From Paenibacillus amylolyticus (GTDB lineage Bacteria; Bacillota; Bacilli; Paenibacillales; Paenibacillaceae), in assembly GCF_029689945.1 (NCBI RefSeq), contig NZ_CP121451.1, forward strand, positions 3,348,001-3,412,000: a stretch of 64,000 nucleotides of DNA, written 5' to 3'. Shown here piece after piece: positions 1-64,000 of the stretch. A program made the position numbers and the translations under genes. The notes below the pieces were generated by a model, which did no database searches, was not told the DNA's origin, and saw only the letters and a list, made by a program, of their open reading frames with translations. Position 1 is the stretch's first letter, and each line of letters opens with the position of its first letter.

Positions 1-1
1 A

Positions 2-253
2 GTTGAGAAAGTCAGAGGTCATAAAAAAGCAATGGCACGCATTATTGAGCTGTTCCAGAAGGATCTTGCAGGCAAACGGGTTAACCTGGCGGTAGGTCAT
101 ACCGCTGACCCGGGATCAGCAATCGCTTGTGCAGAGCAGCTGCGTGGTCATTTTACACTGAATGAAGTGATCTATACCAATATTGGCGCCGTCATCGGCA
201 GTCATGTTGGACCTGGTGTCATTGCGATCTTTATGTGGCCTGTTCCGGAATGA
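2..253 (+). CDS. DegV family fatty-acid-binding protein, C-terminal part (5' end outside window)
   Basis: The reading frame is open from the first bases of the window and ends at TGA 251-253, so only about 83 C-terminal residues are visible. The end carries the DegV-family signature of a glycine-rich strand followed by GSHVGPG and a hydrophobic finish (AIFMW). DegV proteins bind a fatty acid, and some act as FakB subunits that hand fatty acids to the kinase FakA. That role is family knowledge and cannot be tested on this fragment. recG starts 10 bases downstream on the same strand, so the two are probably co-transcribed. Confidence 0.85.
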   Translation, partial: VEKVRGHKKAMARIIELFQKDLAGKRVNLAVGHTADPGSAIACAEQLRGHFTLNEVIYTNIGAVIGSHVGPGVIAIFMWPVPE

Positions 254-263
254 GGGATTCGAC

Positions 264-2308
264 ATGAAATTGGAAGAAATATCAGTTAAGCAAATTAACG
301 GCGTGAGTGCTCTCAAAGAGGGAGAGCTTCACGCCTTTGGCATCTCTACTGTTAAAGACCTGCTGGAATACTATCCGTTCCGCTACGAGGATTATCGTCT
401 GCGTTCGCTTAGTGAAGTGAAGGATGGGGACAAGATTACGGTCCAGGGACAAGTAATGGGCATTCCTGTATTGCAGCGTTACGGCAAAAAGTCACGTCTT
501 ACCTGTAAGATCATGACGGAAGAGTGGATGATTACTGCCACCTGGTTCAATCGCCATTTTCTCAAAGAACAGCTTACCCCCAATCGGGAGATTGTGATTA
601 CAGGAAAATGGGAACAAAAACGTATGCAGATGACGGTGACTGACTCGGAGTTCCCTGATAAAGGCGATGGGCGTTCAGGCACACTGCAACCGGTATATTC
701 AGTAACCGGCAAGTTGACGCAGCAATGGATGCGGAAAACGATTAATCAGGGGTTAGTTCAATACGGAGATATGATTCCCGAGATTTTGCCCCAGTCGTTG
801 ATGAAGAAATACAGTTTGATGCCACGCAAACAAGCAATCGCGGGGATTCATCGTCCACAGGACAACCGGGAAGGTCAGCAGGCCAGACAGCGGATGGTGT
901 ATGAAGAGTTATTCCTGTTTCAGCTGAAAATGCAGGCGTATCGTGCGCTCAACCGGAATCGCATGGATGGCGTGGTACACACCACGGACAATACGACGAT
1001 CCGTGAATTTGTACGCAGTTTGCCTTTTGAATTGACAGACGCTCAGAAAAAGGTGGAGCTTGAAATTCTGCATGATATGCGTTCGCCCTATGCGATGAAT
1101 CGGTTATTGCAGGGTGATGTCGGATCAGGTAAAACGGTTATTGCGGCGATAGCGCTATACACGACTGTTCGCTCCGGTTTTCAAGGGGCCCTCATGGTGC
1201 CTACGGAGATTCTGGCGGAACAGCATACACGTTCACTGCAAAAGCTGTTTGAACCGTTTGGCGTAACCGTAGGACTGTTAACGGGCAGTGTAAATGGGCG
1301 TAAACGTAAAGATCTGATCGCATCATTGCAAATGGGCATGATTGATATTGTGGTGGGTACACACGCCCTGATTCAGGAAGATGTTTTCTTCCGTGATCTG
1401 GGCCTTGTGGTGACGGACGAGCAGCATCGCTTCGGGGTGAATCAGCGCAGCGTTTTGCGACGCAAAGGATATAATCCGGATGTGTTAACGATGACGGCTA
1501 CGCCCATTCCACGGACACTCGCCATCACGGCTTTTGGGGATATTGAGGTATCCACGATCTCAGAGCGTCCGAAAGGACGGATTCCGATCTCTACCTATTG
1601 GGTTAAGCACGATATGATGGAGCGGGTGCTCGGGTTCATTTCCAGAGAAGTGGATCAGGGACGTCAGGCCTATCTAATCTGTCCGCTCATAGAAGAGTCG
1701 GAGAAGCTGGATGTTCAGAATGCGATTGATCTGCATGTGCAGATGCAGCAGAACTTTCCGAAATATCGTGTAGGACTGCTGCATGGACGAATGACGGCTG
1801 CGGAGAAGAAGAGATGATGCGCGATTTCTATAGCAATGATATTCAGCTGCTCGTCTCCACGACGGTTGTGGAGGTAGGGGTCGATGTGCCGAATGCAACG
1901 TTAATGGTCATTATGGATGCGGATCGTTTCGGTCTGTCCCAGCTGCATCAGCTTCGTGGTCGGGTGGGTCGTGGTGCCCATGCATCCTATTGTGTACTCA
2001 TTGCTGATCCCAAGACAGAGGTTGGACAGGAACGCATGAAGGTCATGACAGAAACGGAGGATGGATTCGAGGTATCCCGGCGGGATCTGGATCTTCGGGG
2101 TCCGGGTGACTTCTTTGGTACAAAACAAAGCGGGTTGCCCGAGTTCCGTCTTGCCGACATGGTTGCCGATTTTGCTGTGCTGGAGCAAGCCAGAGATGAT
2201 GTATCCCAGTTGATCTCGGAAGCGAACTTCTGGACATCTGTGGACTATGCACCTCTGCGTGATTACTTGCAGCAACAGCAAGTGTTCAAAGGCGATCTGA
2301 TTGACTAA
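264..2308 (+). CDS. recG: ATP-dependent DNA helicase RecG (one-base frameshift near 1814)
   Basis: RecG is a superfamily 2 helicase that remodels stalled forks and Holliday junctions. The N-terminal wedge/OB region is followed by Walker A (GDVGSGKT, about residue 287), a DEQH box, TATPIPRT, and the C-terminal helicase domain with STTVVEVGVDVPNA and HQLRGRVGRG. I chose ATG 264 because MKLEEISV matches the usual start; the frame is open further upstream into degV. After HGRMTAAEKKR the frame meets TGA at 1815 and continues one frame over as MMRDFYSNDIQLLVS. One missing base near 1814 restores 681 residues, the normal RecG length. I read it as an intact gene with a sequence error. Confidence 0.93.
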
Positions 2309-2422
2309 AACCTCCCATGATAACTGGTTTTTCGGTTGACCTTTGTAAAAAAAGACAAGTGTACAAGCCCTCCCGACATATGAATAAGAAGTGAGTTCAT
2401 TACTTGGGAGGTGCTATACGTT

Positions 2423-2710
2423 TTGGGTTATCAACAATATGGAATTAGTCCGCAGCTGGTGGAGCGGATCAAATTAAAGATGAAGAATCCGGCAGTCAAA
2501 GAGCGTATCAAAAAATTGATTGATGGCGTGACCAAGTCTGATTTGCAGGATAAGGCCAAGGTCAGAAGACTGGTCAAGTCTTCCGCAGTCATTATGAATG
2601 AAAATTTCTCTGCGGCACAGGAGGAGCAGTTTGTTGCGTTTGTGCTTGCACAGAAGATTGATCCGAATAATACGTTTCATTTGATTAAGCTGTGGGGGAT
2701 GTTTAGGTAG
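2423..2710 (+). CDS. spoVIF: Stage VI sporulation protein F-like (SpoVIF)
   Basis: A 95-residue basic, helical protein starting MGYQQYGISPQLVERIKLKM. The pattern of a short N-terminal lead, a 'LIDGVTKSDLQDKAKVRRLVK' style middle block and a C-terminal helix matches the SpoVIF/YjcC family, which is needed for late coat assembly around GerE. TTG 2423 is preferred because GGGAGG at 2406-2411 lies 11 bases upstream; GTG 2411 would overlap that ribosome site. The element CATATGAATA just upstream resembles a -10 box for a sporulation sigma factor, but no clear -35 was recognised. Assignment is from sequence pattern, not alignment. Confidence 0.75.
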   Translation: MGYQQYGISPQLVERIKLKMKNPAVKERIKKLIDGVTKSDLQDKAKVRRLVKSSAVIMNENFSAAQEEQFVAFVLAQKIDPNNTFHLIKLWGMFR

Positions 2711-2748
2711 GGATTTGGATGTAATGTTGGGTGGGTTAAAGAGAGTTG

Positions 2749-2899
2749 TTTACATGGGGGCACTACGAGGGAAGTACCATCTTTCGATCGCTGTTATCCC
2801 CGGATTTTTTGGATTCCCTTTTCTAAAGGGTAAAATCCGGGGATAAAGGCGCACGCTACGCTTCTTCAGATTGGTTCTTCCCTCTCCGTTGTTGTGTAA
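2749..2899 (-). repeat. Dispersed palindromic element, copy A (short form)
   Basis: About 151 bp, read on the minus strand. It has near-terminal inverted ends (TTACAC / ATGTAAA), a GAAGCG..GCGCC mini-hairpin, and a central stem in which TTATCCCCGGATTTT pairs perfectly with AAAATCCGGGGATAA around an inner CCCTTT/AAAGGG hairpin. The tail CAGCGATCG follows the stem, as in all other copies. No inner AAAGCTTTCT module is present. It sits between spoVIF and a terminator. Confidence 0.85.
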
Positions 2900-2957
2900 C
2901 TGGAAGTTCAGTTTATAGAACCAAATTACATCGAATGATTGTATGGTAATGTAAGAA

Positions 2958-3005
2958 GGGTGTTCCATGAGGTCATGTAGATGACATGATGGAACACCCC
3001 TTTTT
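2958..3005 (+). terminator. Rho-independent terminator
   Basis: A long stem, GGGTGTTCC paired with GGAACACCC around a nested GTCAT/ATGAC hairpin, is followed by CTTTTTG. Orientation fits termination of the spoVIF transcript after reading through repeat copy A. Confidence 0.8.
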
Positions 3006-3063
3006 GTGTGGTGGAGAGCAGTTGGGATGAAGACAGCCTTAGTTAAGCTTCAAATTGAAATTT

Positions 3064-3336
3064 TTATGTATTTTCTTTTGTTGTACTCTTTTTATCTTGG
3101 GAAGAGCTGATGAATATTAGAGTTATGATTAGAACTACAATGATAATGCTATTGGAAGGGAATTCTTTCAGGATGTAATCTTGCACAAGTAAGATCAGGA
3201 TAGAGACAAATAAAATAATCTGCAGGACAAGCTTTGTTGAGCGATCAGGATCGTTGGATCGTCTGGAGACACCATATAGGATAAGGCATATTAGACTAAA
3301 AAGCAGAAGTGAACCCAGGAGTAAAATGGCAAGCAT
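3064..3336 (-). CDS. Small membrane protein of unknown function (90 aa)
   Basis: Three hydrophobic helices are visible (residues about 2-22, 36-52 and 62-78), separated by a basic RRSNDPDRSTK loop and ending in a charged DKKSTTKENT tail. The start at 3336 has AAAGGTG eight bases upstream, which supports real translation. I do not recognise a family. It is convergent with spoVIF and stands alone; nothing nearby suggests a role. Confidence 0.6.
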   Translation of the reverse strand: MLAILLLGSLLLFSLICLILYGVSRRSNDPDRSTKLVLQIILFVSILILLVQDYILKEFPSNSIIIVVLIITLIFISSSQDKKSTTKENT

Positions 3337-3634
3337 GCATGAACACCTTTCTGTAATTAATTTTTAGCCAATTGGAACAACATGACAAGTCATTAATTAT
3401 ATCATAGTAATTTCTGGATTTGTTGATTATATGGAAATATGAGGTGCTCATTGCCCTTTACATACGCCTCTTTTTGATTTTCACAGGATGTACTTTGCTT
3501 TCCTCCGGGGGAGCGGTAAACTGTTGCATACGACGAGTTGTATGAATCAGGCTTAATATATACATTTTGTGACGGAATGGCGTCACCATGCATGAGACAT
3601 ATATTTATTTTGGAGAGATGTGGAGGACATACGA
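3337..3634. other. Intergenic region, no gene recognised
   Basis: AT-rich stretch between the small membrane gene and the sensor kinase. A 63-codon open frame on the minus strand (3402-3593) lacks a ribosome site and family resemblance. The promoter of the lytS-like operon must lie here, but I see no convincing -35/-10 pair. Confidence 0.5.
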
Positions 3635-5302
3635 TTGGAAATGTTTACGATGCTGCTGGGTTTATTTGAACGGGCGGCGCTGCTGATTATATTTTTATTC
3701 TTTCTGTCGAGGGTGCCGAGATTCAGGCAGATTCTGCAAAAGGGGAAATTAAGGTGGCAGGAATCTATTGCGGTTACCTTGTTATTCTGTGCTTTTGCCA
3801 TCTTCGGGACATATACGGGCATTAATGTGGAAGGTTCACTGGTGAATGTGCGGATCATCGCCGTGTTATCGGGTGGTATTTTGTTCGGAGCACCTGTGGG
3901 TATTATTACGGGGATAGTCTCCGGGGTGCATCGGTATTTGATCGATATGGATGGAATCACAGCCATACCGTGTCTCATCACAAGTATCCTGGCAGGTCTG
4001 GTCTCCGGCTATATACATAAGTACACACCCAAGTCCAAGCGATGGATTATCGGTATTGGTGCTGGAATGATCTGTGAAGCGCTCACAATGTTATTGATCC
4101 TGCTATTCTCCTATCCTGATCCACTGGGTGCCGATATTGTTTCGAAGATTGCGCTGCCCATGATTCTGGGTGAAGTCAATATTGGTCTGATTGTGCTTCT
4201 GGTGCAGAGTGTTGAAGGGGAAAAGGAAATGATTGCAGCTCGTCAGGCGAAGCTGGCACTGGAGATTGCGAACAAGACCTTACCGTATTTCCGTTCCATC
4301 GATGAGGATTCTCTGCGCAAAATCTGCCGGATTATTCAAGAGGATATTCAGGCTGATGCGGTTGCGATTACAGATACTCGGAATGTACTGGCTTATGTAG
4401 GATTTGGCGAGGAACGCTATCATATTGGCAATGAAATTATAAGTGAAATGACCAAGAAGACGATCTCCAGCGGGGAGATCACGATCAGTAATGATGTTAT
4501 TGATGAAAAAACACCGGATATCCACTCGCTGTTAATCATTCCGCTCAAAGAACGAGGGGACATTACAGGTGCGCTCAAAATCTATTATCGCAAAGCGTAC
4601 AAAATTACGTATCCTTTGCAAACGATGGCTGTAGGTCTGTCGCAGATCATCTCGACGCAGATGGAAGTATCGCGGGTAGAAGAGATTAAGGCCGCTGCCA
4701 ACAAAGCTGAACTCCGCGCATTACAGACGACCATTCATCCTCATTTTCTGTTTAATGCGCTAAATGCCATTGCTTCGTCCATCCGCACCAAACCAGATCG
4801 TGCGAGGGAACTGATTGTGAATTTATCCGGTTACATGCGTTACAATCTGGAGCTGTCGGATGAGCTAATTGATATTCATAAGGAATTGGAGCAGGTCCGT
4901 AATTATGTAGAGATTGAGAAAGCCCGCTTCGGCAGCTGGCTGAATGTTATCTATGAGATTGATGAGGTCGCGGTGCATATTCCAAGTCTTGTCATCCAGC
5001 CGCTCGTCGAAAATGCAATTATTCATGGCATCCTCAAGGTGAAGGGACCTGGGACTGTTCGAATTCGGGTACAGGATTATCCAGAGTTTGTGCGAATCAG
5101 CGTTAGTGATACAGGAGCAGGTATTAGTGCAGATATTATTGAGCGCGTCTACCATGACCGTATGCCGGGTAACCAGATCGGGCTGTATAATGTGCATCGC
5201 CGGGTCAAGCTGATATACGGACAAGGTGTAACCATTACAAGGCTGGAACAAGGAACCGATATTTTATTTGATGTGCCCAAAGGAGATGTCGTAACAAGGT
5301 GA
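3635..5302 (+). CDS. LytS-type sensor histidine kinase (5TM-LYT, GAF, His kinase)
   Basis: Membrane sensor kinase of the LytS/YpdA/BtsS class. Order of parts: about 185 N-terminal residues with five to six membrane helices (5TMR-LYT), a GAF-like middle, then the His_kinase region with the phospho-His in [12 protein letters not shown] and a C-terminal ATPase domain ([14 protein letters not shown]). TTG 3635 is preferred because GGAGG at 3622-3626 lies eight bases upstream; GTG 3620 would leave that site inside the gene. The response regulator follows 7 bases after the stop, and an MFS carrier comes after it. LytS-class kinases commonly sense pyruvate or other small metabolites and control transporters. 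Confidence 0.92.
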
Positions 5303-5309
5303 TGGATCA

Positions 5310-6107
5310 ATGAGAGCTCTTATTGTGGAAGACGAGATTCTGGCAAGCGAGGAATTGAATTATCTCATCCAGGAACATAGTCAGATTGAGGTGGTGGATC
5401 GCCTTGAAGACGGGCTGGACGTACTGAAATTTCTGCAGGAACAAGAAGTGGATGTCATTTTCCTCGATATCAATATTCCCTCGCTGGATGGCATGATGCT
5501 GGCCCATCATATTGGGAAGTTTGCAGCAAAACCCTATATTGTTTTTACTACGGCGTATAAGGAACATGCAGCAGAAGCCTTTGAACTGGAGGCATTCGAT
5601 TATATTCTGAAGCCATATGACGAGAAGAGAATTGCTGCGATGCTCCATAAGCTGGAGATGGCTTTCAAGCGTGATCACACACCGACGGAGTCACATGTGC
5701 AGGATGGACCATCCCTTACGGCGGACGGATCTGCTGTTGTCCAGGGTGAACTGGTGCGGGATATGAATTCCCATACGGACAGAAGAATTAATTTGCTGCG
5801 GAATGACAATATTATTGTTACGGATACGGCAGATATCTACTATGCGGAAGCGCAAGAGAAAGTGACGAAGGTATATACCAAAAATGGGGAGTTCACCATG
5901 CCAGTGAGCATTTCGGATTTTCACAGCCGTCTGCCGCAGGACACGTTCTTTCGCTGCCACCGTTCGTATGTTGTAAATCTGTCGCAAATCCGTGAAATCG
6001 TGCCTTGGTTCAACAATACGTATCTGCTTCGCCTGCGTGATCTGGAGGCTGAAGTGCCAGTGAGTCGCGGGAAGGTCAAGGAATTCAGGCAACTCATGCG
6101 CATCTAG
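5310..6107 (+). CDS. LytTR-family response regulator
   Basis: 265 residues. The N-terminal receiver has the acid cluster VEDE, phospho-acceptor Asp in FLDINIPSLDG (about residue 54) and the Lys in LKPYDEK. After a Ser/Asp-rich linker comes a C-terminal LytTR DNA-binding domain (about 165-262: YYAEAQEKVTKVYT, FFRCHRSYVVNLSQI, PVSRGKVKEFR). The start is ATG 5310, with AAGGTG ending ten bases earlier across the kinase stop. LytTR proteins bind pairs of about 9-10 bp direct repeats two helical turns apart; such a pair lies just downstream, in front of the MFS gene. Confidence 0.93.
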   Translation: MRALIVEDEILASEELNYLIQEHSQIEVVDRLEDGLDVLKFLQEQEVDVIFLDINIPSLDGMMLAHHIGKFAAKPYIVFTTAYKEHAAEAFELEAFDYILKPYDEKRIAAMLHKLEMAFKRDHTPTESHVQDGPSLTADGSAVVQGELVRDMNSHTDRRINLLRNDNIIVTDTADIYYAEAQEKVTKVYTKNGEFTMPVSISDFHSRLPQDTFFRCHRSYVVNLSQIREIVPWFNNTYLLRLRDLEAEVPVSRGKVKEFRQLMRI

Positions 6108-6109
6108 AA

Positions 6110-6139
6110 GCATTTCATTCCGCATCTGGTGCAACTCAT
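6110..6139 (+). promoter_or_regulatory. Candidate LytTR regulator binding site (direct repeat)
   Basis: GCATTTCAT at 6110-6118 and GCAACTCAT at 6131-6139 are direct repeats whose starts are 21 bp apart, two turns of the helix on one face. A possible -10, TATGAT at 6172-6177, has no good -35, as expected of an activator-dependent promoter. From memory, the E. coli regulator YpdB uses GGCATTTCAT-N11-GGCATTTCAT at yhjX, essentially the same word and spacing. Binding here is inferred. Confidence 0.6.
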
Positions 6140-6227
6140 GCTCAAAACGGTGTAATGAATCCCCTTTCATGTATGATTAGCTTGTGAACGCATTCATGTA
6201 TATGACATCGGCAAAGGGGAGATCACG

Positions 6228-7523
6228 ATGAAAGCAGCTATTTCATCCGCTTCATCAGCACCTACATCAACAAGTACACCTACAAAAATGAACCGTTGGC
6301 TTATTGTTCTGGGGACGATCATTGTACAAATGGGCCTTGGAACCATCTATACCTGGAGTTTATTTAATCAACCGCTGTCTGACCGTTTCGGATGGGACGT
6401 CAGCTCGGTCGCGATAACTTTTTCAATTACCAGTTTTGCTTTGGCATTCGCCACGTTGTTTGCAGGACGTTTGCAGGAACGTTGGGGTCTTCAGCGTCTG
6501 ATTCGGGTAGCCGGGGTTGTGCTCGGGCTGGGTCTGATTCTGAGTTCCCAAGTCTCTTCGTTAACACTGCTGTACATTTTGGCTGGATTTGTTGTTGGTT
6601 TTGCAGATGGTACGGCGTACATTACGTCGTTGTCCAATCTGATTAAATGGTTCCCTGAGCGTAAAGGGCTGATCTCGGGAATCTCAGTCGGTGCCTTTGG
6701 TACAGGTAGTCTATTGTTTAAATATGTGAACTCGGCGTTGATTGGTGCTGTTGGTCCTGCTCAGGCATTTATGTATTGGGGCATTATCGTTCTGGTTCTG
6801 GTGGTTGCGGGATCATTCCTGATCCGTGAAGCCATTATTCGTGAACAGGCTCCGGCAAGCAAGGAAGGATCCAAACAAGTCGTGGCACGTCGTGATTATA
6901 CAGTGAAAGAGATGCTGCGTACAAAAGAAGCGTATATGCTGTTTGTTATTTTCTTCACGGCATGTATGAGCGGCTTGTATCTGATCGGTATTGTCAAAGA
7001 TATCGGTGTACAGCTTGCAGGTCTTGATGTAGCTACAGCTGCCAACGCAGTGGCCATGGTCGCGATCTTCAACACGGCAGGACGGATTATTCTGGGTGCA
7101 TTGTCCGATAAAGTTGGACGGATGAAAGTCATCGCTGGTGCGCTGCTGGTTACAGCCGTAGCTGTTATGACACTTAGTCTGGTTCCACTAACCTTCGGGA
7201 TTTTCTTCGCCTGTGTAGCGGCCGTTGCATTCTGCTTCGGTGGTAATATTACGGTATTCCCGGCGATTGTAGCCGATTACTTCGGACTGAAAAATCAGAG
7301 CAAAAACTATGGCGTGATCTATCAGGGATTTGGATTTGGTGCTTTGGCCGGATCGTTTATTAGCGCCCTCTTGGGTGGATTCCATCTTACCTTCATCGTG
7401 ATTGCCGTACTCTGTGCAGTCTCGCTGTTGCTCGCATTGATCATCACCCCTCCAGGTCAAGGTCGTCGTGCACGTCAACGTGAAAAACAGATGAACCTGA
7501 AGCCTTCATCACGGGCAAGCTAA
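6228..7523 (+). CDS. MFS transporter, oxalate/formate antiporter (OFA) family, YhjX-like
   Basis: 431 residues with twelve predicted membrane helices and a Ser/Thr-rich cytosolic N-terminus before MNRWLIVLGTIIVQMGLGTIYTWSLF, the typical OFA-family opening. GRLQERWGLQRLIR and ALSDKVGRMK are the MFS loop motifs. ATG 6228 is preceded by AAGGGGAG. OFA carriers move small carboxylates such as oxalate, formate or pyruvate. Placement directly after a LytS/LytR pair parallels E. coli YpdAB-YhjX, so a pyruvate-like substrate is a reasonable inference but is not shown by the sequence. Confidence 0.85.
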   Translation: MKAAISSASSAPTSTSTPTKMNRWLIVLGTIIVQMGLGTIYTWSLFNQPLSDRFGWDVSSVAITFSITSFALAFATLFAGRLQERWGLQRLIRVAGVVLGLGLILSSQVSSLTLLYILAGFVVGFADGTAYITSLSNLIKWFPERKGLISGISVGAFGTGSLLFKYVNSALIGAVGPAQAFMYWGIIVLVLVVAGSFLIREAIIREQAPASKEGSKQVVARRDYTVKEMLRTKEAYMLFVIFFTACMSGLYLIGIVKDIGVQLAGLDVATAANAVAMVAIFNTAGRIILGALSDKVGRMKVIAGALLVTAVAVMTLSLVPLTFGIFFACVAAVAFCFGGNITVFPAIVADYFGLKNQSKNYGVIYQGFGFGALAGSFISALLGGFHLTFIVIAVLCAVSLLLALIITPPGQGRRARQREKQMNLKPSSRAS

Positions 7524-7604
7524 CAACATGCACCGGAAGTACGGAATACGCAACAGAGAATATATTTTCATCTTATAAAGCACATTATAAAAAACAAAGT
7601 AAGC

Positions 7605-7633
7605 AAAGCGGTCTCCAGAAGAGGCCGCTTTTT
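7605..7633 (+). terminator. Rho-independent terminator after the MFS gene
   Basis: AAGCGGTC and AGGCCGCTT pair around a short loop and are followed by TTTTT. It closes the kinase-regulator-carrier operon. Confidence 0.85.
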
Positions 7634-7795
7634 GGTATCTTCTACCGTACCAGACATCGGTTAGATATTACGATTAGACCATCTGGCTGCCTGCGAGCAT
7701 GGTGCCTAATGTGCATTCCATCATTCGCTTCTGTTATACTCTAGGTGAATTCAACAACACCAAGACCAAGTTATGTACCCCAGAGGAGGCATATC

Positions 7796-8278
7796 ATGAA
7801 ATTCATTAAATACACACAACCTGATTTTGATGATTATTATGCATTGGTTTCCAATACGGACGTGATGAAACAGATTACAGAACGTGCAATACCGGAGCAA
7901 GAGGCGAGAACGCAATTCGAGTCCATGCTGGATTTCAATGAACGTTCCACTTGTGGACATTACCGGGTATTTAGCGAAGATGGTGACGGTGTGGCGTATG
8001 CCAAATTGATTCCGGATGAGGCAGACCCGAACCGAGCTGAAATAGGTTACATGATCCTGCCTGAACACTGGGGCAAAGGACAGGGGACATCCATAGCGTC
8101 GCGGTTGATTATTCAGGCCCAAGCCGCGGGAATTGGATCGCTCTATGCAGTTATTGACCCGTCTAACGTCGCTTCCCGTCAGATCTTAACCAGACAGAAC
8201 TTTGTGTCCACCTGGACTGGCGATTACGAGGGGCTTCCTGGTGAGATTTTGGAGTTAAATCTTCAAATGAAGCGATAA
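7796..8278 (+). CDS. GNAT family N-acetyltransferase
   Basis: 160 residues from ATG 7796, which has AGAGGAGG seven bases upstream; the frame is open further 5' without a second site. The core shows IGYMILPEHWGKGQGTSIASRLI, with the acetyl-CoA pyrophosphate-binding loop, then VIDPSNVASRQILTRQNF, the usual GNAT motif B with the Asn and the neighbour-aligning helix. This places it among RimJ/RimL-like enzymes. The acceptor (amino acid, peptide or small amine) cannot be deduced. It stands alone between the OFA carrier and glsA. Confidence 0.85.
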   Translation: MKFIKYTQPDFDDYYALVSNTDVMKQITERAIPEQEARTQFESMLDFNERSTCGHYRVFSEDGDGVAYAKLIPDEADPNRAEIGYMILPEHWGKGQGTSIASRLIIQAQAAGIGSLYAVIDPSNVASRQILTRQNFVSTWTGDYEGLPGEILELNLQMKR

Positions 8279-8304
8279 AGGGGCAGTCTTAGGGTAATCA
8301 GATC

Positions 8305-8393
8305 ATATAGGGCATCTTGCATGATGCGGATGAACCCATGCTCATCCTGATGCATGAGTTCACTCATGCGGATCTCATGTAAGATGCTTATAT
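8305..8393 (+). promoter_or_regulatory. Structured leader upstream of glsA (possible three-way junction)
   Basis: Outer arms GCATCTTGCATGA (8312-8324) and TCATGTAAGATGC (8375-8387) pair over 13 positions with one G-U, extended by ATATA/TATAT. Between them lie two further hairpins: GGATGA (8328-8333) with TCATCC (8342-8347), and GCATGAG (8352-8358) with CTCATGC (8363-8369) around TTCA. The outer stem ends about ten bases before the GGAGGAG ribosome site of glsA. The folding is my own base-pairing and no known riboswitch class was recognised. Confidence 0.55.
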
Positions 8394-8415
8394 AGAGATA
8401 TGGAGGAGATGACAT

Positions 8416-9322
8416 ATGAGCAATTCATTAACCATGGAACGTCTGCATGCGTTACTGCCGGAATGGCTGGAAACCAGTCGGTTGCACACCGGTCAGGGTA
8501 AGGTGGCCTCTTATATTCCGGAGCTTGTCAAAGCCTCTCAGGATGAACTCGGTATACATATCATGGACGCTGAAGGGAACCATGTGTCCGCAGGGGATTG
8601 CGGTGTTCCATTTACGATGCAAAGTATCTCCAAAGTATTTACCCTCATTCTGGCCTTAATGGACCATGGGGAAGAAGCAGTTTTCTTTAATGTAGGAAAA
8701 GAACCTACAGGCGACGATTACGATTCGATGATCAAGCTGGAATTGGTTGAACCTGGCATTCCGTTTAATCCATTGATCAACGCAGGTGCAATTACGGTGT
8801 CCTCCCTTATTGGAGGAGACTGCAAGGAAGAGAAATCACGCCGAATTCTGGAGTTTTTCCGCAAGCTGGCACATAATAATCAATTGGGATACAACGAAGA
8901 GGTATTTCAGTCCGAATCGGAGAGCGGTCACCTGAATCGCTCACTTGGTTATTTCCTGAAGCATAATGGTGTGATCAAGGATGACGTGGAGGATGTACTT
9001 GCCGTGTATTTCCGTCATTGCTCCATTGAAGTTACCTGTGCTGATCTGGCACGAATGTCACTCGTTCTGGCTTATGATGGAACAGACCCAATTACGGGCA
9101 ACGAACTCATTCCTCGTCGGGATGTACAATGCGTCAGGCGAATTTGCCATTGAGGTGGGATTGCCCGCGAAGAGTGGTGTGTCCGGAGGCATTTTGACCC
9201 TTGTACCAGGACAATTCGGCATAGGTCTGGTTGGCCCGGCTCTGAATCGCAAAGGCAACAGTATTGCCGGCGTGCATCTGCTTGAACGTCTGTCCAAGGA
9301 ATTCGACTGGAGCTTTTTCTAA
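8416..9322 (+). pseudogene. glsA: Glutaminase GlsA, broken by a short internal deletion
   Basis: Glutaminase hydrolyses glutamine to glutamate and ammonia; it belongs to the serine-dependent beta-lactamase-like fold. The N-terminal two thirds (FTMQSISKVFTLILAL with the catalytic Ser-Lys; PFNPLINAGAI) are intact from ATG 8416 behind GGAGGAG. Near 9117 the frame leaves PITGNELIPRR and runs to a stop at 9153, while the other frame resumes at GMYNASGEFAIEVGLPAKSGVSGG and ends normally at 9322. About 12 codons normally between RR and GMY are missing, together with the frame. The junction CGTCGGGATG suits a deletion between two CGG triplets. The Lys-Ser-Gly motif survives, but the gene as given cannot make active enzyme. 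Confidence 0.88.
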
Positions 9323-9546
9323 AAAGTTTCCTGAAAAAAATAGAAGAACCCTTATAGGCAGCCGATGAATCACGTATCTGATATTTTGCTTCTTTTGAAC
9401 GAAGTGAATGGTCCGGATCGGATTTGTCGGCTGTTTTTGCTATTCATCAGGATGTGTAGGAAGGCAGTCCTGCATGGTAACGAACAGGCTGCATCTATCA
9501 TGGAACATTCAAAACAACGAGACAACTATAACAGTCAGTCATCCTT

Positions 9547-9888
9547 TTAGTCATTGGCTAGGGCAACATCTGTAATGAGGTTCATCTGAATATCCCGGGA
9601 ACCACCTTCCATCAATAGTCTGAGGGTACGGCCGGGACGGTCCAGTCGAAGCACCTGCCCTGTGTAACGAATGTCGTCAAGTTCGTGAAACACGGAGATG
9701 GTGACTTTATCTCCAAGCATCATTGAGTTGCTGAGCAAACGGGACATTTCTTCGGCGGCCTGGGCATCCAGTGAGGGTCGGGTACGAGGAGCAAGTTGTT
9801 CCTGATGCAGAATATAAGCTTCCCGGTGTTCAGGGAGCATCATGCGTGAGGACTCGAAGATACCGTTTTGTTGCAATTTTTTACTCAT
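9547..9888 (-). CDS. YolD-like protein
   Basis: 113 residues of the YolD-like family: an N-terminal SSRMMLPEHREAY block followed by a small SH3-like beta region (DKVTISVFHELDDIRYTGQVLRLDRPGRTLRLL). Its ATG overlaps the stop of the upstream polymerase gene as ATGA, so translation is coupled. YolD-like genes in Bacillus are regularly paired with UvrX/YqjW Y-family polymerases under LexA control. The biochemical role of the family is not known to me. Confidence 0.85.
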   Translation of the reverse strand: MSKKLQQNGIFESSRMMLPEHREAYILHQEQLAPRTRPSLDAQAAEEMSRLLSNSMMLGDKVTISVFHELDDIRYTGQVLRLDRPGRTLRLLMEGGSRDIQMNLITDVALAND

Positions 9889-11128
9889 TTATAATGACCT
9901 CCAATTTTGTGGGAACGTTCATGGGCTTGCGCGGACGAGCAGAGAGAGGATGCCCGCATAATAGCAGTATCTCCATACCTGCGCTTGATGTCATCTGTTG
10001 CACGTTCCAGCTCTCTTTTGCGTTCGCGGTCATCGAACCAGGACAGTTGCACTTCGGAATCGGGTACAAGTCCGGTCAGTGACACGCTGATGCGGCGGAT
10101 GGGTAATCCGTCCCAATGGCGCAGGAACAGCGCTGCTGCCGCATCGTATACTTCATCCGTAATGTTGGTGGGTTCATTCACCTTCATCTGGCGGGAGAAA
10201 CCGGTTGGCCGATCATAATCCTGTCCGCGACATGCAACCGAGACCACATGGCCCATGAGTGATTTGTCCCGGGAACGTCGACTGACGAGTTCCGCCAGTT
10301 CAAGCAGTACCACCTTGATATCTTCCCAGGAGTCATAGTCCCGGGGCAGTGTCATCTGATGTCCGATGCCCTGCTGCTGGTGAGCATATGTCCCGGGTTT
10401 GACCGGGGAATCATCCATACCGCGGGCGATACGCCACAATACTTCGCCGTTCACACCCCAGCGTTCTCTCAGCCGGGACAGAGGAGTCTGGGCCAGATCA
10501 CCGATCGTATGGACCCCCATCTTATAGAGATGCTGAGCCATTCGGGAACCGACCATGAACATGTCTCGGACGGGTTTCTTCCAGATGGTGGACGGCAGAT
10601 CCTTACGAGGCAGCGTGCAGATGCCACTGGGACTTTTTTGGCATACAGATCACACGCCATCTTACTGACGACTTTGGTATCACTGATGCCGATTCGAATG
10701 TATACCCCCGTCTCTTCCATCACCCTGGATTGAATGCTGCGTGCAATGGTCTCGGGACTGCCAAACAGATCCAGGCTTCCGGTGACATCGAGAAACTGTT
10801 CGTCAATACTATACGGTTCCACCAAATCGGTGAAAGACTGAAGGATGCGCGTAATGTGAAGGGATACCCGAATGTACTCGGCCATCCGCGGGCGAACAAC
10901 AACAACATCCGGGCATTTGGCGAGCGCTTCGCCCAGACGTTCTGCTGTTGTAATTCCATAGGACTTGGCGAGTGGACATGCCGCAAGAATAATACCCGAA
11001 CGGCGCGCCGGATCTCCTGCAACAACGAGGGGGCGGTCCTTGTATTCGGGATGTGCAGACTTCTCCACACTGGCATAGAATGACTGGCAGTCGGCCAGCA
11101 TGATGACACGTCTGTCTTGGCGGGGCAT
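9885..11128 (-). CDS. Y-family DNA polymerase, UvrX/YqjW-like (frameshift near 10630)
   Basis: Lesion-bypass polymerase. The N-terminal frame has MLADCQSFYASVEK with the metal-binding Asp, the palm motif PYSIDEQFLDVTG (Asp-Glu pair) and RIGISDTKVVSKMAC. The C-terminal frame has the helix-hairpin-helix MGVHTIGDLAQTPLSRLRERWG and a little-finger domain. The frames meet near 10630, where the plus strand reads CACTGGGAC; one more G gives VPSGICTLPRKDLPSTIWKK and 414 residues in all. ATG 11128 follows AAGGAGAG. It is paired with a YolD gene and has a LexA box 95 bp upstream, so it is SOS-induced. Confidence 0.88.
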
Positions 11129-11222
11129 ATGACTTCTCTCCTTATCCGTGATGCTGTGCTCTTCTGTGAAGCGTCGATGATCTTCCTTTGAAACTCGATA
11201 ATTAACCGTTTATTTACAGTAT

Positions 11223-11236
11223 GGAACAAGTGTTCC
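11223..11236 (-). promoter_or_regulatory. LexA (SOS) box of the uvrX-yolD operon
   Basis: GGAACAAGTGTTCC matches the Gram-positive LexA core GAAC-N4-GTTC. On the minus strand TTGTTC inside the box could serve as -35, with GTTAAT 17 bases further as -10, so a bound repressor would cover the promoter. Confidence 0.8.
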
Positions 11237-11457
11237 TGTTTGATAAGCATATCCGACAATTCGAAATGCGGCAACCGGAATTATTTTGCAAATTGGACAC
11301 AATTATGGGTTGGCCATATCAGAGGCAGTAATTAGGAAATAAGATGTGCTTTTTTACATTTAATGTGAGCGATCTGTGACCTCTGGGTGATGACCAGGCG
11401 TTCATTCAGCTTTTTGTAAAAGTGTCATATATGGGCACAGTCCTATAGAGGGGACTG

Positions 11458-11832
11458 ATGTCCTTTTTTGATTTTCTGCATTTTTCAGAAAACCTTGATG
11501 TGACGCGGAATATCGCTGATGCGTTATCGGACTATAGTATCAATTTTGTAATCTTTATGGTTAATACTGTAAAAAAGGCCGCAACTTTAAAATATGACTC
11601 GCGTTTAATGGGGTATGTGATCAAACGGCAAACGTTGCCTGTACCCGCGTTGCACATAACAATAAAGGTTCCAGAAGTGCAGGATCAGCAGGGTAATCAA
11701 ACCATACGATTCCAGCAAATATTAGTGTTCGGGGATCACACGTATCCCGGAGGCGTCCCGGTGCCAGTTGATGGTCCTTTTTACGAATCATGGGCAGAAT
11801 GTTCCATTTCATGTTTGCTTCCATCAGCCTAG
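11458..11832 (+). CDS. Doubtful ORF, 124 aa
   Basis: An open frame with ATG 11458 and an AGAGGGG ribosome-like site four bases upstream, encoding MSFFDFLHFSENLDVTRNIA and so on. No domain, signal peptide or repeat is recognisable, and composition is unlike its neighbours. It could be a small orphan gene, the remnant of one, or leader sequence of the polysaccharide operon that follows. The rest of 11833-11984 shows no gene. Confidence 0.25.
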   Translation: MSFFDFLHFSENLDVTRNIADALSDYSINFVIFMVNTVKKAATLKYDSRLMGYVIKRQTLPVPALHITIKVPEVQDQQGNQTIRFQQILVFGDHTYPGGVPVPVDGPFYESWAECSISCLLPSA

Positions 11833-11984
11833 TTACAAATGCAGAGTCTTAGCGCTATAGTGAGAACTACACCGCTGACATCTCTACCAAGCGGACATCC
11901 GAAGCGAAATGATTCGTAAACTTCAGGTTGGACCATTCGCTGTCGAAGCAGGGTGCATATTAGAGAGGTGAGCAATCTAACGAC

Positions 11985-14208
11985 ATGAGCAGACAAAGAC
12001 GAAGACGCTGGTTATTAACGGTGTTGACAGGAGCGGTGGTGGTGACCGGTGGGATATTTGCCGGATGGCACTATATGCAACCCAAGCTCGTTACGTACAC
12101 AGCGGAGAACGGCACGGAGATGAAATTCAAGACCGATGGAGACCGGTTCATGGAATATGGGCCGGATGGAACGTGGAGGGAGATGTTCGTCAAAGGTGTC
12201 AACCTGGGCGCAACTTCACCTGGACATTACCCGGGAGAATTCCCGTTAACCAAAGAGGATTACTTGCGATGGTTCCAGCAGATTGAGGATCTGGGCGCCA
12301 ATGTGATCCGGGTATACACGGTTCATGAACCTATTTTCTATTCCGCATTGGTCGAATATAACCGCGGCCGGGAGCAACCGTTATATTTTATACAGGGCAT
12401 ATGGTCACCTGAAGAAGAGTTGATTGAGAAGCAGGATGCCTACGCGGCCCATATTGAGCAGACGTTCAAGCAGGAGATTGAAAAGGCCGTATCTGCTGTC
12501 TATGGCGATGCGGACATTCCTGCCAAGCAGGGAGAGTCCAGCGGCAAATACAAGACAAATGCAGGAAAATACCTGATGGCCTGGCATGTGGGTACGGAAT
12601 GGGACCCGGCGATGGTAGACAACACAAACGAGAAACATGCGGACGTTCCACAGTACAAGGGCGTTCATTTCTCAGCTACTCCAGAAGCATCACCGTTTGA
12701 GAACTTGCTGGCAGAACTCCTGGATCATACGGCGGTCCTGGAGAAGAAGTATGGATGGGAACATCCGATGACCTTCACCAACTGGGTAACGACCGATGTG
12801 CTGGATCATCCCGGTGAGCCGCTGTATGAAGAGGATCTGGTCAGTGTGGATGCTCGGCATATTCAGCCGGAAGCGTGGCAGGGAGGTTATTTTGCAGCCT
12901 ACCATGTGTACCCCTATTACCCGGATCTATTCCATATTGATAAAACGCTCCAAACGATCAAGGATGAGAACGGGGAGTACAACACGTACAAAAGTTATCT
13001 CCGCAAGCTTAAAGCCGAGTTTTCCGATATGCCTGTAATAATTACAGAGTATGGCGTACCCTCTTCTCTTGGTATTTCCCATCTGGGTATGGGGGCCGGA
13101 ATCAGGGTGGACATAACGAAGCAGAGCAGGGAGATATAGACGCGTCACTGACGCAGGATATCTATGATGAAGGTTACTCGGGAGCAATTGTTTTCATGTG
13201 GCAGGATGAGTGGTTCAAAAAAACATGGAACACCATGCCACTGGAGATCCCGGCTGATCGCCGTGCATATTGGCTGAACGTGCTGACGAACGAGAAGATG
13301 TTTGGCCTGCTTGCCATGGACCCTGGTAAACAGGAACAGTTGACCATTGACGGATCACTGGATGACTGGAATGATCTGAAGGATGAAGAGATCACGACCT
13401 GGCAGGGAAAAGTGGACGGCATTCAGGAAATGAAGATGACCCATGATGAAGCCTATCTGTATATTGGGCTGACCTTGGATCAACCTTATGACCCGGATCA
13501 GACATTGCTGCGGATTGGAACCAACACCCTTGCTGGAGGCAGTCAGCCTGATACGTTACTCCCGGGCCGGAAGCTCAGTGATGGTCTTGAGACGGTGATT
13601 ACACTGGGACAGGATGAAGAATCTCAGGTGGTGATTGCCAAGGATTATGACTTTAATCAGCGTCTGTATGGCAAGGACGGATACGACATGCTGCCAGATC
13701 AGCAGTCCGATTCCGCAGATCCGTTTCACCCATGGAATCTGGCTGTCAGCCTGAGAATGACACCGCCGGATACCCGATCTGCTCATCCATTCATGAATGA
13801 AAAGGTTGGAACATTGAAACGGGGACGACGACTCCCGGTCAGTCCGATACGGATTCATTAACGGCATGGCAGTATAACGGCAATCAGGTGGAGATGCGAA
13901 TCCCCTGGATGCTGCTCGGGTTCGGTGATCCGAGTTCGCTGCAAGTGATCGACTATGGACCGCTCAAGAATGGACGTGAGTTTTCCACAGTTGCTGTGGA
14001 AGGTGTTACTCTCATTCCATGGTTAACCGATCGCGCCACGAAGAACGTATCCTGGCCTGGAGGTGAACAGACGACACTGGACCTGAAGACGTTGCCGGTA
14101 TATAGCTGGCAGCCTTGGGAACAGGTGCAGTATAGTGAACGGCTGAAGCTAAGCTACGAAAAAATGAAGAAGACCTACGATAAAATTCCTAGTTTTCAGA
14201 TCGAATAA
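11985..14208 (+). CDS. Membrane-anchored glycosidase-like protein (frameshifts near 13095 and 13805)
   Basis: Joined, the gene encodes about 741 residues. A basic start and one membrane helix (LLTVLTGAVVVTGGIFAGW) anchor the protein outside the cell. Residues about 60-420 look like a TIM-barrel glycoside hydrolase (FVKGVNLGATSPGHYP, LGANVIRVYTVHEP, MAWHVGTEWDP, VIITEYGVP with a candidate catalytic Glu). A C-terminal beta-rich domain follows, ending in MRIPWMLLGFGDPSS. The first shift is at GGGGG 13090-13094, where one added G restores GRNQGGHNEAEQGD. The second is at AAAGG near 13803, where one G restores GWNIETGTTTPG. It opens the polysaccharide operon, so a role in processing or modifying the exported polymer is likely. 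Confidence 0.75.
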
Positions 14209-14234
14209 ATGAGTATAAAGGAGGACCTTTTCAC

Positions 14235-15441
14235 ATGTTTCCAAGTTTGGCTCTGGCCTATCTGTTTTTGTACATCTGTATCGGACTGGTTGTTGTAGGC
14301 GTCATCGTATTGTTTGCCATGAAAATGTCCCACAATGGCAAACGACGCAAGACGGCGTTCTATGAATTGAAGCAGCGTGACTACTTCACCTACCTGCAAA
14401 CAGCCTTGACCGAGAATCGTCCGCTCAAATTGCCACCAGGCAAGCTGGCTCCGCTGGAACGCAGAGTCATTCAGGACAGGCTGATCGAATGGATTGATCA
14501 GTTCAAGGGTGAATATCGTGACAAATTAATTGCACTGTGCCGTGAAGCAGGATTCGTAGAGCATGATCTGAAGGAACTGGGCCGTTTGCGTTACGGTCGC
14601 CAGATTGATGCGGCTTATCGCTTGGGTGGCATGCGTTGTCCTGAAGCCGTTCCGGGCTTGATGGAATTGTTGAAGGATGAGAAACCGGGCCCGATGGCGA
14701 TTATGATTGGTCGTTCGATCTCCAGATGTACGACCCGACAAGGTGAATTGAAAGACATGCTGGCAGTACTGTTAACCAAAGGCAAGTCCATTCACCATCT
14801 GGCAGCAGACATTCTGCTTGAAACAAGTCTGGATACGAGCAGAATTCTAATTGAATTGCTGGAAGATCGGAATCCGGATTTTGTCAAAGTTGGACTGGTT
14901 GCCATGTGGGGACAGGCTGTACCTGAAGTGATGCCTGCACTCGACAGATTGGTAGGCGCAGAACATCAGGATGTACGTGCCGAAGCCGTGAAGCTGTATC
15001 TTAGCGCAAGTCCGGCACTTCGGGATGAGACGATTCTGAAGCTGATTCAGGATTCCGACCCGGAGGTTCGCGCCGAAGTGGTGCAAGCACTCGGATCGAA
15101 ACATGCATCGGGCAGCATTCCATTGCTGCGCAAAGCACTGCGGGATGAAGACTGGAGAGTCCGCTATAACAGTGCCGAAAGTCTAAGCAAGCTCGGAGAA
15201 CCGGGATTCGAAGCACTGTGTCAGGCGGCGGTACATGGAACAGGTGCTGAACGCGAGATTGCGATGCAGCAGATCGAGAGCACCATGCAGCACACAAGAA
15301 CCGATGACAGAGCTGTAGAGCAGATGATTGCCCATAACAAAAAGGCTGCTGTACGATCGCTATTTTGGCCCTGTCCGAGAGAACAGAACCAGCAAGAAAC
15401 GCACAGGTGTCGCTGCGGTAGGAGGGGATTACACTGCTTAG
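14235..15441 (+). CDS. Membrane-anchored HEAT-repeat protein (probable frameshift near 15345)
   Basis: Starts with one membrane helix (LALAYLFLYICIGLVVVGVIVLFAM), then a basic region and about six HEAT-type helical repeats (PEAVPGLMELLKDEKP; DPEVRAEVVQALGSKHA; DEDWRVRYNSAESLSKLGEPG). ATG 14235 is behind AAGGAGG. In the frame as given the protein runs to 15455 with an odd Cys/Arg-rich end. Removing one A from the AAAAA near 15345 gives KRLLYDRYFGPVRENRTSKK and a stop at 15439-15441, just before the synthase ribosome site. HEAT proteins are scaffolds. Position beside the GT2 gene suggests it organises or regulates the synthase. Confidence 0.75.
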
Positions 15442-16863
15442 GGATCTACTATTAATCTACGGCATGGTCGCAATCTACTATGTTGTTTTTGTAAATACGC
15501 TCTATTTTTCTATTCTGGCCTTGTCGTTCCGTAACATCTGGACGATCTTCCGGCGGTCGCATTATTCCAAATATAATACGTTGTCCGGCTCCGAACTGGT
15601 GCCTTCCGTTTCTCTGTTGGTACCGGCATACAACGAGGAACTGACGATTATTGAGAATGTGAACTGTCTGATGACGCTGAATTATCCAACGTATGAAGTC
15701 ATTGTTGTGAATGACGGCTCCAGTGATGCCACGCTGAAGATCCTGTTGGAGGAATATCGTCTGAAGCCGGTACCCAATACGAAGATTCGGGGCAAAATTG
15801 CCTGTCAGAAAATTCGCGGGATCTACCATAATCCGGAGTTCCCTGATCTGTATGTCATTGACAAGGAAAATGGCGGGAAGGCGGATTCCCTCAATGCAGG
15901 AATCAACTTGTCTCATTATCCGCTGATCTCTTCCATCGATGCCGATTCGTTGCTGGAGAAGGATGCCCTGATCCGCATGGCACGCATGTATATGGAGAAT
16001 CCGGAAGAGACAGTAGCTATCGGTGGAGATGTACGAATTGCCAATGGCTGCAAAATAGAAAACGGGGCAGTGCAAGATGTGTCGCTGCCACGCAAGATCT
16101 GGCCCATGTTCCAGTCCATTGAATATCTCAAAGCCTTCCTGGGCGGACGGATAGGCTGGAGTCACATGAACGGTCTGATCATTGTCTCCGGTGCCTTCGG
16201 CATGTTCCGTAAGGACGCTGTTATCGCCGTGGGTGGATATCGGGATGGTTATCCCGGGAAGACATGAACATCATCATCAAGCTTCATCGTTATATGCTCG
16301 AAAATAAATTGAAGTACCGGGTTGCCTTCTGTCCCGAGGCTGTCTGCTGGACACAAGCTCCCGATTCCTACCGGATCCTGTCCAGTCAGCGCAAGCGCTG
16401 GGGCCGTGGGAATCTGAAGAACATGCTCGAGAATCGCGGCATGCTGTTCAATCCGAAATATAAGGTCATGGGTATGGTAACCATGCCGTATAACGTTATT
16501 TTTGAAGCGCTGAACCCGTATTTCCGGATTACCGGACTTCTGGCTCTCGCCGGATATGTGCTTCTGGATATGACGCAGTGGCCGATCCTGCTCCTGTTCG
16601 GACTGTTGAACTTCGTGAGTGGTTATCTGCTGAGTGTAGGCGCACTTGTGCTGGAGGAGATTGCGTTCAAACGTTACAACAAGCTCTCCGATCTGGTCAA
16701 AATGCTGGTCTACTCCGCGCTGAAATTCGTGGGTTACCACCAGCTGGGCGTACTGTGGAGATTGCAGGGACATATACAGTTCATGCAAAACAACAACTCA
16801 TGGGGTACCATGACACGCCAAAGCTGGTCCGAGGATGAGAAGAAAGCAAGCGAAGCCGCTTGA
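15434..16863 (+). CDS. Processive family-2 glycosyltransferase, polysaccharide synthase (frameshift near 16258)
   Basis: Restored length about 476 residues: one N-terminal membrane helix, a cytosolic GT2 domain and three or four C-terminal helices, as in PgaC/IcaA and hyaluronan synthases. Visible motifs are VPAYNEE, VVNDGSSD (UDP-binding Asp), SIDADS (DxD) and SQRKRW (the Q/RxxRW motif of processive enzymes). The catalytic ED is hidden by the shift: GYPGKT becomes GYPGEDMNIIIK if one G is added at GGG 16258. The first possible codon is CTG 15434, seven bases after GGAGGGG; the next in-frame ATG is 15464. No PilZ domain is present. It probably builds and extrudes a polymer from UDP-sugars. 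Confidence 0.88.
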
Positions 16864-16915
16864 GCACAGAGATCATGGTAATACAGTAACAGCAATATAG
16901 ATGTTCAACTAAATA

Positions 16916-17062
16916 TTTACACGATAACGGAGAGGACAGAAATAACCTGATGAAGCGAAGCGTTCGCCTTTATCCCCGGATTTCCCCTTGTAAAAAGGAA
17001 TCAAAAAATCTGGGGATAACAGCGATCAAAAGGTTGTTCTGTCATTGGAGTGTCAGTGTAAA
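16916..17062 (+). repeat. Dispersed palindromic element, copy B (short form)
   Basis: 147 bp between TTTACAC (16916-16922) and GTGTAAA (17056-17062). The inner arms GACAGAA/TTCTGTC pair. The central stem TTATCCCCGGATTT pairs with AAATCTGGGGATAA and the tail is CAGCGATC. It lies inside the polysaccharide operon between the synthase and the receiver gene. Confidence 0.88.
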
Positions 17063-17099
17063 TAACATTTTGACCATGTATAGATAATCGAGGAGAAGG

Positions 17100-17915
17100 G
17101 TGGAAAAGAACATGCCAAATACGGCGACATTGCAGCGTGAGGCTGCCGTTAATGTGTACCGAAGTGTAGAACAGGGATTGAAGGAAACGGGTGCCGAAAC
17201 ATGCGGCTTAATGTTCATCCATTGTGCAGGAAATGCTCAGCCTGAGCAGCAGGTCAGGACATATCTGGAGCAGACGAGAGGGACATCGTTCCAGGTATGG
17301 AAGGATGCGGCGACCCAGACGATTGCCGTCCTGCTGCCAGGGTTGTCATTGGATGAAGTTCATTATGAAGGACTTCGGATCAAGCATGAGCTGCAAGAGA
17401 CCATACCTGGTGCCGATCCACAGATTACACTGGCCAGTTTCCCGGAAGGGGAGCGCCCTTCGAAGGCAACCATTCAACATATGGCTGAATCCTCGAAGCT
17501 CGTAGATTCGTCGGAGATTCATATCTACACGCTGGACCATACGGCGGACGAGCCGGAACGCATTTTGATTGTGGACAACGATCCGACGGTACGTGAATTC
17601 CTGCAGTTGCGACTGAAGATGCAGGGATACGAAACCTATGAAGCTGTCGATGGACTGGCTGCACTGGAGTTGATCGAGAAGGTCACACCAGACTTGGTGC
17701 TCACGGAGCTGAATCTGTATGGCATCGACGGTCTGCCGTTCATCCATCATATTCAGAAGCTGGAGATGGAGCAGCCACCCAAAATTGTCGTGTTGACCGA
17801 GCAGCGTGTAGAGCAGACGATCAGCCAATGCTTCCGCAGCGGAGTGGATGATTATATGACCAAACCGTTCTCGCCTGTAGAACTGGATGCACGAATCAGA
17901 CGCTGCCTGCATTAG
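17100..17915 (+). CDS. Two-domain protein: GGDEF-like fold without motif, plus receiver domain with Glu at the phosphosite
   Basis: About 271 residues. Residues 1-145 resemble a degenerate cyclase-like fold but show no GGDEF signature. Residues 153-270 form a receiver domain: ERILIVDNDP, TKPFSP with the Lys, and PDLVLTELNLYGIDG, where Glu203 replaces the usual phospho-acceptor Asp and Asn160 replaces one of the acid pair. Asp-to-Glu at this site often mimics phosphorylation. GTG 17100 has AGGAG four bases upstream; ATG 17112 is the alternative. There is no output domain, so it likely acts by protein contact, perhaps on the synthase encoded upstream. Confidence 0.7.
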   Translation: MEKNMPNTATLQREAAVNVYRSVEQGLKETGAETCGLMFIHCAGNAQPEQQVRTYLEQTRGTSFQVWKDAATQTIAVLLPGLSLDEVHYEGLRIKHELQETIPGADPQITLASFPEGERPSKATIQHMAESSKLVDSSEIHIYTLDHTADEPERILIVDNDPTVREFLQLRLKMQGYETYEAVDGLAALELIEKVTPDLVLTELNLYGIDGLPFIHHIQKLEMEQPPKIVVLTEQRVEQTISQCFRSGVDDYMTKPFSPVELDARIRRCLH

Positions 17916-18009
17916 GAGATAGAAGGTAGAAGATAGATTAGAGCCACATACAACCATCTATTTAATTGGATTTTAAGCACCACCAAATACACTACCCGGA
18001 GGGAATATC

Positions 18010-19377
18010 ATGGAGAATCAACAATTCCACACATTACTGAATGCGATTGAAAATAAAGAAGCTGTACTCGGCGTTGTCGGGCTCGGTTACGTAGGACTTC
18101 CACTTGCTGTGGAAATGGTCAATCAGGGTTTCACGGTAATCGGAATTGATCTGGATGCGTCCAAAGTAGAAAGTATCTATCAAGGAGATTCCTATATTCA
18201 CGATATTTCATCCGATGAGTTGAAAAAAGTGATGCAAAGCGGTCGTTTCCAGCCAACGACAGATTACAGCATGCTGCGCGTGATCGACGCACTCAGTATC
18301 TGCGTTCCGACACCGCTTAGTGAGAATCAGGACCCGGATACATCTTACATCGAGACCGTTGTGGATCAGATCAAACTGCATATGAAACCAGGCATGCTGA
18401 TTACGCTAGAGAGCACCACGTATCCAGGTACCACCGAAGAACTGATTCAGGATGAGCTGGACAAAATTGGACATGAAGCAGGCAAAGACTACTTCCTGTG
18501 CTTCTCGCCTGAGCGTGTAGACCCGTCCAACGGACGTTTCACAACATTTAATACGCCGAAAGTGATCGGGGGCACAACTGAAGCCTGCCTGAAACTTGGA
18601 ACAGCGTTATATAGCAAATATGTAGAAACGGTAGTGCCGGTATCCTCGCCAAAAGTTGCGGAGATGTCCAAACTGCTGGAGAACACATTCCGCAGCGTGA
18701 ACATTGCCTTTGTGAATGAAATGGCGATGATGTGCGACCGCATGGGCATCGATATCTGGGAAGTGATTGATGCGGCGGCGACGAAACCATTTGGTTTCAT
18801 GCCATTCTATCCAGGCCCAGGCATCGGTGGACACTGCATTCCGCTGGATCCGATGTACCTGTCATGGAAGGCCAAAGGCTTCCGTTTCTATAGCAAATTC
18901 ATTGAGTTGGCGCAATCCACCAATGACAACATGCCATATTATGTATTGAACAAAACGTCAACGATTCTAAACGAATACGCCAAATCCGTACGCAAATCCA
19001 ATATTCTGCTCCTTGGTATGTCGTACAAACCGAATATTGCCGACCTGCGTGAATCACCAGGACTGGAAGTATATGAACTGTTCAAGGAAAGCGGAGCTAA
19101 CGTAAGCTACTATGACCCACATGCGGATTCCTTCAAGGACAAACATGGCGAGACCGTACACAGCGAAGTGTTCAATCTGGAGCAGTTTAAAAAGTACGAT
19201 TGCATCGTGCTGATCACCAACCACAGCGATCTGCCTTACTTTGATATTGCCGAGATGGGTGTACCGATTCTGGATACACGTAATGCATTCCGTTCGTACA
19301 CACATCCGCATATCTACAAAATTGGTCACTCGGTACAACATCCTGTGTTTGAACCAAGTGAAGCGTTGCTCGTCTGA
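18010..19377 (+). CDS. Nucleotide-sugar dehydrogenase, UDP-GlcNAc/UDP-ManNAc 6-dehydrogenase type
   Basis: 455 residues of the UDP-glucose/GDP-mannose dehydrogenase superfamily. The N-terminal NAD-binding fold has GVVGLGYVGLPLAVEM. The central domain has ESTTYPGTTEEL, FSPERVDPSN and the catalytic Cys in PFYPGPGIGGHCIPLDP (about residue 278). The C-terminal UDP-binding domain has MSYKPNIADLRESPG. The GPGIGGHCIPLDP form is typical of WbpA/WecC-type enzymes that make UDP-HexNAc uronic acids, rather than of UDP-glucose dehydrogenases. ATG 18010 follows GGAGGG. It would supply an acidic sugar to the GT2 synthase, predicting an acidic exopolymer. Confidence 0.9.
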   Translation: MENQQFHTLLNAIENKEAVLGVVGLGYVGLPLAVEMVNQGFTVIGIDLDASKVESIYQGDSYIHDISSDELKKVMQSGRFQPTTDYSMLRVIDALSICVPTPLSENQDPDTSYIETVVDQIKLHMKPGMLITLESTTYPGTTEELIQDELDKIGHEAGKDYFLCFSPERVDPSNGRFTTFNTPKVIGGTTEACLKLGTALYSKYVETVVPVSSPKVAEMSKLLENTFRSVNIAFVNEMAMMCDRMGIDIWEVIDAAATKPFGFMPFYPGPGIGGHCIPLDPMYLSWKAKGFRFYSKFIELAQSTNDNMPYYVLNKTSTILNEYAKSVRKSNILLLGMSYKPNIADLRESPGLEVYELFKESGANVSYYDPHADSFKDKHGETVHSEVFNLEQFKKYDCIVLITNHSDLPYFDIAEMGVPILDTRNAFRSYTHPHIYKIGHSVQHPVFEPSEALLV

Positions 19378-19385
19378 GGAAAGAT

Positions 19386-20309
19386 ATGAGGCAACGGGGC
19401 AAGCTGGTGGGGATGGCGAAATGGACCATTCTGGCTGTGGTATTGTGCCTGCTGCTTCTGTCCTGGATGTTTAAGTGGTTCTCCACCGAGGAACACAAAG
19501 CGACCTGGCTGTGGGACGCGTCCATTATAGCGGAGCAGACGCCGGAGATTATTGCCTTTTCCAAAGAGCAGGGCGTGGATACCATCTTCCTGCAAATCCA
19601 GGACGAGGTGCCTGATGCAACATACCGCCAATTCATTGCCGCCGCAGGGCAGGCTGAGATTGAAGTTCATGGACTTAACGGTCATGCAGACTGGGCCTAT
19701 GAGGAGAAGCGGGATGAAGGGCTTGCTTTTATCGAGCGAGTACGAGCATACAATGCGGCTTCGGCCAAGAATGAACGCTTTCAGGGCATTCAACTGGATG
19801 TGGAGCCGTATCAGCTGAAGCGCTGGGAGAACGAGGAGAGCAGTGTCATTGCAGAGTGGCAGAACAACATGAAGGCCTGGACCAAAGCCGGCGAGGATGC
19901 CGGACTGTACATGAGCGCTGCAATTCCGTTCTGGCTGGATGCCCGTCAGTCGGCTGAAGGTGAGGGTACATTCAGTCGCTGGGTTATCTCCCACTTCGAT
20001 GCGGTAGCCATTATGGCTTACCGGGACAGTGGGCAGCAGATGTATGATCTGTCCAAGGAAGAACTGGACGAGGCGGATGATCTCGGCAAGAAAGTCTGGA
20101 TCGGAGCGGAACTCGCGGATACACACGAGGGGGATCACCTGACCTTTTTCCGTAAACCGGTTAGCAATATGAATGAAGAGATGGCAAAGGTGTTCGATCT
20201 GGGTTCCTCTCATTCCTCTTTTGCAGGTGTGGCTGTGCATCATTATGAAGCATGGTATGCCAAGGAGAATGGTATTCCGCTTGCGCGCAAGGATGAGAAG
20301 AAGGAGTAG
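19386..20309 (+). CDS. Membrane-anchored TIM-barrel protein, putative glycoside hydrolase
   Basis: 307 residues: a basic start and one membrane helix (WTILAVVLCLLLLSWMF), then an extracellular barrel. The signs are FQGIQLDVEPYQLKRW, with acidic residues at a strand end, and SHFDAVAIMAYRDSG, a pattern found in hypothetical glycoside hydrolase-like families. I cannot name the family. ATG 19386 lies eight bases after the dehydrogenase stop with GAGGAAAG between, so translation is probably coupled. As the last gene before a terminator it most likely acts on the polymer made by this operon. Confidence 0.7.
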   Translation: MRQRGKLVGMAKWTILAVVLCLLLLSWMFKWFSTEEHKATWLWDASIIAEQTPEIIAFSKEQGVDTIFLQIQDEVPDATYRQFIAAAGQAEIEVHGLNGHADWAYEEKRDEGLAFIERVRAYNAASAKNERFQGIQLDVEPYQLKRWENEESSVIAEWQNNMKAWTKAGEDAGLYMSAAIPFWLDARQSAEGEGTFSRWVISHFDAVAIMAYRDSGQQMYDLSKEELDEADDLGKKVWIGAELADTHEGDHLTFFRKPVSNMNEEMAKVFDLGSSHSSFAGVAVHHYEAWYAKENGIPLARKDEKKE

Positions 20310-20371
20310 CGTTACGTCAGCGAAAAGTTCCTGATTCCTCATGATATGTGCGTCAAGCTATAGTATAGAAA

Positions 20372-20408
20372 GAAGGCAAGTCCCGGGTAGATGGGGCTTG
20401 CCTTCTTT
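20372..20408 (+). terminator. Terminator of the polysaccharide operon
   Basis: GAAGGCAAGTCCC pairs with GGGGCTTGCCTTC around a short loop, followed by TTTG. Confidence 0.85.
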
Positions 20409-20562
20409 GATGGTGGAATTCTTTAAGGGATTTTGCAGCATGATAACGTGTAGAATATTCAAACTCAGTAGTCCACTGTAATTTAGTATAGGCGACATCT
20501 TCCACAGCGCACACAAAGCGTGGAACATGAGGCATGCTTAACGTGGCTGAATTTTATAGATT

Positions 20563-20583
20563 GGGGAGCGAGAGGTCGCTCCC
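20563..20583 (-). terminator. Hairpin directly after the AraC gene stop
   Basis: On the minus strand GGGAGCG-ACCTCT-CGCTCCC starts right after the stop codon. The following T-run is poor (AATCTATAAAATT), so this is a weak terminator candidate. The remaining 20409-20562 shows no gene. Confidence 0.45.
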
Positions 20584-21456
20584 TTATTCTTTTGTGCTCT
20601 CCGCTGTACGATAGCGATTGGGTGGCAAACCGACTTGCTTTTTGAACGCTTTGGAGAAAGAGAACAAGTCGGGATAACCCACGGAATGAGCCACTTCGGT
20701 TAAGCTTAGCTGCGTCTGCACGAGCAGACGTTTGGCCTGATTCATCTTTAATTGCTGAATGTATTGCACGGGGGACAGACCATAGGCTTTGCGGAATTGT
20801 TTGGCAAAATGAGTCCGATCCACACCCGCATGAGCAGACACACCTTCTACGGAGATGCCTCCTGCAAAATGAATGTCCATGTATTCCTTGCCTTTCTGAA
20901 GCCAGGGCGTGGCCGAATCTGGTTGCAACCCTTTGGTTGCAGGGGAACGGGCTATCCGGTCAAAAAGACTTAGAAACCGGGTGAGTCGTCCCAGATCGCT
21001 CGCTCCATCCTGCGGTTTACGAACATCCTCCATGAACGAGCGCATGGCACTTGCAGTCTCGGGTGTTAATACACCTGAACGGTACGGTGAGTCGGGTGTA
21101 AGTCCGATTCGAAACAACAGTTCGGCTGCGTATGCGCCGTCAAATGCAATAAATATTTTCTGCAATGTATGCTCCGGGTCAGTCCAGTACTCATGCGTAA
21201 CATGGGGAAACAGACAAAATGCATCCCTGGCACGAAGAGGATGACGCTGTCCATCCTGTATGAATGTACCTTCCCCCTCCAGCACAAACAGTAAATAATG
21301 ATAAGGTGTGGTACGCGGGCCAATATGATAGTTGGTCTTGGCTATATTACGGCCAATGCGAATCGGCCAGGCGCCACCAGCTTTCTCGAATTCAGATGGA
21401 GTGAAGAAAATAATATCCAAAAACTCATGGTGGTCCTCCTTCATGCTCTCGATCAT
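20584..21456 (-). CDS. AraC-family transcription regulator
   Basis: About 290 residues. An N-terminal cupin-like sensing domain (HYLLFVLEGEGTFIQDGQRHPLRARDAFCLFP) is followed by two helix-turn-helix units (about 190-285: ISVEGVSAHAGVDRTHFAKQFRKAYG; LSLTEVAHSVGYPDLFSFSKAFKKQVG). ATG 21456 is chosen because AGAGGTG lies six bases upstream. It is divergent from the monooxygenase and ABC genes, and it is the natural candidate to control them in response to a sugar-like ligand. Confidence 0.88.
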   Translation of the reverse strand: MIESMKEDHHEFLDIIFFTPSEFEKAGGAWPIRIGRNIAKTNYHIGPRTTPYHYLLFVLEGEGTFIQDGQRHPLRARDAFCLFPHVTHEYWTDPEHTLQKIFIAFDGAYAAELLFRIGLTPDSPYRSGVLTPETASAMRSFMEDVRKPQDGASDLGRLTRFLSLFDRIARSPATKGLQPDSATPWLQKGKEYMDIHFAGGISVEGVSAHAGVDRTHFAKQFRKAYGLSPVQYIQQLKMNQAKRLLVQTQLSLTEVAHSVGYPDLFSFSKAFKKQVGLPPNRYRTAESTKE

Positions 21457-21520
21457 CAGGAACACCTCTTTAATGTATATAAGTATCGTTTGTAAATCCT
21501 AAAAGTTTCACTTATAACCT

Positions 21521-21550
21521 ATTATACAGGTGGGTTTTATACATATTCAA
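21521..21550 (-). promoter_or_regulatory. Promoter of the araC-type gene
   Basis: On the minus strand TTGAAT and TATAAT are separated by 18 bases, about 65 bases before the gene start. Confidence 0.6.
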
Positions 21551-21726
21551 GATCAGCAAGACCTAAATCGGAGAAAAGACCACAAAATGACAAAATGAAA
21601 TTGCCGCGAAATGACATTGATCACAGACAAATCAATTGATATGATGTCCATACCTATTAAACCAAGTTAATTAATCGGCATTTGGATAAGTGTTTTGAAA
21701 ATGAATTAGAAATTAGGCGCACTTTA

Positions 21727-21951
21727 AAAATAAGTTTCAAGAGATGCCAACGTAGTGGAGGGGACGAAATCGATTCTGAAGAAGCGAAGCGGTCGCCTGA
21801 AAGCTTTCTGAAAGAAAGCTACATCGGAAGCATAAGCTATCCTTGAATTTTTACCTTTAAAAAGGAGAATCAAAAAAAATCGAGGATAACAGTGATCGTA
21901 AGAACGATTCGTAACCGGAACGATCAAGTGGCAGAACAGTGAAACTATTTT
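21727..21951 (+). repeat. Dispersed palindromic element, copy C (one inner module, most diverged)
   Basis: 225 bp with ends AAAATAAGTTTCA and TGAAACTATTTT, unlike the other copies in sequence but still inverted. It contains one AAGCTTTCTG-AAAGAAAGCT module and the central stem TATCCTTGA..TCGAGGATA, where changes on one arm are matched on the other. It fills most of the space before the monooxygenase gene; 21551-21726 shows nothing else. Confidence 0.8.
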
Positions 21952-21984
21952 CAACATGGGACTTTATTTATGTCATAGAAGGGA

Positions 21985-23196
21985 TTGACTTTTGTGAGCG
22001 AACAGGAAGATATGAAGTTTGGATGGTTTTTGCCTACAGCAGGGGATGGTAAGTATGTGGGAGTTGCCCCGGAGCGAGAGCCAAGTTTGGATTATCTGAT
22101 CGATGTGGCACAGACGGCGGAGAAGGCAGGATTCGAATTCGTACTGATTCCTACAGGGGGAGCCTGTCTGGACGCATGGGTGGTTGGCTCAGCTGTGATG
22201 AGTCACACGAAGACACTGCGTCCCCTTGTTGCCATTCGCCCGGGTTTGGTTACACCGGTACTTGCTGCACGCATGGGAGCGGCCCTGGATCAGCTATCTG
22301 GTGGTCGTGCCATGATCAATGTGGTGACAGGCAGTTCTGTCCGCGATCTGGAGGAACTTGGCGATCCACTCGCACATGCACATGATGAACGGTATGTGCG
22401 GGCGAGCGAGTATATGGAAGTGATGAAGCGTTCATGGACGCAATCGACGGGACTGAATCTGACAGAGTTTGCTGGAACTGGGTCGAACTCTGGCACAGAC
22501 GCAACCAGCAATCCCAATCCTGAATTTAACGGCCAGTATTACAACTTCAAAGGACCGGTAGGCATGCCGGAGACGGTACAAAATCCGCATCCACCGTTTT
22601 ATCTGGGAGGCAGTTCACCAATTGCCAAGAAGGTGGCCGTTGAGCATGCGGATACGTTCCTCATGTGGGGCGAGCCTCATGACTGGATTCAGGAGCAGAT
22701 CGAAGAGATTGAGGTCATTCGTCAGCAGGTGAAAGAGGAAACGGGACAAGATCGTCAGCTCCGTTACGGCATGCGTGCTCAAGTCCTCATTCGGGATACC
22801 GAAGAAGAAGCGTGGGCAGCTGCTTGGGAGATTATTAGCAAAGTACCACCAGAAGCGATTGAGAAAGCCAAAGCCGCTTTTGCCGAGACGGATGCAACCA
22901 ACCAACGCAGACAGAATGAGCTACGGGAACTGTCCGAGAAGCAGCAGTTTGTCGTAGGTCCCAACCTGTGGACAGGCTTGTCCGTTGTGCGTTCCGGCGG
23001 TGCAATCCTGATTGTGGGTACAGCCGAACAGGTCGCAGAGCGCTTGATGGAATATGGAGATCTGGGTGTTACGACCTTCATTCTATCCGGTTATCCGCAT
23101 CTGGAAGAGGCCGAAATCTTCGGCCGGACCGTGATGCCCATCATTCGTGAGAAATGGAAAACAAGACAGAAGCAGCATTCATTTACTACTAACTAA
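21985..23196 (+). CDS. SsuD-like FMNH2-dependent sulfonate monooxygenase (luciferase family)
   Basis: Up to 403 residues, close to SsuD (about 380). The opening FGWFLPTAGDGKYVG, GFEFVLIPTGGACLDAWV, AIRPGLVTPVLAARMGAALD, GGRAMINVVTGSS and a late ILSGYPHLEEAE are the SsuD-type bacterial luciferase pattern. Such enzymes use reduced flavin and O2 to cleave C-S bonds of sulfonates to sulfite and an aldehyde. No flavin reductase gene is adjacent. The start is uncertain: TTG 21985, GTG 21994 (AAGGG nine bases upstream) or ATG 22012. Downstream genes encode a sugar-type ABC importer rather than SsuABC, which hints at a sulfonated sugar as substrate. Confidence 0.82.
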   Translation: MTFVSEQEDMKFGWFLPTAGDGKYVGVAPEREPSLDYLIDVAQTAEKAGFEFVLIPTGGACLDAWVVGSAVMSHTKTLRPLVAIRPGLVTPVLAARMGAALDQLSGGRAMINVVTGSSVRDLEELGDPLAHAHDERYVRASEYMEVMKRSWTQSTGLNLTEFAGTGSNSGTDATSNPNPEFNGQYYNFKGPVGMPETVQNPHPPFYLGGSSPIAKKVAVEHADTFLMWGEPHDWIQEQIEEIEVIRQQVKEETGQDRQLRYGMRAQVLIRDTEEEAWAAAWEIISKVPPEAIEKAKAAFAETDATNQRRQNELRELSEKQQFVVGPNLWTGLSVVRSGGAILIVGTAEQVAERLMEYGDLGVTTFILSGYPHLEEAEIFGRTVMPIIREKWKTRQKQHSFTTN

Positions 23197-23235
23197 GTTA
23201 CTGTTACTACTAACTAAATAGGTTCAACTAATCTT

Positions 23236-23426
23236 TTTATACGAAAACGGAGAGGACAGAAATAACGTGAAGAAGCGAAGCGTTCGCCTGAAAGCTTTCT
23301 GGAAGAAAGCTACATCGGAAGCATACGCTATCCCCGGATTTTTCCCTTTATAAAAGGGAATCAAATAAATCTGGGGATAACAGCGATCGGAAGGTTATTC
23401 TGTCATCGGAGTGCGTTCAGTATAAA
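23236..23426 (+). repeat. Dispersed palindromic element, copy D (one inner module)
   Basis: 191 bp between TTTATAC (23236-23242) and GTATAAA (23420-23426). The C-to-T change in one end relative to copy B is matched by G-to-A in the other. It holds GACAGAA/TTCTGTC arms, one AAAGCTTTCTGG module, the stem TATCCCCGGAT/ATCTGGGGATA and the CAGCGATCGG tail. It lies between the monooxygenase and the binding-protein gene. Confidence 0.88.
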
Positions 23427-23471
23427 CATTCTTTAGTTAACAAATCAATCAACCTCAGGAGGTCGTCTTTC

Positions 23472-24746
23472 ATGAAAAAAAATAAAAAATTAATCCTGCC
23501 GCTCGTCAGTATGCTGGTGATGTCCATCCTGTTGTCAGCTTGCGGCGGTGGGGATAACGCGTCCTCTGGAGATAACGGCTCTTCGGGTTCAGGCAAGGTT
23601 ACGATCAGCTTCATGCACTGGCGTGGTGAAGATGTGGAAGCACTGAACAAGAGCATTGACGCATTTGAAAAAGAAAATCCGAACATCCACGTGGAGATGC
23701 AGACACTGCCCTCCGATCAATATCAGTCCACTGTACAATCCAAAATCAGTGACGGTTCGGTAGGAGATGTATTTGCTTCCTTCCCGGGTGCACAATTCGA
23801 AGCCTTCACCAAGGCGGGACTGTTCACGGACCTGAGCGGATCATCGTTCCTGTCGGCTTACAATCCGAAGCTGATTGAAGCAGGACAGCACGATGGCAAG
23901 CAATATGCAATCCCGTATCAACTCGTATATAACGATCCCATCTATAATGTAAAATTGTTTGAAAAATACGGCTTGACGCCACCAACCGATTGGGAAGGCT
24001 TCCTGGCCCTTTGCCAGAAGCTGAAAGACAATGGCATCATTCCGATTGCTTTTGCCGGAGCGGACATTGGCCCAGGGCAATTCATGAATACTATGGTGAT
24101 GAACAATGCACCGAGTGACGACATTTTTACCAAAGTAGAAGCGGGCGAAGCCAAACTCACAGATGAGTTCTGGGTGAAAACATTGACACAAATCAAGGAA
24201 CTGAACGATAAAGGTTACTTCCAGCAGGATGCATTGGGAACGAAGGACCCTGCGGCTGGCGCATTATTCATTCAAGAAAAAGCAGCAATGCTGGCAAGTG
24301 GATCATATCAATTGGCTCAGAACAAGCAGCAGAATCCAAATTTGGAGCAAAAACTGCTTGCGCCAATTACGGTAAGTGCAGATCAAGCGAAGTATGAAGG
24401 GGTGCATACGACCACATTCATGCTCGCAGTGAACAGCAAGTCGAAACATCCGGAAGAAGCGAAGAAGTTCATCGAATTCCTGAGTAATCCCGAAGTAGCG
24501 AGCGAATACGCCAACCAGACGGGACAGAATGTAACGGTGAATGATGTGAAGTACGATACGCCTGAGCTTCAGGTAGCCGGAGAATGGGCAAGCAAAAAGA
24601 CCGTGTTCCAGCCACGGTTCACCATCCTGAACGGAGACAATCAAAAAGCAGTAACCAACTCCATTCAGGCCGTGCTGAGCGGAACTTCTCCAGAAGAAGC
24701 AGCACAGCAGGCACAAGCGATCATTGATCAGCATATCGGGAAATAA
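23472..24746 (+). CDS. Extracellular solute-binding lipoprotein, sugar ABC transporter (family 1)
   Basis: 424 residues with a lipoprotein signal (SMLVMSILLSACGGG, lipid on the Cys), a Gly/Ser linker and a family-1 binding-protein body (ISFMHWRGEDVEALNKSIDAFEKENPNI; AIPYQLVYNDPIYN; NSKSKHPEEAKKFIEFLSNPE). ATG 23472 is behind CAGGAGG. It captures a sugar or glycoside for the two permeases encoded next. The substrate is not readable from the sequence; the SsuD-like neighbour makes a sulfosugar worth testing. Confidence 0.92.
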   Translation: MKKNKKLILPLVSMLVMSILLSACGGGDNASSGDNGSSGSGKVTISFMHWRGEDVEALNKSIDAFEKENPNIHVEMQTLPSDQYQSTVQSKISDGSVGDVFASFPGAQFEAFTKAGLFTDLSGSSFLSAYNPKLIEAGQHDGKQYAIPYQLVYNDPIYNVKLFEKYGLTPPTDWEGFLALCQKLKDNGIIPIAFAGADIGPGQFMNTMVMNNAPSDDIFTKVEAGEAKLTDEFWVKTLTQIKELNDKGYFQQDALGTKDPAAGALFIQEKAAMLASGSYQLAQNKQQNPNLEQKLLAPITVSADQAKYEGVHTTTFMLAVNSKSKHPEEAKKFIEFLSNPEVASEYANQTGQNVTVNDVKYDTPELQVAGEWASKKTVFQPRFTILNGDNQKAVTNSIQAVLSGTSPEEAAQQAQAIIDQHIGK

Positions 24747-24749
24747 ACG

Positions 24750-25622
24750 ATGAAGAATCGTATTCAGCTATCCCTGTTTTTGTTACCCGGGTTGCTGCTG
24801 TACGTGGCACTGTTCGTATTTCCTACATTGACGGGGCTGTTCTACTCCTTTACGGATTGGGACGGGGTATCCCCGTCGTATGCATTTGTAGGGCTGGATA
24901 ATTACAAGGACAGTCTCAGCAGCATCGTATTTCGCAAAGCCTTTGGCAATAATGTGGAGTTCATGTTAACGGTTGTAATTGCACAAACCTTTATTTCACT
25001 TGTTCTGGCATTGCTCCTGGTGCGTAATACCAAGACACGTATTGTGCTTCGGGCATTGTATTTCCTGCCTGCGATTCTGTCTTCCGTATCAGTCGGGCTG
25101 ATCTGGGCGTTCATGTATGATCCATCCATTGGATTGATCAACTATGGATTGAATGAGGCGGGAATGAGCAGCATGGCCCGTAACTGGATTGGTGATCCGA
25201 AGATCGCCATCTATTCCATCGCTGCGGTCCAAGTCTGGGCCCATGCGGGCCAGATGATGATTGTATTCATCGCAGGTCTGCAAGGCATCCCGGCAGAACT
25301 GTATGAAGCGGCTCGCATGGACGGCGGCAGCAAATGGCAGGTATTCCGTACCGTGACCTGGCCACTGCTGGCGCCTTCGGCAACGATTGTTGTGGCCTAT
25401 ACGACGATTCAGTCGTTCAAGGCATTTGACCTCATTTTCACCATGACGGACGGAGGCCCGAATTACGCAACTGAAATTTTGACAACCTATATCTATCATA
25501 CCGCCTTTGGCAGCTACTCATTTGGTCTGGCTTCTGCTGGTTCAATGATCTTCCTGGTGTTGCTCGCGCTCTTGACACTGTTGCAGTTCAAGGCACTACG
25601 TGCCGACCGGGTAAGCTATTGA
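24750..25622 (+). CDS. ABC transporter permease, MalF/UgpA type
   Basis: 290 residues, six membrane helices, starting three bases after the binding-protein stop. The EAA loop reads YEAARMDGGSKWQVFRTVTWPLLAPS, where the ATPase docks. No ATPase gene lies in the locus, so a shared MsmX-type ATPase encoded elsewhere is expected, as is common for carbohydrate importers in Bacillales. Confidence 0.93.
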   Translation: MKNRIQLSLFLLPGLLLYVALFVFPTLTGLFYSFTDWDGVSPSYAFVGLDNYKDSLSSIVFRKAFGNNVEFMLTVVIAQTFISLVLALLLVRNTKTRIVLRALYFLPAILSSVSVGLIWAFMYDPSIGLINYGLNEAGMSSMARNWIGDPKIAIYSIAAVQVWAHAGQMMIVFIAGLQGIPAELYEAARMDGGSKWQVFRTVTWPLLAPSATIVVAYTTIQSFKAFDLIFTMTDGGPNYATEILTTYIYHTAFGSYSFGLASAGSMIFLVLLALLTLLQFKALRADRVSY

Positions 25623-25671
25623 GGTTGATGTTGGAGCATTCATCCTGCAACCGGGGCAGAAGGGAGTTCAC

Positions 25672-26487
25672 ATGTTTTTAAAATGGTTCAATCGCCTGAT
25701 CCTATTGGTGTACGCGCTACTGATCCTGGTGCCGCTATACTTTGTATTCGTATCTTCGTTCAAAACAAGCAGCAACTTCTTCATCAGTCCATTCAGCTGG
25801 CCGGACCCGTTTACGTGGGATAACATCACGGGCATGTTCCGCAACCAGCCGATGTGGCAATACTTCGGGAACAGTCTGGTCGTGACGCTCGGTACGGTCG
25901 CTATTGAATTAGTGCTGAGCAGCATGATTGCTTACGCCATTGTCCGCTGGGGCGGAAGTGTAGGTAAAATCGTGTTTGCTCTGTTCGTAGCTGGTCTGAT
26001 CGTTCCTTCCCAGGTGAGTATGCTGCCGATCTATTCCCTTACACGTACCCTTGGATGGTCGGATAGTCTGACGGGATTGATCGTCGTATCCGCGGCAATG
26101 CTGATGCCTGTCTCTGTGTTCATGCTGACAGGTTTCATGCGTATGCTCAATTCGGAGATTCTGGAAGCGGGCAGTATGGATGGAGCAAATGAATGGAGAC
26201 TCTATACGCGGATTGCACTGCCACTGGCTGCACCTTCGCTGGCGGCAACGGCTACGTTCCTGCTTGTCATGGTCTGGAATGATCTGCTTATTCCAATGTT
26301 AATGCTCAGCAGTAAGTCCAAGCTAACGTTACCGCTTGCGCTCATGCAGTTCCGTGGGGAATACGTGACGAACTATCCGATGATGCTTACAGGTGTGCTG
26401 GTAACCGCCATTCCGATGATCGTGTTGTTCCTTCTACTCCAGCGATACTTTGTCGCAGGTCTGACAGCGGGTTCACTCAAGGGGTGA
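25672..26487 (+). CDS. ABC transporter permease, MalG/UgpE type
   Basis: 271 residues, six membrane helices, with EAA loop LEAGSMDGANEWRLYTRIALPLAAPS. ATG 25672 follows AAGGGAG. It is the partner of the preceding permease; the pair forms the channel for the sugar-binding lipoprotein. Confidence 0.93.
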   Translation: MFLKWFNRLILLVYALLILVPLYFVFVSSFKTSSNFFISPFSWPDPFTWDNITGMFRNQPMWQYFGNSLVVTLGTVAIELVLSSMIAYAIVRWGGSVGKIVFALFVAGLIVPSQVSMLPIYSLTRTLGWSDSLTGLIVVSAAMLMPVSVFMLTGFMRMLNSEILEAGSMDGANEWRLYTRIALPLAAPSLAATATFLLVMVWNDLLIPMLMLSSKSKLTLPLALMQFRGEYVTNYPMMLTGVLVTAIPMIVLFLLLQRYFVAGLTAGSLKG

Positions 26488-26557
26488 GGTATCGCAGAAA
26501 TCGGAAGGAAAAGCTTATTTTGCATTGATTTCTGGAGCATTCTGCATAATAATGATC

Positions 26558-26576
26558 TAGTGTCAGAATGACTACA
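26558..26576 (+). promoter_or_regulatory. Imperfect inverted repeat at the niaP-like promoter, possible NiaR operator
   Basis: TAGTGTCAGAATGACTACA lies just after a TAATAATGAT -10-like sequence. TAG.GTCA and TGAC.A halves face each other. NiaR represses niacin transport genes in Bacillales through TGTCA-containing palindromes; this assignment is a guess from gene context. Confidence 0.35.
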
Positions 26577-26599
26577 TAGAGATCAAGGGAGCTATAGTG

Positions 26600-27816
26600 A
26601 TGAGCAAACTGGAAGTTTTGCGGAATCCCAAGCAGCGCAAGCTGCTGTTTAGTGCCGGCATGAGCTGGCTGTTTGATGCGATGGAAGTTGGGATGATCTC
26701 CTTTATCGTGGCTGCACTCGCCAAGGAATGGAGTCTTAGTCCCGGACAAGTCGGGTACTTACGAGTATTAACTCGATTGGTATGGCACTCGGTGCTTTAC
26801 TCGCAGGTGCACTTGCGGACCGTTTTGGACGAAAGGCCATCCTGATGTGGACCCTGCTTATATTTACAATTGCAAGCGGTCTATCTGCATTGGCGACTGG
26901 ATTCGCCGTGTTGTGTGCACTGCGTCTGGTTGCAGGTATCGGACTTGGTGGGGAGTTGCCTGTAGCATCCACACTGGTATCGGAGTCGATGCCTACTGCG
27001 GAACGGGGACGTGCCGTTGTATTGTTGGAAAGTTTCTGGGCTGGGGGCTGGATCGTATCGGCGCTAATTGCCAACTTTGTCATCCCGGAGTATGGATGGA
27101 GAATTGCCTTTGCCATCGGTGCACTTCCGGCGTTCTATGCACTGTATCTGCGTCGTGCCATTCAGGACCCGCCGCGGTACAAGAATCATACGAAGCTTCA
27201 TAAAATCACGTTCCGTGAGAAAGTGGCTACCGTCTGGTCAGCACCACATCGCCGTACAACGTTGATGCTCTGGATTTTGTGGTTTACCGTCATTTTCTCT
27301 TATTATGGCATGTTCCTATGGTTGCCATCGGTTGTGATGGCGAAAGGCTTTACGTTGGTTAAAAGCTTCCAGTACGTGCTGATTATGACGATCGCACAGT
27401 TGCCAGGTTACTTCACCGCCGCGTACTTCATTGAACGTTACGGTCGCAAGTTCGTACTTGTGGTGTATCTTACGTTGACTGCATGCAGTGCGATCGCGTT
27501 CGGGCTGGCTACAACGGAAGCGACGATCCTGGCCGCAGGAATCTGTCTGTCCTTCTTCAATCTGGGAGCCTGGGGTGGTCTGTACGCCTACAGCCCGGAA
27601 TTGTATCCGACTTCTGTTCGTTCGACAGGTGTTGGACTTGCGACATCCGTTGGTCGGATCGGTGGCGTACTTGCCCCACTGATGGTCGGTATGCTGGTTC
27701 AGCGTGAAGTGGCCATCAGCCTGATTTTCACCATTTTCTTCGTGACGATCCTCATTGGCGCTGCCGCTGTACTGTTCTGGGGCCGGGAAACGAAGGGGCA
27801 AGAACTCGCCGAGTAA
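26600..27816 (+). CDS. niaP: MFS transporter, NiaP-like niacin permease (frameshift near 26752)
   Basis: Joined length about 405 residues, twelve membrane helices. The sequence follows B. subtilis YceI/NiaP closely as I recall it: SWLFDAMEVGMISFI, SINSIGMALGAL, GLGGELPVASTLVSES, SYYGMFLWLPSV, VLIMTIAQLPGYFTAAYFIERYGRKFV. One G missing at GGG near 26752 separates GQVG from VLTSINSIGMALG. ATG 26600 has GGGAG eight bases upstream. It imports nicotinate for NAD synthesis. It follows the sulfonate/sugar genes but has its own promoter region. Confidence 0.85.
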
Positions 27817-27903
27817 TTGTCATTATATTCAAGCGCAACTTTTGTACGGGTCTGTCTGCCTACGGAAATGGGGGCTGGATAAGCGGTACAAGGTTGATAC
27901 AAG

Positions 27904-27953
27904 AAGAGGTGTGACCCTGATACGACCATGGGCTCATGCCTCTTTTTGTTATG
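27904..27953 (+). terminator. Terminator after niaP
   Basis: AGAGG-T-GTGACCC pairs imperfectly with GGGCTCATGCCTCT, followed by TTTTTG. Confidence 0.7.
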
Positions 27954-28093
27954 TCTAAGACTCATTTTTACATGCTCCATCGGTCCGATAGACTTCATTT
28001 TTTCTATATCCTATAATGACACTCGGGATGTAGGTCCGTGAGGATTCAGGGGAAGAAGTGGGATCTGGATTCAGAAAAGTGGAGGTAAATGGC

Positions 28094-29140
28094 ATGATGA
28101 ACAAGGATAAGCAGATGGTACAGATGAATGAAAAGACTCACGCGAATAGCATAGATGGAAGCCACAATGCCGTGATTGACATGGTGCGTGAACATAAGAA
28201 TAACGACATATATGTAATGTACCGCGATGAGAACAGTCATGAACTGAGTGAGATAAACGCAGTGTATGATGTGTATGTTGTGGATGAAAGTAAACCCATG
28301 AAAGAGATGGAGGGCACCAATAATATGAATAACATGACGATTACGAAAAATATGGAGTACACAGGGAGCGAGAATGCACGGATTAGAGCTGGTAATACGA
28401 ATGAAGGATCTGATGCGTGGTCGATTGCTCACACCATGGAACCTATCACGGTCAGCCGGAAAGTCACTCATGGGAAGGGGAGAACGGCTGGCAAAAGAGC
28501 CGGGCGGGTCAGCATGCTTCTCGGTGCCTGCGCATTGACGCTGGGATTGACCGTGGCAGCGCCTTCTGCGGGAGCACAGAAGCTGGAACAAGGCGTTCGC
28601 AGTGAGCATGTGTTGCAATTGCAGGAACAATTGAGCGACCTGGGATACTTTGACGCCGGATTGACCGGGTATTACGGAAAAATCACCAAAACCGCTGTCC
28701 GCAAGTTCCAGCAAGCACAAGGACTCAGTGCAGACGGCGTTGCAGGTCCCGCGACGCTGAACAGATTGAACAAAAAGGCCAAAGCCGAAGGCGAGACATT
28801 GCGCCAGTTGGCGAAGCTGATCCATGGCGAGGCACGCGGAGAATCTTTTGAGGGACAAGTCGCTGTCGGAGCGGTTGTCATGAATCGTGTGCATTCGGAT
28901 TTATTCCCGTCATCGATCTCGAAGGTCATTTTCCAGAAAGGGCAGTTCACGGCGGTTGACGATGGGCAGTTCAATACCAAGCCGACGGCAACCTCTTATA
29001 AGGCAGCACGCAAAGCATTAAATGGCGTTGATCCAACGAATGGAGCGCTGTATTATTACAATCCGAAGATTGCCACTTCGGTATGGAGCAAGAGCAGGCC
29101 GACGCTGCTGACCATTGGGCAGCATGATTTTACGAGATGA
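28094..29140 (+). CDS. Cell-wall hydrolase with peptidoglycan-binding and SleB domains, long N-terminal extension
   Basis: ATG 28094 is preferred (GGAGG at 28081-28085), giving about 348 residues. Residues about 155-185 form a hydrophobic segment with an Ala-x-Ala-like end (LLGACALTLGLTVAAPSAGAQ), then a PG_binding_1 domain (VLQLQEQLSDLGYFDAGLTGYYGKITKTAVRKFQ) and a hydrolase_2/SleB domain (LIHGEARGESFEGQVAVGAVVMNRV with catalytic Glu). Such enzymes are lytic transglycosylases, as in spore-cortex lysis. Odd: about 135 polar, Met/Asn-rich residues precede the export signal. Either the true start is internal or the protein is a type II anchor with a cytosolic tail. Confidence 0.85.
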   Translation: MMNKDKQMVQMNEKTHANSIDGSHNAVIDMVREHKNNDIYVMYRDENSHELSEINAVYDVYVVDESKPMKEMEGTNNMNNMTITKNMEYTGSENARIRAGNTNEGSDAWSIAHTMEPITVSRKVTHGKGRTAGKRAGRVSMLLGACALTLGLTVAAPSAGAQKLEQGVRSEHVLQLQEQLSDLGYFDAGLTGYYGKITKTAVRKFQQAQGLSADGVAGPATLNRLNKKAKAEGETLRQLAKLIHGEARGESFEGQVAVGAVVMNRVHSDLFPSSISKVIFQKGQFTAVDDGQFNTKPTATSYKAARKALNGVDPTNGALYYYNPKIATSVWSKSRPTLLTIGQHDFTR

Positions 29141-29191
29141 GATAGTTTGAGTTATTAAATAGATTAAAGACATTCTTTTAGAACAACAAGG

Positions 29192-29240
29192 AACCCCGGC
29201 TGTATGCTGCTCATCTGCAGGTATGTGGTCGGGGTTTAAT
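29192..29240 (+). terminator. Probable terminator hairpin
   Basis: AACCCCGGC pairs with GTCGGGGTT around a long loop; only TTTAATCATT follows, so it is weak. Confidence 0.5.
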
Positions 29241-29277
29241 CATTATTATATTATCGTGGACAAATGGTATATTAACA

Positions 29278-29601
29278 TTGAAGCAAAAATGTAAAAATAA
29301 AGTTAGGGTGAGTAAAATAAAGTTGTTAAAGACCTCATTAATTATATTGGCACTAGTGGTCATCGCTTCTTTTACATGGTATGGCTCGTATAAGAGTGAC
29401 ATGAAGAAGCTGGAGGATGACTTGAGAACATATTTAACCGCCGACAAAGGAATAGATGGGAATACGATTATAAGCATCACCGCTCGTCGAAGCAAAATGC
29501 CGATGTATCCTGTTGTCGTCAAATTCAAGGACAATCCGCAGGAACATATCTACTATAGAGCCGATGAATGGATTCAGCTGACGCCTGATCCGAATGAATA
29601 A
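29278..29601 (+). CDS. Small membrane-anchored protein, DUF3139-like
   Basis: 107 residues from TTG 29278, or fewer from GTG 29308. A basic start, one membrane helix (LIILALVVIASFTWYGSY), then an extracytoplasmic domain of about 70 residues (DLRTYLTADKGIDGNTIISI...YPVVVKFKDNPQEHIYYR). Size and layout resemble the DUF3139 family. No function is known to me, and there is no strong ribosome site to fix the start. Confidence 0.6.
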   Translation: MKQKCKNKVRVSKIKLLKTSLIILALVVIASFTWYGSYKSDMKKLEDDLRTYLTADKGIDGNTIISITARRSKMPMYPVVVKFKDNPQEHIYYRADEWIQLTPDPNE

Positions 29602-29719
29602 CTCAATCCTATGTACTAAGATAATAGAGGATAATATGCTTCACCATTGGCTTCGCCTGTCCATTCCTGTACAATGGATAACAACAAAAACAACGGTAGA
29701 TTAAGGATGGATCAGCACG

Positions 29720-30472
29720 ATGAGAATGATTATATCACCAGCTAAAAAGATGAAGATCGATACCGATCTTATGGCTATCGCGCAGATGCCGCAATTTATA
29801 AACGAGTCAGAGCAGCTATTGAATTTACTTCAAAAGTTATCCTATGAAGAGCTCAAAACGTTATGGAAGTGTAACGATGCAATTGCCGAACAGAACGTGG
29901 AGCGGATTCAGAATATGAATATAAAAGCAAATCTGACACCAGCCATCTATGCCTATGAGGGCATTCAGTATCAATACATGGCTCCCGGTGTTTTTCAACA
30001 TGAGGAACTGGCGTATCTTCAACAGCATTTACGCATATTATCCGGTTTTTATGGCATGTTGCGGCCTTTGGATGGAGTTACCCCTTATCGGTTGGAGATG
30101 CAGGGCAAGCTGCAAGGTCCAGGTTTTAAATCGCTCTACCAATTCTGGGGCAGCAAGTTGGCGGATCAGCTTCAATCTGAAAGCAGTTGTATTCTAAATT
30201 TGGCTTCCAAAGAGTATAGCAAGAACATCACCCCTTTCCTGAAGGAGGAAACCCGGATGATCACTTGCGTGTTCGGACAAATGGTCGATGGGAAGCTTGT
30301 TGAAAAGGCAACCCGAGCCAAGATGGCCAGAGGTGAGATGGTACGATATATGGCAGAACGCAAGATCACAGATGTGGAAGATATCAGAAGTTTTGATCGG
30401 TTAGGTTTTGTTTACTCAGAAGAGAAATCGGATGAGAGCACTTATGTTTTTATATATTCAGAGGGACAGTAG
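29720..30472 (+). CDS. yaaA: YaaA family peroxide-stress protein
   Basis: 250 residues, full length for the family. The N-terminal MIISPAKKMK, SGFYGMLRPLDGVTPYRLEM and KATRAKMARGEMVRYM are YaaA signatures. In E. coli YaaA lowers free iron and limits oxidative DNA damage under peroxide; structural work shows a DNA-binding-like fold. ATG 29720 is preceded by AAGGATGG. It is a single gene with its own terminator. Confidence 0.92.
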   Translation: MRMIISPAKKMKIDTDLMAIAQMPQFINESEQLLNLLQKLSYEELKTLWKCNDAIAEQNVERIQNMNIKANLTPAIYAYEGIQYQYMAPGVFQHEELAYLQQHLRILSGFYGMLRPLDGVTPYRLEMQGKLQGPGFKSLYQFWGSKLADQLQSESSCILNLASKEYSKNITPFLKEETRMITCVFGQMVDGKLVEKATRAKMARGEMVRYMAERKITDVEDIRSFDRLGFVYSEEKSDESTYVFIYSEGQ

Positions 30473-30527
30473 CCTGTTGAAAATGGTTTATATATCTTAG
30501 CCCATATAGGTTAAACATTCGTGAACA

Positions 30528-30559
30528 TGCCATCAACTATTTGATGGCTCTTTTTTTTG
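30528..30559 (+). terminator. Terminator after yaaA
   Basis: GCCATCAA-CTA-TTTGATGGC followed by CTTTTTTTT. Confidence 0.9.
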
Positions 30560-30730
30560 TAAGACTAAGGCAGGCTTATTCGGAATATGTTGGTATCTAC
30601 AGAGGCCTACAGGAAGCGATGCTGAATATCATTGAAACCTAATATGAATTTACAAAGTATATATAAAAGAGGATATAATTAGTTGGTTATAAATGTGTAC
30701 TCGGTTACATCCAAAGAGGGGAGGACGAAT

Positions 30731-30889
30731 ATGCCATTTATTGGGGGAATCATTCTTATCATGATCCTAGCTTTTATTCTATGGGCATTAATGATCCCGC
30801 TATTCAATAAAATAGGTAGTAGAATTCTGAAGAAATATAATAAATTCAAACAAGAGGAGAATGTTGATGAAAAATTCAAAGACGTTTAG
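30731..30889 (+). CDS. Small membrane protein paired with SPFH protein (52 aa)
   Basis: ATG 30731 is preceded by GGGGAGG, so the longer upstream frame is not needed. One long helix (IGGIILIMILAFILWALMIPLF) is followed by a basic, then acidic tail (KKYNKFKQEENVDEKF). Its last 23 bases overlap the start of the SPFH gene, whose ribosome site is inside this one. Tight coupling suggests the two proteins act together in the membrane. Family not recognised. Confidence 0.65.
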   Translation: MPFIGGIILIMILAFILWALMIPLFNKIGSRILKKYNKFKQEENVDEKFKDV

Positions 30890-31730
30890 GCTAGGCGCAA
30901 TCACGGTGGCATTGGTTATTATTGTGGGAGCGTTACTGGTGACCTTCTTTGTCACACGAATTCCTAACGGATATGTTGGGGTTGTCTATTCACCCAATGG
31001 AGGGGTAAAAGATAATACACTGAGTCAAGGGTGGAAACTGGTTGGAGCGTTTGATAAAGTAACGAAATATCCGATCCGAATTCAAACGGTGGAATACAGA
31101 GACATTCAGATTGCAACTTCTGACGGTAAAAACATCACCATCGATTTTGCTTACAACTACCAGGTAGAACCAAGTAAAGTATCTTCTATATTCAATACAT
31201 TTGGGCCAATTAGCATTCAAGAAATAGAGGATACATATCTCAAAACACGTTTCCGTGACGCAGCTCGTAAAGGGATCTCCAAGTTTACAGTGATTGATGT
31301 ATATGGTGAAAAGTCATCCGAAGCTGGAGTGGATGTGCAACAACGTTTCTCTGATGACGTTAAAGAGTTAGGCTTTATTGTATCCAACGTTACTGTGGGT
31401 GTTCCTCAACCCGATGCTAAGACTCAGGAAGCAATTGATAAACGTGTCGAAGCTTCTCAAGAACTGGAACGTAAAACGACTGAACTTGAGATCGCCAAGA
31501 AAGAAGCAGAGCGCAAGCGCGTGGAAGCACAAGGTAATGCAGACAAACTGTTGATCGAAGCAGAAGGTCAGGCTAAAGCCAATAAAGAGCTTCAACAATC
31601 CTTATCGAGTCAACTCGTTGAATATGAAACCATCAAGAAATGGGATGGAGCCCTTCCATATGTAAGTGGGTCCAACACGCCAATGATTCAATTGCCTGCT
31701 TCGACTACAAAAACAGAGCAAGAGAAATAG
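30867..31730 (+). CDS. SPFH/Band 7 (prohibitin-like) membrane protein
   Basis: About 287 residues from ATG 30867, with GAGGAG seven bases upstream. One membrane helix (ALVIIVGALLVTFFV) is followed by the SPFH domain (PNGYVGVVYSPNGG, DGKNITIDFAYNYQVEP, DAARKGISKFTVIDVYGEK) and a charged coiled coil (about 195-250: ELERKTTELEIAKKEAERKRVEAQGNADKLLIEAEGQAKANKELQ). The layout is that of prohibitins rather than flotillins. Such proteins form cage-like membrane assemblies that control protease access or membrane organisation. Confidence 0.88.
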   Translation: MKNSKTFRLGAITVALVIIVGALLVTFFVTRIPNGYVGVVYSPNGGVKDNTLSQGWKLVGAFDKVTKYPIRIQTVEYRDIQIATSDGKNITIDFAYNYQVEPSKVSSIFNTFGPISIQEIEDTYLKTRFRDAARKGISKFTVIDVYGEKSSEAGVDVQQRFSDDVKELGFIVSNVTVGVPQPDAKTQEAIDKRVEASQELERKTTELEIAKKEAERKRVEAQGNADKLLIEAEGQAKANKELQQSLSSQLVEYETIKKWDGALPYVSGSNTPMIQLPASTTKTEQEK

Positions 31731-31751
31731 TAAAATTTTCGAATGATAATG

Positions 31752-31790
31752 AACAAGCCAGTCCATTAGTGGGCTGACTTGTTTATTTTT
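31752..31790 (+). terminator. Terminator after the SPFH gene
   Basis: ACAAGCCAGTCCA pairs with TGGGCTGACTTGT around TTAG, followed by TTATTTTT. Confidence 0.85.
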
Positions 31791-31897
31791 GATTACTTTA
31801 GTTTAAAATTCGGATTCAAAGTAGTACGAACGTGGCTCAGTTAACATGATAGAACCAGGATAGCAATTCCTCCAATATTCAGATGACAACCTTCCTG

Positions 31898-32464
31898 TTA
31901 ACGAACATTAATCCAAGCGGTCCACTGTGTTGGAATGTTAATGGAATAGACCGTACCTACAAATTGTCCGCCTGTTGTATTAGGGGATTCATAAACCCAA
32001 GAATGGGCAAAAGCATCTACGACACGATCACCGTCCAGATCAATAGCTTCAGACCAGTTGTTGGTCATAGTATTGCCGGCGAGTTTGCCGTAGTGACTGC
32101 TGTCATAACCGATCTGGAACGTAATACACTGAATCCATGCCCCACCATGATCATTGGTCGTGGAGAGCGGGTTGTTATTGAAGCCGTAAATTTCTTGACC
32201 GCCATTAGGAGATACAACACCATACACATTAATATGAGAAACTTTTGGAGCAGGTGCAAACAGAACTGGGCCACCCGAATCTTTAGCCTTCTGCGCTTCA
32301 AATTCAGCCTTAGCCGCTTTCACAGCTTCACGGAATTCTTTGGAATTAATAATCTCTTCCTTAGTCAACGGTTTGGCTTGAGTCACATCACCATCTGCAT
32401 AGGCAGCTACATTAAACGAAAGCACTAGAACAAGTATAAGAGCTAAACTAAACATTTTTCTCAT
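31898..32464 (-). CDS. Secreted protein of unknown function (188 aa)
   Basis: The start MRKMFSLALILVLVLSFNVAAYA is a clean signal peptide; ATG 32464 has AAAGGTGG upstream, so the 20 preceding in-frame codons are not used. A short Lys/Glu/Ala-rich helix follows, then a beta-rich region with many Asn, Gly, Thr and Trp (GGAWIQCITFQIGYDSSHYG; AIDLDGDRVVDAFAHSWVYES), suggesting a small extracellular beta-domain. No family recognised. Confidence 0.65.
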   Translation of the reverse strand: MRKMFSLALILVLVLSFNVAAYADGDVTQAKPLTKEEIINSKEFREAVKAAKAEFEAQKAKDSGGPVLFAPAPKVSHINVYGVVSPNGGQEIYGFNNNPLSTTNDHGGAWIQCITFQIGYDSSHYGKLAGNTMTNNWSEAIDLDGDRVVDAFAHSWVYESPNTTGGQFVGTVYSINIPTQWTAWINVR

Positions 32465-33023
32465 AGCAATCAATTCCACCTTTCTTGTTATGGGTATTCT
32501 TTTATAAAATATGGATAACGACAAATAGACCTGCTTGCAGATAAAGCCCCTTGCCCTCCTTTCTTATGAAAATGGTGGAACGCTACAGGCTAGAAAACTC
32601 TATGAAGTAGGAATGTATATGTAAAATGAATGCCTGCCAATGATTATGTGTTGCAGACAAAATGGTTAACTCATTTTTAAAGTATTGATATCTTAGTTAT
32701 GGTAGGCCCTGATACTTATGGTGAAAATATAAGATTTCAAAATAAGTATTTAAATTGAAATATATTCCATATATATAAACATATAGTACATCTAATTATC
32801 AATTCAAGTCAAGTTTGTTTATTAACACCATGAATAGTTAAAGTCTGTTGTTCGTCGCAGTAACATGTACAACCTACATAGGAATCGTATGGGACTGAAG
32901 GACGGAAATTAATCATTCTTAGCGTGAATTCATGCAGTGAAATCAGGAGATTAGCCGGATGTCATTGCCATTAAACTTCTGCTAACATAGTCTTATCATA
33001 TTTCGGATGAGCGGTGAAAATGG
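32465..33023. other. Long AT-rich intergenic region
   Basis: About 560 bases with no supported open frame. It separates the secreted protein (leftward) from the toxin gene (rightward) and must hold both promoters. AT-rich runs fit an island boundary next to the toxin module. No repeat of the dispersed family is present. Confidence 0.5.
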
Positions 33024-34235
33024 ATGAGTACCATTAAAGTTACCCCGGAACAGTTACACCACGTATCGAATCAAGTAGATCAGGCGAGACATCAATTGGA
33101 GTATATACGGGAGGATCTCTCAAGACAGATCATATTCCTTCAGCAGATGTGGCTGGGTGTGACGCAGGAGCGATTCTACTATGAATTTGAGCAGTCGCGC
33201 CCTTTATTGCAGAAGGCGCTGGAGAGTATGGTGGGCATCTCCAAGGAACTCAAGGATATCGCCATGCGGTTTGAGAATGCTGATGCTCAGAAGGTGAGTC
33301 TGGGTAATGCCGTTGGCGCTGTGACGATGATGGAGACCTCGAGATATTATGCCGGTTCGGATGATAAGGGCTATGGGATGGCACAAGTCAATGTTTTTGG
33401 GACGTGGATGTCGATGCCTGTCAACGAGAATGGAGTTACGGATCAGTCTGCGCTCCAAGCTTATGAGAGAGATCAGGGGCATTTGGATATTAATCGAATG
33501 CAAGCTGTAACTGCTGAACCGTCAGGGGAAGATATTTTTACGATGCAGATCAATGCCTTTGAAATGGGAATTGATCCGTACACAGGCGAGCCTGTATCCG
33601 ATAAATATGCTCAGATGATGTTGACTTCTCTAAAGTTCAGTCAGCTATTTATGGCATTTCAGATGGTTCGCGGGAGTATGCCGAGCGGCAAAGGTCCGTT
33701 TCGCGTGCCTTCTTCTCATCCAGCTGTGGCGAAGATTAAAAAGAATTTGGAAGCGGCTGAAGTGAGGAAAGCGAGTAAAATTAAGGGAATGGGTAAAGAG
33801 ACATACACTGGAGGCAGGAATCACAAAGAGTTGGATGATTTAGCTCGAGATCCTTCAGGTGGTGATAAAATAGAACCCAAAAATATAAATGAAAGAGATG
33901 TTGGATTACAATTAGAAGCAAGAGGTGATTTAGGAAGAATAATACGTGATCCACAAGCAGATAAGGGCGCAGAGTTCATTGATACCACTACGGGCATAAA
34001 GTGGGACGTGAAGAGTTTTGAATCATATCCAAGTGGTAGGAACGGAATACCGATAACCAATCCTAAAAAGGGTGCTTTTACTATCCAAAATGGTATGCAA
34101 AAAATACATGAAGAATTTGCTAAGGGGCATGACGTAATTATTGATACGAAAAAAATGGTGCCAGAGCATATTGAACAACTGAAGAAAGCAATTGATAAAG
34201 AAGGAATAGCAGATAGAATATTATGGTTCCCCTAA
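33024..34235 (+). CDS. WXG100-type polymorphic toxin with C-terminal nuclease-like domain
   Basis: 403 residues. The first 95 form a WXG100 helical hairpin (TPEQLHHVSNQVDQARHQL...QMWLGVTQERFYYEFE), the export signal of type VII secretion. A variable middle (about 100-245) leads to a polar C-terminal domain. Around residues 313-335 it reads GAEFIDTTTGIKWDVKSF, an acidic-x-Lys arrangement like PD-(D/E)XK or CdiA-type nuclease toxins. From about 33755 the sequence turns clearly AT-rich, so the tip looks exchanged. ATG 33024 opens with MSTIKVTPEQL. The next gene encodes the likely immunity protein. No secretion genes lie in the window. Confidence 0.8.
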   Translation: MSTIKVTPEQLHHVSNQVDQARHQLEYIREDLSRQIIFLQQMWLGVTQERFYYEFEQSRPLLQKALESMVGISKELKDIAMRFENADAQKVSLGNAVGAVTMMETSRYYAGSDDKGYGMAQVNVFGTWMSMPVNENGVTDQSALQAYERDQGHLDINRMQAVTAEPSGEDIFTMQINAFEMGIDPYTGEPVSDKYAQMMLTSLKFSQLFMAFQMVRGSMPSGKGPFRVPSSHPAVAKIKKNLEAAEVRKASKIKGMGKETYTGGRNHKELDDLARDPSGGDKIEPKNINERDVGLQLEARGDLGRIIRDPQADKGAEFIDTTTGIKWDVKSFESYPSGRNGIPITNPKKGAFTIQNGMQKIHEEFAKGHDVIIDTKKMVPEHIEQLKKAIDKEGIADRILWFP

Positions 34236-34251
34236 AGGAGTGGAAGGAAAA

Positions 34252-34850
34252 ATGGAAGAAAAAGATATTATCAATATGTTTGATTTGCATAAAAAGTGGG
34301 TTGAGACAATTGGTGATGAAGGTGAGCAGTTAAAGTTAGATGAAGTTGATTTAAGAGTTTTTGACTTATCTGATGTATTGCTTGAACAATCCTATTTAAT
34401 AGATTGCACTTTTGATGATCTTAAACTGGAAAATATTGATTTTCATTCATCATTATTAGCCTCATCAACTTTTATTAATGCATCTTTAAATAAATGTGAT
34501 TTTTATAAATCAGATCTCAGGTATACGGATTTTTCCAACTGCATCATTAAAAATAGTAGATTTAGTAAAGGTGATTGTTGGGAAGCAGTATTTAATAACG
34601 CATGTTTAGTTGATTGTAATCTGATTAATGTATCTTTCCATTTAACCGATTTTAGAAATGCAAGACTAGAAAATATAGATATAAGTGTATCGACATTTAA
34701 AGATACGTTGTTAAATGGAGTAACACTAAAGGGTATTAAAGGGATAGAAGAAGCTTTTTTCAGAGTATAAATATTGGCACACCGGAAAAACCATTGCTGT
34801 TAGAAAAAGAAGAAGCTAGGAGATGGTTTTTAGAAAAATGTGAATCTTAA
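34252..34850 (+). CDS. Pentapeptide-repeat immunity protein (frameshift near 34757)
   Basis: A region of A(D/N)LXX-type repeats (DLRVFDLSDVLLEQSYLIDCTF; DLRYTDFSNCIIKNSRFSKGD) predicts a right-handed beta-helix. Read as given the frame stops at 34770 after GIEEAFFRV. One more T in the TTTTTT near 34757 gives AFFQSINIGTPEKPLLLEKEEARRWFLEKCES, a normal family ending at 34850. The gene starts 16 bases after the toxin stop and shares its low GC. Pentapeptide proteins can mimic DNA, which fits neutralising a nuclease; that link is inference. Confidence 0.78.
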
Positions 34851-35176
34851 ATATTTATTTCATTACATTAAACAGGTTGATCTTAGTTAGGTACCACGAT
34901 GATTGACCTGTTTGTCATATCTTCGTTTTCCGGTCATGTTGTAGATACAAAGAAGGGGGATGTTGCAACTATTCTTCAAAATAAATTGCCCCTGGCAATT
35001 CAGCGCAAAGATGCTGTTGTATTTATAGGATAGATAGGTTATCTCATTTTCGAGTAGGGCTTAGACGTAAGAGCTTAACGAAGAATTTTGGTATTAATAT
35101 ATACTTAGCGTATTTTCCGCTAAATTTCTATCTCACCTCCTCTCTTGATGTACAATCTTCCTGAGGTGACCTTACC
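34851..35176. other. Intergenic region with a possible gene remnant
   Basis: An AACAGGT/ACCTGTT inverted repeat (34870-34915) may end the toxin operon. A short frame from ATG 34900 reads VDTKKGDVATILQNKLPLAIQRKDAVVFIG and stops at 35031; it looks like the tail of a lost gene rather than a real one. Confidence 0.35.
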
Positions 35177-35458
35177 ATGAAGGATAATATGTCAAACCTG
35201 ATCGAAGATTTGTTTCACGGGAACCTGCGGTTGGACGAGTCGATTCATCCTGAGCAAGAAGAGTATCAGGAGATCAATCGCCAGATATCGGACCTGATGC
35301 AGGACTACAAAACACAGCTTACCGAGAACGAATACGATGCCTTGGAACAACTAGTAGACTTAATCGGACAATCCACGTCCATGTATGTGGAAGCGGCGTT
35401 TGAGCAAGGTTTTCGCACAGGCGGTAAACTGATGATTGAGGTTTTAGCCAAACCGTGA
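35177..35458 (+). CDS. Small acidic helical protein (93 aa), DUF6809-like
   Basis: ATG 35177 has GAGGTGA seven bases upstream. The protein is soluble, acidic and predicted all-helical (NLIEDLFHGNLRLDE; EYQEINRQISDLMQDYKTQLTENEYDALEQLVDL; YVEAAFEQGFRTGGKLMIEVL). The FxxGFRxGxxLmiE ending is the hallmark of a small family found in Firmicutes and their mobile elements, which I recall as DUF6809. No function is known to me. Confidence 0.7.
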   Translation: MKDNMSNLIEDLFHGNLRLDESIHPEQEEYQEINRQISDLMQDYKTQLTENEYDALEQLVDLIGQSTSMYVEAAFEQGFRTGGKLMIEVLAKP

Positions 35459-35502
35459 GTATCTACCTACTTCATAAGCCAGCGAAAGACAATACAAAGT
35501 AA

Positions 35503-35556
35503 TCAAAAATCCCCTTCTCCATTACCGCCGATTAGGCTGGTATGGGGGAGGGGACT
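35503..35556 (-). terminator. Terminator of the pectate lyase gene
   Basis: On the minus strand CCCCTCCCCCATACC pairs with GGTAATGGAGAAGGGG around a GC-rich loop, followed by ATTTTTGATT. It may also slow the rightward transcript. Confidence 0.8.
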
Positions 35557-35596
35557 TTGCATTTAAATTATTCTTTTTATCTCACTAACCAACTAC

Positions 35597-36956
35597 TTAT
35601 CTCGCACCAATATTAGTACCCGATGGCGTACCTGACCCAACTAAATCACTGCCGTTCGCAAGCTTCAGGAAGTTACCCATGACAGGCGTTCCGTCCGCGC
35701 TGCGTGTTACCGAAGGCACGAGGGAGACAAAATCGGCTGCGCTGGCGAGCAGGCCTTTGGCGTTCTCGCTTTTTTGTTTTTCCACCAGACGTTGGTGCTG
35801 CTGACATCGGTTCCGCTTGTTTTGTCACTGGCGCCGCCTTTGAAGGACAGGTTGTTGGTGAAGATGTGGGTGCCTACATCAAAGGCAAAGTTGCTTTGCC
35901 CATTGTTCCAGGAGGTGTTGTTTTTCATCTGGATCGAACCCGGATTGCTGTTGTAGGTGAAGCCGTGCTTTTTGTTATTAAACGCAATGTTATTCTCCAC
36001 AATATGATTCACCGCAATCTTCTCGCCGCCGAGCTTGAAGCCGTTACCATCGCTGTTGGAGGTAGAGGTGCCGTCTGATGTTGCACCGTTACCGTAGGCG
36101 ATGCTGTTGCGAATCGTAACGACGCCGATGGCGCCTGTGTCCGTTTTGCTATAGAGATCCCAGCCATCGTCCACGTTATAGGCCGCAATACAACCGTCGA
36201 AAACGTTGCCCGGGCCAACGGTCAGTTTAGCTGCAAAGCCGTCTGCATCCTCGCCGTCATCCGGGTCATAGTTGTTGTGGGAGTAGGAACGGATCACTTC
36301 GTTATATGAAGGCCATTCACTCTTGGCGGCTGTGGAGGCATAACGTCCCATTTGAATGCCCGTATCCCGGTTGTGATGGGCTTCGATCTGCTCCAGGCGG
36401 TTGTAGCTGCCTCCGATGAAGATGCCGTTATCGCCCGCACCCTTCACCTCAAGACCTTTGACGAACCAGTAGTCTCCGAACATTTGCAGTCCGCGATTGG
36501 TAGAAGCGAAGGTTTGAGCGGAGAAATCAAATACCGGTTTTTCCGATCCATACGCCACCAGATTTTTGCGTTGTCCGGATGTGCCGCTGTTGCCTCGTTC
36601 AATGGTAATGGTCTGGGAGAAACTGTAGGTTCCGCCGCGCAGATAGATTGTTTTACCCGGTGCGATCTGGGTCAGAGCGTTAGCTAGTGACGTTGGGCTG
36701 TTGATAGTTCCTGGATTGCTGGCAGAGCCGCCAGGAGATACATACAGATCCCCAGCAGCAAGTGTGATATTCGAAGTCGCCACTGATTCAGAGGGATTTT
36801 GCAAGCTGCTCTCAATCAGTTCCTCAGCTCCAACCGACCCACCACCAATCAGTAAAGAGGGAACGCGGCGCTCAGACAGATCTGGGCCATTTTCGATTTC
36901 AGTGAACGTTCGGATCGGGCAGATGCATGAGTGGATGTGGATGGGAATAATTTCAT
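35597..36956 (-). CDS. Secreted pectate lyase-like protein, family 9 beta-helix (two frameshifts)
   Basis: Joined length 453 residues. The proper start is ATG 36956 behind AAGGAGG, giving MKLFPSTSTHASARSERSLK and a signal-like ICLSAAFPLLLIGGGSVGAEE once one T is added to the TTT near 36866. The body is a right-handed parallel beta-helix: LYVSPGGSASNPGTINSPTS, YLRGGTYSFSQTITI, GDNGIFIGGSYNRLEQIEAHHNRDTGIQMGR, DDGEDADGFAAK (calcium-type Asp cluster), NGFKLGG. A second shift in the A-run near 35778 leads to ENAKGLLASAADFVSLVPS and the true end. PL9 enzymes cleave polygalacturonate by beta-elimination, which fits a plant-associated host. Confidence 0.87.
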
Positions 36957-37112
36957 TACGCAAGCCTCCTTGGTTAATTGGAAACAGAATGAAGAGCATG
37001 TGGTAGACGAGTACCAGACCGCTATAAAAATGAAATAAATCAGTCCGGCTGGTCAGGTACAATTTTCAGGACACAGGTTTATGGTAAATGTTGTAAGTGT
37101 TATCATCAATAA

Positions 37113-37128
37113 TCATCTGATCAGATGA
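37113..37128. promoter_or_regulatory. Perfect 16-bp palindrome upstream of the pectate lyase gene
   Basis: TCATCTGATCAGATGA is fully self-complementary and lies about 157 bp before the pectate lyase start. It has the look of a repressor operator. The regulator is unknown. The rest of 36957-37375 shows no gene. Confidence 0.5.
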
Positions 37129-37375
37129 AGTTACATGCAGGCAGGTCGGGCCTGGAAGCTTCCAATACCTGTGATATCACGTGAATTATGTAATCTTTCC
37201 ATTGGGTGATAGTTCTCATTTAACGAAGAATCAACTGAAATGAACGTAACGAAACACGCTTTTCCATCCTCAGAGCATCCGTTTTACCTTTGATCCACTC
37301 CTATGAACTTCATATAATTTAAAATAAATAACAACATATATCCTAAGTGAAGATTACACCCAAGTTAAATATGAA

Positions 37376-37421
37376 AAAGCCCTGATCGCAGTTGCTACTG
37401 GCAACTTGACGATCAGGGCTA
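37376..37421 (-). terminator. Terminator of the catalase gene
   Basis: On the minus strand AGCCCTGATCG pairs with CGATCAGGGCT, with an inner GTTGCC/GGCAAC-like stem, followed by TTTTTC. Confidence 0.85.
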
Positions 37422-37527
37422 TGTTTAATTCAGAATGTAATTTGCTTACTCGAAATACTCACTCCAAATATTTACACACATGCTTTAACCGTGTCAGACT
37501 TATCAGTCTAAACGCGGTTCAGCTACT

Positions 37528-39120
37528 TTAATATCCGTCCGTCTCACGACTGCGCTTCTTCGCTTGCTCGACACTTGGTTCATGTTTCGGCTGGACAGTC
37601 GCACTATCATCGGTTGGCACTGACGCCAGTCCTTCCGCTACACGACGACCGTAATCGGCATCCGCTTGGGTAAAATGAGAGATCATGCGCTCCCGGATAT
37701 CTGGTTTGCATTGGGCCAGAGCATCGACCATGTTGCTGATCAGCTCATCCCGCTCCCAATCCTCGAACGCACGGTACGTATCACCTGCTTGTCCAAAGTC
37801 ATTGGTACGCTCAATCTTCTCACGGACAAGTCGACCTTCCACCAGTGGTTCATGTTCCTTGCCACGTGGAGCTGCTTCCTTTAGTCCACCGAGAGAGGAG
37901 GGCTCATAGTTCACATGCGGGTTCTGACCCGGTGCACGATCCACCTGATATTGCATCTGCCCGCCGCTCTGATTGGTCGCAACCCGGTTCTTCGGCGCAT
38001 TCACAGGCAGTTGCAGATAGTTTGCACCCACACGGTGACGCTGGGTATCCGAATAGGAGAAGGTGCGTCCTTGCAGCAACTTGTCATCCGAGAAATCGAG
38101 ACCATCCACCAATACACCTGTGCCAAATGCCGCTTGTTCCACTTCAGTGAAATAGTCCTCGGGATTGCGGTTCAACGTCATTTTGCCTACAGGGAGAAAT
38201 GGAAACTGATCCTGTGGCCACAGCTTGGTCGGGTCTAATGGGTCAAAATCCAGCTCCGGATGCTCGCCATCCTCCATCACCTGAACGCACAGTTCCCATT
38301 CGGGATAGTCCCCTTGTTCAATGGCATGATACAGATCCAGCGTGGCATGATTGAAATTCTGCCCTTGAATCTCGTTTGCATCTTTTTGCAGCAGGTTGCG
38401 AATGCCTTGATTGAGCGGTTCCCAGTGGTATTTGATGAGCACGCCTTTGCCGTCCTGGTTCACCCATTTGTATGTATTCACGCCTGATCCTTGCATTTGG
38501 CGATAGTTGGCCGGAATACCCCAAGGGGAGAACAGGAACGTCACCATATGGGTCGCTTCAGGACTTAGCGAGACAAAATCGAAGAACCGCTCCATATCCT
38601 GTGCATTGGTCAACGGATCTGGCTTGAAGGCATGTACCATATCCGGGAATTTGAGCGGGTCGCGAATGAAGAAGATCTTCAGGTTGTTACCGACCAGATC
38701 CCAGTTGCCATCTTCGGTATAGAATTTCACCGCAAAGCCGCGCGGGTCACGCAGCGTCTCGGGAGAATGCCCACCATGAATAACCGTTGAGAATCGAACG
38801 AATACGGGGGTTTCTTTTCCTTTTTCCTGAAACAGACGTGCACGTGTGTACTTCGATACCGGCTCATCTCCAGCCGTTCCATACGCTTCAAATACGCCAT
38901 GAGCGCCAGCGCCGCGGGCATGAACCACTCGTTCCGGAATACGTTCACGGTCGAAGTGAGTGATCTTTTCAAGAAAATGATAGTTCTCCAGCGTGGTCGG
39001 CCCACGGCTGCCTACAGTTCGTACGTTCTGATTGTCTGTGATGGGGTGACCCTGTCTGTCGGTTAAGGTGTCTGCCTCTGTGTCTGAGGAATGCTCAGAT
39101 TGTGAAGAATGATGATCCAT
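37528..39120 (-). CDS. katA: Haem catalase (monofunctional)
   Basis: 530 residues, a small-subunit catalase with a Ser/His-rich N-terminal tail. [19 protein letters not shown] has the distal-side catalytic His, [38 protein letters not shown] is the NADPH/haem region with the catalytic Asn, and [23 protein letters not shown] contains the proximal Tyr ligand. It dismutates hydrogen peroxide in the cytosol. ATG 39120 follows AAGGAAAGG. It stands alone and ends in a strong terminator. The gene symbol marks the enzyme type, not strict orthology. Confidence 0.93.
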
Positions 39121-39301
39121 GGAGCACCGCCTTTCCTTATAGTGGATTCCTGTATATATTTTCCCTGAAAATGGGTTCTATACATTAGACCTCGCAAATC
39201 ACCTAGTAAAAAAGCTTGTCATCAGCATTACTGCGTGAGATAATTAACTTTTGCCCTGCGGCCTTTTTTGAACGGAAAATGAAAGAGGACCGCGTCTAAG
39301 A

Positions 39302-41284
39302 ATGGAGGCTGACCTAGGATTGTCTACACAACGTTATCCTTTTGCATATGATCCGGCTGAACCTTTTGTATCCCGTCTGGGAGAATGGGTTGCCGATGTT
39401 TTTTACGATATTTTGCCTGAGTCCGGCTTCGAGGTACGGGATGAACAGATTTTTATGGCGTACCAGCTCGAACGGACCTATGGAGATAAAAAGACCATTA
39501 TGGCGGAGGCCGGTGTCGGAACAGGTAAGACGTTAGTCTATCTGCTCTACGCGGTCTGTTATGCACGTTATACGGGCAAACCGGCGGTAATTGCTTGTGC
39601 CGATGAGTCCTTGATTGAACAGCTTGTGAAGCCCGGCGGAGATATTGCGAAGCTGGCTGCACATCTGGATCTGGAAGTGGACGCACGTCTGGGTAAGTCC
39701 CCTGACCAATACGTCTGCCTGAACAAATTAAGTGCGGTGCGATTCGCGGATGAGGATGCGCCTGTTATTGAAGAAGTGCATGAAAGTCTGCCGGATTTTG
39801 TGAATACGCCGGGTACACTTCAAGCCTTCCATCCGTATGGAGACCGCAAACAGTATCCGCATCTGAACGATCGTCAGTGGAACAAAATCAACTGGGACCC
39901 GTTCCAGGATTGTTTTGTATGTCCAAAAAGACAACGCTGTGGCCTGACGCTGTCGCGTGACCATTACCGTCGTTCCAAAGACATCATCATCTGTTCCCAT
40001 GATTATTACATGGAGCATGTGTGGACCTATGATGCACGCAAACGCGAGGGACAACTGCCACTGCTGCCGGATCACAGCTCGGTTGTATTTGATGAAGGAC
40101 ATTTGCTGGAAGAAGCAGCCCTGAACGCACTGAGCTACAAGCTGAAACACCGGATTTTCGAGGAACTCGTGACTCGTCTGCTTGAAGGAGAGATTCGTGA
40201 ATCCCTCGCAGAGCGTGTGGATGAAGCGATTGAGAGTAGTGAGCGACTGTTCCGCATGTTGGATACGTATACGGTGGCGATTCCGGGATCGGAACGGAAA
40301 GAGGTTCGGGTAGAAGCTCCGTTGCTGCGTGAGATTGAACGTCTGACCAACATATTGGATGCCATTGGCGAAGAACTGGTATTTGAGAGCGGATTGTTCT
40401 CGCTGGATGGGTACCAGATGCGTGTCGTCGAAGAACATCTGGACATGATTCAGACCGCACTTGCGTTGTTCCGCAAGGAAGATGGCTACATCTGTTGGGC
40501 AGAAGAAAACGAAGACGAGACAACATTATCGATTATGCCGCGTACGGTGAAGGAAATGCTGAATGAGCGTGTGTTCAACACAGGTATTCCAATCGTGTTC
40601 TCTTCCGCAACGTTATCTGTGGATAGTTCATTCCGTTATGTGGCGGATAGCCTGGGCATTGATGATTTTGTATCGTTCTCGGTGGCTTCTCCTTATGATT
40701 ACGCGGACAAAATGAAGATGAGGATTGCTGATGAAGCTGTACCGGGTCACCCGGAGAATGAAAATCGCATGCGTGACGCGGTATCTTTACTTCAGGAGAG
40801 CGGAGGACGTGCGCTGATTCTGTTCCGTACGATGGAGGAGTTACAGGCGTTCAAGCAGGACATTGTCCATGTACCTGAAGCAGAAGGTTTACGCTTTATG
40901 TATGAGGGCGACCGAGAGATCAGTGATCTGATTGCGGCATTCCAGCAGGATGAGGAAAGTGTACTGTGCTCCGTTAATCTGTGGGAAGGACTGGACGTGC
41001 CAGGACCGTCATTATCCAATGTCATGATCTGGTCGCTTCCGTATCCACCACAAGACCCTGTTTTCAATGCAAAACGCAGTGCGTCAGCAGCACCATACGA
41101 GGAGATCGATCTTCCGTATATGCTCTTGCGTGTGAAGCAAGGTCTCGGACGTCTGATTCGGACAAGCACGGATTCCGGTTCCGCGGTCATTCTCGATGAA
41201 TCGCTGTATACCAAAAAGGAAGCCAAAGACCGCATTGCGGCTCTGCTTCCTGAAGGTGTAGAATGGACAACCCTGACACACTGA
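39302..41284 (+). CDS. DinG/XPD-like ATP-dependent helicase with Fe-S cluster cysteines
   Basis: 660 residues of the superfamily 2 DinG/YoaA type. Walker A is AEAGVGTGKTLVYLL (about residue 67). Four cysteines, in QYVC and FQDCFVCPKRQRCG, fit the [4Fe-4S] cluster of this class. VVFDEGHLLEEAA is the DEAH box. SSATLSVDSSFRYV, LCSVNLWEGLDVPG and QGLGRLIRTSTDSG are the later helicase motifs. It likely unwinds 5'-tailed DNA or D/R-loops. No LexA box is visible upstream, so SOS control is not supported. ATG 39302 or TTG 39320 may be the start. Confidence 0.88.
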   Translation: MEADLGLSTQRYPFAYDPAEPFVSRLGEWVADVFYDILPESGFEVRDEQIFMAYQLERTYGDKKTIMAEAGVGTGKTLVYLLYAVCYARYTGKPAVIACADESLIEQLVKPGGDIAKLAAHLDLEVDARLGKSPDQYVCLNKLSAVRFADEDAPVIEEVHESLPDFVNTPGTLQAFHPYGDRKQYPHLNDRQWNKINWDPFQDCFVCPKRQRCGLTLSRDHYRRSKDIIICSHDYYMEHVWTYDARKREGQLPLLPDHSSVVFDEGHLLEEAALNALSYKLKHRIFEELVTRLLEGEIRESLAERVDEAIESSERLFRMLDTYTVAIPGSERKEVRVEAPLLREIERLTNILDAIGEELVFESGLFSLDGYQMRVVEEHLDMIQTALALFRKEDGYICWAEENEDETTLSIMPRTVKEMLNERVFNTGIPIVFSSATLSVDSSFRYVADSLGIDDFVSFSVASPYDYADKMKMRIADEAVPGHPENENRMRDAVSLLQESGGRALILFRTMEELQAFKQDIVHVPEAEGLRFMYEGDREISDLIAAFQQDEESVLCSVNLWEGLDVPGPSLSNVMIWSLPYPPQDPVFNAKRSASAAPYEEIDLPYMLLRVKQGLGRLIRTSTDSGSAVILDESLYTKKEAKDRIAALLPEGVEWTTLTH

Positions 41285-41374
41285 TGACTGAATTTTAAAT
41301 CATACAAAATCGTACTAAATCCTACATTTACATTAGATTATGCGTTCTAATCGGGCCGAAATGGCTCCCATCAG

Positions 41375-41434
41375 AAAAAGCTCTTGTTCTCAACGGATAC
41401 ATCATCCGTATGTGAGCAAGAGCTTTTTTTTTCA
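41375..41434 (+). terminator. Strong terminator after the helicase gene
   Basis: AAAGCTCTTG pairs with CAAGAGCTTT, with a nested ACGGAT/ATCCGT stem, followed by nine T's. Confidence 0.92.
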
Positions 41435-41852
41435 TTTTGATATTTTGATGGTTCATCCAAAGGACTATTCTTCCCTTTTTTTCGAGGGATTTTCCCTCGC
41501 CCCCAATCGCTCCAAAATTCTAACGAACCTACCACACCTTATTAGCGTGATAATTAAGTGATGTCAAGTCTAACGAATCTCAGTAACGTTATCCCGTCCA
41601 AAATGGCTTTTCAACCTAGTAATCGACCGAATTTGGAGAAATAACATCGCTATGATTCGTTACCTGCCAGAACAGCGCGAATAGGAGTGAATAGCGTGTG
41701 TCAGGTTCATTAGGAGCAATGAGCGCTAAATGAACACGACATGAGTGAGTACTAAATGAATGCTCATAAGGGAAAGGGAGGGCCTCTGTCATGCTCATGA
41801 CTTATGGAAGTGTCCCTTTTTTGATGTGTACAGATTTTAAATTTTAGCTTTG
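41435..41852. other. Intergenic region with one hairpin
   Basis: No gene seen. AAAGGGA (about 41773) and TCCCTTTTTT (about 41813) enclose a GTCAT-GCTC-ATGAC hairpin, which may terminate transcription rightward or act on the 3' side of cysK. Confidence 0.4.
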
Positions 41853-42809
41853 TTAAAAAATACCCATGCTCAGATACCGCTCCCCGGTATCCGGCGCAAT
41901 GCAGAGCACCCGGTGCCCCGGCCCCAGTTCCTTCGCGATGCGAAGGGAGGCCCACACCGAAGCGCCAGAGGAAGGGCCGAGCAACAGCCCTTCCCGGGCA
42001 GCGAGCTGCCGCATCGTATCCAGTGCGTCCTCATCGGACACCTGGATGATGGCATCCCACACGTCGGTATTCAGGATGTCCGGAATGAACCCCGGACTTG
42101 TACCGACGAGTTTGTGTGGTCCGGGCTCGCCACCGGACAACACCGGAGAACCTTTGGGCTCCACCGCATAGATACGGATATCGGGCAACTGCTTGCGCAG
42201 TTCCTCCCCGGTTCCGGTAATGGTTCCGCCGGTTCCCGCTGTGGCAATAAAAGCATCCAGCTTGCCATCCATCTGCTGCATAATCTCGGGAGCGGTCGTG
42301 ATCCGGTGAATATCCGGGTTCGCCTGATTCTCGAACTGCTGCGGAATGAAGCTGCCCGGAATGTCTGCCTGAAGCTCTTTCGCTTTGCGAATTGCGCCGG
42401 GCATCCGCTCCGCAGCAGGGGTGAGCACCACATCTGCGCCGTAGGCTTTCAGAATGTTGATACGTTCCTTGGACATATTGTCCGGCATGATCAGAATGGC
42501 TTTATATCCTTTGGCAGCAGCATTCATCGCAAGACCGATGCCGGTATTGCCGCTGGTCGGTTCGATGATGGTTGCGCCAGGGTGCAAGTGTCCTGATCGT
42601 TCAGCCTGAACAATTAGGTTATAGGCGGCACGGTCTTTGACGCTGCCGCTGGGGTTAAAGTATTCCAGTTTCACATATACCTCAGCGGAGTCGCTGTCTG
42701 TGAGTCTGTTCAGTTTAACGGCAGGTGTCTGGCCGATCAGTTCGGTCACATCTGCGGCAATGCCTGTATGTGCGGGTGTTCGTTTAATCGAATGTGTATT
42801 GAAATCCAT
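41853..42809 (-). CDS. cysK: Cysteine synthase (O-acetylserine sulfhydrylase)
   Basis: 318 residues of the PLP fold-type II family. LEYFNPSGSVKDRAAYNLI carries the PLP lysine, EPTSGNTGIGLAMNAA is the substrate loop, ATAGTGGTITGTGEEL binds PLP phosphate, and VEPKGSPVLSGG closes the site. It makes cysteine from O-acetylserine and sulfide. ATG 42809 lies nine bases after AAGGAG. The gene is visibly richer in GC than its surroundings, so it may have a different origin. The partner serine acetyltransferase is not in the window. Confidence 0.92.
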   Translation of the reverse strand: MDFNTHSIKRTPAHTGIAADVTELIGQTPAVKLNRLTDSDSAEVYVKLEYFNPSGSVKDRAAYNLIVQAERSGHLHPGATIIEPTSGNTGIGLAMNAAAKGYKAILIMPDNMSKERINILKAYGADVVLTPAAERMPGAIRKAKELQADIPGSFIPQQFENQANPDIHRITTAPEIMQQMDGKLDAFIATAGTGGTITGTGEELRKQLPDIRIYAVEPKGSPVLSGGEPGPHKLVGTSPGFIPDILNTDVWDAIIQVSDEDALDTMRQLAAREGLLLGPSSGASVWASLRIAKELGPGHRVLCIAPDTGERYLSMGIF

Positions 42810-43090
42810 GAAGTACAACTCCTTGATTAATAAGACGTTGAGCGTATATCCAGATCAAAATCAATTCATGCCTTATTGGAATGGTTGGATATCTCTATTC
42901 CATCTTAATGAACACAGCTAGCGGTGGTCAACCTGTTTTGATTCAGGTCGAGGGACTCGGAACCACAGGGGCAGTGAATAGGACAAAGCAAGCAAGGCTT
43001 GGATTCAAACGAAATGACGGATACACGGGTGCAGATCCATTTGTGATGACAACAGGGGATATGCCCAGGTTCAATATGGTCAGAGTTGTA

Positions 43091-43473
43091 TCAAGTCTGC
43101 GCCAAATCCATCTGCAGATGCCGACTGAGTTCTTTTTTGACTTCGTTTCGAGCGAACGTCCATAACATGTAGAAACGTTGCCAATACCCCTGCACATGTA
43201 CAAGGTTTCGATTCCATCCGCTTCACGTTTCTCCTCCAGAACTTTGACACCACGTGTTCTCATCTGTTTACGAAGGACCAACATCTCCTTGAGCACATTG
43301 TTCTGGATGCGGGTCAGCGACAGAATGTAGACTTCAGGCATCTTAAGCTGCAGCGTATCCAAAGTTCGAATATCCCGTTCAAGCACATCCAGCAATAACG
43401 TGCGCACAACCAGACCTTTAATTATTCGATGGTCTTCATCCGCAGGGGATGGAGCAGAAGTTGAGGATGTCAT
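43091..43473 (-). CDS. Small SOS-controlled protein, YhjD-like (frameshift near 43187)
   Basis: Read as given, the frame runs to 42943 with an unlikely tail. One extra G (C on the plus strand, CCCC near 43187) gives YMCRGYWQRFYMLWTFARNEVKKELSRHLQMDLAQT and a stop at 43091, 127 residues in all. The helical body (IIKGLVVRTLLLDVLERDIRTLDTLQLKMPEVYILSLTRIQ) resembles, from memory, the YhjD family of Bacillus. A LexA box 43 bases upstream makes it part of the damage response. Function unknown. Confidence 0.65.
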
Positions 43474-43515
43474 ATGTTCACTTCCTTAACCTTTAATTGG
43501 AATTCTTTATTTACA

Positions 43516-43527
43516 GAACATGTGTTC
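43516..43527 (-). promoter_or_regulatory. LexA (SOS) box of the YhjD-like gene
   Basis: GAACATGTGTTC fits GAAC-N4-GTTC exactly and is close to a full palindrome. It lies 43 bases before the gene start, next to an AT-rich stretch suited to a promoter. Confidence 0.8.
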
Positions 43528-43854
43528 CTATATTATAATCAATATATGTAATGGAGATACACAATACAACCGAGAATTATTGGAAGCCCAATTACCGTAT
43601 TCTCCTGCAGATACAGATAGCTAATGAGACTCGAGAGTTGAGGACAAGCCCAATCCAAAATTAGGTATAATTTTTGGCTTTTGCAGGAAACCTAAAGCCA
43701 TAAACCAAACACCTAGGCAATATAAGTTCTTAGATAAGTGATGTAGAAGGAACGAATTAAAGAAGTAAGAAGTGAATTAATGAGGATGAATTGGTGTCGC
43801 ACTTGATGCTCTCCAAGAGAGAATGCAGATTTATTTTGACGAAAAATGGGCAAC

Positions 43855-43884
43855 AGAAAAGCCCCTGCCTTGGGCGGCGGGGCC
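43855..43884 (-). terminator. Terminator of the TIR operon
   Basis: On the minus strand GCCCCGCC pairs with GGCAGGGGC, followed by TTTTCTG. A second GC hairpin (GCCGGTGCAGCGGC) lies just before it. 43528-43854 shows no gene. Confidence 0.7.
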
Positions 43885-43933
43885 TATGGAATACTGCCGG
43901 TGCAGCGGCAGGCTTGATGATGTGTGCAAAAGA

Positions 43934-44165
43934 TTACGCAAGATATTGAGGCTTTTCGTAGAACGCCTCTTTTTCAAGGATGACCTTATACGGTCTTTCC
44001 TTGCCCTTTAGGGAGGGCCCTATGGTCGTTAGCGGTACGGCCGGCTTGTGGAAACGATCTTCTTCCTTGGGTTCCGGAACCGGTCGTGATGATTCGGGCG
44101 CAGAACTGAGGCGTACCTTTTTCGCTGCCCCAGCGCTTGCTTATTTTTTTCGTTTCCGGTTTCAT
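43934..44165 (-). CDS. Small basic protein translationally coupled to the TIR gene (about 76 aa, probable frameshift)
   Basis: Its ATG overlaps the TIR stop as ATGA. The opening reads MKPETKKISKRWGSEK. If one A of the GAAAAAGG run near 44116 is removed, the frame continues as VRLSSAPESSRPVPEPKEED and ends ILEKEAFYEKPQYLA at 43934, followed by a terminator. The protein is Lys/Glu/Pro-rich with no membrane helix or known domain. Without the correction a 63-residue product would result. Coupling suggests a partner, regulator or antidote of the TIR protein. Confidence 0.5.
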
Positions 44166-45199
44166 TCCGGTTCGCCTCCTAACAAATCGTTGATGGCGTT
44201 GAACAGTTGACGATTCTGCAGGTCAATCTGCTGAAATACCGCCTCATCCGCTTCAATATGTCCAATAATGTGAACGGTGATTACATACCTCTTGGCTACA
44301 GGATAGCATAGCAGATACTCTTTCTCAAGGTAATCATCGTACAGATTGATCTTGATCTTGTTTTCCCGGTAAGAATCAATCACCAGGATGCGCTTGGGAT
44401 CATCCGGTTGTTTGTCGTCATTAGCGGACAAGTCATACTTTCTCCCCGGTTCTCCAACATTACCACATAATTGCTCAATATAACCACTATCATCTGTACG
44501 GTATATCGCTGTGCCACGTACGGCAAATGGAGGGTGAGAGACAAAGGCGGTGCGCAGGGCATCGCTCATTCGCTCCAGCATTTGGGCATCCGCTTTGCGG
44601 GTACGCAGCAATTCCCTAAAGAACCGCAGCAATTTGAACAGTTGTAACCGTGCTTCCCCCTCAGTACGCTTGTGCTTCTCAATGATATTCTCCAATTCTG
44701 GATCACTCCAGCGTCCTTGTTCCTCAATACTGTCTGCAATTTTGGAACATGCCACCGAGACCGCTGGTGCCCACTTCCCGTCAGAACGAATTTCATACAC
44801 AAGTGGATTTAGACCCAGCAAATCTGTGGGCATACGAAGTCCCTCGACCTTGGTCGTGTCCTTCATGTCCGTAATATCTTCAGGAAGAATGAAAAAAATA
44901 CGCTTACGTCCCAGACGGCCCATAAACAGACCCATTTCCAGCATTGTATTATCCCGGACCGACGCGTAGTACTTTCCGCGAATTTTGGATATATCATCCG
45001 GATGAAAAATAAAAATGGCAAAGTCAGTTGTGCGAACTTCTGCTTCCAGGTCGTCCATGGTATAGCTGCTTGGATTAAATACCCCGGAGTACCAAGGGGT
45101 AACTTCGGCTGAAAAACGTAAATTTTCGTGTACTGCGGCTGCAATCGGCTTCGCTTCCAGCGAGCAGCCAATAAAGACTCTTGGCTTTAACGTTTTCAT
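44162..45199 (-). CDS. TIR-domain protein (CAP12/Pycsar-type TIR) with C-terminal GAF-like sensor
   Basis: 345 residues. Positions about 5-130 match the predicted nucleotide-binding TIR-like family (PF10137): KPRVFIGCSLEAKPIAAAVHENL, WYSGVFNPSSYTMDDLE, TDFAIFIFHPDD and VRDNTMLEMGLFMGRLGRKRIFFIL, whose Glu is the expected NAD-cleaving residue. A charged linker (about 165-205) leads to a domain with GAF-like features (HPPFAVRGTAIYRTDDSGYIEQLCG; EYLLCYPVAKRYVITVHIIGHIEADEA). ATG 45199 follows GAGGCGG. Proteins with this TIR class are NADase effectors of phage-defence systems, usually triggered by a cyclic nucleotide. No cyclase gene is adjacent, so the C-terminal domain may sense the trigger directly. 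Confidence 0.8.
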   Translation of the reverse strand: MKTLKPRVFIGCSLEAKPIAAAVHENLRFSAEVTPWYSGVFNPSSYTMDDLEAEVRTTDFAIFIFHPDDISKIRGKYYASVRDNTMLEMGLFMGRLGRKRIFFILPEDITDMKDTTKVEGLRMPTDLLGLNPLVYEIRSDGKWAPAVSVACSKIADSIEEQGRWSDPELENIIEKHKRTEGEARLQLFKLLRFFRELLRTRKADAQMLERMSDALRTAFVSHPPFAVRGTAIYRTDDSGYIEQLCGNVGEPGRKYDLSANDDKQPDDPKRILVIDSYRENKIKINLYDDYLEKEYLLCYPVAKRYVITVHIIGHIEADEAVFQQIDLQNRQLFNAINDLLGGEPE

Positions 45200-45608
45200 C
45201 AATCCGCCTCGCTTAAACGGTAGTGGGATTCAATTGTTATATTATACCATAAACAGCAGAGTAAGTATGGAAACGTCTGAACTGGACAAAGATTAAGCCG
45301 ATTACGTTTGCTATAGTGTATGTATAAAAGGAAAATGATTCCTTTAAAAAGCGCCAAAAAATAAAAAAAGGCCCCAAATTGTCACAGTTGGGTGACTGAC
45401 AGTTATTTTTGGAAGCTTTGGTCATAGAATAAAGGAGCAGGTTGCACCATTAGCAAGCATTGCTTATCCTGGTGTGCCCGTACGACTGCTGGAGCAGCCC
45501 AGATGCTGCTTTATGCGCATATTTGACGGGTCGGCTGTTTAGACCCGGTCACGTTGGTGTTATATAATAGAAGAACAAGCAAGTTAGCTTTGGTGTTTAA
45601 GCAGAATC

Positions 45609-45759
45609 TTTACACGGTAACGAAGAGTGCAGAACCCGTCTGAAGAAACGAAGTGCTCGCCTTTATCAACGGATTTTCCCATTTGAAATATGGGATCAAA
45701 AAATCCGTGGATAACAGCGATCGGAAGAGGGTGCTGTAATCGAAGTGTTATAGTGTAAA
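45609..45759 (+). repeat. Dispersed palindromic element, copy E (short form)
   Basis: 151 bp between TTTACAC (45609-45615) and GTGTAAA (45753-45759). Central stem TTATCAACGGATTTT pairs with AAAATCCGTGGATAA. C-to-A on one side is matched by G-to-T on the other, and the inner hairpin is CCCAT/ATGGG instead of CCCTT/AAGGG. Tail CAGCGATCGG is conserved. 45203-45608 holds no gene, only the TIR promoter (TATAAT, minus, 45241-45246). Confidence 0.88.
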
Positions 45760-46047
45760 GTATAATGTTTAACCAAGCACAGCTAACCACAACAGAACAG
45801 AAAGGATCAGGATACCATGAGTTCCCGAAGGACAATCTCCCCAAGGACGATCTGGAAACGTTACGATCTCTCATACACATAGCGCCCCTTGTAGAGTACA
45901 CCAACCGGTTAAAAAAAACGGCTGACTCTGCGAAAGAGGGGATTGGAATGAATATTCGAAGGACGTACACGATGAGTTCTTCCAGGCTTGCCTTTTGCAG
46001 GGTACGGTCGGTCTAAAAACCAACCTACAAACTGCGAGGGAACCTGA
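45760..46047. other. Intergenic region with short doubtful frames
   Basis: Open frames here are short and unlike any family. ATG 45948 has a fair GAGGGG site but encodes only 22 residues (MNIRRTYTMSSSRLAFCRVR). It could be a leader peptide or decayed sequence. No repeat or terminator seen. Confidence 0.3.
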
Positions 46048-46782
46048 ATGAAGAGAACATCGTTAACCTTACAACACGTTAAAACAGAGGCGATCAAGTT
46101 CGCCATTATGCTGCTCGGTACATTTATTTTAGCTTTTGCCTATTATCACATTAACTTTCAGAATCATTTATCGGAGGGCGGATTTGTCGGTCTGGCCCTG
46201 CTCGGAAAATACGCAACAGGCTTATCGCCTGCCATCGGTATGTTGCTGCTGGACATTCCGGTCATGATCTTGGCCTGGTTCCTCAAAGGCTGGAAATTCA
46301 TGATTCAGGCATTGCTTGGCGTCGCTGCATTTTCCCTATTCTATGACGGCTTTGAACGATACTCCACACTGGTGATGTCGTTTAACGGAAATCTGTGGAT
46401 TCCGGCAGTTCTATCCGGCGTATTAACAGGGATAGGTGCTGGGATCGTGCTTCGATTCGGCGGAGCAACTGGCGGAGACGATATTCTCGCTGTGCTGGTT
46501 AGCCGCTGGAAGGGATGGAAGCTGGGGACTGTTTTCTTTGTCAGTGATGCTTTTGTATTGGGATTGTCGCTTTTCTTTCTTCCGGTAAAAGAAACTTTAT
46601 ATACGATTCTGGCCGTATGGATTGCCAGTAAAGTCATCACGTACGTCGTTAGTGTTCCGGCTCGCGGAACCGTGGTTACGACTTCAGCTGTGAAATTGCC
46701 GATGCCATCGGCTGCAGCCAAGGCGGTTAATGCTGCTGCGGTTTCACCACGGCCTACGGTGGCTAGAGGGGTATCTCATTGA
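46048..46782 (+). CDS. YitT-family membrane protein, short form
   Basis: 244 residues with five or six membrane helices. FALAYYHINFQNHLSEGGFVGLALL-type opening and GVLTGIGAGIVLRFGGATGGDDILA are the YitT signature. The usual C-terminal DUF2179 domain is absent; instead a 45-residue Ala/Pro/Val-rich tail follows the last helix. The ribosome site is GAGGGAACC before ATG 46048. Function unknown for the family, though its members are often annotated as transporters. Confidence 0.85.
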   Translation: MKRTSLTLQHVKTEAIKFAIMLLGTFILAFAYYHINFQNHLSEGGFVGLALLGKYATGLSPAIGMLLLDIPVMILAWFLKGWKFMIQALLGVAAFSLFYDGFERYSTLVMSFNGNLWIPAVLSGVLTGIGAGIVLRFGGATGGDDILAVLVSRWKGWKLGTVFFVSDAFVLGLSLFFLPVKETLYTILAVWIASKVITYVVSVPARGTVVTTSAVKLPMPSAAAKAVNAAAVSPRPTVARGVSH

Positions 46783-46849
46783 CCATACGTTTCAGAACAA
46801 ACCTAACTCTATATACATCCTATTCAGGACTTGATCGTTAACGTTTATA

Positions 46850-46893
46850 TAAAATCCCTTTTGTCTGTTCTACAGCAGCAAAAGGGATTTTAT
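46850..46893 (+). terminator. Terminator after the YitT gene
   Basis: AAAATCCCTTTTG pairs with CAAAAGGGATTTT, followed by ATTATA; symmetrical enough to serve both directions. Confidence 0.75.
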
Positions 46894-46984
46894 TATATTC
46901 GCTGTTGAAAGGATTGTATTCGCTAAACGGTTTCATTGGCAGATCACTGCAAATACAGCCATATTCCGATGTCACCCGATTCGT

Positions 46985-47464
46985 TCAGGGCTTGATTGAA
47001 GAAGCAATCTGACCATCCTGATTGTGGATAATGGCTCGAATATTCTGTTTGCTGCTAAGGGCTTTAGCCTTATTTACAGCTTCTGCCTTCGTATCAAATG
47101 TGGACAGATAGGTTGACTTTCCTTCTTCCTTGATTGCCCAACCAGAGTCAGTAGGGACGACATGGATATTGTCATGACTTTTGGACGAAGAGACGGGCTC
47201 GGAATGACGTCGCTCCGCAGAATTCGTAGAAGATGACGTTTTACGTTTGGAATTTTCGGAAGAAGATGTGGAGTCCGGTTTCGAACCTCCCGGTGCAGGA
47301 TGGTTTTCATCCCATTCTTCTGCCTTAGCTGTTGCTATGGCGATTGATCGCCCTTCCTCATACCCATCATCGAGCAGCGCATTGGCAATCTCAATGGCTT
47401 TGTGTCTGACACGTGGTTCCAGATTCTTCATCGATACTGGATAATCCTGTTTATTCCAAGGCAT
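46985..47464 (-). CDS. YdaT-like protein with DUF2188 domain
   Basis: 159 residues in two parts joined by a Ser-rich linker (about 60-95). The N-terminal MPWNKQDYPVSMKNLEPRVRHKAIEIANALLDDGYEEGRSIAIATAKAEEW is the YdaT/ChaB-like block. The C-terminal IHVVPTDSGWAIKEEGKSTYLSTFDTKAEAVNKAKAL is DUF2188. Both occur singly in many bacteria, often in stress-related small genes. No enzymatic role is suggested. ATG 47464 is behind AGGAGGGG. Confidence 0.8.
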   Translation of the reverse strand: MPWNKQDYPVSMKNLEPRVRHKAIEIANALLDDGYEEGRSIAIATAKAEEWDENHPAPGGSKPDSTSSSENSKRKTSSSTNSAERRHSEPVSSSKSHDNIHVVPTDSGWAIKEEGKSTYLSTFDTKAEAVNKAKALSSKQNIRAIIHNQDGQIASSIKP

Positions 47465-47514
47465 ATGAACCCCTCCTGTACAATATTGGATTAGTTGTAT
47501 ATTACCCAGTGAGG

Positions 47515-47741
47515 GCAGGGATAAACGATGAAGAGGACAGAAAGAACCAGAAGAAACGAAGCTAAAAGCTTTCTGCAGGAAAGCTACTTCGAAAGCATAT
47601 ACTTCGCCTAAAAGCTTTCTGAAGGAAAGCTACATCGGAATCACACGCTATCCCCGGAATTCCCTTTTCTAAAAGGAGTCAAAAAGTCTGGGGATAACAG
47701 CGATCTGAAGGTTAATCTGTCATCGGAGTGTCCAGTGTAAA
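47515..47741 (+). repeat. Dispersed palindromic element, copy F (two inner modules)
   Basis: About 227 bp ending in GTGTAAA (47735-47741); its left end is diverged. GAGGACAGAA and ATCTGTC arms are kept. The inner module (AAAAGCTTTCTG, AGGAAAGCTAC) occurs twice in tandem, at about 47563-47600 and 47608-47640. The stem TATCCCCGGA pairs with TCTGGGGATA and the CAGCGATC tail follows. Confidence 0.85.
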
Positions 47742-47865
47742 CATTCTTAATTTCAACTACTTATATAAAAGGATCTCGTTCCTATACTTTTGCAAACGGT
47801 AGGCGTATAATGCTGTCCATAAAAGAAATAAGTTCAATAACAGGAAGATAAAGGAGTACATACAT

Positions 47866-48665
47866 ATGTTTAGTCTTAGCCTCGCAATCCCCATGGTGTT
47901 CACTATGCTAATTCATGCCGCAGACAGCTCGTCATATGCGCTCCGCCTCGGTGGATTACGCACGCGCAGAATCGCGCTGGCCATCTCATTGGCAGGAATC
48001 TTGCTTTTGGTTTCCCGTACCTCCAATATGGCCCAGGGCCCAATGGTAGGTAATCTGGTGGATACCGCAACACGTGGAGCCAATCCACACTTTGCAGCAC
48101 AGCTGCATTGGTTAATGGGGCGGCAACCATTGGAACAGCATTAGCCATATTGTGTTTCCCAACGATGGTTAAGCTTTCTTCGAGAATGGTTGTCCATTTT
48201 GAAGCAGCCGGTTCCATCCCTGCGATGGTTCGCGGTATGCTGAAGCGAAGCAAGATTAGAAATGCAGCGTATTACATCACCCCGCCATCCTGGATGATGG
48301 CTAAACGCTTGGTACAGCATGGGATGCCAAGACGGTTGATGATGCTAAATGTAGCGGTAACCGCAATCTACACCACGGGTGTCCTGTCCAGCTTGTACGC
48401 AGCGTACCTTTACCCAGGACAGGCTGTAGCCGCATCCCAATCGACTGGACTGATTAACGGAATCGCCACCATTTTGTTAACCATCCTGATTGATCCGCGG
48501 ATTTCCCTGCTCAGTGACCGATCATTACGTGGCGAGATTCGTTTGGATCGCATGAATCAGATTTACGGCTGGATGCTCGTATCCCGCCTGTTTGGTACAC
48601 TGCTCGCACAGTTGTTATTAATTCCATTTGCTTATTGGATCGGTTGGATTGTAAGTATGATGTGA
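47866..48665 (+). CDS. amj: Lipid II flippase Amj (frameshift near 48105)
   Basis: Amj (YdaH) is the alternative to MurJ for moving lipid II across the membrane in Bacillus. Joined length 266 residues (B. subtilis about 269), with six membrane helices. MVFTMLIHAADSSSYALRLGGLRTRRIALAISL and LLLVSRTSNMAQGPMVGNLVD open the first frame. AATIGTALAILCFPTMVKLSS and DRMNQIYGWMLVSRLFGTLLAQLLLIPFA come from the second. The shift lies in TTGGTTAATGGGG near 48105, where the second frame reads LVNGAATIG. ATG 47866 follows AAGGAG. Confidence 0.87.
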
Positions 48666-48690
48666 CAACTTCTCTTCTGAATTGTATCTA

Positions 48691-48736
48691 GGCCCACTCT
48701 CATGTACATCTTCTGTAATGGCAAATGAGAGTGGGA
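48691..48736 (+). terminator. Hairpin after amj
   Basis: CCCACTCTCAT pairs with ATGAGAGTGGG. No T-run follows, so it may stabilise the mRNA end or be a weak terminator. Confidence 0.45.
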
Positions 48737-48750
48737 CCGTGCACATTGAA

Positions 48751-48779
48751 TTGACGGAATATTTTAGCTGTGATACTAT
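48751..48779 (+). promoter_or_regulatory. Promoter of the tetR-type gene
   Basis: TTGACG and TACTAT separated by exactly 17 bases, immediately before the first operator copy. Confidence 0.75.
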
Positions 48780-48780
48780 T

Positions 48781-48799
48781 AGACCGAATAGTCGGTTTA
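48781..48799. promoter_or_regulatory. TetR-type operator, copy 1
   Basis: AGACCGAATAGTCGGTTTA, an inverted repeat (ACCG..CGGT) starting one base after the -10. Sixteen of 19 positions agree with the copy before the MFS gene. Confidence 0.75.
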
Positions 48800-48803
48800 G
48801 TTT

Positions 48804-49412
48804 ATGGAGGTTTTTCCAATCGAAGTCAAACGAAGAAAAGACGTTACCCAGATTAAGAAAGACATCGCGCGTAATACCAAGGAACTCTTTGCCCAAAAGG
48901 GATATAGTGCTACTTCCATGGAAGATATCTGTACGATTAACAATCGGAGTAAAGGAAGTATCTATTATCATTTCAAAAGTAAAGAAGAATTATTTATGTA
49001 TCTAATCAAGCTGAATAATGAAGACTGGATGGATGCTTGGCTGGAGAAAGAATCCGGGTATGAGACGGCTGTAGATAAACTGTACGGACTTGCTGATCAT
49101 TATGTGGATGATCTGGCTAACCCGCTCAATCATGCCATTAACGAGTTTGTTTCAGGTCAGGTTGTCAGTCAGGAGATGCTCGATGAGATGCTTTCCCTGA
49201 TCCGAATTCCGTATGCGACATATGAGTCCATCATTACGAAAGGCATGGAAGACGGAGAGTTAAAACCGGATGACCCACAGGATATAATGCACATTATATA
49301 CGGTCTGTTTAGTGGTTTGACTACGCTCTATTATGAGAAGGACCTGACGGATATTCGGCGTATTTACCACAAAGGCATGGCCGGTCTGCTGGCAGGCATC
49401 CAACAACATTAA
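48804..49412 (+). CDS. TetR/AcrR-family repressor
   Basis: 202 residues. The N-terminal helix-turn-helix reads IARNTKELFAQKGYSATSMEDICTINNRSKGSIYYHFKSKEELF, and a ligand-binding helical domain follows. It resembles YfiR/BscR-type regulators. The start is uncertain: ATG 48804 lacks a ribosome site, while GGAGG at 48807 suggests a start nearer codon 7. Matching operators before this gene and before the downstream exporter imply that it represses both and is released by a drug-like ligand. Confidence 0.88.
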   Translation: MEVFPIEVKRRKDVTQIKKDIARNTKELFAQKGYSATSMEDICTINNRSKGSIYYHFKSKEELFMYLIKLNNEDWMDAWLEKESGYETAVDKLYGLADHYVDDLANPLNHAINEFVSGQVVSQEMLDEMLSLIRIPYATYESIITKGMEDGELKPDDPQDIMHIIYGLFSGLTTLYYEKDLTDIRRIYHKGMAGLLAGIQQH

Positions 49413-49458
49413 TTATGAAAAGCTGATGTAAAGTCAGTTTTTCTTTTTAAACAATAAT

Positions 49459-49477
49459 AAACCGGACAGTCGGTTTA
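49459..49477. promoter_or_regulatory. TetR-type operator, copy 2 (before the MFS gene)
   Basis: AAACCGGACAGTCGGTTTA, just before the AGGAG ribosome site of the exporter. It shares ACCG-N-A-N-AGTCGGTTTA with copy 1. Confidence 0.75.
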
Positions 49478-49492
49478 AAGAGGAGATGGAGA

Positions 49493-50727
49493 ATGAACAC
49501 ATTGTTGAGGAACAAAGCTTTTTTAATTGTGACAGGGTCTGATCTGCTACAAAATCTGGCGATATGGATTCGTAATATGGCGATCCTCTATTATGTGATG
49601 GATCGAACGCAGGGAAATCCAATAGCTGTATCGCTGATTACCGTACTTGAATATGCTCCAATTTTCGTTTTTTCCATCATTGGTGGTGCACTGGCTGATC
49701 GCTGGAATCCCAAACGTACGATGATCCTGGGGATATTCTGAGTGCATTGTCCATTGTCATGATTATTGGCGTATTATCATCCGGGTACTGGCAGATTCTA
49801 TACGTTGCCACATTGGTATCCTCCATCGTTAGCCAATTTTCTCAGCCATCTTCTCTAAAGATCGTGAAGCGAAATGTAGAGGGAGATCACTTACAATCAG
49901 CAATTGCTATTACCCAGAGTGGTCAATCGTTATTTTTAATTCTCGGACCGATCGTGGGAACGTTTATATACACAGCAATGGGAATTCAGGCGTCCATGTA
50001 TGCATTACTCATTCTATTCCTGATCTCCGCACTATTACTCACATTTCTTCCTAAAGAAGCCACTCAACGGGAAAAAAACACCTCATTGTTTGCGGATATC
50101 CAAGAGGGTTGGCAATATGTTGGTCAATCCCGTTCCTTAAAAATGCTTAGCATGGTATTCATCTGTATAGGCCTTTCTGCTGGTCTCATCAGTCCACTTG
50201 GCATATTTCTGATCACCGAACGGCTGGGACTTGAAGCAACATCGTTACAGTTCCTGTCGGGTGCATCCGGATTAGGTTTATTGATTGGAGGAGGTATTGC
50301 GGCTGCTGTAAGTGGCAAGTTGAACCAAACCTTAACTCTGCTTGTAGGCGTGCTGTGTCTGGCAGTAACCACGATGGGGGAAGTGTTATCCAGTTGGTTC
50401 TGGCTGACCCTTGTCATCACCTTCTTGAGCTCCATCAGTTTGGCATTTATCAACGTCATCATCTCCACGTACTTGGTCACCCGGATTGATGAGCACTTGA
50501 TCGGGAGAGTGAATGGCACCATCACACCCTTATTCATCGGAACGATGCTGCTCGGATCTTCCATGTCAGGTGTATTAATGAACAGCGCATCCATTTTTAT
50601 CGTCTACGCAATCTCGGTTATCGTAATGATCCTGGGTATCCTTCCAGCGATGAGAATTCAATTTGATAATGATCAGATAGCCCCTGCCAGCATATTGAAT
50701 TCGGGAGTCTCCTCGAGCCAAACTTAA
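49493..50727 (+). CDS. MFS exporter, DHA3/YfiS-like (frameshift near 49733)
   Basis: Joined length 411 residues with about twelve membrane helices. The first frame has LLRNKAFLIVTGSDLLQNLAIWIRNMAILYYVM and GGALADRWNPKRTMILG. Adding one G at the GGG near 49733 gives GDILSALSIVMIIGVLSSG and joins the second frame. The SQPSSLKIVKRNVEGDHLQSA stretch is typical of macrolide-efflux-type DHA3 carriers. It forms an operon-like pair with the TetR gene, with its own operator, and probably exports a toxic compound. Confidence 0.85.
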
Positions 50728-50784
50728 TCCATACATTCTTGTCTAACAATCGTTTCGTTTATTACAAGCAAGAATATATAAACA

Positions 50785-50819
50785 AAAAGAGCAGCGGAAT
50801 CATTCCACTGCTCTTCTTT
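50785..50819. terminator. Bidirectional terminator between the MFS and msrAB genes
   Basis: AAGAGCAG-C-GGAATCATTCC-A-CTGCTCTT, flanked by AAAA on the left and TCTTTA on the right, so it can serve both converging genes. Confidence 0.8.
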
Positions 50820-50827
50820 AATGACGC

Positions 50828-51790
50828 TTATTGGAAAAGGACCGCGTACTCCCCGTATCCTTCTTTTTGCAAGTCTTCTTTGGGTACAAAACGAAGTGCC
50901 GCAGAGTTGATGCAATAACGCATTCCACCGGCTTCGACAGGACCATCGTTGAACAGGTGGCCCAGATGGGAATCACCCTCACGACTTCTCACTTCGGTAC
51001 GAATCATGAAGTGGCTGAGATCGGTTTTTTCCTTGACGTTGTGGTCACGCAATGGACGTGTGAAGCTTGGCCAGCCGCAACCGGAATCGTACTTGTCAGT
51101 AGAACTGAACAATGGTTCCCCGGATACGATGTCCACGTAGATACCGTCACCATGGTGATCCCAGAATTCATTATGGAATGCAGGCTCGGTCGCACTGTTC
51201 TGCGTAACTTCATATTGAAGCGGCGTCAGACGTTCTTTCAGCCCGACTTTGTCCACGTTGCCGGACCAGTTGCGTTCGATGAAGTCTACGCGTCCAGAAC
51301 CTTTGCTGTACCGTTTGTAGTGGGCAGGGTTCTTCCGGTGATAATTCTGGTGATGTTCTTCTGCCTCATAGAACGGTTTGGCTGGCAAAATGGGTGTGAA
51401 GATGGGTTTGTCAAAACGCCCGCTTTGTTCCAGCTCTGCTTTGGAAGCTTCCGCAATCTGGCGCTGCTCTTCGCTGTGATAGAAGATGGCCGTCTGATAG
51501 GAAGATCCGCGGTCATGGAATTGCCCGCCTGTATCTGTAGGGTCAATCTGCTGCCAGAACAGTTCAACCAGTTTCTTATAAGGGAAGATAGCAGGGTCAA
51601 ACGTAATTTGCACAGCCTCTACATGTCCTGTTGTCTCCGAGCAGACCTCTTCATATGTTGGATTCTCGGTATGTCCTCCTGTATAACCCGATACGATCTT
51701 GTGAATACCGGGCAGTTCTTCAAAGGGGGATACCATACACCAGAAGCATCCGCCTGCAAAAGTTGCTAACTCATTTGAATGTTGATCCAT
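50828..51790 (-). CDS. msrAB: Peptide methionine sulfoxide reductase MsrA/MsrB fusion
   Basis: 320 residues. MsrA part (about 1-155): [19 protein letters not shown] with the catalytic Cys, [30 protein letters not shown]. MsrB part (about 175-318): [62 protein letters not shown] and [11 protein letters not shown] with the catalytic Cys. It repairs both S- and R-methionine sulfoxide in proteins. No signal peptide is present, so it is cytosolic. Confidence 0.95.
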
Positions 51791-51972
51791 GCTATAGTCA
51801 CTCCATTTCTGATGAAGATTTGGCGCTGGTGTTTGAGCTCCAGCAATATACCATTTTTATCAAACCTGTTACCACAAGCATTGGGCTTGTTCTTCTATTA
51901 TATCCTGAATTGGCAAGCCAACCAAGCTTCAATGAAAACGAGCTAAAACTGAATGGCTTACGAATTCAGAAT

Positions 51973-52584
51973 TCAGGCTTTATTGCGTGAACGAAACCGA
52001 AATAAGAGCAATACAATGGCCATGAGCACCAAATATCCGGCAAGGATGGCCAGGCTCAGCCAGATTGTTGTTTCAGCCTGTGCACCTGCATAGGCAAAAA
52101 CAAAAATCGCCGGCATTTTGCCAATAGCCGTAGCGACCATGAACACCCAGAATGGCGTATACGTTATACCTGCGTAGATATTAACGGCCATCTGAGGCAC
52201 GACTGGCAGCAGTCGCATCGACATGACACCCATGAACGGATGTGCTTCCATCCAGGTGGTAAAACGGTTCAGACCCTTAATGCGTTCAAGGTACGATCTC
52301 GCCTGATGTCTGAAGATGGTTCTTGCTCCGCCATAGACGAGTATGGCAGCAAGTGTTGTGCCAAGCCAGCAGATCCAGGCTGCGGTAGTCGTACCGTAAC
52401 TGTAACCAAAGGCGATGATAACAAACTTATAAGGAATCACTGGCACAAGAGCAAACAATGTTGCCATGGCGAGTAACAGTGGGATGGACTGATGGAGATC
52501 GGTCCAGGCCAGCAGTTCATATCTGTAAATAAACGTGACTCCTGCAAGTAAAACATATAACAGAAGCCATAACCATTTTCGCAA
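51973..52584 (-). CDS. TVP38/TMEM64 family (VTT domain) membrane protein
   Basis: 203 residues with five or six membrane helices. The VTT core shows PVIPYKFVIIAFGYSYGTTTAAWICWLGTTLAAILVYGGAR, ...MRLLPVVPQMAVNIYAGIT and IGKMPAIFVFAYAG. VTT/DedA-like proteins are linked to lipid scrambling or flipping. The start appears to be TTG 52584, 10-12 bases after AAAGGAG. The gene stands alone; 51791-51972 shows nothing. Confidence 0.85.
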   Translation of the reverse strand: MRKWLWLLLYVLLAGVTFIYRYELLAWTDLHQSIPLLLAMATLFALVPVIPYKFVIIAFGYSYGTTTAAWICWLGTTLAAILVYGGARTIFRHQARSYLERIKGLNRFTTWMEAHPFMGVMSMRLLPVVPQMAVNIYAGITYTPFWVFMVATAIGKMPAIFVFAYAGAQAETTIWLSLAILAGYLVLMAIVLLLFRFRSRNKA

Positions 52585-52783
52585 AATCCCAAACGCTCCT
52601 TTCAGATCAGGCAGGTCTAGTCGTGTCCCGATCTGTACTGCTGTTCATCATCAGTTTACCACGTTCGCCCATGGTCTGAACAATTCGAGCAAAGTCTCCT
52701 GCAATCACTGGCAAGTTGCTGTCTGAAGGGTTACACTATAGGACGTGGAAATATAGAACCGAACTGAAGGTGGAATGATCATC

Positions 52784-53722
52784 ATGGAAACAAACCAACG
52801 TAAACGAATTGCAATTATCGGCCTCGGGGATATTGCACGTAAAGTATATTTGCCGCTGTTAACAGCTCATCCAAACGTGGAGATTGTAGGCATCATGAAT
52901 CGATCACCCGAGCCGGTCAAGGCCGTTCAAGAGGCGTATCGATTAGAACGTGGAACAACGGACCTGAAAGAGTTGTTTTCCTGGGAATTGGATGCGGTGT
53001 TCGTACATACAGCAACGGAAGCGCACTTTGACATTGTCATGCAATGTCTGGAACAGGGATTAGCCGTGTACGTAGACAAGCCGTTATCCTATACGCTTCG
53101 GGAGTCCGAAGAGATGACTGCTTTTGCCGAGGCACAGGGTCTGTTGCTGGCAGTGGGCTTCAACCGCAGATTCGCACCAATGTATCAAAAAGCAAAAGAT
53201 TGGATGCAGGGCGGAAGAGGCTTCGACTCCCTGACAGTGACCAAACATCGTACAGGCATTCAGGATCGCCCTGCGGCAGAAACCATCTATGATGATCTCA
53301 TCCATATGCTGGATCTCATGATGTGGTACTCGGATCATAATGTAGAGTTGCTTCATCAATGGATTCGGAAGAATGATCTGGACAGACTATTGCATGCAAC
53401 GGGAACGGCCAAGCTGGGCAGAACAGCCTGCGGTCGATTCGATATGGTGCGTGAAGCCGGAGCAGATCTGGAGAAGATCGAATTGCATGGTGGTGGACGA
53501 TCTGTTGAAGTGGTGAACATGGATAAGATCAGCTACATGGAGCAGGGGAGTCTGGATACCAAAGAAACGTTCGGGAGCTGGGACACCGTGTTAACACGCA
53601 GAGGTTTTAGCGGTGCAGTTGATAACTTCCTGGCTTGTCTGGACTCACCTGATGATTGCCTGATCAGTGCAAGTCATGTGATGGACACTCATGAACTGGT
53701 TGAACAATTAATTCGAAAGTAA
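52784..53722 (+). CDS. Gfo/Idh/MocA family oxidoreductase (first copy)
   Basis: 312 residues. The N-terminal NAD(P)-binding fold reads IAIIGLGDIARKVYLPLL. EKPLS-like YVDKPLSYTLRESEEM and VGFNRRFAPMYQKAK are typical of the MviM-like branch. A C-terminal beta-sheet domain follows. These enzymes oxidise a sugar or polyol hydroxyl with NAD(P). ATG 52784 is ten bases after AAGGTGG; ATG 52775 is too close to that site. It is shorter than most members (usual about 330-380). Confidence 0.88.
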   Translation: METNQRKRIAIIGLGDIARKVYLPLLTAHPNVEIVGIMNRSPEPVKAVQEAYRLERGTTDLKELFSWELDAVFVHTATEAHFDIVMQCLEQGLAVYVDKPLSYTLRESEEMTAFAEAQGLLLAVGFNRRFAPMYQKAKDWMQGGRGFDSLTVTKHRTGIQDRPAAETIYDDLIHMLDLMMWYSDHNVELLHQWIRKNDLDRLLHATGTAKLGRTACGRFDMVREAGADLEKIELHGGGRSVEVVNMDKISYMEQGSLDTKETFGSWDTVLTRRGFSGAVDNFLACLDSPDDCLISASHVMDTHELVEQLIRK

Positions 53723-53758
53723 TTGCAGAATACACATACGGAGGAATACACGTCATGG

Positions 53759-54067
53759 ATGAATATGAAAGAACGTGCGAAACAGATCGAGGAAGCTGTG
53801 ATTGAAACCTATAAACAGGAAGAAGAAATGATGATCCTGGTGTTTGCCCAATGGTGTATCAATAATGGACTGGACCCGGAAGAGATGTACCGGCAAGCCT
53901 ACCCGAATCAGCAGAGCAACGAGCGCTTGCAGCAGGTGCAGAAGCTGATTGTATCCAAGGAGGAAGCCGGTGAGATTCCGGATGATACGGTACTTGGCGT
54001 GTTGTCCATGTTTGGCAATGAAGATCTGGCGATGGTTGTATCCGAGGCCATAGCCGCGCGCAAATAA
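53759..54067 (+). CDS. Small acidic helical protein of unknown function (102 aa)
   Basis: A soluble, mostly helical protein (MKERAKQIEEAVIETYKQEEEMMILVFAQWCINNGLDPEEMYRQAYPNQ). In-frame ATG 53759 lies 14 bases after GGAGG and ATG 53765 is possible. It follows the oxidoreductase by 36 bases and is likely co-transcribed. Family not recognised; no catalytic motif. Confidence 0.65.
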   Translation: MNMKERAKQIEEAVIETYKQEEEMMILVFAQWCINNGLDPEEMYRQAYPNQQSNERLQQVQKLIVSKEEAGEIPDDTVLGVLSMFGNEDLAMVVSEAIAARK

Positions 54068-54092
54068 GTTCCTATTGCGTATATTGGTATAA

Positions 54093-54917
54093 CTACATCT
54101 GTTCCCGGTGAATGACGCGGAATTCCTTCGGGGACATGCCGAACCGGGAACGGAATACCCGATGGAAATACGTATAGTTGTTGAAACCGGAAGACTCAGA
54201 CACTTGCTCCAGGGTCATTGGACTGAAAATAATCCGTTCCCTGGCCATGTTCAGTCGGACGTCAAGCGTGTATTGCATGATGCTTTTGCCAAACGCTTCT
54301 TTGAAGAGATGAACACCCCGTGAGACACTGATGCCAATATGTGTTGCCACATCATCCAGCTTAAATAAAGAGGAAGCGTTTTCTTCAATGTAGTTCTTGA
54401 TCTCATATGCCACATAATTGGTGTTGGTTATCGTTGGGTGCTCCGCAAGCAGACGATCCACTTCAAGACATAAAATTCGCATATAATAACTTGAAATTTC
54501 CGGATACGGATTGGAGATGCGGCGTTGCTCCAGCACGAGCTGTCGAAACAGGACCAAGAGGCTTTCCGTCAGTTCGACTTTGATCCGGGTCGGCCGTTTG
54601 TGACGCTTCCACCACTCATCCACCCAGGAACCATTGAAGAAGATATGATAGTCTCCACTCTCTACCAGTCGTTCTCCCATCGGATTGGTCTCGTTGTCTA
54701 TTCTCAGTTCGTAGGGCTCATCAGGATCAAAAAGAAGCAGATCGCCCGCATCCACTAGGGACATGTCCCCGTCAATTCGCGCACGGCAACGTCCATCTGT
54801 TTGCAGTCTTAGCAGGTAGTTCTTCACACCTTCGGGCTGCACCATGGCGTAGGGTTTACGATGAAATGAAAAGCCTGCTGTAAGAACTTGGCAGGAAGAA
54901 TCTGTAGGCATGGGCAT
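54093..54917 (-). CDS. AraC-family transcription regulator
   Basis: 274 residues: an N-terminal cupin-like domain (GDLLLFDPDEPYELRIDN) and a C-terminal double helix-turn-helix (LFKLDDVATHIGISVSRGVHLFKEAFG; MTLEQVSESSGFNNYTYFHRVFRSRFGMSPKEFR). ATG 54917 has AAGGAG seven bases upstream. It is divergent from the oxidoreductase-isomerase-ThuA operon and is its likely activator, responding to a sugar. Confidence 0.9.
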   Translation of the reverse strand: MPMPTDSSCQVLTAGFSFHRKPYAMVQPEGVKNYLLRLQTDGRCRARIDGDMSLVDAGDLLLFDPDEPYELRIDNETNPMGERLVESGDYHIFFNGSWVDEWWKRHKRPTRIKVELTESLLVLFRQLVLEQRRISNPYPEISSYYMRILCLEVDRLLAEHPTITNTNYVAYEIKNYIEENASSLFKLDDVATHIGISVSRGVHLFKEAFGKSIMQYTLDVRLNMARERIIFSPMTLEQVSESSGFNNYTYFHRVFRSRFGMSPKEFRVIHREQM

Positions 54918-55101
54918 ACTCCTTGCAATTTGAAAATTATGACCAGATAGTTCATGTTTTAATCATATTATTCATTTTAATTCAAGCTGAAACGGAATAC
55001 CATAGTATTAGATTTAAGGAAGAGGAAACATCCAACAAAACATATGTATCTCAACCATTCAAACGCAGATTTTCACCATGCGTAAGGAGATGACCGTCAC
55101 A

Positions 55102-56214
55102 GTGGAGAAAATGAAAGCAGGCATCATCGGGTGTGGTAACATCAGCGCCATCTACCTGGAAAACCTCAAAAACAACCCGCTCATTGAAGTCGTGGCTGTT
55201 GCGGATTTGATTCGTGAACGCGCTCAGGAACGGGCAGATGAATTTAATATCGCAAACGTTTACAATGTAGATGAGTTGCTGCAAAATAACGAAATTGAAC
55301 TTGTGTTGAACCTTACGGTTCCTGGCAGTCACGCCATGACCGATCTGGCTGCACTTGAGGCAGGCAAACATGTATATGCCGAGAAGCCGCTGGCTATTTC
55401 GCTTGAGGATGGTCGCAAGGTTGTTGAGCTAGCTGAGGAAAAGGGATTGTATGTTGGTTCTGCGCCGGACACCTTCCTTGGTTCAGGCATTCAGACAGCT
55501 CGCAAAGCCATTGAGGATGGGTTGATCGGCAAGCCAATTGCTGCGACCTCGTTCTTCATGGGTGGAGGTCCAGAAGCTTGGCATCCCAATCCGGAGTTCT
55601 TTTATGTCGCAGGTGGTGGACCGATGTTTGATATGGGACCTTACTATCTGACCGCTCTGATTACGTTACTTGGACCGATACGCAGAATCAGTGCGTCAGC
55701 AGGCATACAGATCGCAGATCGCAAAATTGGCTCTGGACCGAAGGAAGGTACAGCGTTGCAAGTAGAGACGCCTACCCACTTGGCCGGAACCATTGATTTT
55801 GCAGAAGGTGCCATTGCAACCATGATTACCAGTTTTGATATTCGCGGAGCTTCGGATCTGCCGCGTATTGAAATTTACGGTACAGAAGGTACGCTGAGTG
55901 TTCCTGATCCCAATTATTTCAACGGGGAAGTGAAGGTACGCAGATACGGTCAAGACACGTGGGAGACGATCCAACCAGTCTTCGAAAGTGGACAAAACGA
56001 ACGAGGTATCGGCGTAACTGAAATGGTCGAATCCATTCGTGCCGGTCGGGAACACAAAGCCAGTGGCAAGCTTGCTTATCATGTACTGGAAGCCATGCAT
56101 TCATTCCAGCGTTCTTCGCTTGAAGGCAAGCATATCCATCTGGAGAGCAGCTATGACGCTTTTGCAGTAACTCGCACAGTTCAAACTGAGATTGAAACGG
56201 TGGACTCACACTAG
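55102..56214 (+). CDS. Gfo/Idh/MocA family oxidoreductase (second copy)
   Basis: About 370 residues from GTG 55102 (AAGGAG 12 bases upstream) or ATG 55111. The NAD fold is MKAGIIGCGNISAIYLENL; EKPLAISLEDGRKVVELAEEKG carries the catalytic-site Lys motif; the C-terminal domain has GPMFDMGPYYLTALITLLGPIRRISA with the conserved Asp/Tyr. With the isomerase and ThuA genes behind it, a first step such as oxidising a glycoside hydroxyl to a ketone is likely. The intergenic 56215-56415 shows no gene. Confidence 0.9.
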   Translation: MEKMKAGIIGCGNISAIYLENLKNNPLIEVVAVADLIRERAQERADEFNIANVYNVDELLQNNEIELVLNLTVPGSHAMTDLAALEAGKHVYAEKPLAISLEDGRKVVELAEEKGLYVGSAPDTFLGSGIQTARKAIEDGLIGKPIAATSFFMGGGPEAWHPNPEFFYVAGGGPMFDMGPYYLTALITLLGPIRRISASAGIQIADRKIGSGPKEGTALQVETPTHLAGTIDFAEGAIATMITSFDIRGASDLPRIEIYGTEGTLSVPDPNYFNGEVKVRRYGQDTWETIQPVFESGQNERGIGVTEMVESIRAGREHKASGKLAYHVLEAMHSFQRSSLEGKHIHLESSYDAFAVTRTVQTEIETVDSH

Positions 56215-56415
56215 TCTGAGTAACAAATGTATTTAGATAGTTGCTCTTACGAGTCATGGGGAATAACCAGTATTCTTACGTTCAATTTCAGGATAGAAAC
56301 ACTCTCGATTTTCCACACTAATCAAACAGGCATGTGATCTGAACGGTAATGGTTTACAGTTCAATATTCATGAATTCAGCAATCATACGATATCTAATCC
56401 AGGGAGGAATCGCAC

Positions 56416-57384
56416 TTGAAACTCGGCGTATTTTTGGTACTATTTGGAGGACGTAAATTGGAGGATGCTCTTGATTATGTAGCATCCAAGGGATTAAAAG
56501 CGGTAGAGATTGGAACAGGCGGACATCCAGGCAATGCACATTGTAAACCGGATGAGTTGTTAAGCAACCCTACAGCACTGAAAAACTTCAAAAATGCAGT
56601 GGAATCACGCGGTTTGACGATCAGTGCACTGAGCTGTCACGGTAACCCGCTACACCCGCAAAAAGATATTGCCAAAGGATTCCACGATGATTTTATTAAA
56701 ACGGTAGAATTGGCTGAGAAACTGGAAGTACCTGTAGTCAATACATTCTCCGGTTGTCCGGGAGACCATGAGGATGCCAAATATCCGAACTGGCCTGTTG
56801 CGCCATGGCCGAATGATTTCCAGGAGATCTTGAAGTGGCAATGGGAGAACAAGGTTATCCCTTATTGGACAGAGTGGGGTAAATTTGCAGCAGATCGTAA
56901 CGTAAAAGTTGGATTGGAACTGCACGGTGGATTCTCCGTTCATACCCCTGCAACCTTGCTGAGACTGCGTGAAGCAGCAGGCGAAGTGATTGGAGCCAAC
57001 CTGGATCCAAGTCACATGTGGTGGCAAGGTATTGATCCAGTACAGGCGATTCACATCTTGGGACGTGAAGGAGCAATTCATCACTTCCATGCAAAAGACA
57101 CAACCATTGATCCGATTAACGTGAACAAACACGGTGTAACGGATATGCAGGATTATACGAATATGCTGGATCGCGCTTGGCAGTTCCGCTCCGTCGGCTA
57201 TGGACATGATAACAAGACATGGGCAGACATTATGAGTGCCTTGCGTCTGGTCGGATATGATTATGTAGTAAGTATTGAACACGAAGACGGTTTGATGTCG
57301 GTTGAAGAAGGATTCTCTAAAGCCGTGCAAAATCTCCAGCAAGTACTGATCGAAGAGCCGCTGGGCGATATGTGGTGGGTTTAG
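56416..57384 (+). CDS. Sugar phosphate isomerase/epimerase family TIM-barrel protein
   Basis: 322 residues, AP-endonuclease-2-like TIM barrel. GLKAVEIGTGGHPG, LSCHGNPLHP, VGLELHGGFSVHTP (metal-binding Glu), GANLDPSHMWWQG (metal Asp/His), HHFHAKDTTID and VVSIEHEDGLM (metal Glu) are the expected metal-site segments. TTG 56416 is the start, with GGGAGG eight bases upstream. It probably isomerises or cleaves the keto-sugar made by the oxidoreductase. Confidence 0.9.
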   Translation: MKLGVFLVLFGGRKLEDALDYVASKGLKAVEIGTGGHPGNAHCKPDELLSNPTALKNFKNAVESRGLTISALSCHGNPLHPQKDIAKGFHDDFIKTVELAEKLEVPVVNTFSGCPGDHEDAKYPNWPVAPWPNDFQEILKWQWENKVIPYWTEWGKFAADRNVKVGLELHGGFSVHTPATLLRLREAAGEVIGANLDPSHMWWQGIDPVQAIHILGREGAIHHFHAKDTTIDPINVNKHGVTDMQDYTNMLDRAWQFRSVGYGHDNKTWADIMSALRLVGYDYVVSIEHEDGLMSVEEGFSKAVQNLQQVLIEEPLGDMWWV

Positions 57385-57408
57385 AGTTACACTAGGGGGA
57401 AATTGAAT

Positions 57409-58110
57409 ATGATCAACGTCACCATTTGGAATGAATTTGTTCATGAGAAAATTCACGATGAAGTAAGGGAAGTCTACCCCGATGGTTTGCATCGGGCGCT
57501 GGCTGACGGACTTGGCGGCGAAGGCTTTGCTATTCGTACAGCTACACTGGATCAGCCTGAACACGGATTAAGTGATGAAGTGCTGAATTCCACGGATGTG
57601 CTTATATGGTGGGGACATATGGCACATGATCGCGTAAGTGATGAGATCTCACAGAAGGTTGCGCAGCGAGTGCTGAACGGGATGGGAATGATTGTGCTCC
57701 ATTCAGGTCACTTCTCCAAACCATTCAAAGCACTGATGGGAACCAGTTGCGATCTGAAATGGCGTGTAGCTGACGAGCAGGAAATTGTATGGTGTGTTAA
57801 CCCATCCCATCCGATTGCAGATGGCATTGAAGGCAAGATTGTATTGGAAAAAGAAGAGATGTACGGTGAATTCTTCGATATTCCAGTACCGGATGAACTG
57901 GTGTTTGTAAGCAACTTCCAGGGTGGGGAAGTATTCCGGAGCGGTTGCACGTTCCGGCGTGGTGAAGGTAAAATCTTCTATTTCCGACCAGGTCATGAGA
58001 CGTATCCGACCTATTACAAGCCGGAAATATTGAGAGTCATCAGTAACGCAGTGAAATGGGCATATCCTGCCGCAGCTTTAAGCCGGAATTTGGCAAGAGC
58101 GAACCTGTAA
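57409..58110 (+). CDS. ThuA-like protein (trehalose utilisation family)
   Basis: 233 residues of the ThuA/class I amidotransferase-like fold. [53 protein letters not shown] and [25 protein letters not shown] are ThuA family features. In rhizobia ThuA works with ThuB (a Gfo/Idh/MocA enzyme) in trehalose breakdown through 3-keto-sugars. ATG 57409 lies about nine bases after GGGGG. It is the last gene before a terminator. Confidence 0.9.
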
Positions 58111-58193
58111 GACCATTTGGTGGCGTGCTGGTCTAATTCTTCATCGGAATTGCTAATATAAAACGTTGAACTCCTTAATGATAATGTATACCA

Positions 58194-58242
58194 AGGAACC
58201 CTTCTCCAGGTCGATGATGACTGTGGCAGTTGGGTTCTTTTT
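58194..58242 (+). terminator. Terminator after the thuA-like gene
   Basis: GGAACCC pairs with GGGTTC(T) around a long loop, followed by TTTTTG. Confidence 0.7.
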
Positions 58243-58442
58243 GGGTAAGATAGTCGTATGGGGAAGTTATACGATATTTCCCATGGTTGCGTGGCAGGTT
58301 GTAAGGTATACTGGGAAGTAACAAGTTATGCTTCTAAAATTTAAACTTTTTAGGGGCAGACGTTTTCTTTAACGCTTAAATATGTTATTATGAAATATAC
58401 TAACAAAATGTAAGTTGAGTGATCTCTAAAGAGGTGATTAAT

Positions 58443-58760
58443 GTGGAAGGTCAAGACTTGCGGATGTGTCCGCGTTTTGAGACGGCGTTTTCTTTTTTGG
58501 GCAAGCGCTGGAATGGTTTAATTATTCAAACGTTGATGAGTGGTTCGAAGCGATTCAAGGATATCTCCAATCTGATTCCATCCATGAGTGACAAGATGTT
58601 ATCCGAGCGGATGAAAGATCTGGAGAGTGAAGGTATTCTGGTTCGTCACGTCTATCCCGAGACGCCGGTTCGTATTGAATATGAACTGACGGAAAAAGGT
58701 AGAGCGCTGCAACCTGTCATGAATCAGATTCAGGACTGGGCTGAGAATTGGGTTGAATAA
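58443..58760 (+). CDS. HxlR-family transcription regulator
   Basis: 105 residues from GTG 58443, with AGAGGTG six bases upstream. A winged helix-turn-helix with the HxlR pattern: CPRFETAFSFLGKRWNGLIIQTLMSGSKRFKDISNLIPSMSDKMLSERMKDLESEGILVRHVYPETPVRIEYELTEKG is summarised here by its key parts: FLGKRW, RFKDI, LSERM, and YELTEKG. The single Cys near the N-terminus could allow thiol sensing, as in some relatives. It has no adjacent target gene on the same strand. Confidence 0.9.
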   Translation: MEGQDLRMCPRFETAFSFLGKRWNGLIIQTLMSGSKRFKDISNLIPSMSDKMLSERMKDLESEGILVRHVYPETPVRIEYELTEKGRALQPVMNQIQDWAENWVE

Positions 58761-58802
58761 CCTATAAGCAATATCGCTCACTTTCGTTGCATCAAAGACA
58801 TA

Positions 58803-58838
58803 GACTCCTGGTTTCGGTAGAAATCAGGGGTTTTTGTC
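58803..58838 (+). terminator. Terminator after the hxlR-type gene
   Basis: CTCCTGGTTTC pairs with GAAATCAGGGG around GGTA, followed by TTTTTG. Confidence 0.8.
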
Positions 58839-58954
58839 TTAAGGATAACGTGGATCGTCGTTTTTCTCTTGGGCTATGCACATGTTGTCATGAGTTGTAG
58901 TATAATCTATAGAAAATGGCCACAGACGGCCGGAGCGAAGGAGGCCCACTTGTC

Positions 58955-59685
58955 ATGAGAGAAGAACGCTTATCCCGGGAAGTACGCTACGGCAAGAAGA
59001 TATTGCAGAACTTGAGAGCGCATCCATTCAGGTCCATCTAATCTATAAAAAAGCTGCAGAGTTATTTAAGCGAACAGCATATTCCCAATCGGTTAAGGAC
59101 GATCTAACCCAAGTGAATACGCATTCTGTGAACAGCGATGGTCCGAGATTAGCTCCGGCGGTACTGCAAAAATGGATTCAAACATCCAGGGGCTGGAAAT
59201 GTATCGGATGTGAACTGAGCCAACCTGATTCAACGATGTCTCAGATGGATGAAACAATTCATGGTAAACATTTGGTTCTCGATGTCGGAGCAGGGCGCTT
59301 GGCTCAGGCAGAAATGCTGATTCAGGCCGTTGTCTGGTCCCAATATGAGAAGATTCGAATGTTTGCACCGTGGCTTGGAGATGAACCCTTTTACAGCGTG
59401 CAGGAACTGGATGTCATTGCCCGCTATATCGTACCTACCTATTTCTCGGAACGGCCTTTACATGAGCAGGGGAAGGTATTCAAGGTACATCAACCATATG
59501 GGCAGATTCCCTTGTATCAGGAGTATGTAGACGCACCTTCATGTTGCGTGCAGGTCGACGGTGGATTGCTTGAAGGGCGATTGCTGACAGGTGTATATGT
59601 CTCTGAGGAGCAGTTCTTCGGGCTTAATCCCTACCTGAAAGATGGCGATGGAGGACGGACATACATGCAGGCTTGTGTGCAATAA
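58955..59685 (+). CDS. Uncharacterised protein (243 aa; frameshift near 58979)
   Basis: ATG 58955 follows GGAGG by ten bases, but the frame stops at 59041. Adding one G at CCGGGAA near 58979 gives SRGSTLRQEDIAELESASIQVHLIYKKAAELFKR and joins the long frame. The middle has a Cys pair (WKCIGCELSQ) and LVLDVGAGRLAQAEMLIQAVVWSQYE; the end is YVSEEQFFGLNPYLKDGDGG. I do not recognise the family. The upstream leader shows no riboswitch. Confidence 0.65.
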
Positions 59686-59718
59686 TAGCAACCAATGAGA
59701 TCTGAACATTGATTAATA

Positions 59719-59752
59719 TGGGGGAGCCTGTGTGCAGGCTCTCTTTCTTGTA
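59719..59752 (+). terminator. Terminator
   Basis: GGGAGCCTG pairs with CAGGCTCTC around TGTG, followed by TTTCTTG. Confidence 0.8.
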
Positions 59753-59878
59753 CAAGCCCCGATTTGGAGCACGCACCCATAAAAGTAACGGGTTTGACAC
59801 TTTTTTATTGAAGGTTGTGCCATAATAGAGGTTATGGACAACAGGGTGAATGATTTTACGCAGGGTGGTGTTACCTAC

Positions 59879-60591
59879 ATGATGAAGAAAATCCCCGGTT
59901 ACATAGGTGTATGTTTGCTCCTACTGGCGATCCTGGCTGGTTGTAGTGAGACACAGCCTTCGGAGCAGCCAATAGTCAAAGAGACAGAAACAGCAAATAC
60001 GATTACAGTGGCTGTAGATGGCAGTACGTTTTTGCCTGATGCAACAAAGTCCATTAAGCGAGATTTTAGTGAGGGTTTGACACTCAAAAAGGCATTACTC
60101 AATAGCGGACTGGTTGATTTTACGGCAGATGGCAAACGGATTCAATCCGTCGGTGAAGTGTCTCTGGATTCTTCGCTTAGCTGGGCTGTCAAATTAAACG
60201 GCAAGGATATTGAACAGGAAGATTGGAACATGGAGCTTCATGCCAAGGATGAAGTGATCATTTACGTGAAAGCCGCTGACAGTGGGGGGATGGCGTTGCA
60301 TATCAGACAACGTTACTCAAGGTGAGCGGTGGAAACATCATGCCAACCCTCAATCGTCAGTATGCCGGAGTCTACGTTCAAGAGTGCACCGTTCGCGACG
60401 TGTTGAAGTCCAGCGGGATTGTACGAATGTCGGAGAATAACAAATTTGTCGTTGCGGTTGAGAATGTCACACCTCGCATGAATGAGCGATGGGTTATTAT
60501 GGTGAATGACAAAGAATTAATGGAAAATGGCTTGGACATGAAATTGAATCCACGTGATGCGGTAAAGCTTGAATTGACCAATGCATCCTAA
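59879..60591 (+). CDS. Lipoprotein with two DUF4430-like halves (frameshift near 60287)
   Basis: Joined length 237 residues. The start MMKKIPGYIGVCLLLLAILAGCSE is a lipoprotein signal with LAGC lipobox. The first half (GLTLKKALLNSGLVDFTADGKRIQSVGEVSLDSSLSWAVKLNGKDIEQEDWNMELHAKDEVIIYV, key parts LKKALL, SWAVKLNGK, DEVIIYV) and the second half (VRDVLKSSGIV, RWVIMVNDK, DAVKLEL) repeat the same beta-fold, like DUF4430 or a transcobalamin-type domain. Adding one G to the six at about 60282-60287 restores SGGDGVAYQTTLLKVSGG. Role unknown; a surface ligand-binding protein is plausible. Confidence 0.75.
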
Positions 60592-60601
60592 GTATACGAA
60601 G

Positions 60602-60636
60602 AAGCCCAATCTCTATATAGAGAACTGGGCTTTTTT
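60602..60636. terminator. Bidirectional terminator between the lipoprotein and fnr genes
   Basis: AAGCCCA-A-TCTCTATATAGAGA-AC-TGGGCTT, followed by TTTTT on the plus strand; the other side gives TTCTTCG on the minus strand. Confidence 0.85.
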
Positions 60637-60679
60637 GCATTAAAATATATAAACAACATCCAATTAGCATAGTCAAATA

Positions 60680-61396
60680 TTAAATACGACAGATCTCGTT
60701 CGGGCAAAGTTCACAGTGACAGATCCCTTGCAGCATCTTCAGATCTTTGATGACAATCATACCGTTGTCATATTCAATCGCATCTTTCTTGCGCAGATCG
60801 CTTAACATGCGGTTTACACTTTCACGGGTAGCCCCGATCATATTGGACAGGTCCGTATGGGTAATTTTTTTGTGAATAATGACATGATCTCCATGCGGCT
60901 CACCATACGAATTCGACAACCGAATGAGAGTGGAGCAGAGCGCACCTGGTTTGCCATATAACATGAGGTCCCGGAATTTGGTCTGTGTCAACCTGTGGTG
61001 GATGCCCATCCATTTCATAAAGTCAATCGCGAAGTCACAATGCTGGCAGATCAGCATCTCCAGGTCCTTATGCTCCAGTACACCGATCTCACTGTCCTCG
61101 AGCACTTCCGCGGAGAAGGTGTGTTTGGACCCGAAGAAGGGATCAGCCTGCCCAATCATATCACCGGTCTGATACATGTACATGATCAGTTCCTTGCCTT
61201 CATCCGTGGATTTGGTGATCTGGGCACGGCCCCGTTTCATATAATAAAGTTTGTCAGAGACGTCTCCTTCCCAGTACAGATGTGTACCTTCCGGATAAGT
61301 TCTATCTTTCATGGTAACCAGTAGATGGTTGAAGTTTGCTTCCGAGAAACAGTTGGTATTACCGCGTTTTTCCAGTACAGTGGTTAGTTCTATCAT
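60680..61396 (-). CDS. fnr: Fnr, oxygen-sensing Crp-family regulator with C-terminal [4Fe-4S] site
   Basis: 238 residues: an N-terminal cyclic-nucleotide-like beta-roll (YPEGTHLYWEGDVSDKLYYMKRGRAQIT), a long dimer helix, and a winged helix-turn-helix (ITHTDLSNMIGATRESVNRMLSDLRKKDAI). The tail CHCELCPNEIC has the clustered cysteines of Bacillus Fnr, where three Cys and one Asp hold a [4Fe-4S] cluster, unlike N-terminal clusters of E. coli Fnr. It activates anaerobic genes when the cluster is intact. adhE is divergent, with a perfect Fnr box in its promoter. Confidence 0.92.
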   Translation of the reverse strand: MIELTTVLEKRGNTNCFSEANFNHLLVTMKDRTYPEGTHLYWEGDVSDKLYYMKRGRAQITKSTDEGKELIMYMYQTGDMIGQADPFFGSKHTFSAEVLEDSEIGVLEHKDLEMLICQHCDFAIDFMKWMGIHHRLTQTKFRDLMLYGKPGALCSTLIRLSNSYGEPHGDHVIIHKKITHTDLSNMIGATRESVNRMLSDLRKKDAIEYDNGMIVIKDLKMLQGICHCELCPNEICRI

Positions 61397-61612
61397 AAGT
61401 CTATCTCCCCTTTGTGTCCGTCGGATGGACTCCTGTAGCTTACAGTAGCCTCCGAGGTTTGCCGCAAACCGTTGCCGTCCTGATCAGGGTCATCTCGGCC
61501 GGGAGGAAGGACGGTACAAATTGCGGTGGTTCAATTTTTAAGTTCAGTATATACCTAATCTTACCGTTTGAGGGGGAAGGAAAGGCGGCAAAAATGACGA
61601 AATTTCAAACAT

Positions 61613-61628
61613 TGTGATTAAATTCACT
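61613..61628. promoter_or_regulatory. Second Fnr-box-like site
   Basis: TGTGATTAAATTCACT matches TGTGA-N6-TCACA in all but the last base. It lies between the two promoters and could serve fnr autoregulation. Confidence 0.6.
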
Positions 61629-61729
61629 TTTAATGGGGAGCATGATTTTTACAGCCCCATATTTAATATATGAAGTGAAAATGGTTGGATAAAGGACACT
61701 ACAAAACTTAAATTAAATTTGTTATACTT

Positions 61730-61745
61730 TGTGAAAAAAATCACA
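61730..61745 (+). promoter_or_regulatory. Fnr box of the adhE promoter
   Basis: TGTGAAAAAAATCACA is an exact TGTGA-N6-TCACA palindrome. A -10-like TACGAT at 61767-61772 would put transcription start near 61779, centring the box at -41.5, the classic activating position. Confidence 0.85.
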
Positions 61746-61826
61746 TAATTAAGTTTATTGGCATGATACGATGTGAATGTAAAGAAGAGAGACAAACCAA
61801 TACGAACCTTTAGGAGGATGAGGGAG

Positions 61827-64000
61827 ATGGCTGTAAAGAACGAAGTCGCCCCAGCAAAAGAACCGACAGCAGGTCAGTATATTCAAACGTTAATCGACAA
61901 AGCGAATAAAGCACACGCCGCATTCATGAAGATGGACCAGATGCAGATTGACCGGATTGTGCAAGCGATGGCGCTTGCGGGTCTGGATAAACACATGATG
62001 CTCGCCAAGATGGCCGTGGATGAAACAGGCCGCGGAGTATATGAGGATAAAATCACCAAAAATATATTTGCAACAGAATATGTGTACCACAGCATCAAGT
62101 ACGACAAAACGGTAGGTGTGATTGAAGATAACGAGTATGAGAGCTTCCAGAAAATCGCAGAGCCGGTTGGTATTATTATGGGGATTACGCCCGTCACGAA
62201 TCCAACATCAACGACGATGTTTAAAGCACTGATTTCCATCAAGACGCGTAACCCGATTATCTTTGGTTTCCACCCATCTGCACAGAATTGTAGTCGCGAA
62301 GCTGCCAAAATCCTGCGTGATGCAGCGGTGAAGCACGGTGCTCCAGCGGATTGTATCCAGTGGATTGATGATCCTTCCATGGATCGTACGAACGAACTGA
62401 TGAATCACAATGATGTGGCTCTCATTCTGGCAACAGGCGGATCAGGCATGGTACGTGCAGCGTATAGCTGTGGTAAACCTGCACTGGGCGTAGGGCCGGG
62501 TAACGTACCTTGCTTTATTGAGAAAAGCGCGGATATCAATCAGGCGGTGACGGATCTGATCCTGTCGAAGTCTTTCGACAACGGTATGATCTGTGCTTCC
62601 GAGCAAGCAGTCATCATTGAAGAACCGATCTTTGATCAAGTGAAGAAAAAAATGATCGCAAATGGCTGTTACTTTGTTAACAAGGATGAAGCGGCAAAAT
62701 TGACAGCAGGAGCAATTAATGCTGAGAAATGTGCGGTGAATCCGGCGATTGTTGGTCAATCTGCAGTGAGCATTGCGAAGATGTGCGGAATTGAAGTTCC
62801 GGCAGGCACCAAAATTCTCGTGGCCGAGATTGAAGGGGTAGGTACCAAATTCCCATTGTCGGCTGAGAAATTGAGTCCGGTACTGGCTTGTTACAAAGTC
62901 AAAACGGCAGCAGAGGGCATTGAGCGTGCAGCAGAAGTGGTTGCTTTTGGCGGCATGGGTCACTCTTCGGTTATCCACTCGACAAATGAAGAAGTAATTG
63001 GCAAATTCGCAGATCGTCTGCAAACTGGACGGATTATTGTGAATTCACCATCCACACACGGTGCCATCGGGGATATTTACAACACGAACATGCCTTCATT
63101 GACACTGGGATGCGGATCATACGGACGTAACTCGACTTCTTCCAACGTAACCGCTGTGAACTTAATCAATGTGAAAAGGGTGGCTCGCCGTACCGTGAAT
63201 ATGCAATGGTTCAAAGTGCCTAACAAAGTCTACTTCGAAAAAGGGGCAACGCAGTATCTTGCCAAAATGCCTGACATCACACGTGTCGCCATTATCACGG
63301 ATGCCATGATGGTGAAATTGGGATATGTGGAAAAGGTAGAACATTATCTGCGCCAACGCCAAATGCCGGTAGCGATCGAAGTATTCTCTGATGTAGAGCC
63401 AGATCCATCCACAACAACGGTAGATCGCGGAACCGAAATGATGCGCCGCTTCCAGCCAGACTGCATTATCGCACTCGGCGGTGGATCACCGATGGATGCT
63501 GCGAAAGCCATGTGGTTGTTCTATGAATATCCGGACACGGACTTCAATGATCTGAAACAGAAATTCATGGATATCCGCAAACGGATCTACAAATATCCAC
63601 GTCTCGGGGTAAAAGCGAAATTCGTAGCAATTCCAACGACATCCGGTACAGGTTCTGAAGTGACATCGTTCGCGGTTATCACAGATAAAAATCAAGGGAA
63701 TACCAAGTATCCATTGGCCGACTATGAGCTGACACCAGACGTAGCGATTGTTGATCCGGAATTCGTATACTCCCTGCCTAGAACAGCCGTAGCAGATACA
63801 GGTATGGACGTACTGACGCATGCCATTGAAGCTTATGTGTCTGTCATGGCGAATGATTACACGGACGGACTTGCGATCAAAGCCATTCAACTGGTATTCC
63901 AATACCTGGAGCAGTCGGCACTGCAAGGTGACAAACTGGCTCGTGAGAAAATGCATAATGCTTCCACCATTGCCGGTATGGCGTTTGCCAATGCATTCCT
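61827..64000 (+). CDS. adhE: Bifunctional acetaldehyde-CoA/alcohol dehydrogenase AdhE (3' end outside window)
   Basis: 724 of about 870 residues are present. The N-terminal aldehyde dehydrogenase half includes [44 protein letters not shown] and the catalytic Cys in [12 protein letters not shown]. The C-terminal iron-type alcohol dehydrogenase half includes [41 protein letters not shown] and [16 protein letters not shown] with metal-site His. It turns acetyl-CoA into ethanol and regenerates NAD+ without oxygen. ATG 61827 is nine bases after AGGAGG. The Fnr box upstream makes it an anaerobically induced gene. Confidence 0.95.

Follow-up and report, generated by a model that had tools for sequence, protein, structure and literature searches.

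Six intergenic repeats in a 64,000-nucleotide stretch of the Paenibacillus amylolyticus genome (the window; contig NZ_CP121451.1, positions 3,348,001 to 3,412,000) are members of a hitherto undescribed family of DNA elements with an RNA fold, found in soil bacteria of the Paenibacillus order. To judge by its pattern of sequence change, the inner ~150 nt of the element behaves as RNA and not merely as palindromic DNA. The reading that we favour, for which the balance of evidence is slightly positive, is that of a Paenibacillales-wide family of putatively cis-acting structured RNAs, whose full copies are packaged as IS630-type MITEs in the species group of the window. Here the elements combine transposon ends with an inner fold that has been maintained at the RNA level, which gives them the look of a mobile RNA module retained by many genes.

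The initial annotation had placed the six copies (A to F) correctly, strands included, and all six lie between longer open reading frames (ORFs), as it had claimed. Copy A (2749..2900, minus strand) is located downstream of recG and has variant arms, no cassette and decayed terminal repeats; its orthologue is found in another genome (G031). Copy B (16898..17080, plus strand, with its core at 16916-17062) is flanked by a glycosyltransferase-like and a response-regulator ORF. Its terminal repeats are partly decayed with TA on each side, and both filled and empty sites have been found in relatives. Copy C (21727..21951, plus strand) lies in the leader of an ORF for a luciferase-like monooxygenase (alkanesulfonate type); it has its own arm subtype and its terminal repeats are gone. 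The core of copy D (23236..23426, plus strand) separates the monooxygenase ORF from that of a sugar-binding protein. The cores of copies E (45609..45759) and F (47518..47741, left end decayed) are both on the plus strand.

The paired changes that had been quoted as keeping the fold are present: TTTACAC/GTGTAAA becomes TTTATAC/GTATAAA in D, CCCTT/AAGGG becomes CCCAT/ATGGG in E, which also has ACGG/CCGT, and the CCTT/GAGG change is found in C with a wobble. The parts that had been described as shared by all copies are less uniform. Copies B and E have clear TTTACAC/GTGTAAA ends; these are changed in D, partial in A and absent in C, and F has only the right one. The inner arms differ in sequence in A, C and E but keep their complementarity there, and copy C has CAGTGATC instead of the common tail. 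The limits of the element had been drawn too short, since full copies elsewhere in the genome carry the terminal inverted repeat (TIR) TATAARTTGAACTAA outside those ends; in the window copies this outer repeat has decayed. Folding in the plus sense gives z = -5.9 for A, -6.3 for B and -6.2 for E, the only copies to which these values apply, and 0 of 200 shuffles fold as well. In copy A the opposite strand is slightly more stable (-57.6 vs -56.2 kcal/mol), which speaks against a plus-strand reading of this copy.

A full copy begins with the terminal repeats, which belong to the DNA level, followed by a short outer stem. Inside this stem come the arm stem, which is long and variable in sequence, then the conserved junction and a central stem that is likewise long and variable. 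The junction is made up of CTGAAGAAGCG..AGCG, TTCGCC and AACAGCGATCGGAAG, with a tiny hairpin, and its unpaired letters are conserved. An optional 39-nt hairpin cassette can occupy two places in the element. In the window, one cassette is present in C (21799..21837, plus strand), one in D (23290..23328, plus strand) and two in F (47563..47602, approximate limits, and 47610..47648, both plus strand). Automatic cassette typing and change counts mislabel some copies, and only pairs checked by eye have been used.

A 14-mer from the core has 168 matches in the genome with at most one mismatch, compared to 0 for the reversed control. Genomes carry from a few copies up to well over a hundred, with a maximum of 195 core matches. 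The family is present in 148 of 198 sampled Paenibacillales genomes, and in a sample of the phylum the R2 model matches 5 of 299 genomes, all from the window's own taxonomic family. The initial annotation had suggested a search of Rfam, and Rfam 15 has no match: the window gives none at the gathering score, and 3 kb of the window together with ten loci, searched up to an E-value of 1, gives no match of relevant score on any element. A description of the element was not found in the open-access literature.

Larger samples bear out the claim that the paired changes reflect selection on a structured RNA or hairpin DNA, and not decay. Among 212 copies, both sides of a pair changed with pairing kept in 142 branch events, compared to 7.3 such events on average and never more than 14 in 40 tree-based simulations, and compensatory changes exceed the tree, slid and shuffled controls. 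The initial annotation had named significant covariation in R-scape as its check, and an R-scape-like test gives a divided answer. In the 212-copy MITE set, one pair reaches E<0.05 under the plain null; with the stricter null, weighted by rate, the best value is 0.05 and no pair passes. Taken by itself, the window's set is therefore weak by this measure. In a second clade, which keeps the RNA core without the MITE ends, double changes are observed at 29 of 42 pairs and 7 pairs covary significantly (E<0.05), all 7 of them inside the structure. The significance thus comes from the second clade and the event test. Two observations count against the favoured reading: pair-breaking changes are near the null (501 vs a mean of 531), and the terminal repeats also exceed the null in double changes (56 vs a mean of 9.8).

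The relative frequency of G-T and A-C pairs, as read from the aligned sequences, speaks for RNA from one strand rather than for DNA. The inferred G-T and A-C events number 136 and 38 in 36 core pairs, compared to 150 and 140 in the terminal repeats. Since drift through G-T is far above A-C in the core but not in the ends, the pattern points to selection on a plus-strand transcript. The G-T share does not depend on orientation (0.63 in leading and 0.62 in lagging copies). G-T also exceeds A-C in the second clade (98:22 cells; 28:11 events) and in other genera (38:6 cells), and the plus strand has the more stable fold in 17 of 19 and in 28 of 43 copies. Three individual pairs that were excluded from the event counts give a mixed picture (2:44, 141:2 and 10:31 cells), which counts against this pattern.

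By their ends and target sites, full copies in the window's species group are IS630-type MITEs. The initial annotation was correct in that no transposase is near, but it missed this second identity. The TA is duplicated on insertion, as seen from filled and empty sites at two loci, and 22 of 35 near-intact copies have TA on both sides. Five further sites were tried as empty sites, with a clean result only at copy B, and the D locus was dropped because its boundaries are blurred by deletions. In relatives, the ends of one IS630 locus (L194) are identical to those of the element, two loci (L214 and L216) are 1-2 letters off per end, and L183/L206 have variant ends. A search of this genome for the partner transposase gave 0 matches of DDE_3 and 0 matches of the L183 protein, and among its 78 such ends no pair is ~1.1 kb apart. 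The IS630 partner is largely missing from the genomes with most copies, which counts against the model. The terminal repeats are also not family-wide, as they are absent from the copies of G006/G035 and of other genera.

At sites between same-direction genes, 72 of 91 copies are oriented along the genes, and the median distance to the downstream ORF start is 14 nt. Several copies in other genera lie directly 3' of stop codons (by eye). In G006/G035 the tendency to point along the genes is weak (13 of 21), which counts against the favoured reading. A leading-strand bias is also observed in 73 of 93 exact-core copies. Copies follow the genes in 63 of 77 cases where both genes are leading and in 9 of 14 where both are lagging; between opposed genes, where gene direction gives no explanation, 23 of 30 are leading-oriented. 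A replication-coupled mechanism as the sole cause of orientation is not favoured because copies also follow gene direction. The bias prompted consideration of a REP/RAYT origin. This was rejected because the Y1 transposase (PF01797) is absent here (0 matches) and patchy elsewhere (25 of 59 genomes overall), and because the TA duplication is of the IS630 type.

The IS630 ends, the TA duplication, the intergenic spread and the covariation in the terminal repeats would also be expected of a conventional palindromic MITE, comparable to RUP, Correia/NEMIS or ERIC, in which the fold matters only as transposition DNA and old copies are neutral debris; folding is described as common in such MITEs (PMC2229807). 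This explanation is unlikely, given that the G-T excess is confined to the core stems and that the core is kept without these ends in the second clade and in other genera. In addition, copies with decayed ends remain folded, although arm pairing declines as the ends decay (Spearman 0.47), a trend that counts against the favoured reading. Conservation above flanks and silent sites also argues against neutral debris. In 24 of 26 related loci copy C occupies the orthologous position, with arms and junction 91.5-92.6% identical, compared to 78-80% for flanking noncoding DNA and 65% for third codon positions. The copy A orthologue is identical at 112 of 132 positions vs 32 of 60 and 28 of 60 in the flanks. 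Constraint at loci with lost ends also argues against a selfish element, whose RNA fold would serve its own spread, as an RNA intermediate or through recognition by the mobility machinery, and not the host. High copy number, RNA-level constraint and the different ends of the clades are consistent with such an element. It is rendered rather less probable still by the lack of recent duplicates (none of this genome's 129 copies has a sister above 88% identity) and by the TA duplication and TIRs, which fit DNA transposition.

A DNA palindrome that binds a chromosomal protein or forms a cruciform, with no RNA role, could account for the leading-strand bias. This is improbable, as the strand-specific G-T excess is equal in leading and lagging copies and orientation follows genes too. 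Least probable is a small RNA that acts in trans and is encoded in many copies, each with a promoter and terminator of its own. The stability of the 150-nt fold and the conserved unpaired junction letters would suit it; the short distance to downstream ORF starts, the position of several copies after stop codons in other genera and the lack, by eye, of a U-run at the end of the fold in the aligned copies do not.

Several known systems resemble the family in part, as far as their published descriptions go. RUP is described as a short folded pneumococcus element with IS630-Spn1-like ends, a TA target and ~110 copies (PMC3049150, PMC2229807). By this description the folding, the type of ends and the target are alike. 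It is the order-wide conserved core, the cassette and the evidence for RNA selection that set the present family apart from RUP. Correia/NEMIS of Neisseria shares TIRs, TA ends and size variants with an internal segment, and RNase III cleavage of its folded transcript has been proposed (PMC2229807); it differs in genus and, as described, in sequence. The BOX elements of pneumococcus are modular with optional internal units (PMC3049150), whereas the present family has only one 39-nt cassette, which is confined to two fixed positions, and is found only in Paenibacillales. The MRSC-65-2 motif has a covarying long stem and dozens of copies per genome, and is suspected to be mobile; it is described as one stem with UYCCGG repeats from diverse phyla (PMC11109978), unlike our family, which has a junction and is found in one order only among genomes of its phylum. 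The bcr1 repeat of the Bacillus cereus group is a mobile, folded intergenic repeat of ~150 bp with many copies (PMC6542083, PMC2267715), set apart by description through its link to a TTTAT motif.

We infer from sequence that the family is most likely a cis-acting mRNA element, with a putative function. An IS630 transposase no longer present in this genome would have dispersed the copies. Where a copy has landed in or close to a transcription unit, its plus strand would be transcribed as leader or intercistronic RNA, and the fold, probably via the conserved junction, may act on stability, processing or the binding of a cellular factor. Working copies would be retained for long periods while the transposon ends decay. 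A more tentative proposal is that the junction is bound by one cellular factor (an RNase or an RNA-binding protein) and that transposon ends of different kinds have carried it, order-wide, into between dozens and well over a hundred transcription units in each genome. A mobile element would then have become a large post-transcriptional regulon, in which the swappable cassette tunes single sites.

It has long been known that bacterial MITEs can give folded transcripts, but selection on their RNA is hard to distinguish from a by-product of palindromic DNA. The present family separates both levels in one element, as the ends are DNA-like, the interior is RNA-like and the interior outlasts the ends. 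The G-T vs A-C test can likewise be applied to NEMIS, ERIC, RUP and BOX. With its order-wide range and up to 195 core matches per genome, the family represents a large natural experiment in which transposons seed RNA control elements.

The six intergenic palindromes of the initial annotation (copies A–F, at 2749-2899 on the minus strand and at 16916-17062, 21727-21951, 23236-23426, 45609-45759 and 47515-47741) have been confirmed in position and strand, and the paired changes quoted for them are correct. Their common motifs are present, though less uniform than claimed. The six are diverged relatives of a single ~150-nt palindromic core, which in full copies elsewhere in the genome is flanked by the terminal repeats TATAARTTGAACTAA / TTAGTTCAAYTTATA, making the element longer than first described. 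In the window's genome, the 14-mer core GGRTAACAGCGATC is matched 168 times with at most one mismatch, and its reversed control 0 times at the same threshold. Of the 222 distinct copies collected, 137 come from this genome. Among 129 own copies, no pair reaches the ≥95% identity of recent sisters, and the best identity is 88%, over columns that include the ends and short flanks. The array looks old.

The mobile form of the element has been observed by comparing filled and empty loci. Eight flank-matching relatives, including the window's genome, lack a copy that Paenibacillus sp. PAMC 26794 (L107) carries at the corresponding position. The empty site reads GGATT-TA-GTAATGG in L104 and L125 and has other letters in the remaining relatives, while in L107 TA stands on either side of the element. 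At the copy B locus, the filled (L111, L122, L139) and empty (L116, L118, L124, also L119-L121) sites differ by the element plus TA. Among 35 near-intact copies, TA is found on both sides in 22; the letter before the left TA position is C in 21 copies and the letter after the right one is G in 18, a CTAG-like target. IS630 itself prefers CTAG. In relatives, one IS630 (DDE_3) locus (L194) has ends identical to those of the element, L214 and L216 depart from them by 1-2 letters at each end, and L183/L206 carry a variant. Such comparisons demonstrate IS630-type ends with TA duplication in one species group. The IS630 copies in L194, L214 and L216 have two ORFs or different-frame matches in three genomes, which may reflect frameshifting or decay.

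In the window's genome, searches for DDE_3 and for the L183 protein both gave 0 matches, and no ~1.1-kb pair of these ends occurs among 78. Across the genus, 31 of 75 genomes match the L183 protein. Several genomes with the most copies also lack a match, so the presence of a partner does not track copy number.

A 39-nt hairpin cassette (AAAAGCTTTCTGAAAGAAAGCT...) has two fixed places in the element, of which either, both or neither can be occupied. It is present in 37 of the first 57 copies, which were collected with a query that itself bears the cassette and are biased accordingly. Orthologous copies differ precisely by its presence (L112 vs L128, L104 vs L106), with further exact differences in L240 vs L067/L068, L286 vs L076, and L008 vs L064/L066. 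Recombination exchange with other copies would be the simplest reading of these differences. At the D locus, between the monooxygenase and sugar-binding-protein ORFs, the copy of Paenibacillus sp. PCH8 (L109:7232-7491) has a left arm of one subtype and a right arm of another, as if copies recombine.

The covariation of the interior has been measured over a 50-pair inner structure in 212 copies, by counting branch events that change both sides of a pair and keep it. There are 142 such events. In 40 tree simulations they average 7.3 and never exceed 14, and slid partners give at most 22; 89.6% of the cells are paired. Pair-breaking changes are about equal to the simulations (501 vs 531). The terminal repeats also show double events (56 vs a simulated mean of 9.8). 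In our own R-scape-like implementation, six pairs of the same set have E≤0.05 under a plain null, one of these below 0.05, and no pair falls below 0.05 under a rate-weighted null; all of the top eight pairs fall on the palindrome. By this test the covariation is weak in the set with mobile ends and significant in a second clade, where seven pairs have E<0.05 under either null, all seven in the structure.

This second clade is typified by two genomes, G006 and G035, with 73 and 57 matches, of which 7 and 4 by our count are the same palindrome on the opposite strand. Its copies there are without the terminal repeats, and their arms have been rewritten repeatedly (e.g., GGGCAGAATTGTTC/GAACAATCTGC, GGTCCATTTGAATC/GATCAAATGGATC, AAGCTCGGATTCGTCC/GGATGATCCGAGCTT) with nearly constant junction letters. 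In 43 copies from both genomes and six further ones, 95.8% of cells are paired, double changes occur in 29 of 42 pairs, and doubly changed cells number 244; 500 shuffles give 55 on average, and slid partners 39 at most. In G006 and G035, copies often come as divergent pairs, the minus copy first and the plus copy within a few hundred bases of it (L330/L332, L340/L346, L336, L339, L342, L349 and others). A c-di-AMP riboswitch lies at L336:2011-2160 (minus), with two element copies within a few hundred bases.

G-T and A-C mismatches are mirror images in DNA, and only G-U pairs in a one-strand RNA. Over 36 core pairs, 136 changes from Watson-Crick pairs to G-T and 38 to A-C were inferred. Excluded from these were the terminal repeats (150:140), the short outer stem (24:23), the apical stem (53:58) and three single pairs (2:44, 141:2 and 10:31 in cells). 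All 50 inner pairs give 483:279 cells, a G-T share of 0.63 compared with 0.46 expected from unpaired columns; cells are dependent through common ancestry, which event counts lessen and do not abolish, and the tree was made from the elements themselves. The share in own copies is 0.63 in leading (n=99) and 0.62 in lagging (n=29) orientation, so it is not explained by a mutation bias of the replication strands. The second clade has 98 G-T and 22 A-C cells in 44 copies (events 28:11). In 30 copies from the order search, 28 of them from other genera and some near-duplicates, the cells are 38:6, with double changes in 24 of 41 pairs. In 17 of 19 and 28 of 43 copies, the fold of the plus strand is more stable than that of the minus strand. 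Taken at the level of sequence evolution, these ratios establish a plus-strand constraint on the interior.

Two loci demonstrate retention. Copy C, in the leader of the monooxygenase ORF, has a match at that place in 24 of 26 related loci; the matches are weak in L121 and L143 and of another subtype in L111 and L120, and L113 and L122 have deletions. With these loci left out, the mean identity of arms and junction in 21 genomes is 91.5-92.6%, compared with 78-80% for flanking noncoding DNA, 65% for third codon positions and 97% for first and second. Copy A, downstream of recG, agrees with its G031 orthologue at 112 of 132 element positions vs 32/60 and 28/60 in the flanks, and the arm differences are compensated changes. 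In copies with terminal repeats less than half paired (22 of 199), the central stem is still 93% and the arms 84-90% paired; arm pairing drops with end decay (Spearman 0.47). recG (window 183-2308) and dnaA (genome C1:1060586-1061070) are each broken across two reading frames, a pattern suggestive of small assembly errors.

Of the 132 copies collected from the window's genome, 101 have the leading orientation; ORFs were called by length alone, and an ORF call spans the centre of 6 of the 132. Between same-direction genes, 72 of 91 copies point with the genes (p = 2e-8), including 9 of 14 between two lagging genes. Between opposed genes, where gene direction is no explanation, 23 of 30 are leading-oriented. 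Elsewhere, 15 of 17 copies in the order sample and 13 of 21 in G006/G035 point with the genes, and several in other genera were seen by eye directly after a stop codon and before the next ribosome-binding site. Copy E adjoins a CAP12/Pycsar-type TIR-domain protein gene (PF10137; window 44162-45202, minus), likely a phage-defence gene.

In a search with covariance model R1, each of the 36 genus genomes covered, the window's included, has copies, as do 42 of 59 genomes overall; per-genome numbers count the best 52 matches at most. The core motif occurs between 3 and 195 times in these 36, and the smallest counts are close to those of the control (0-3). With model R2, scoring the best 15 matches per genome, 148 of 198 sampled order genomes and 27 of 43 genera match; in a phylum sample 5 of 299 do, all from the window's own family. 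The core pattern AACAGCGATCGGAAGR occurs in 29 IMG/VR viral-contig stretches (L354-L382). Rfam 15 has no family for the element, with the window searched at the gathering score and, at E values up to 1, ten loci plus a 3-kb part of the window. No prior description was found in the open-access literature searched.

The copies would have been spread in the past by an IS630 transposase, would be transcribed within mRNAs, and may act in cis through their fold, by stability, processing or protein binding. The constant unpaired junction letters argue for a putative specific partner. Mobile ends with a folded transcript are of an already known kind, as in RUP, NEMIS, ERIC and BOX. What this element adds is the family itself, with its order-wide range and its cassette, and evidence that the interior, but not the ends, is selected as RNA.
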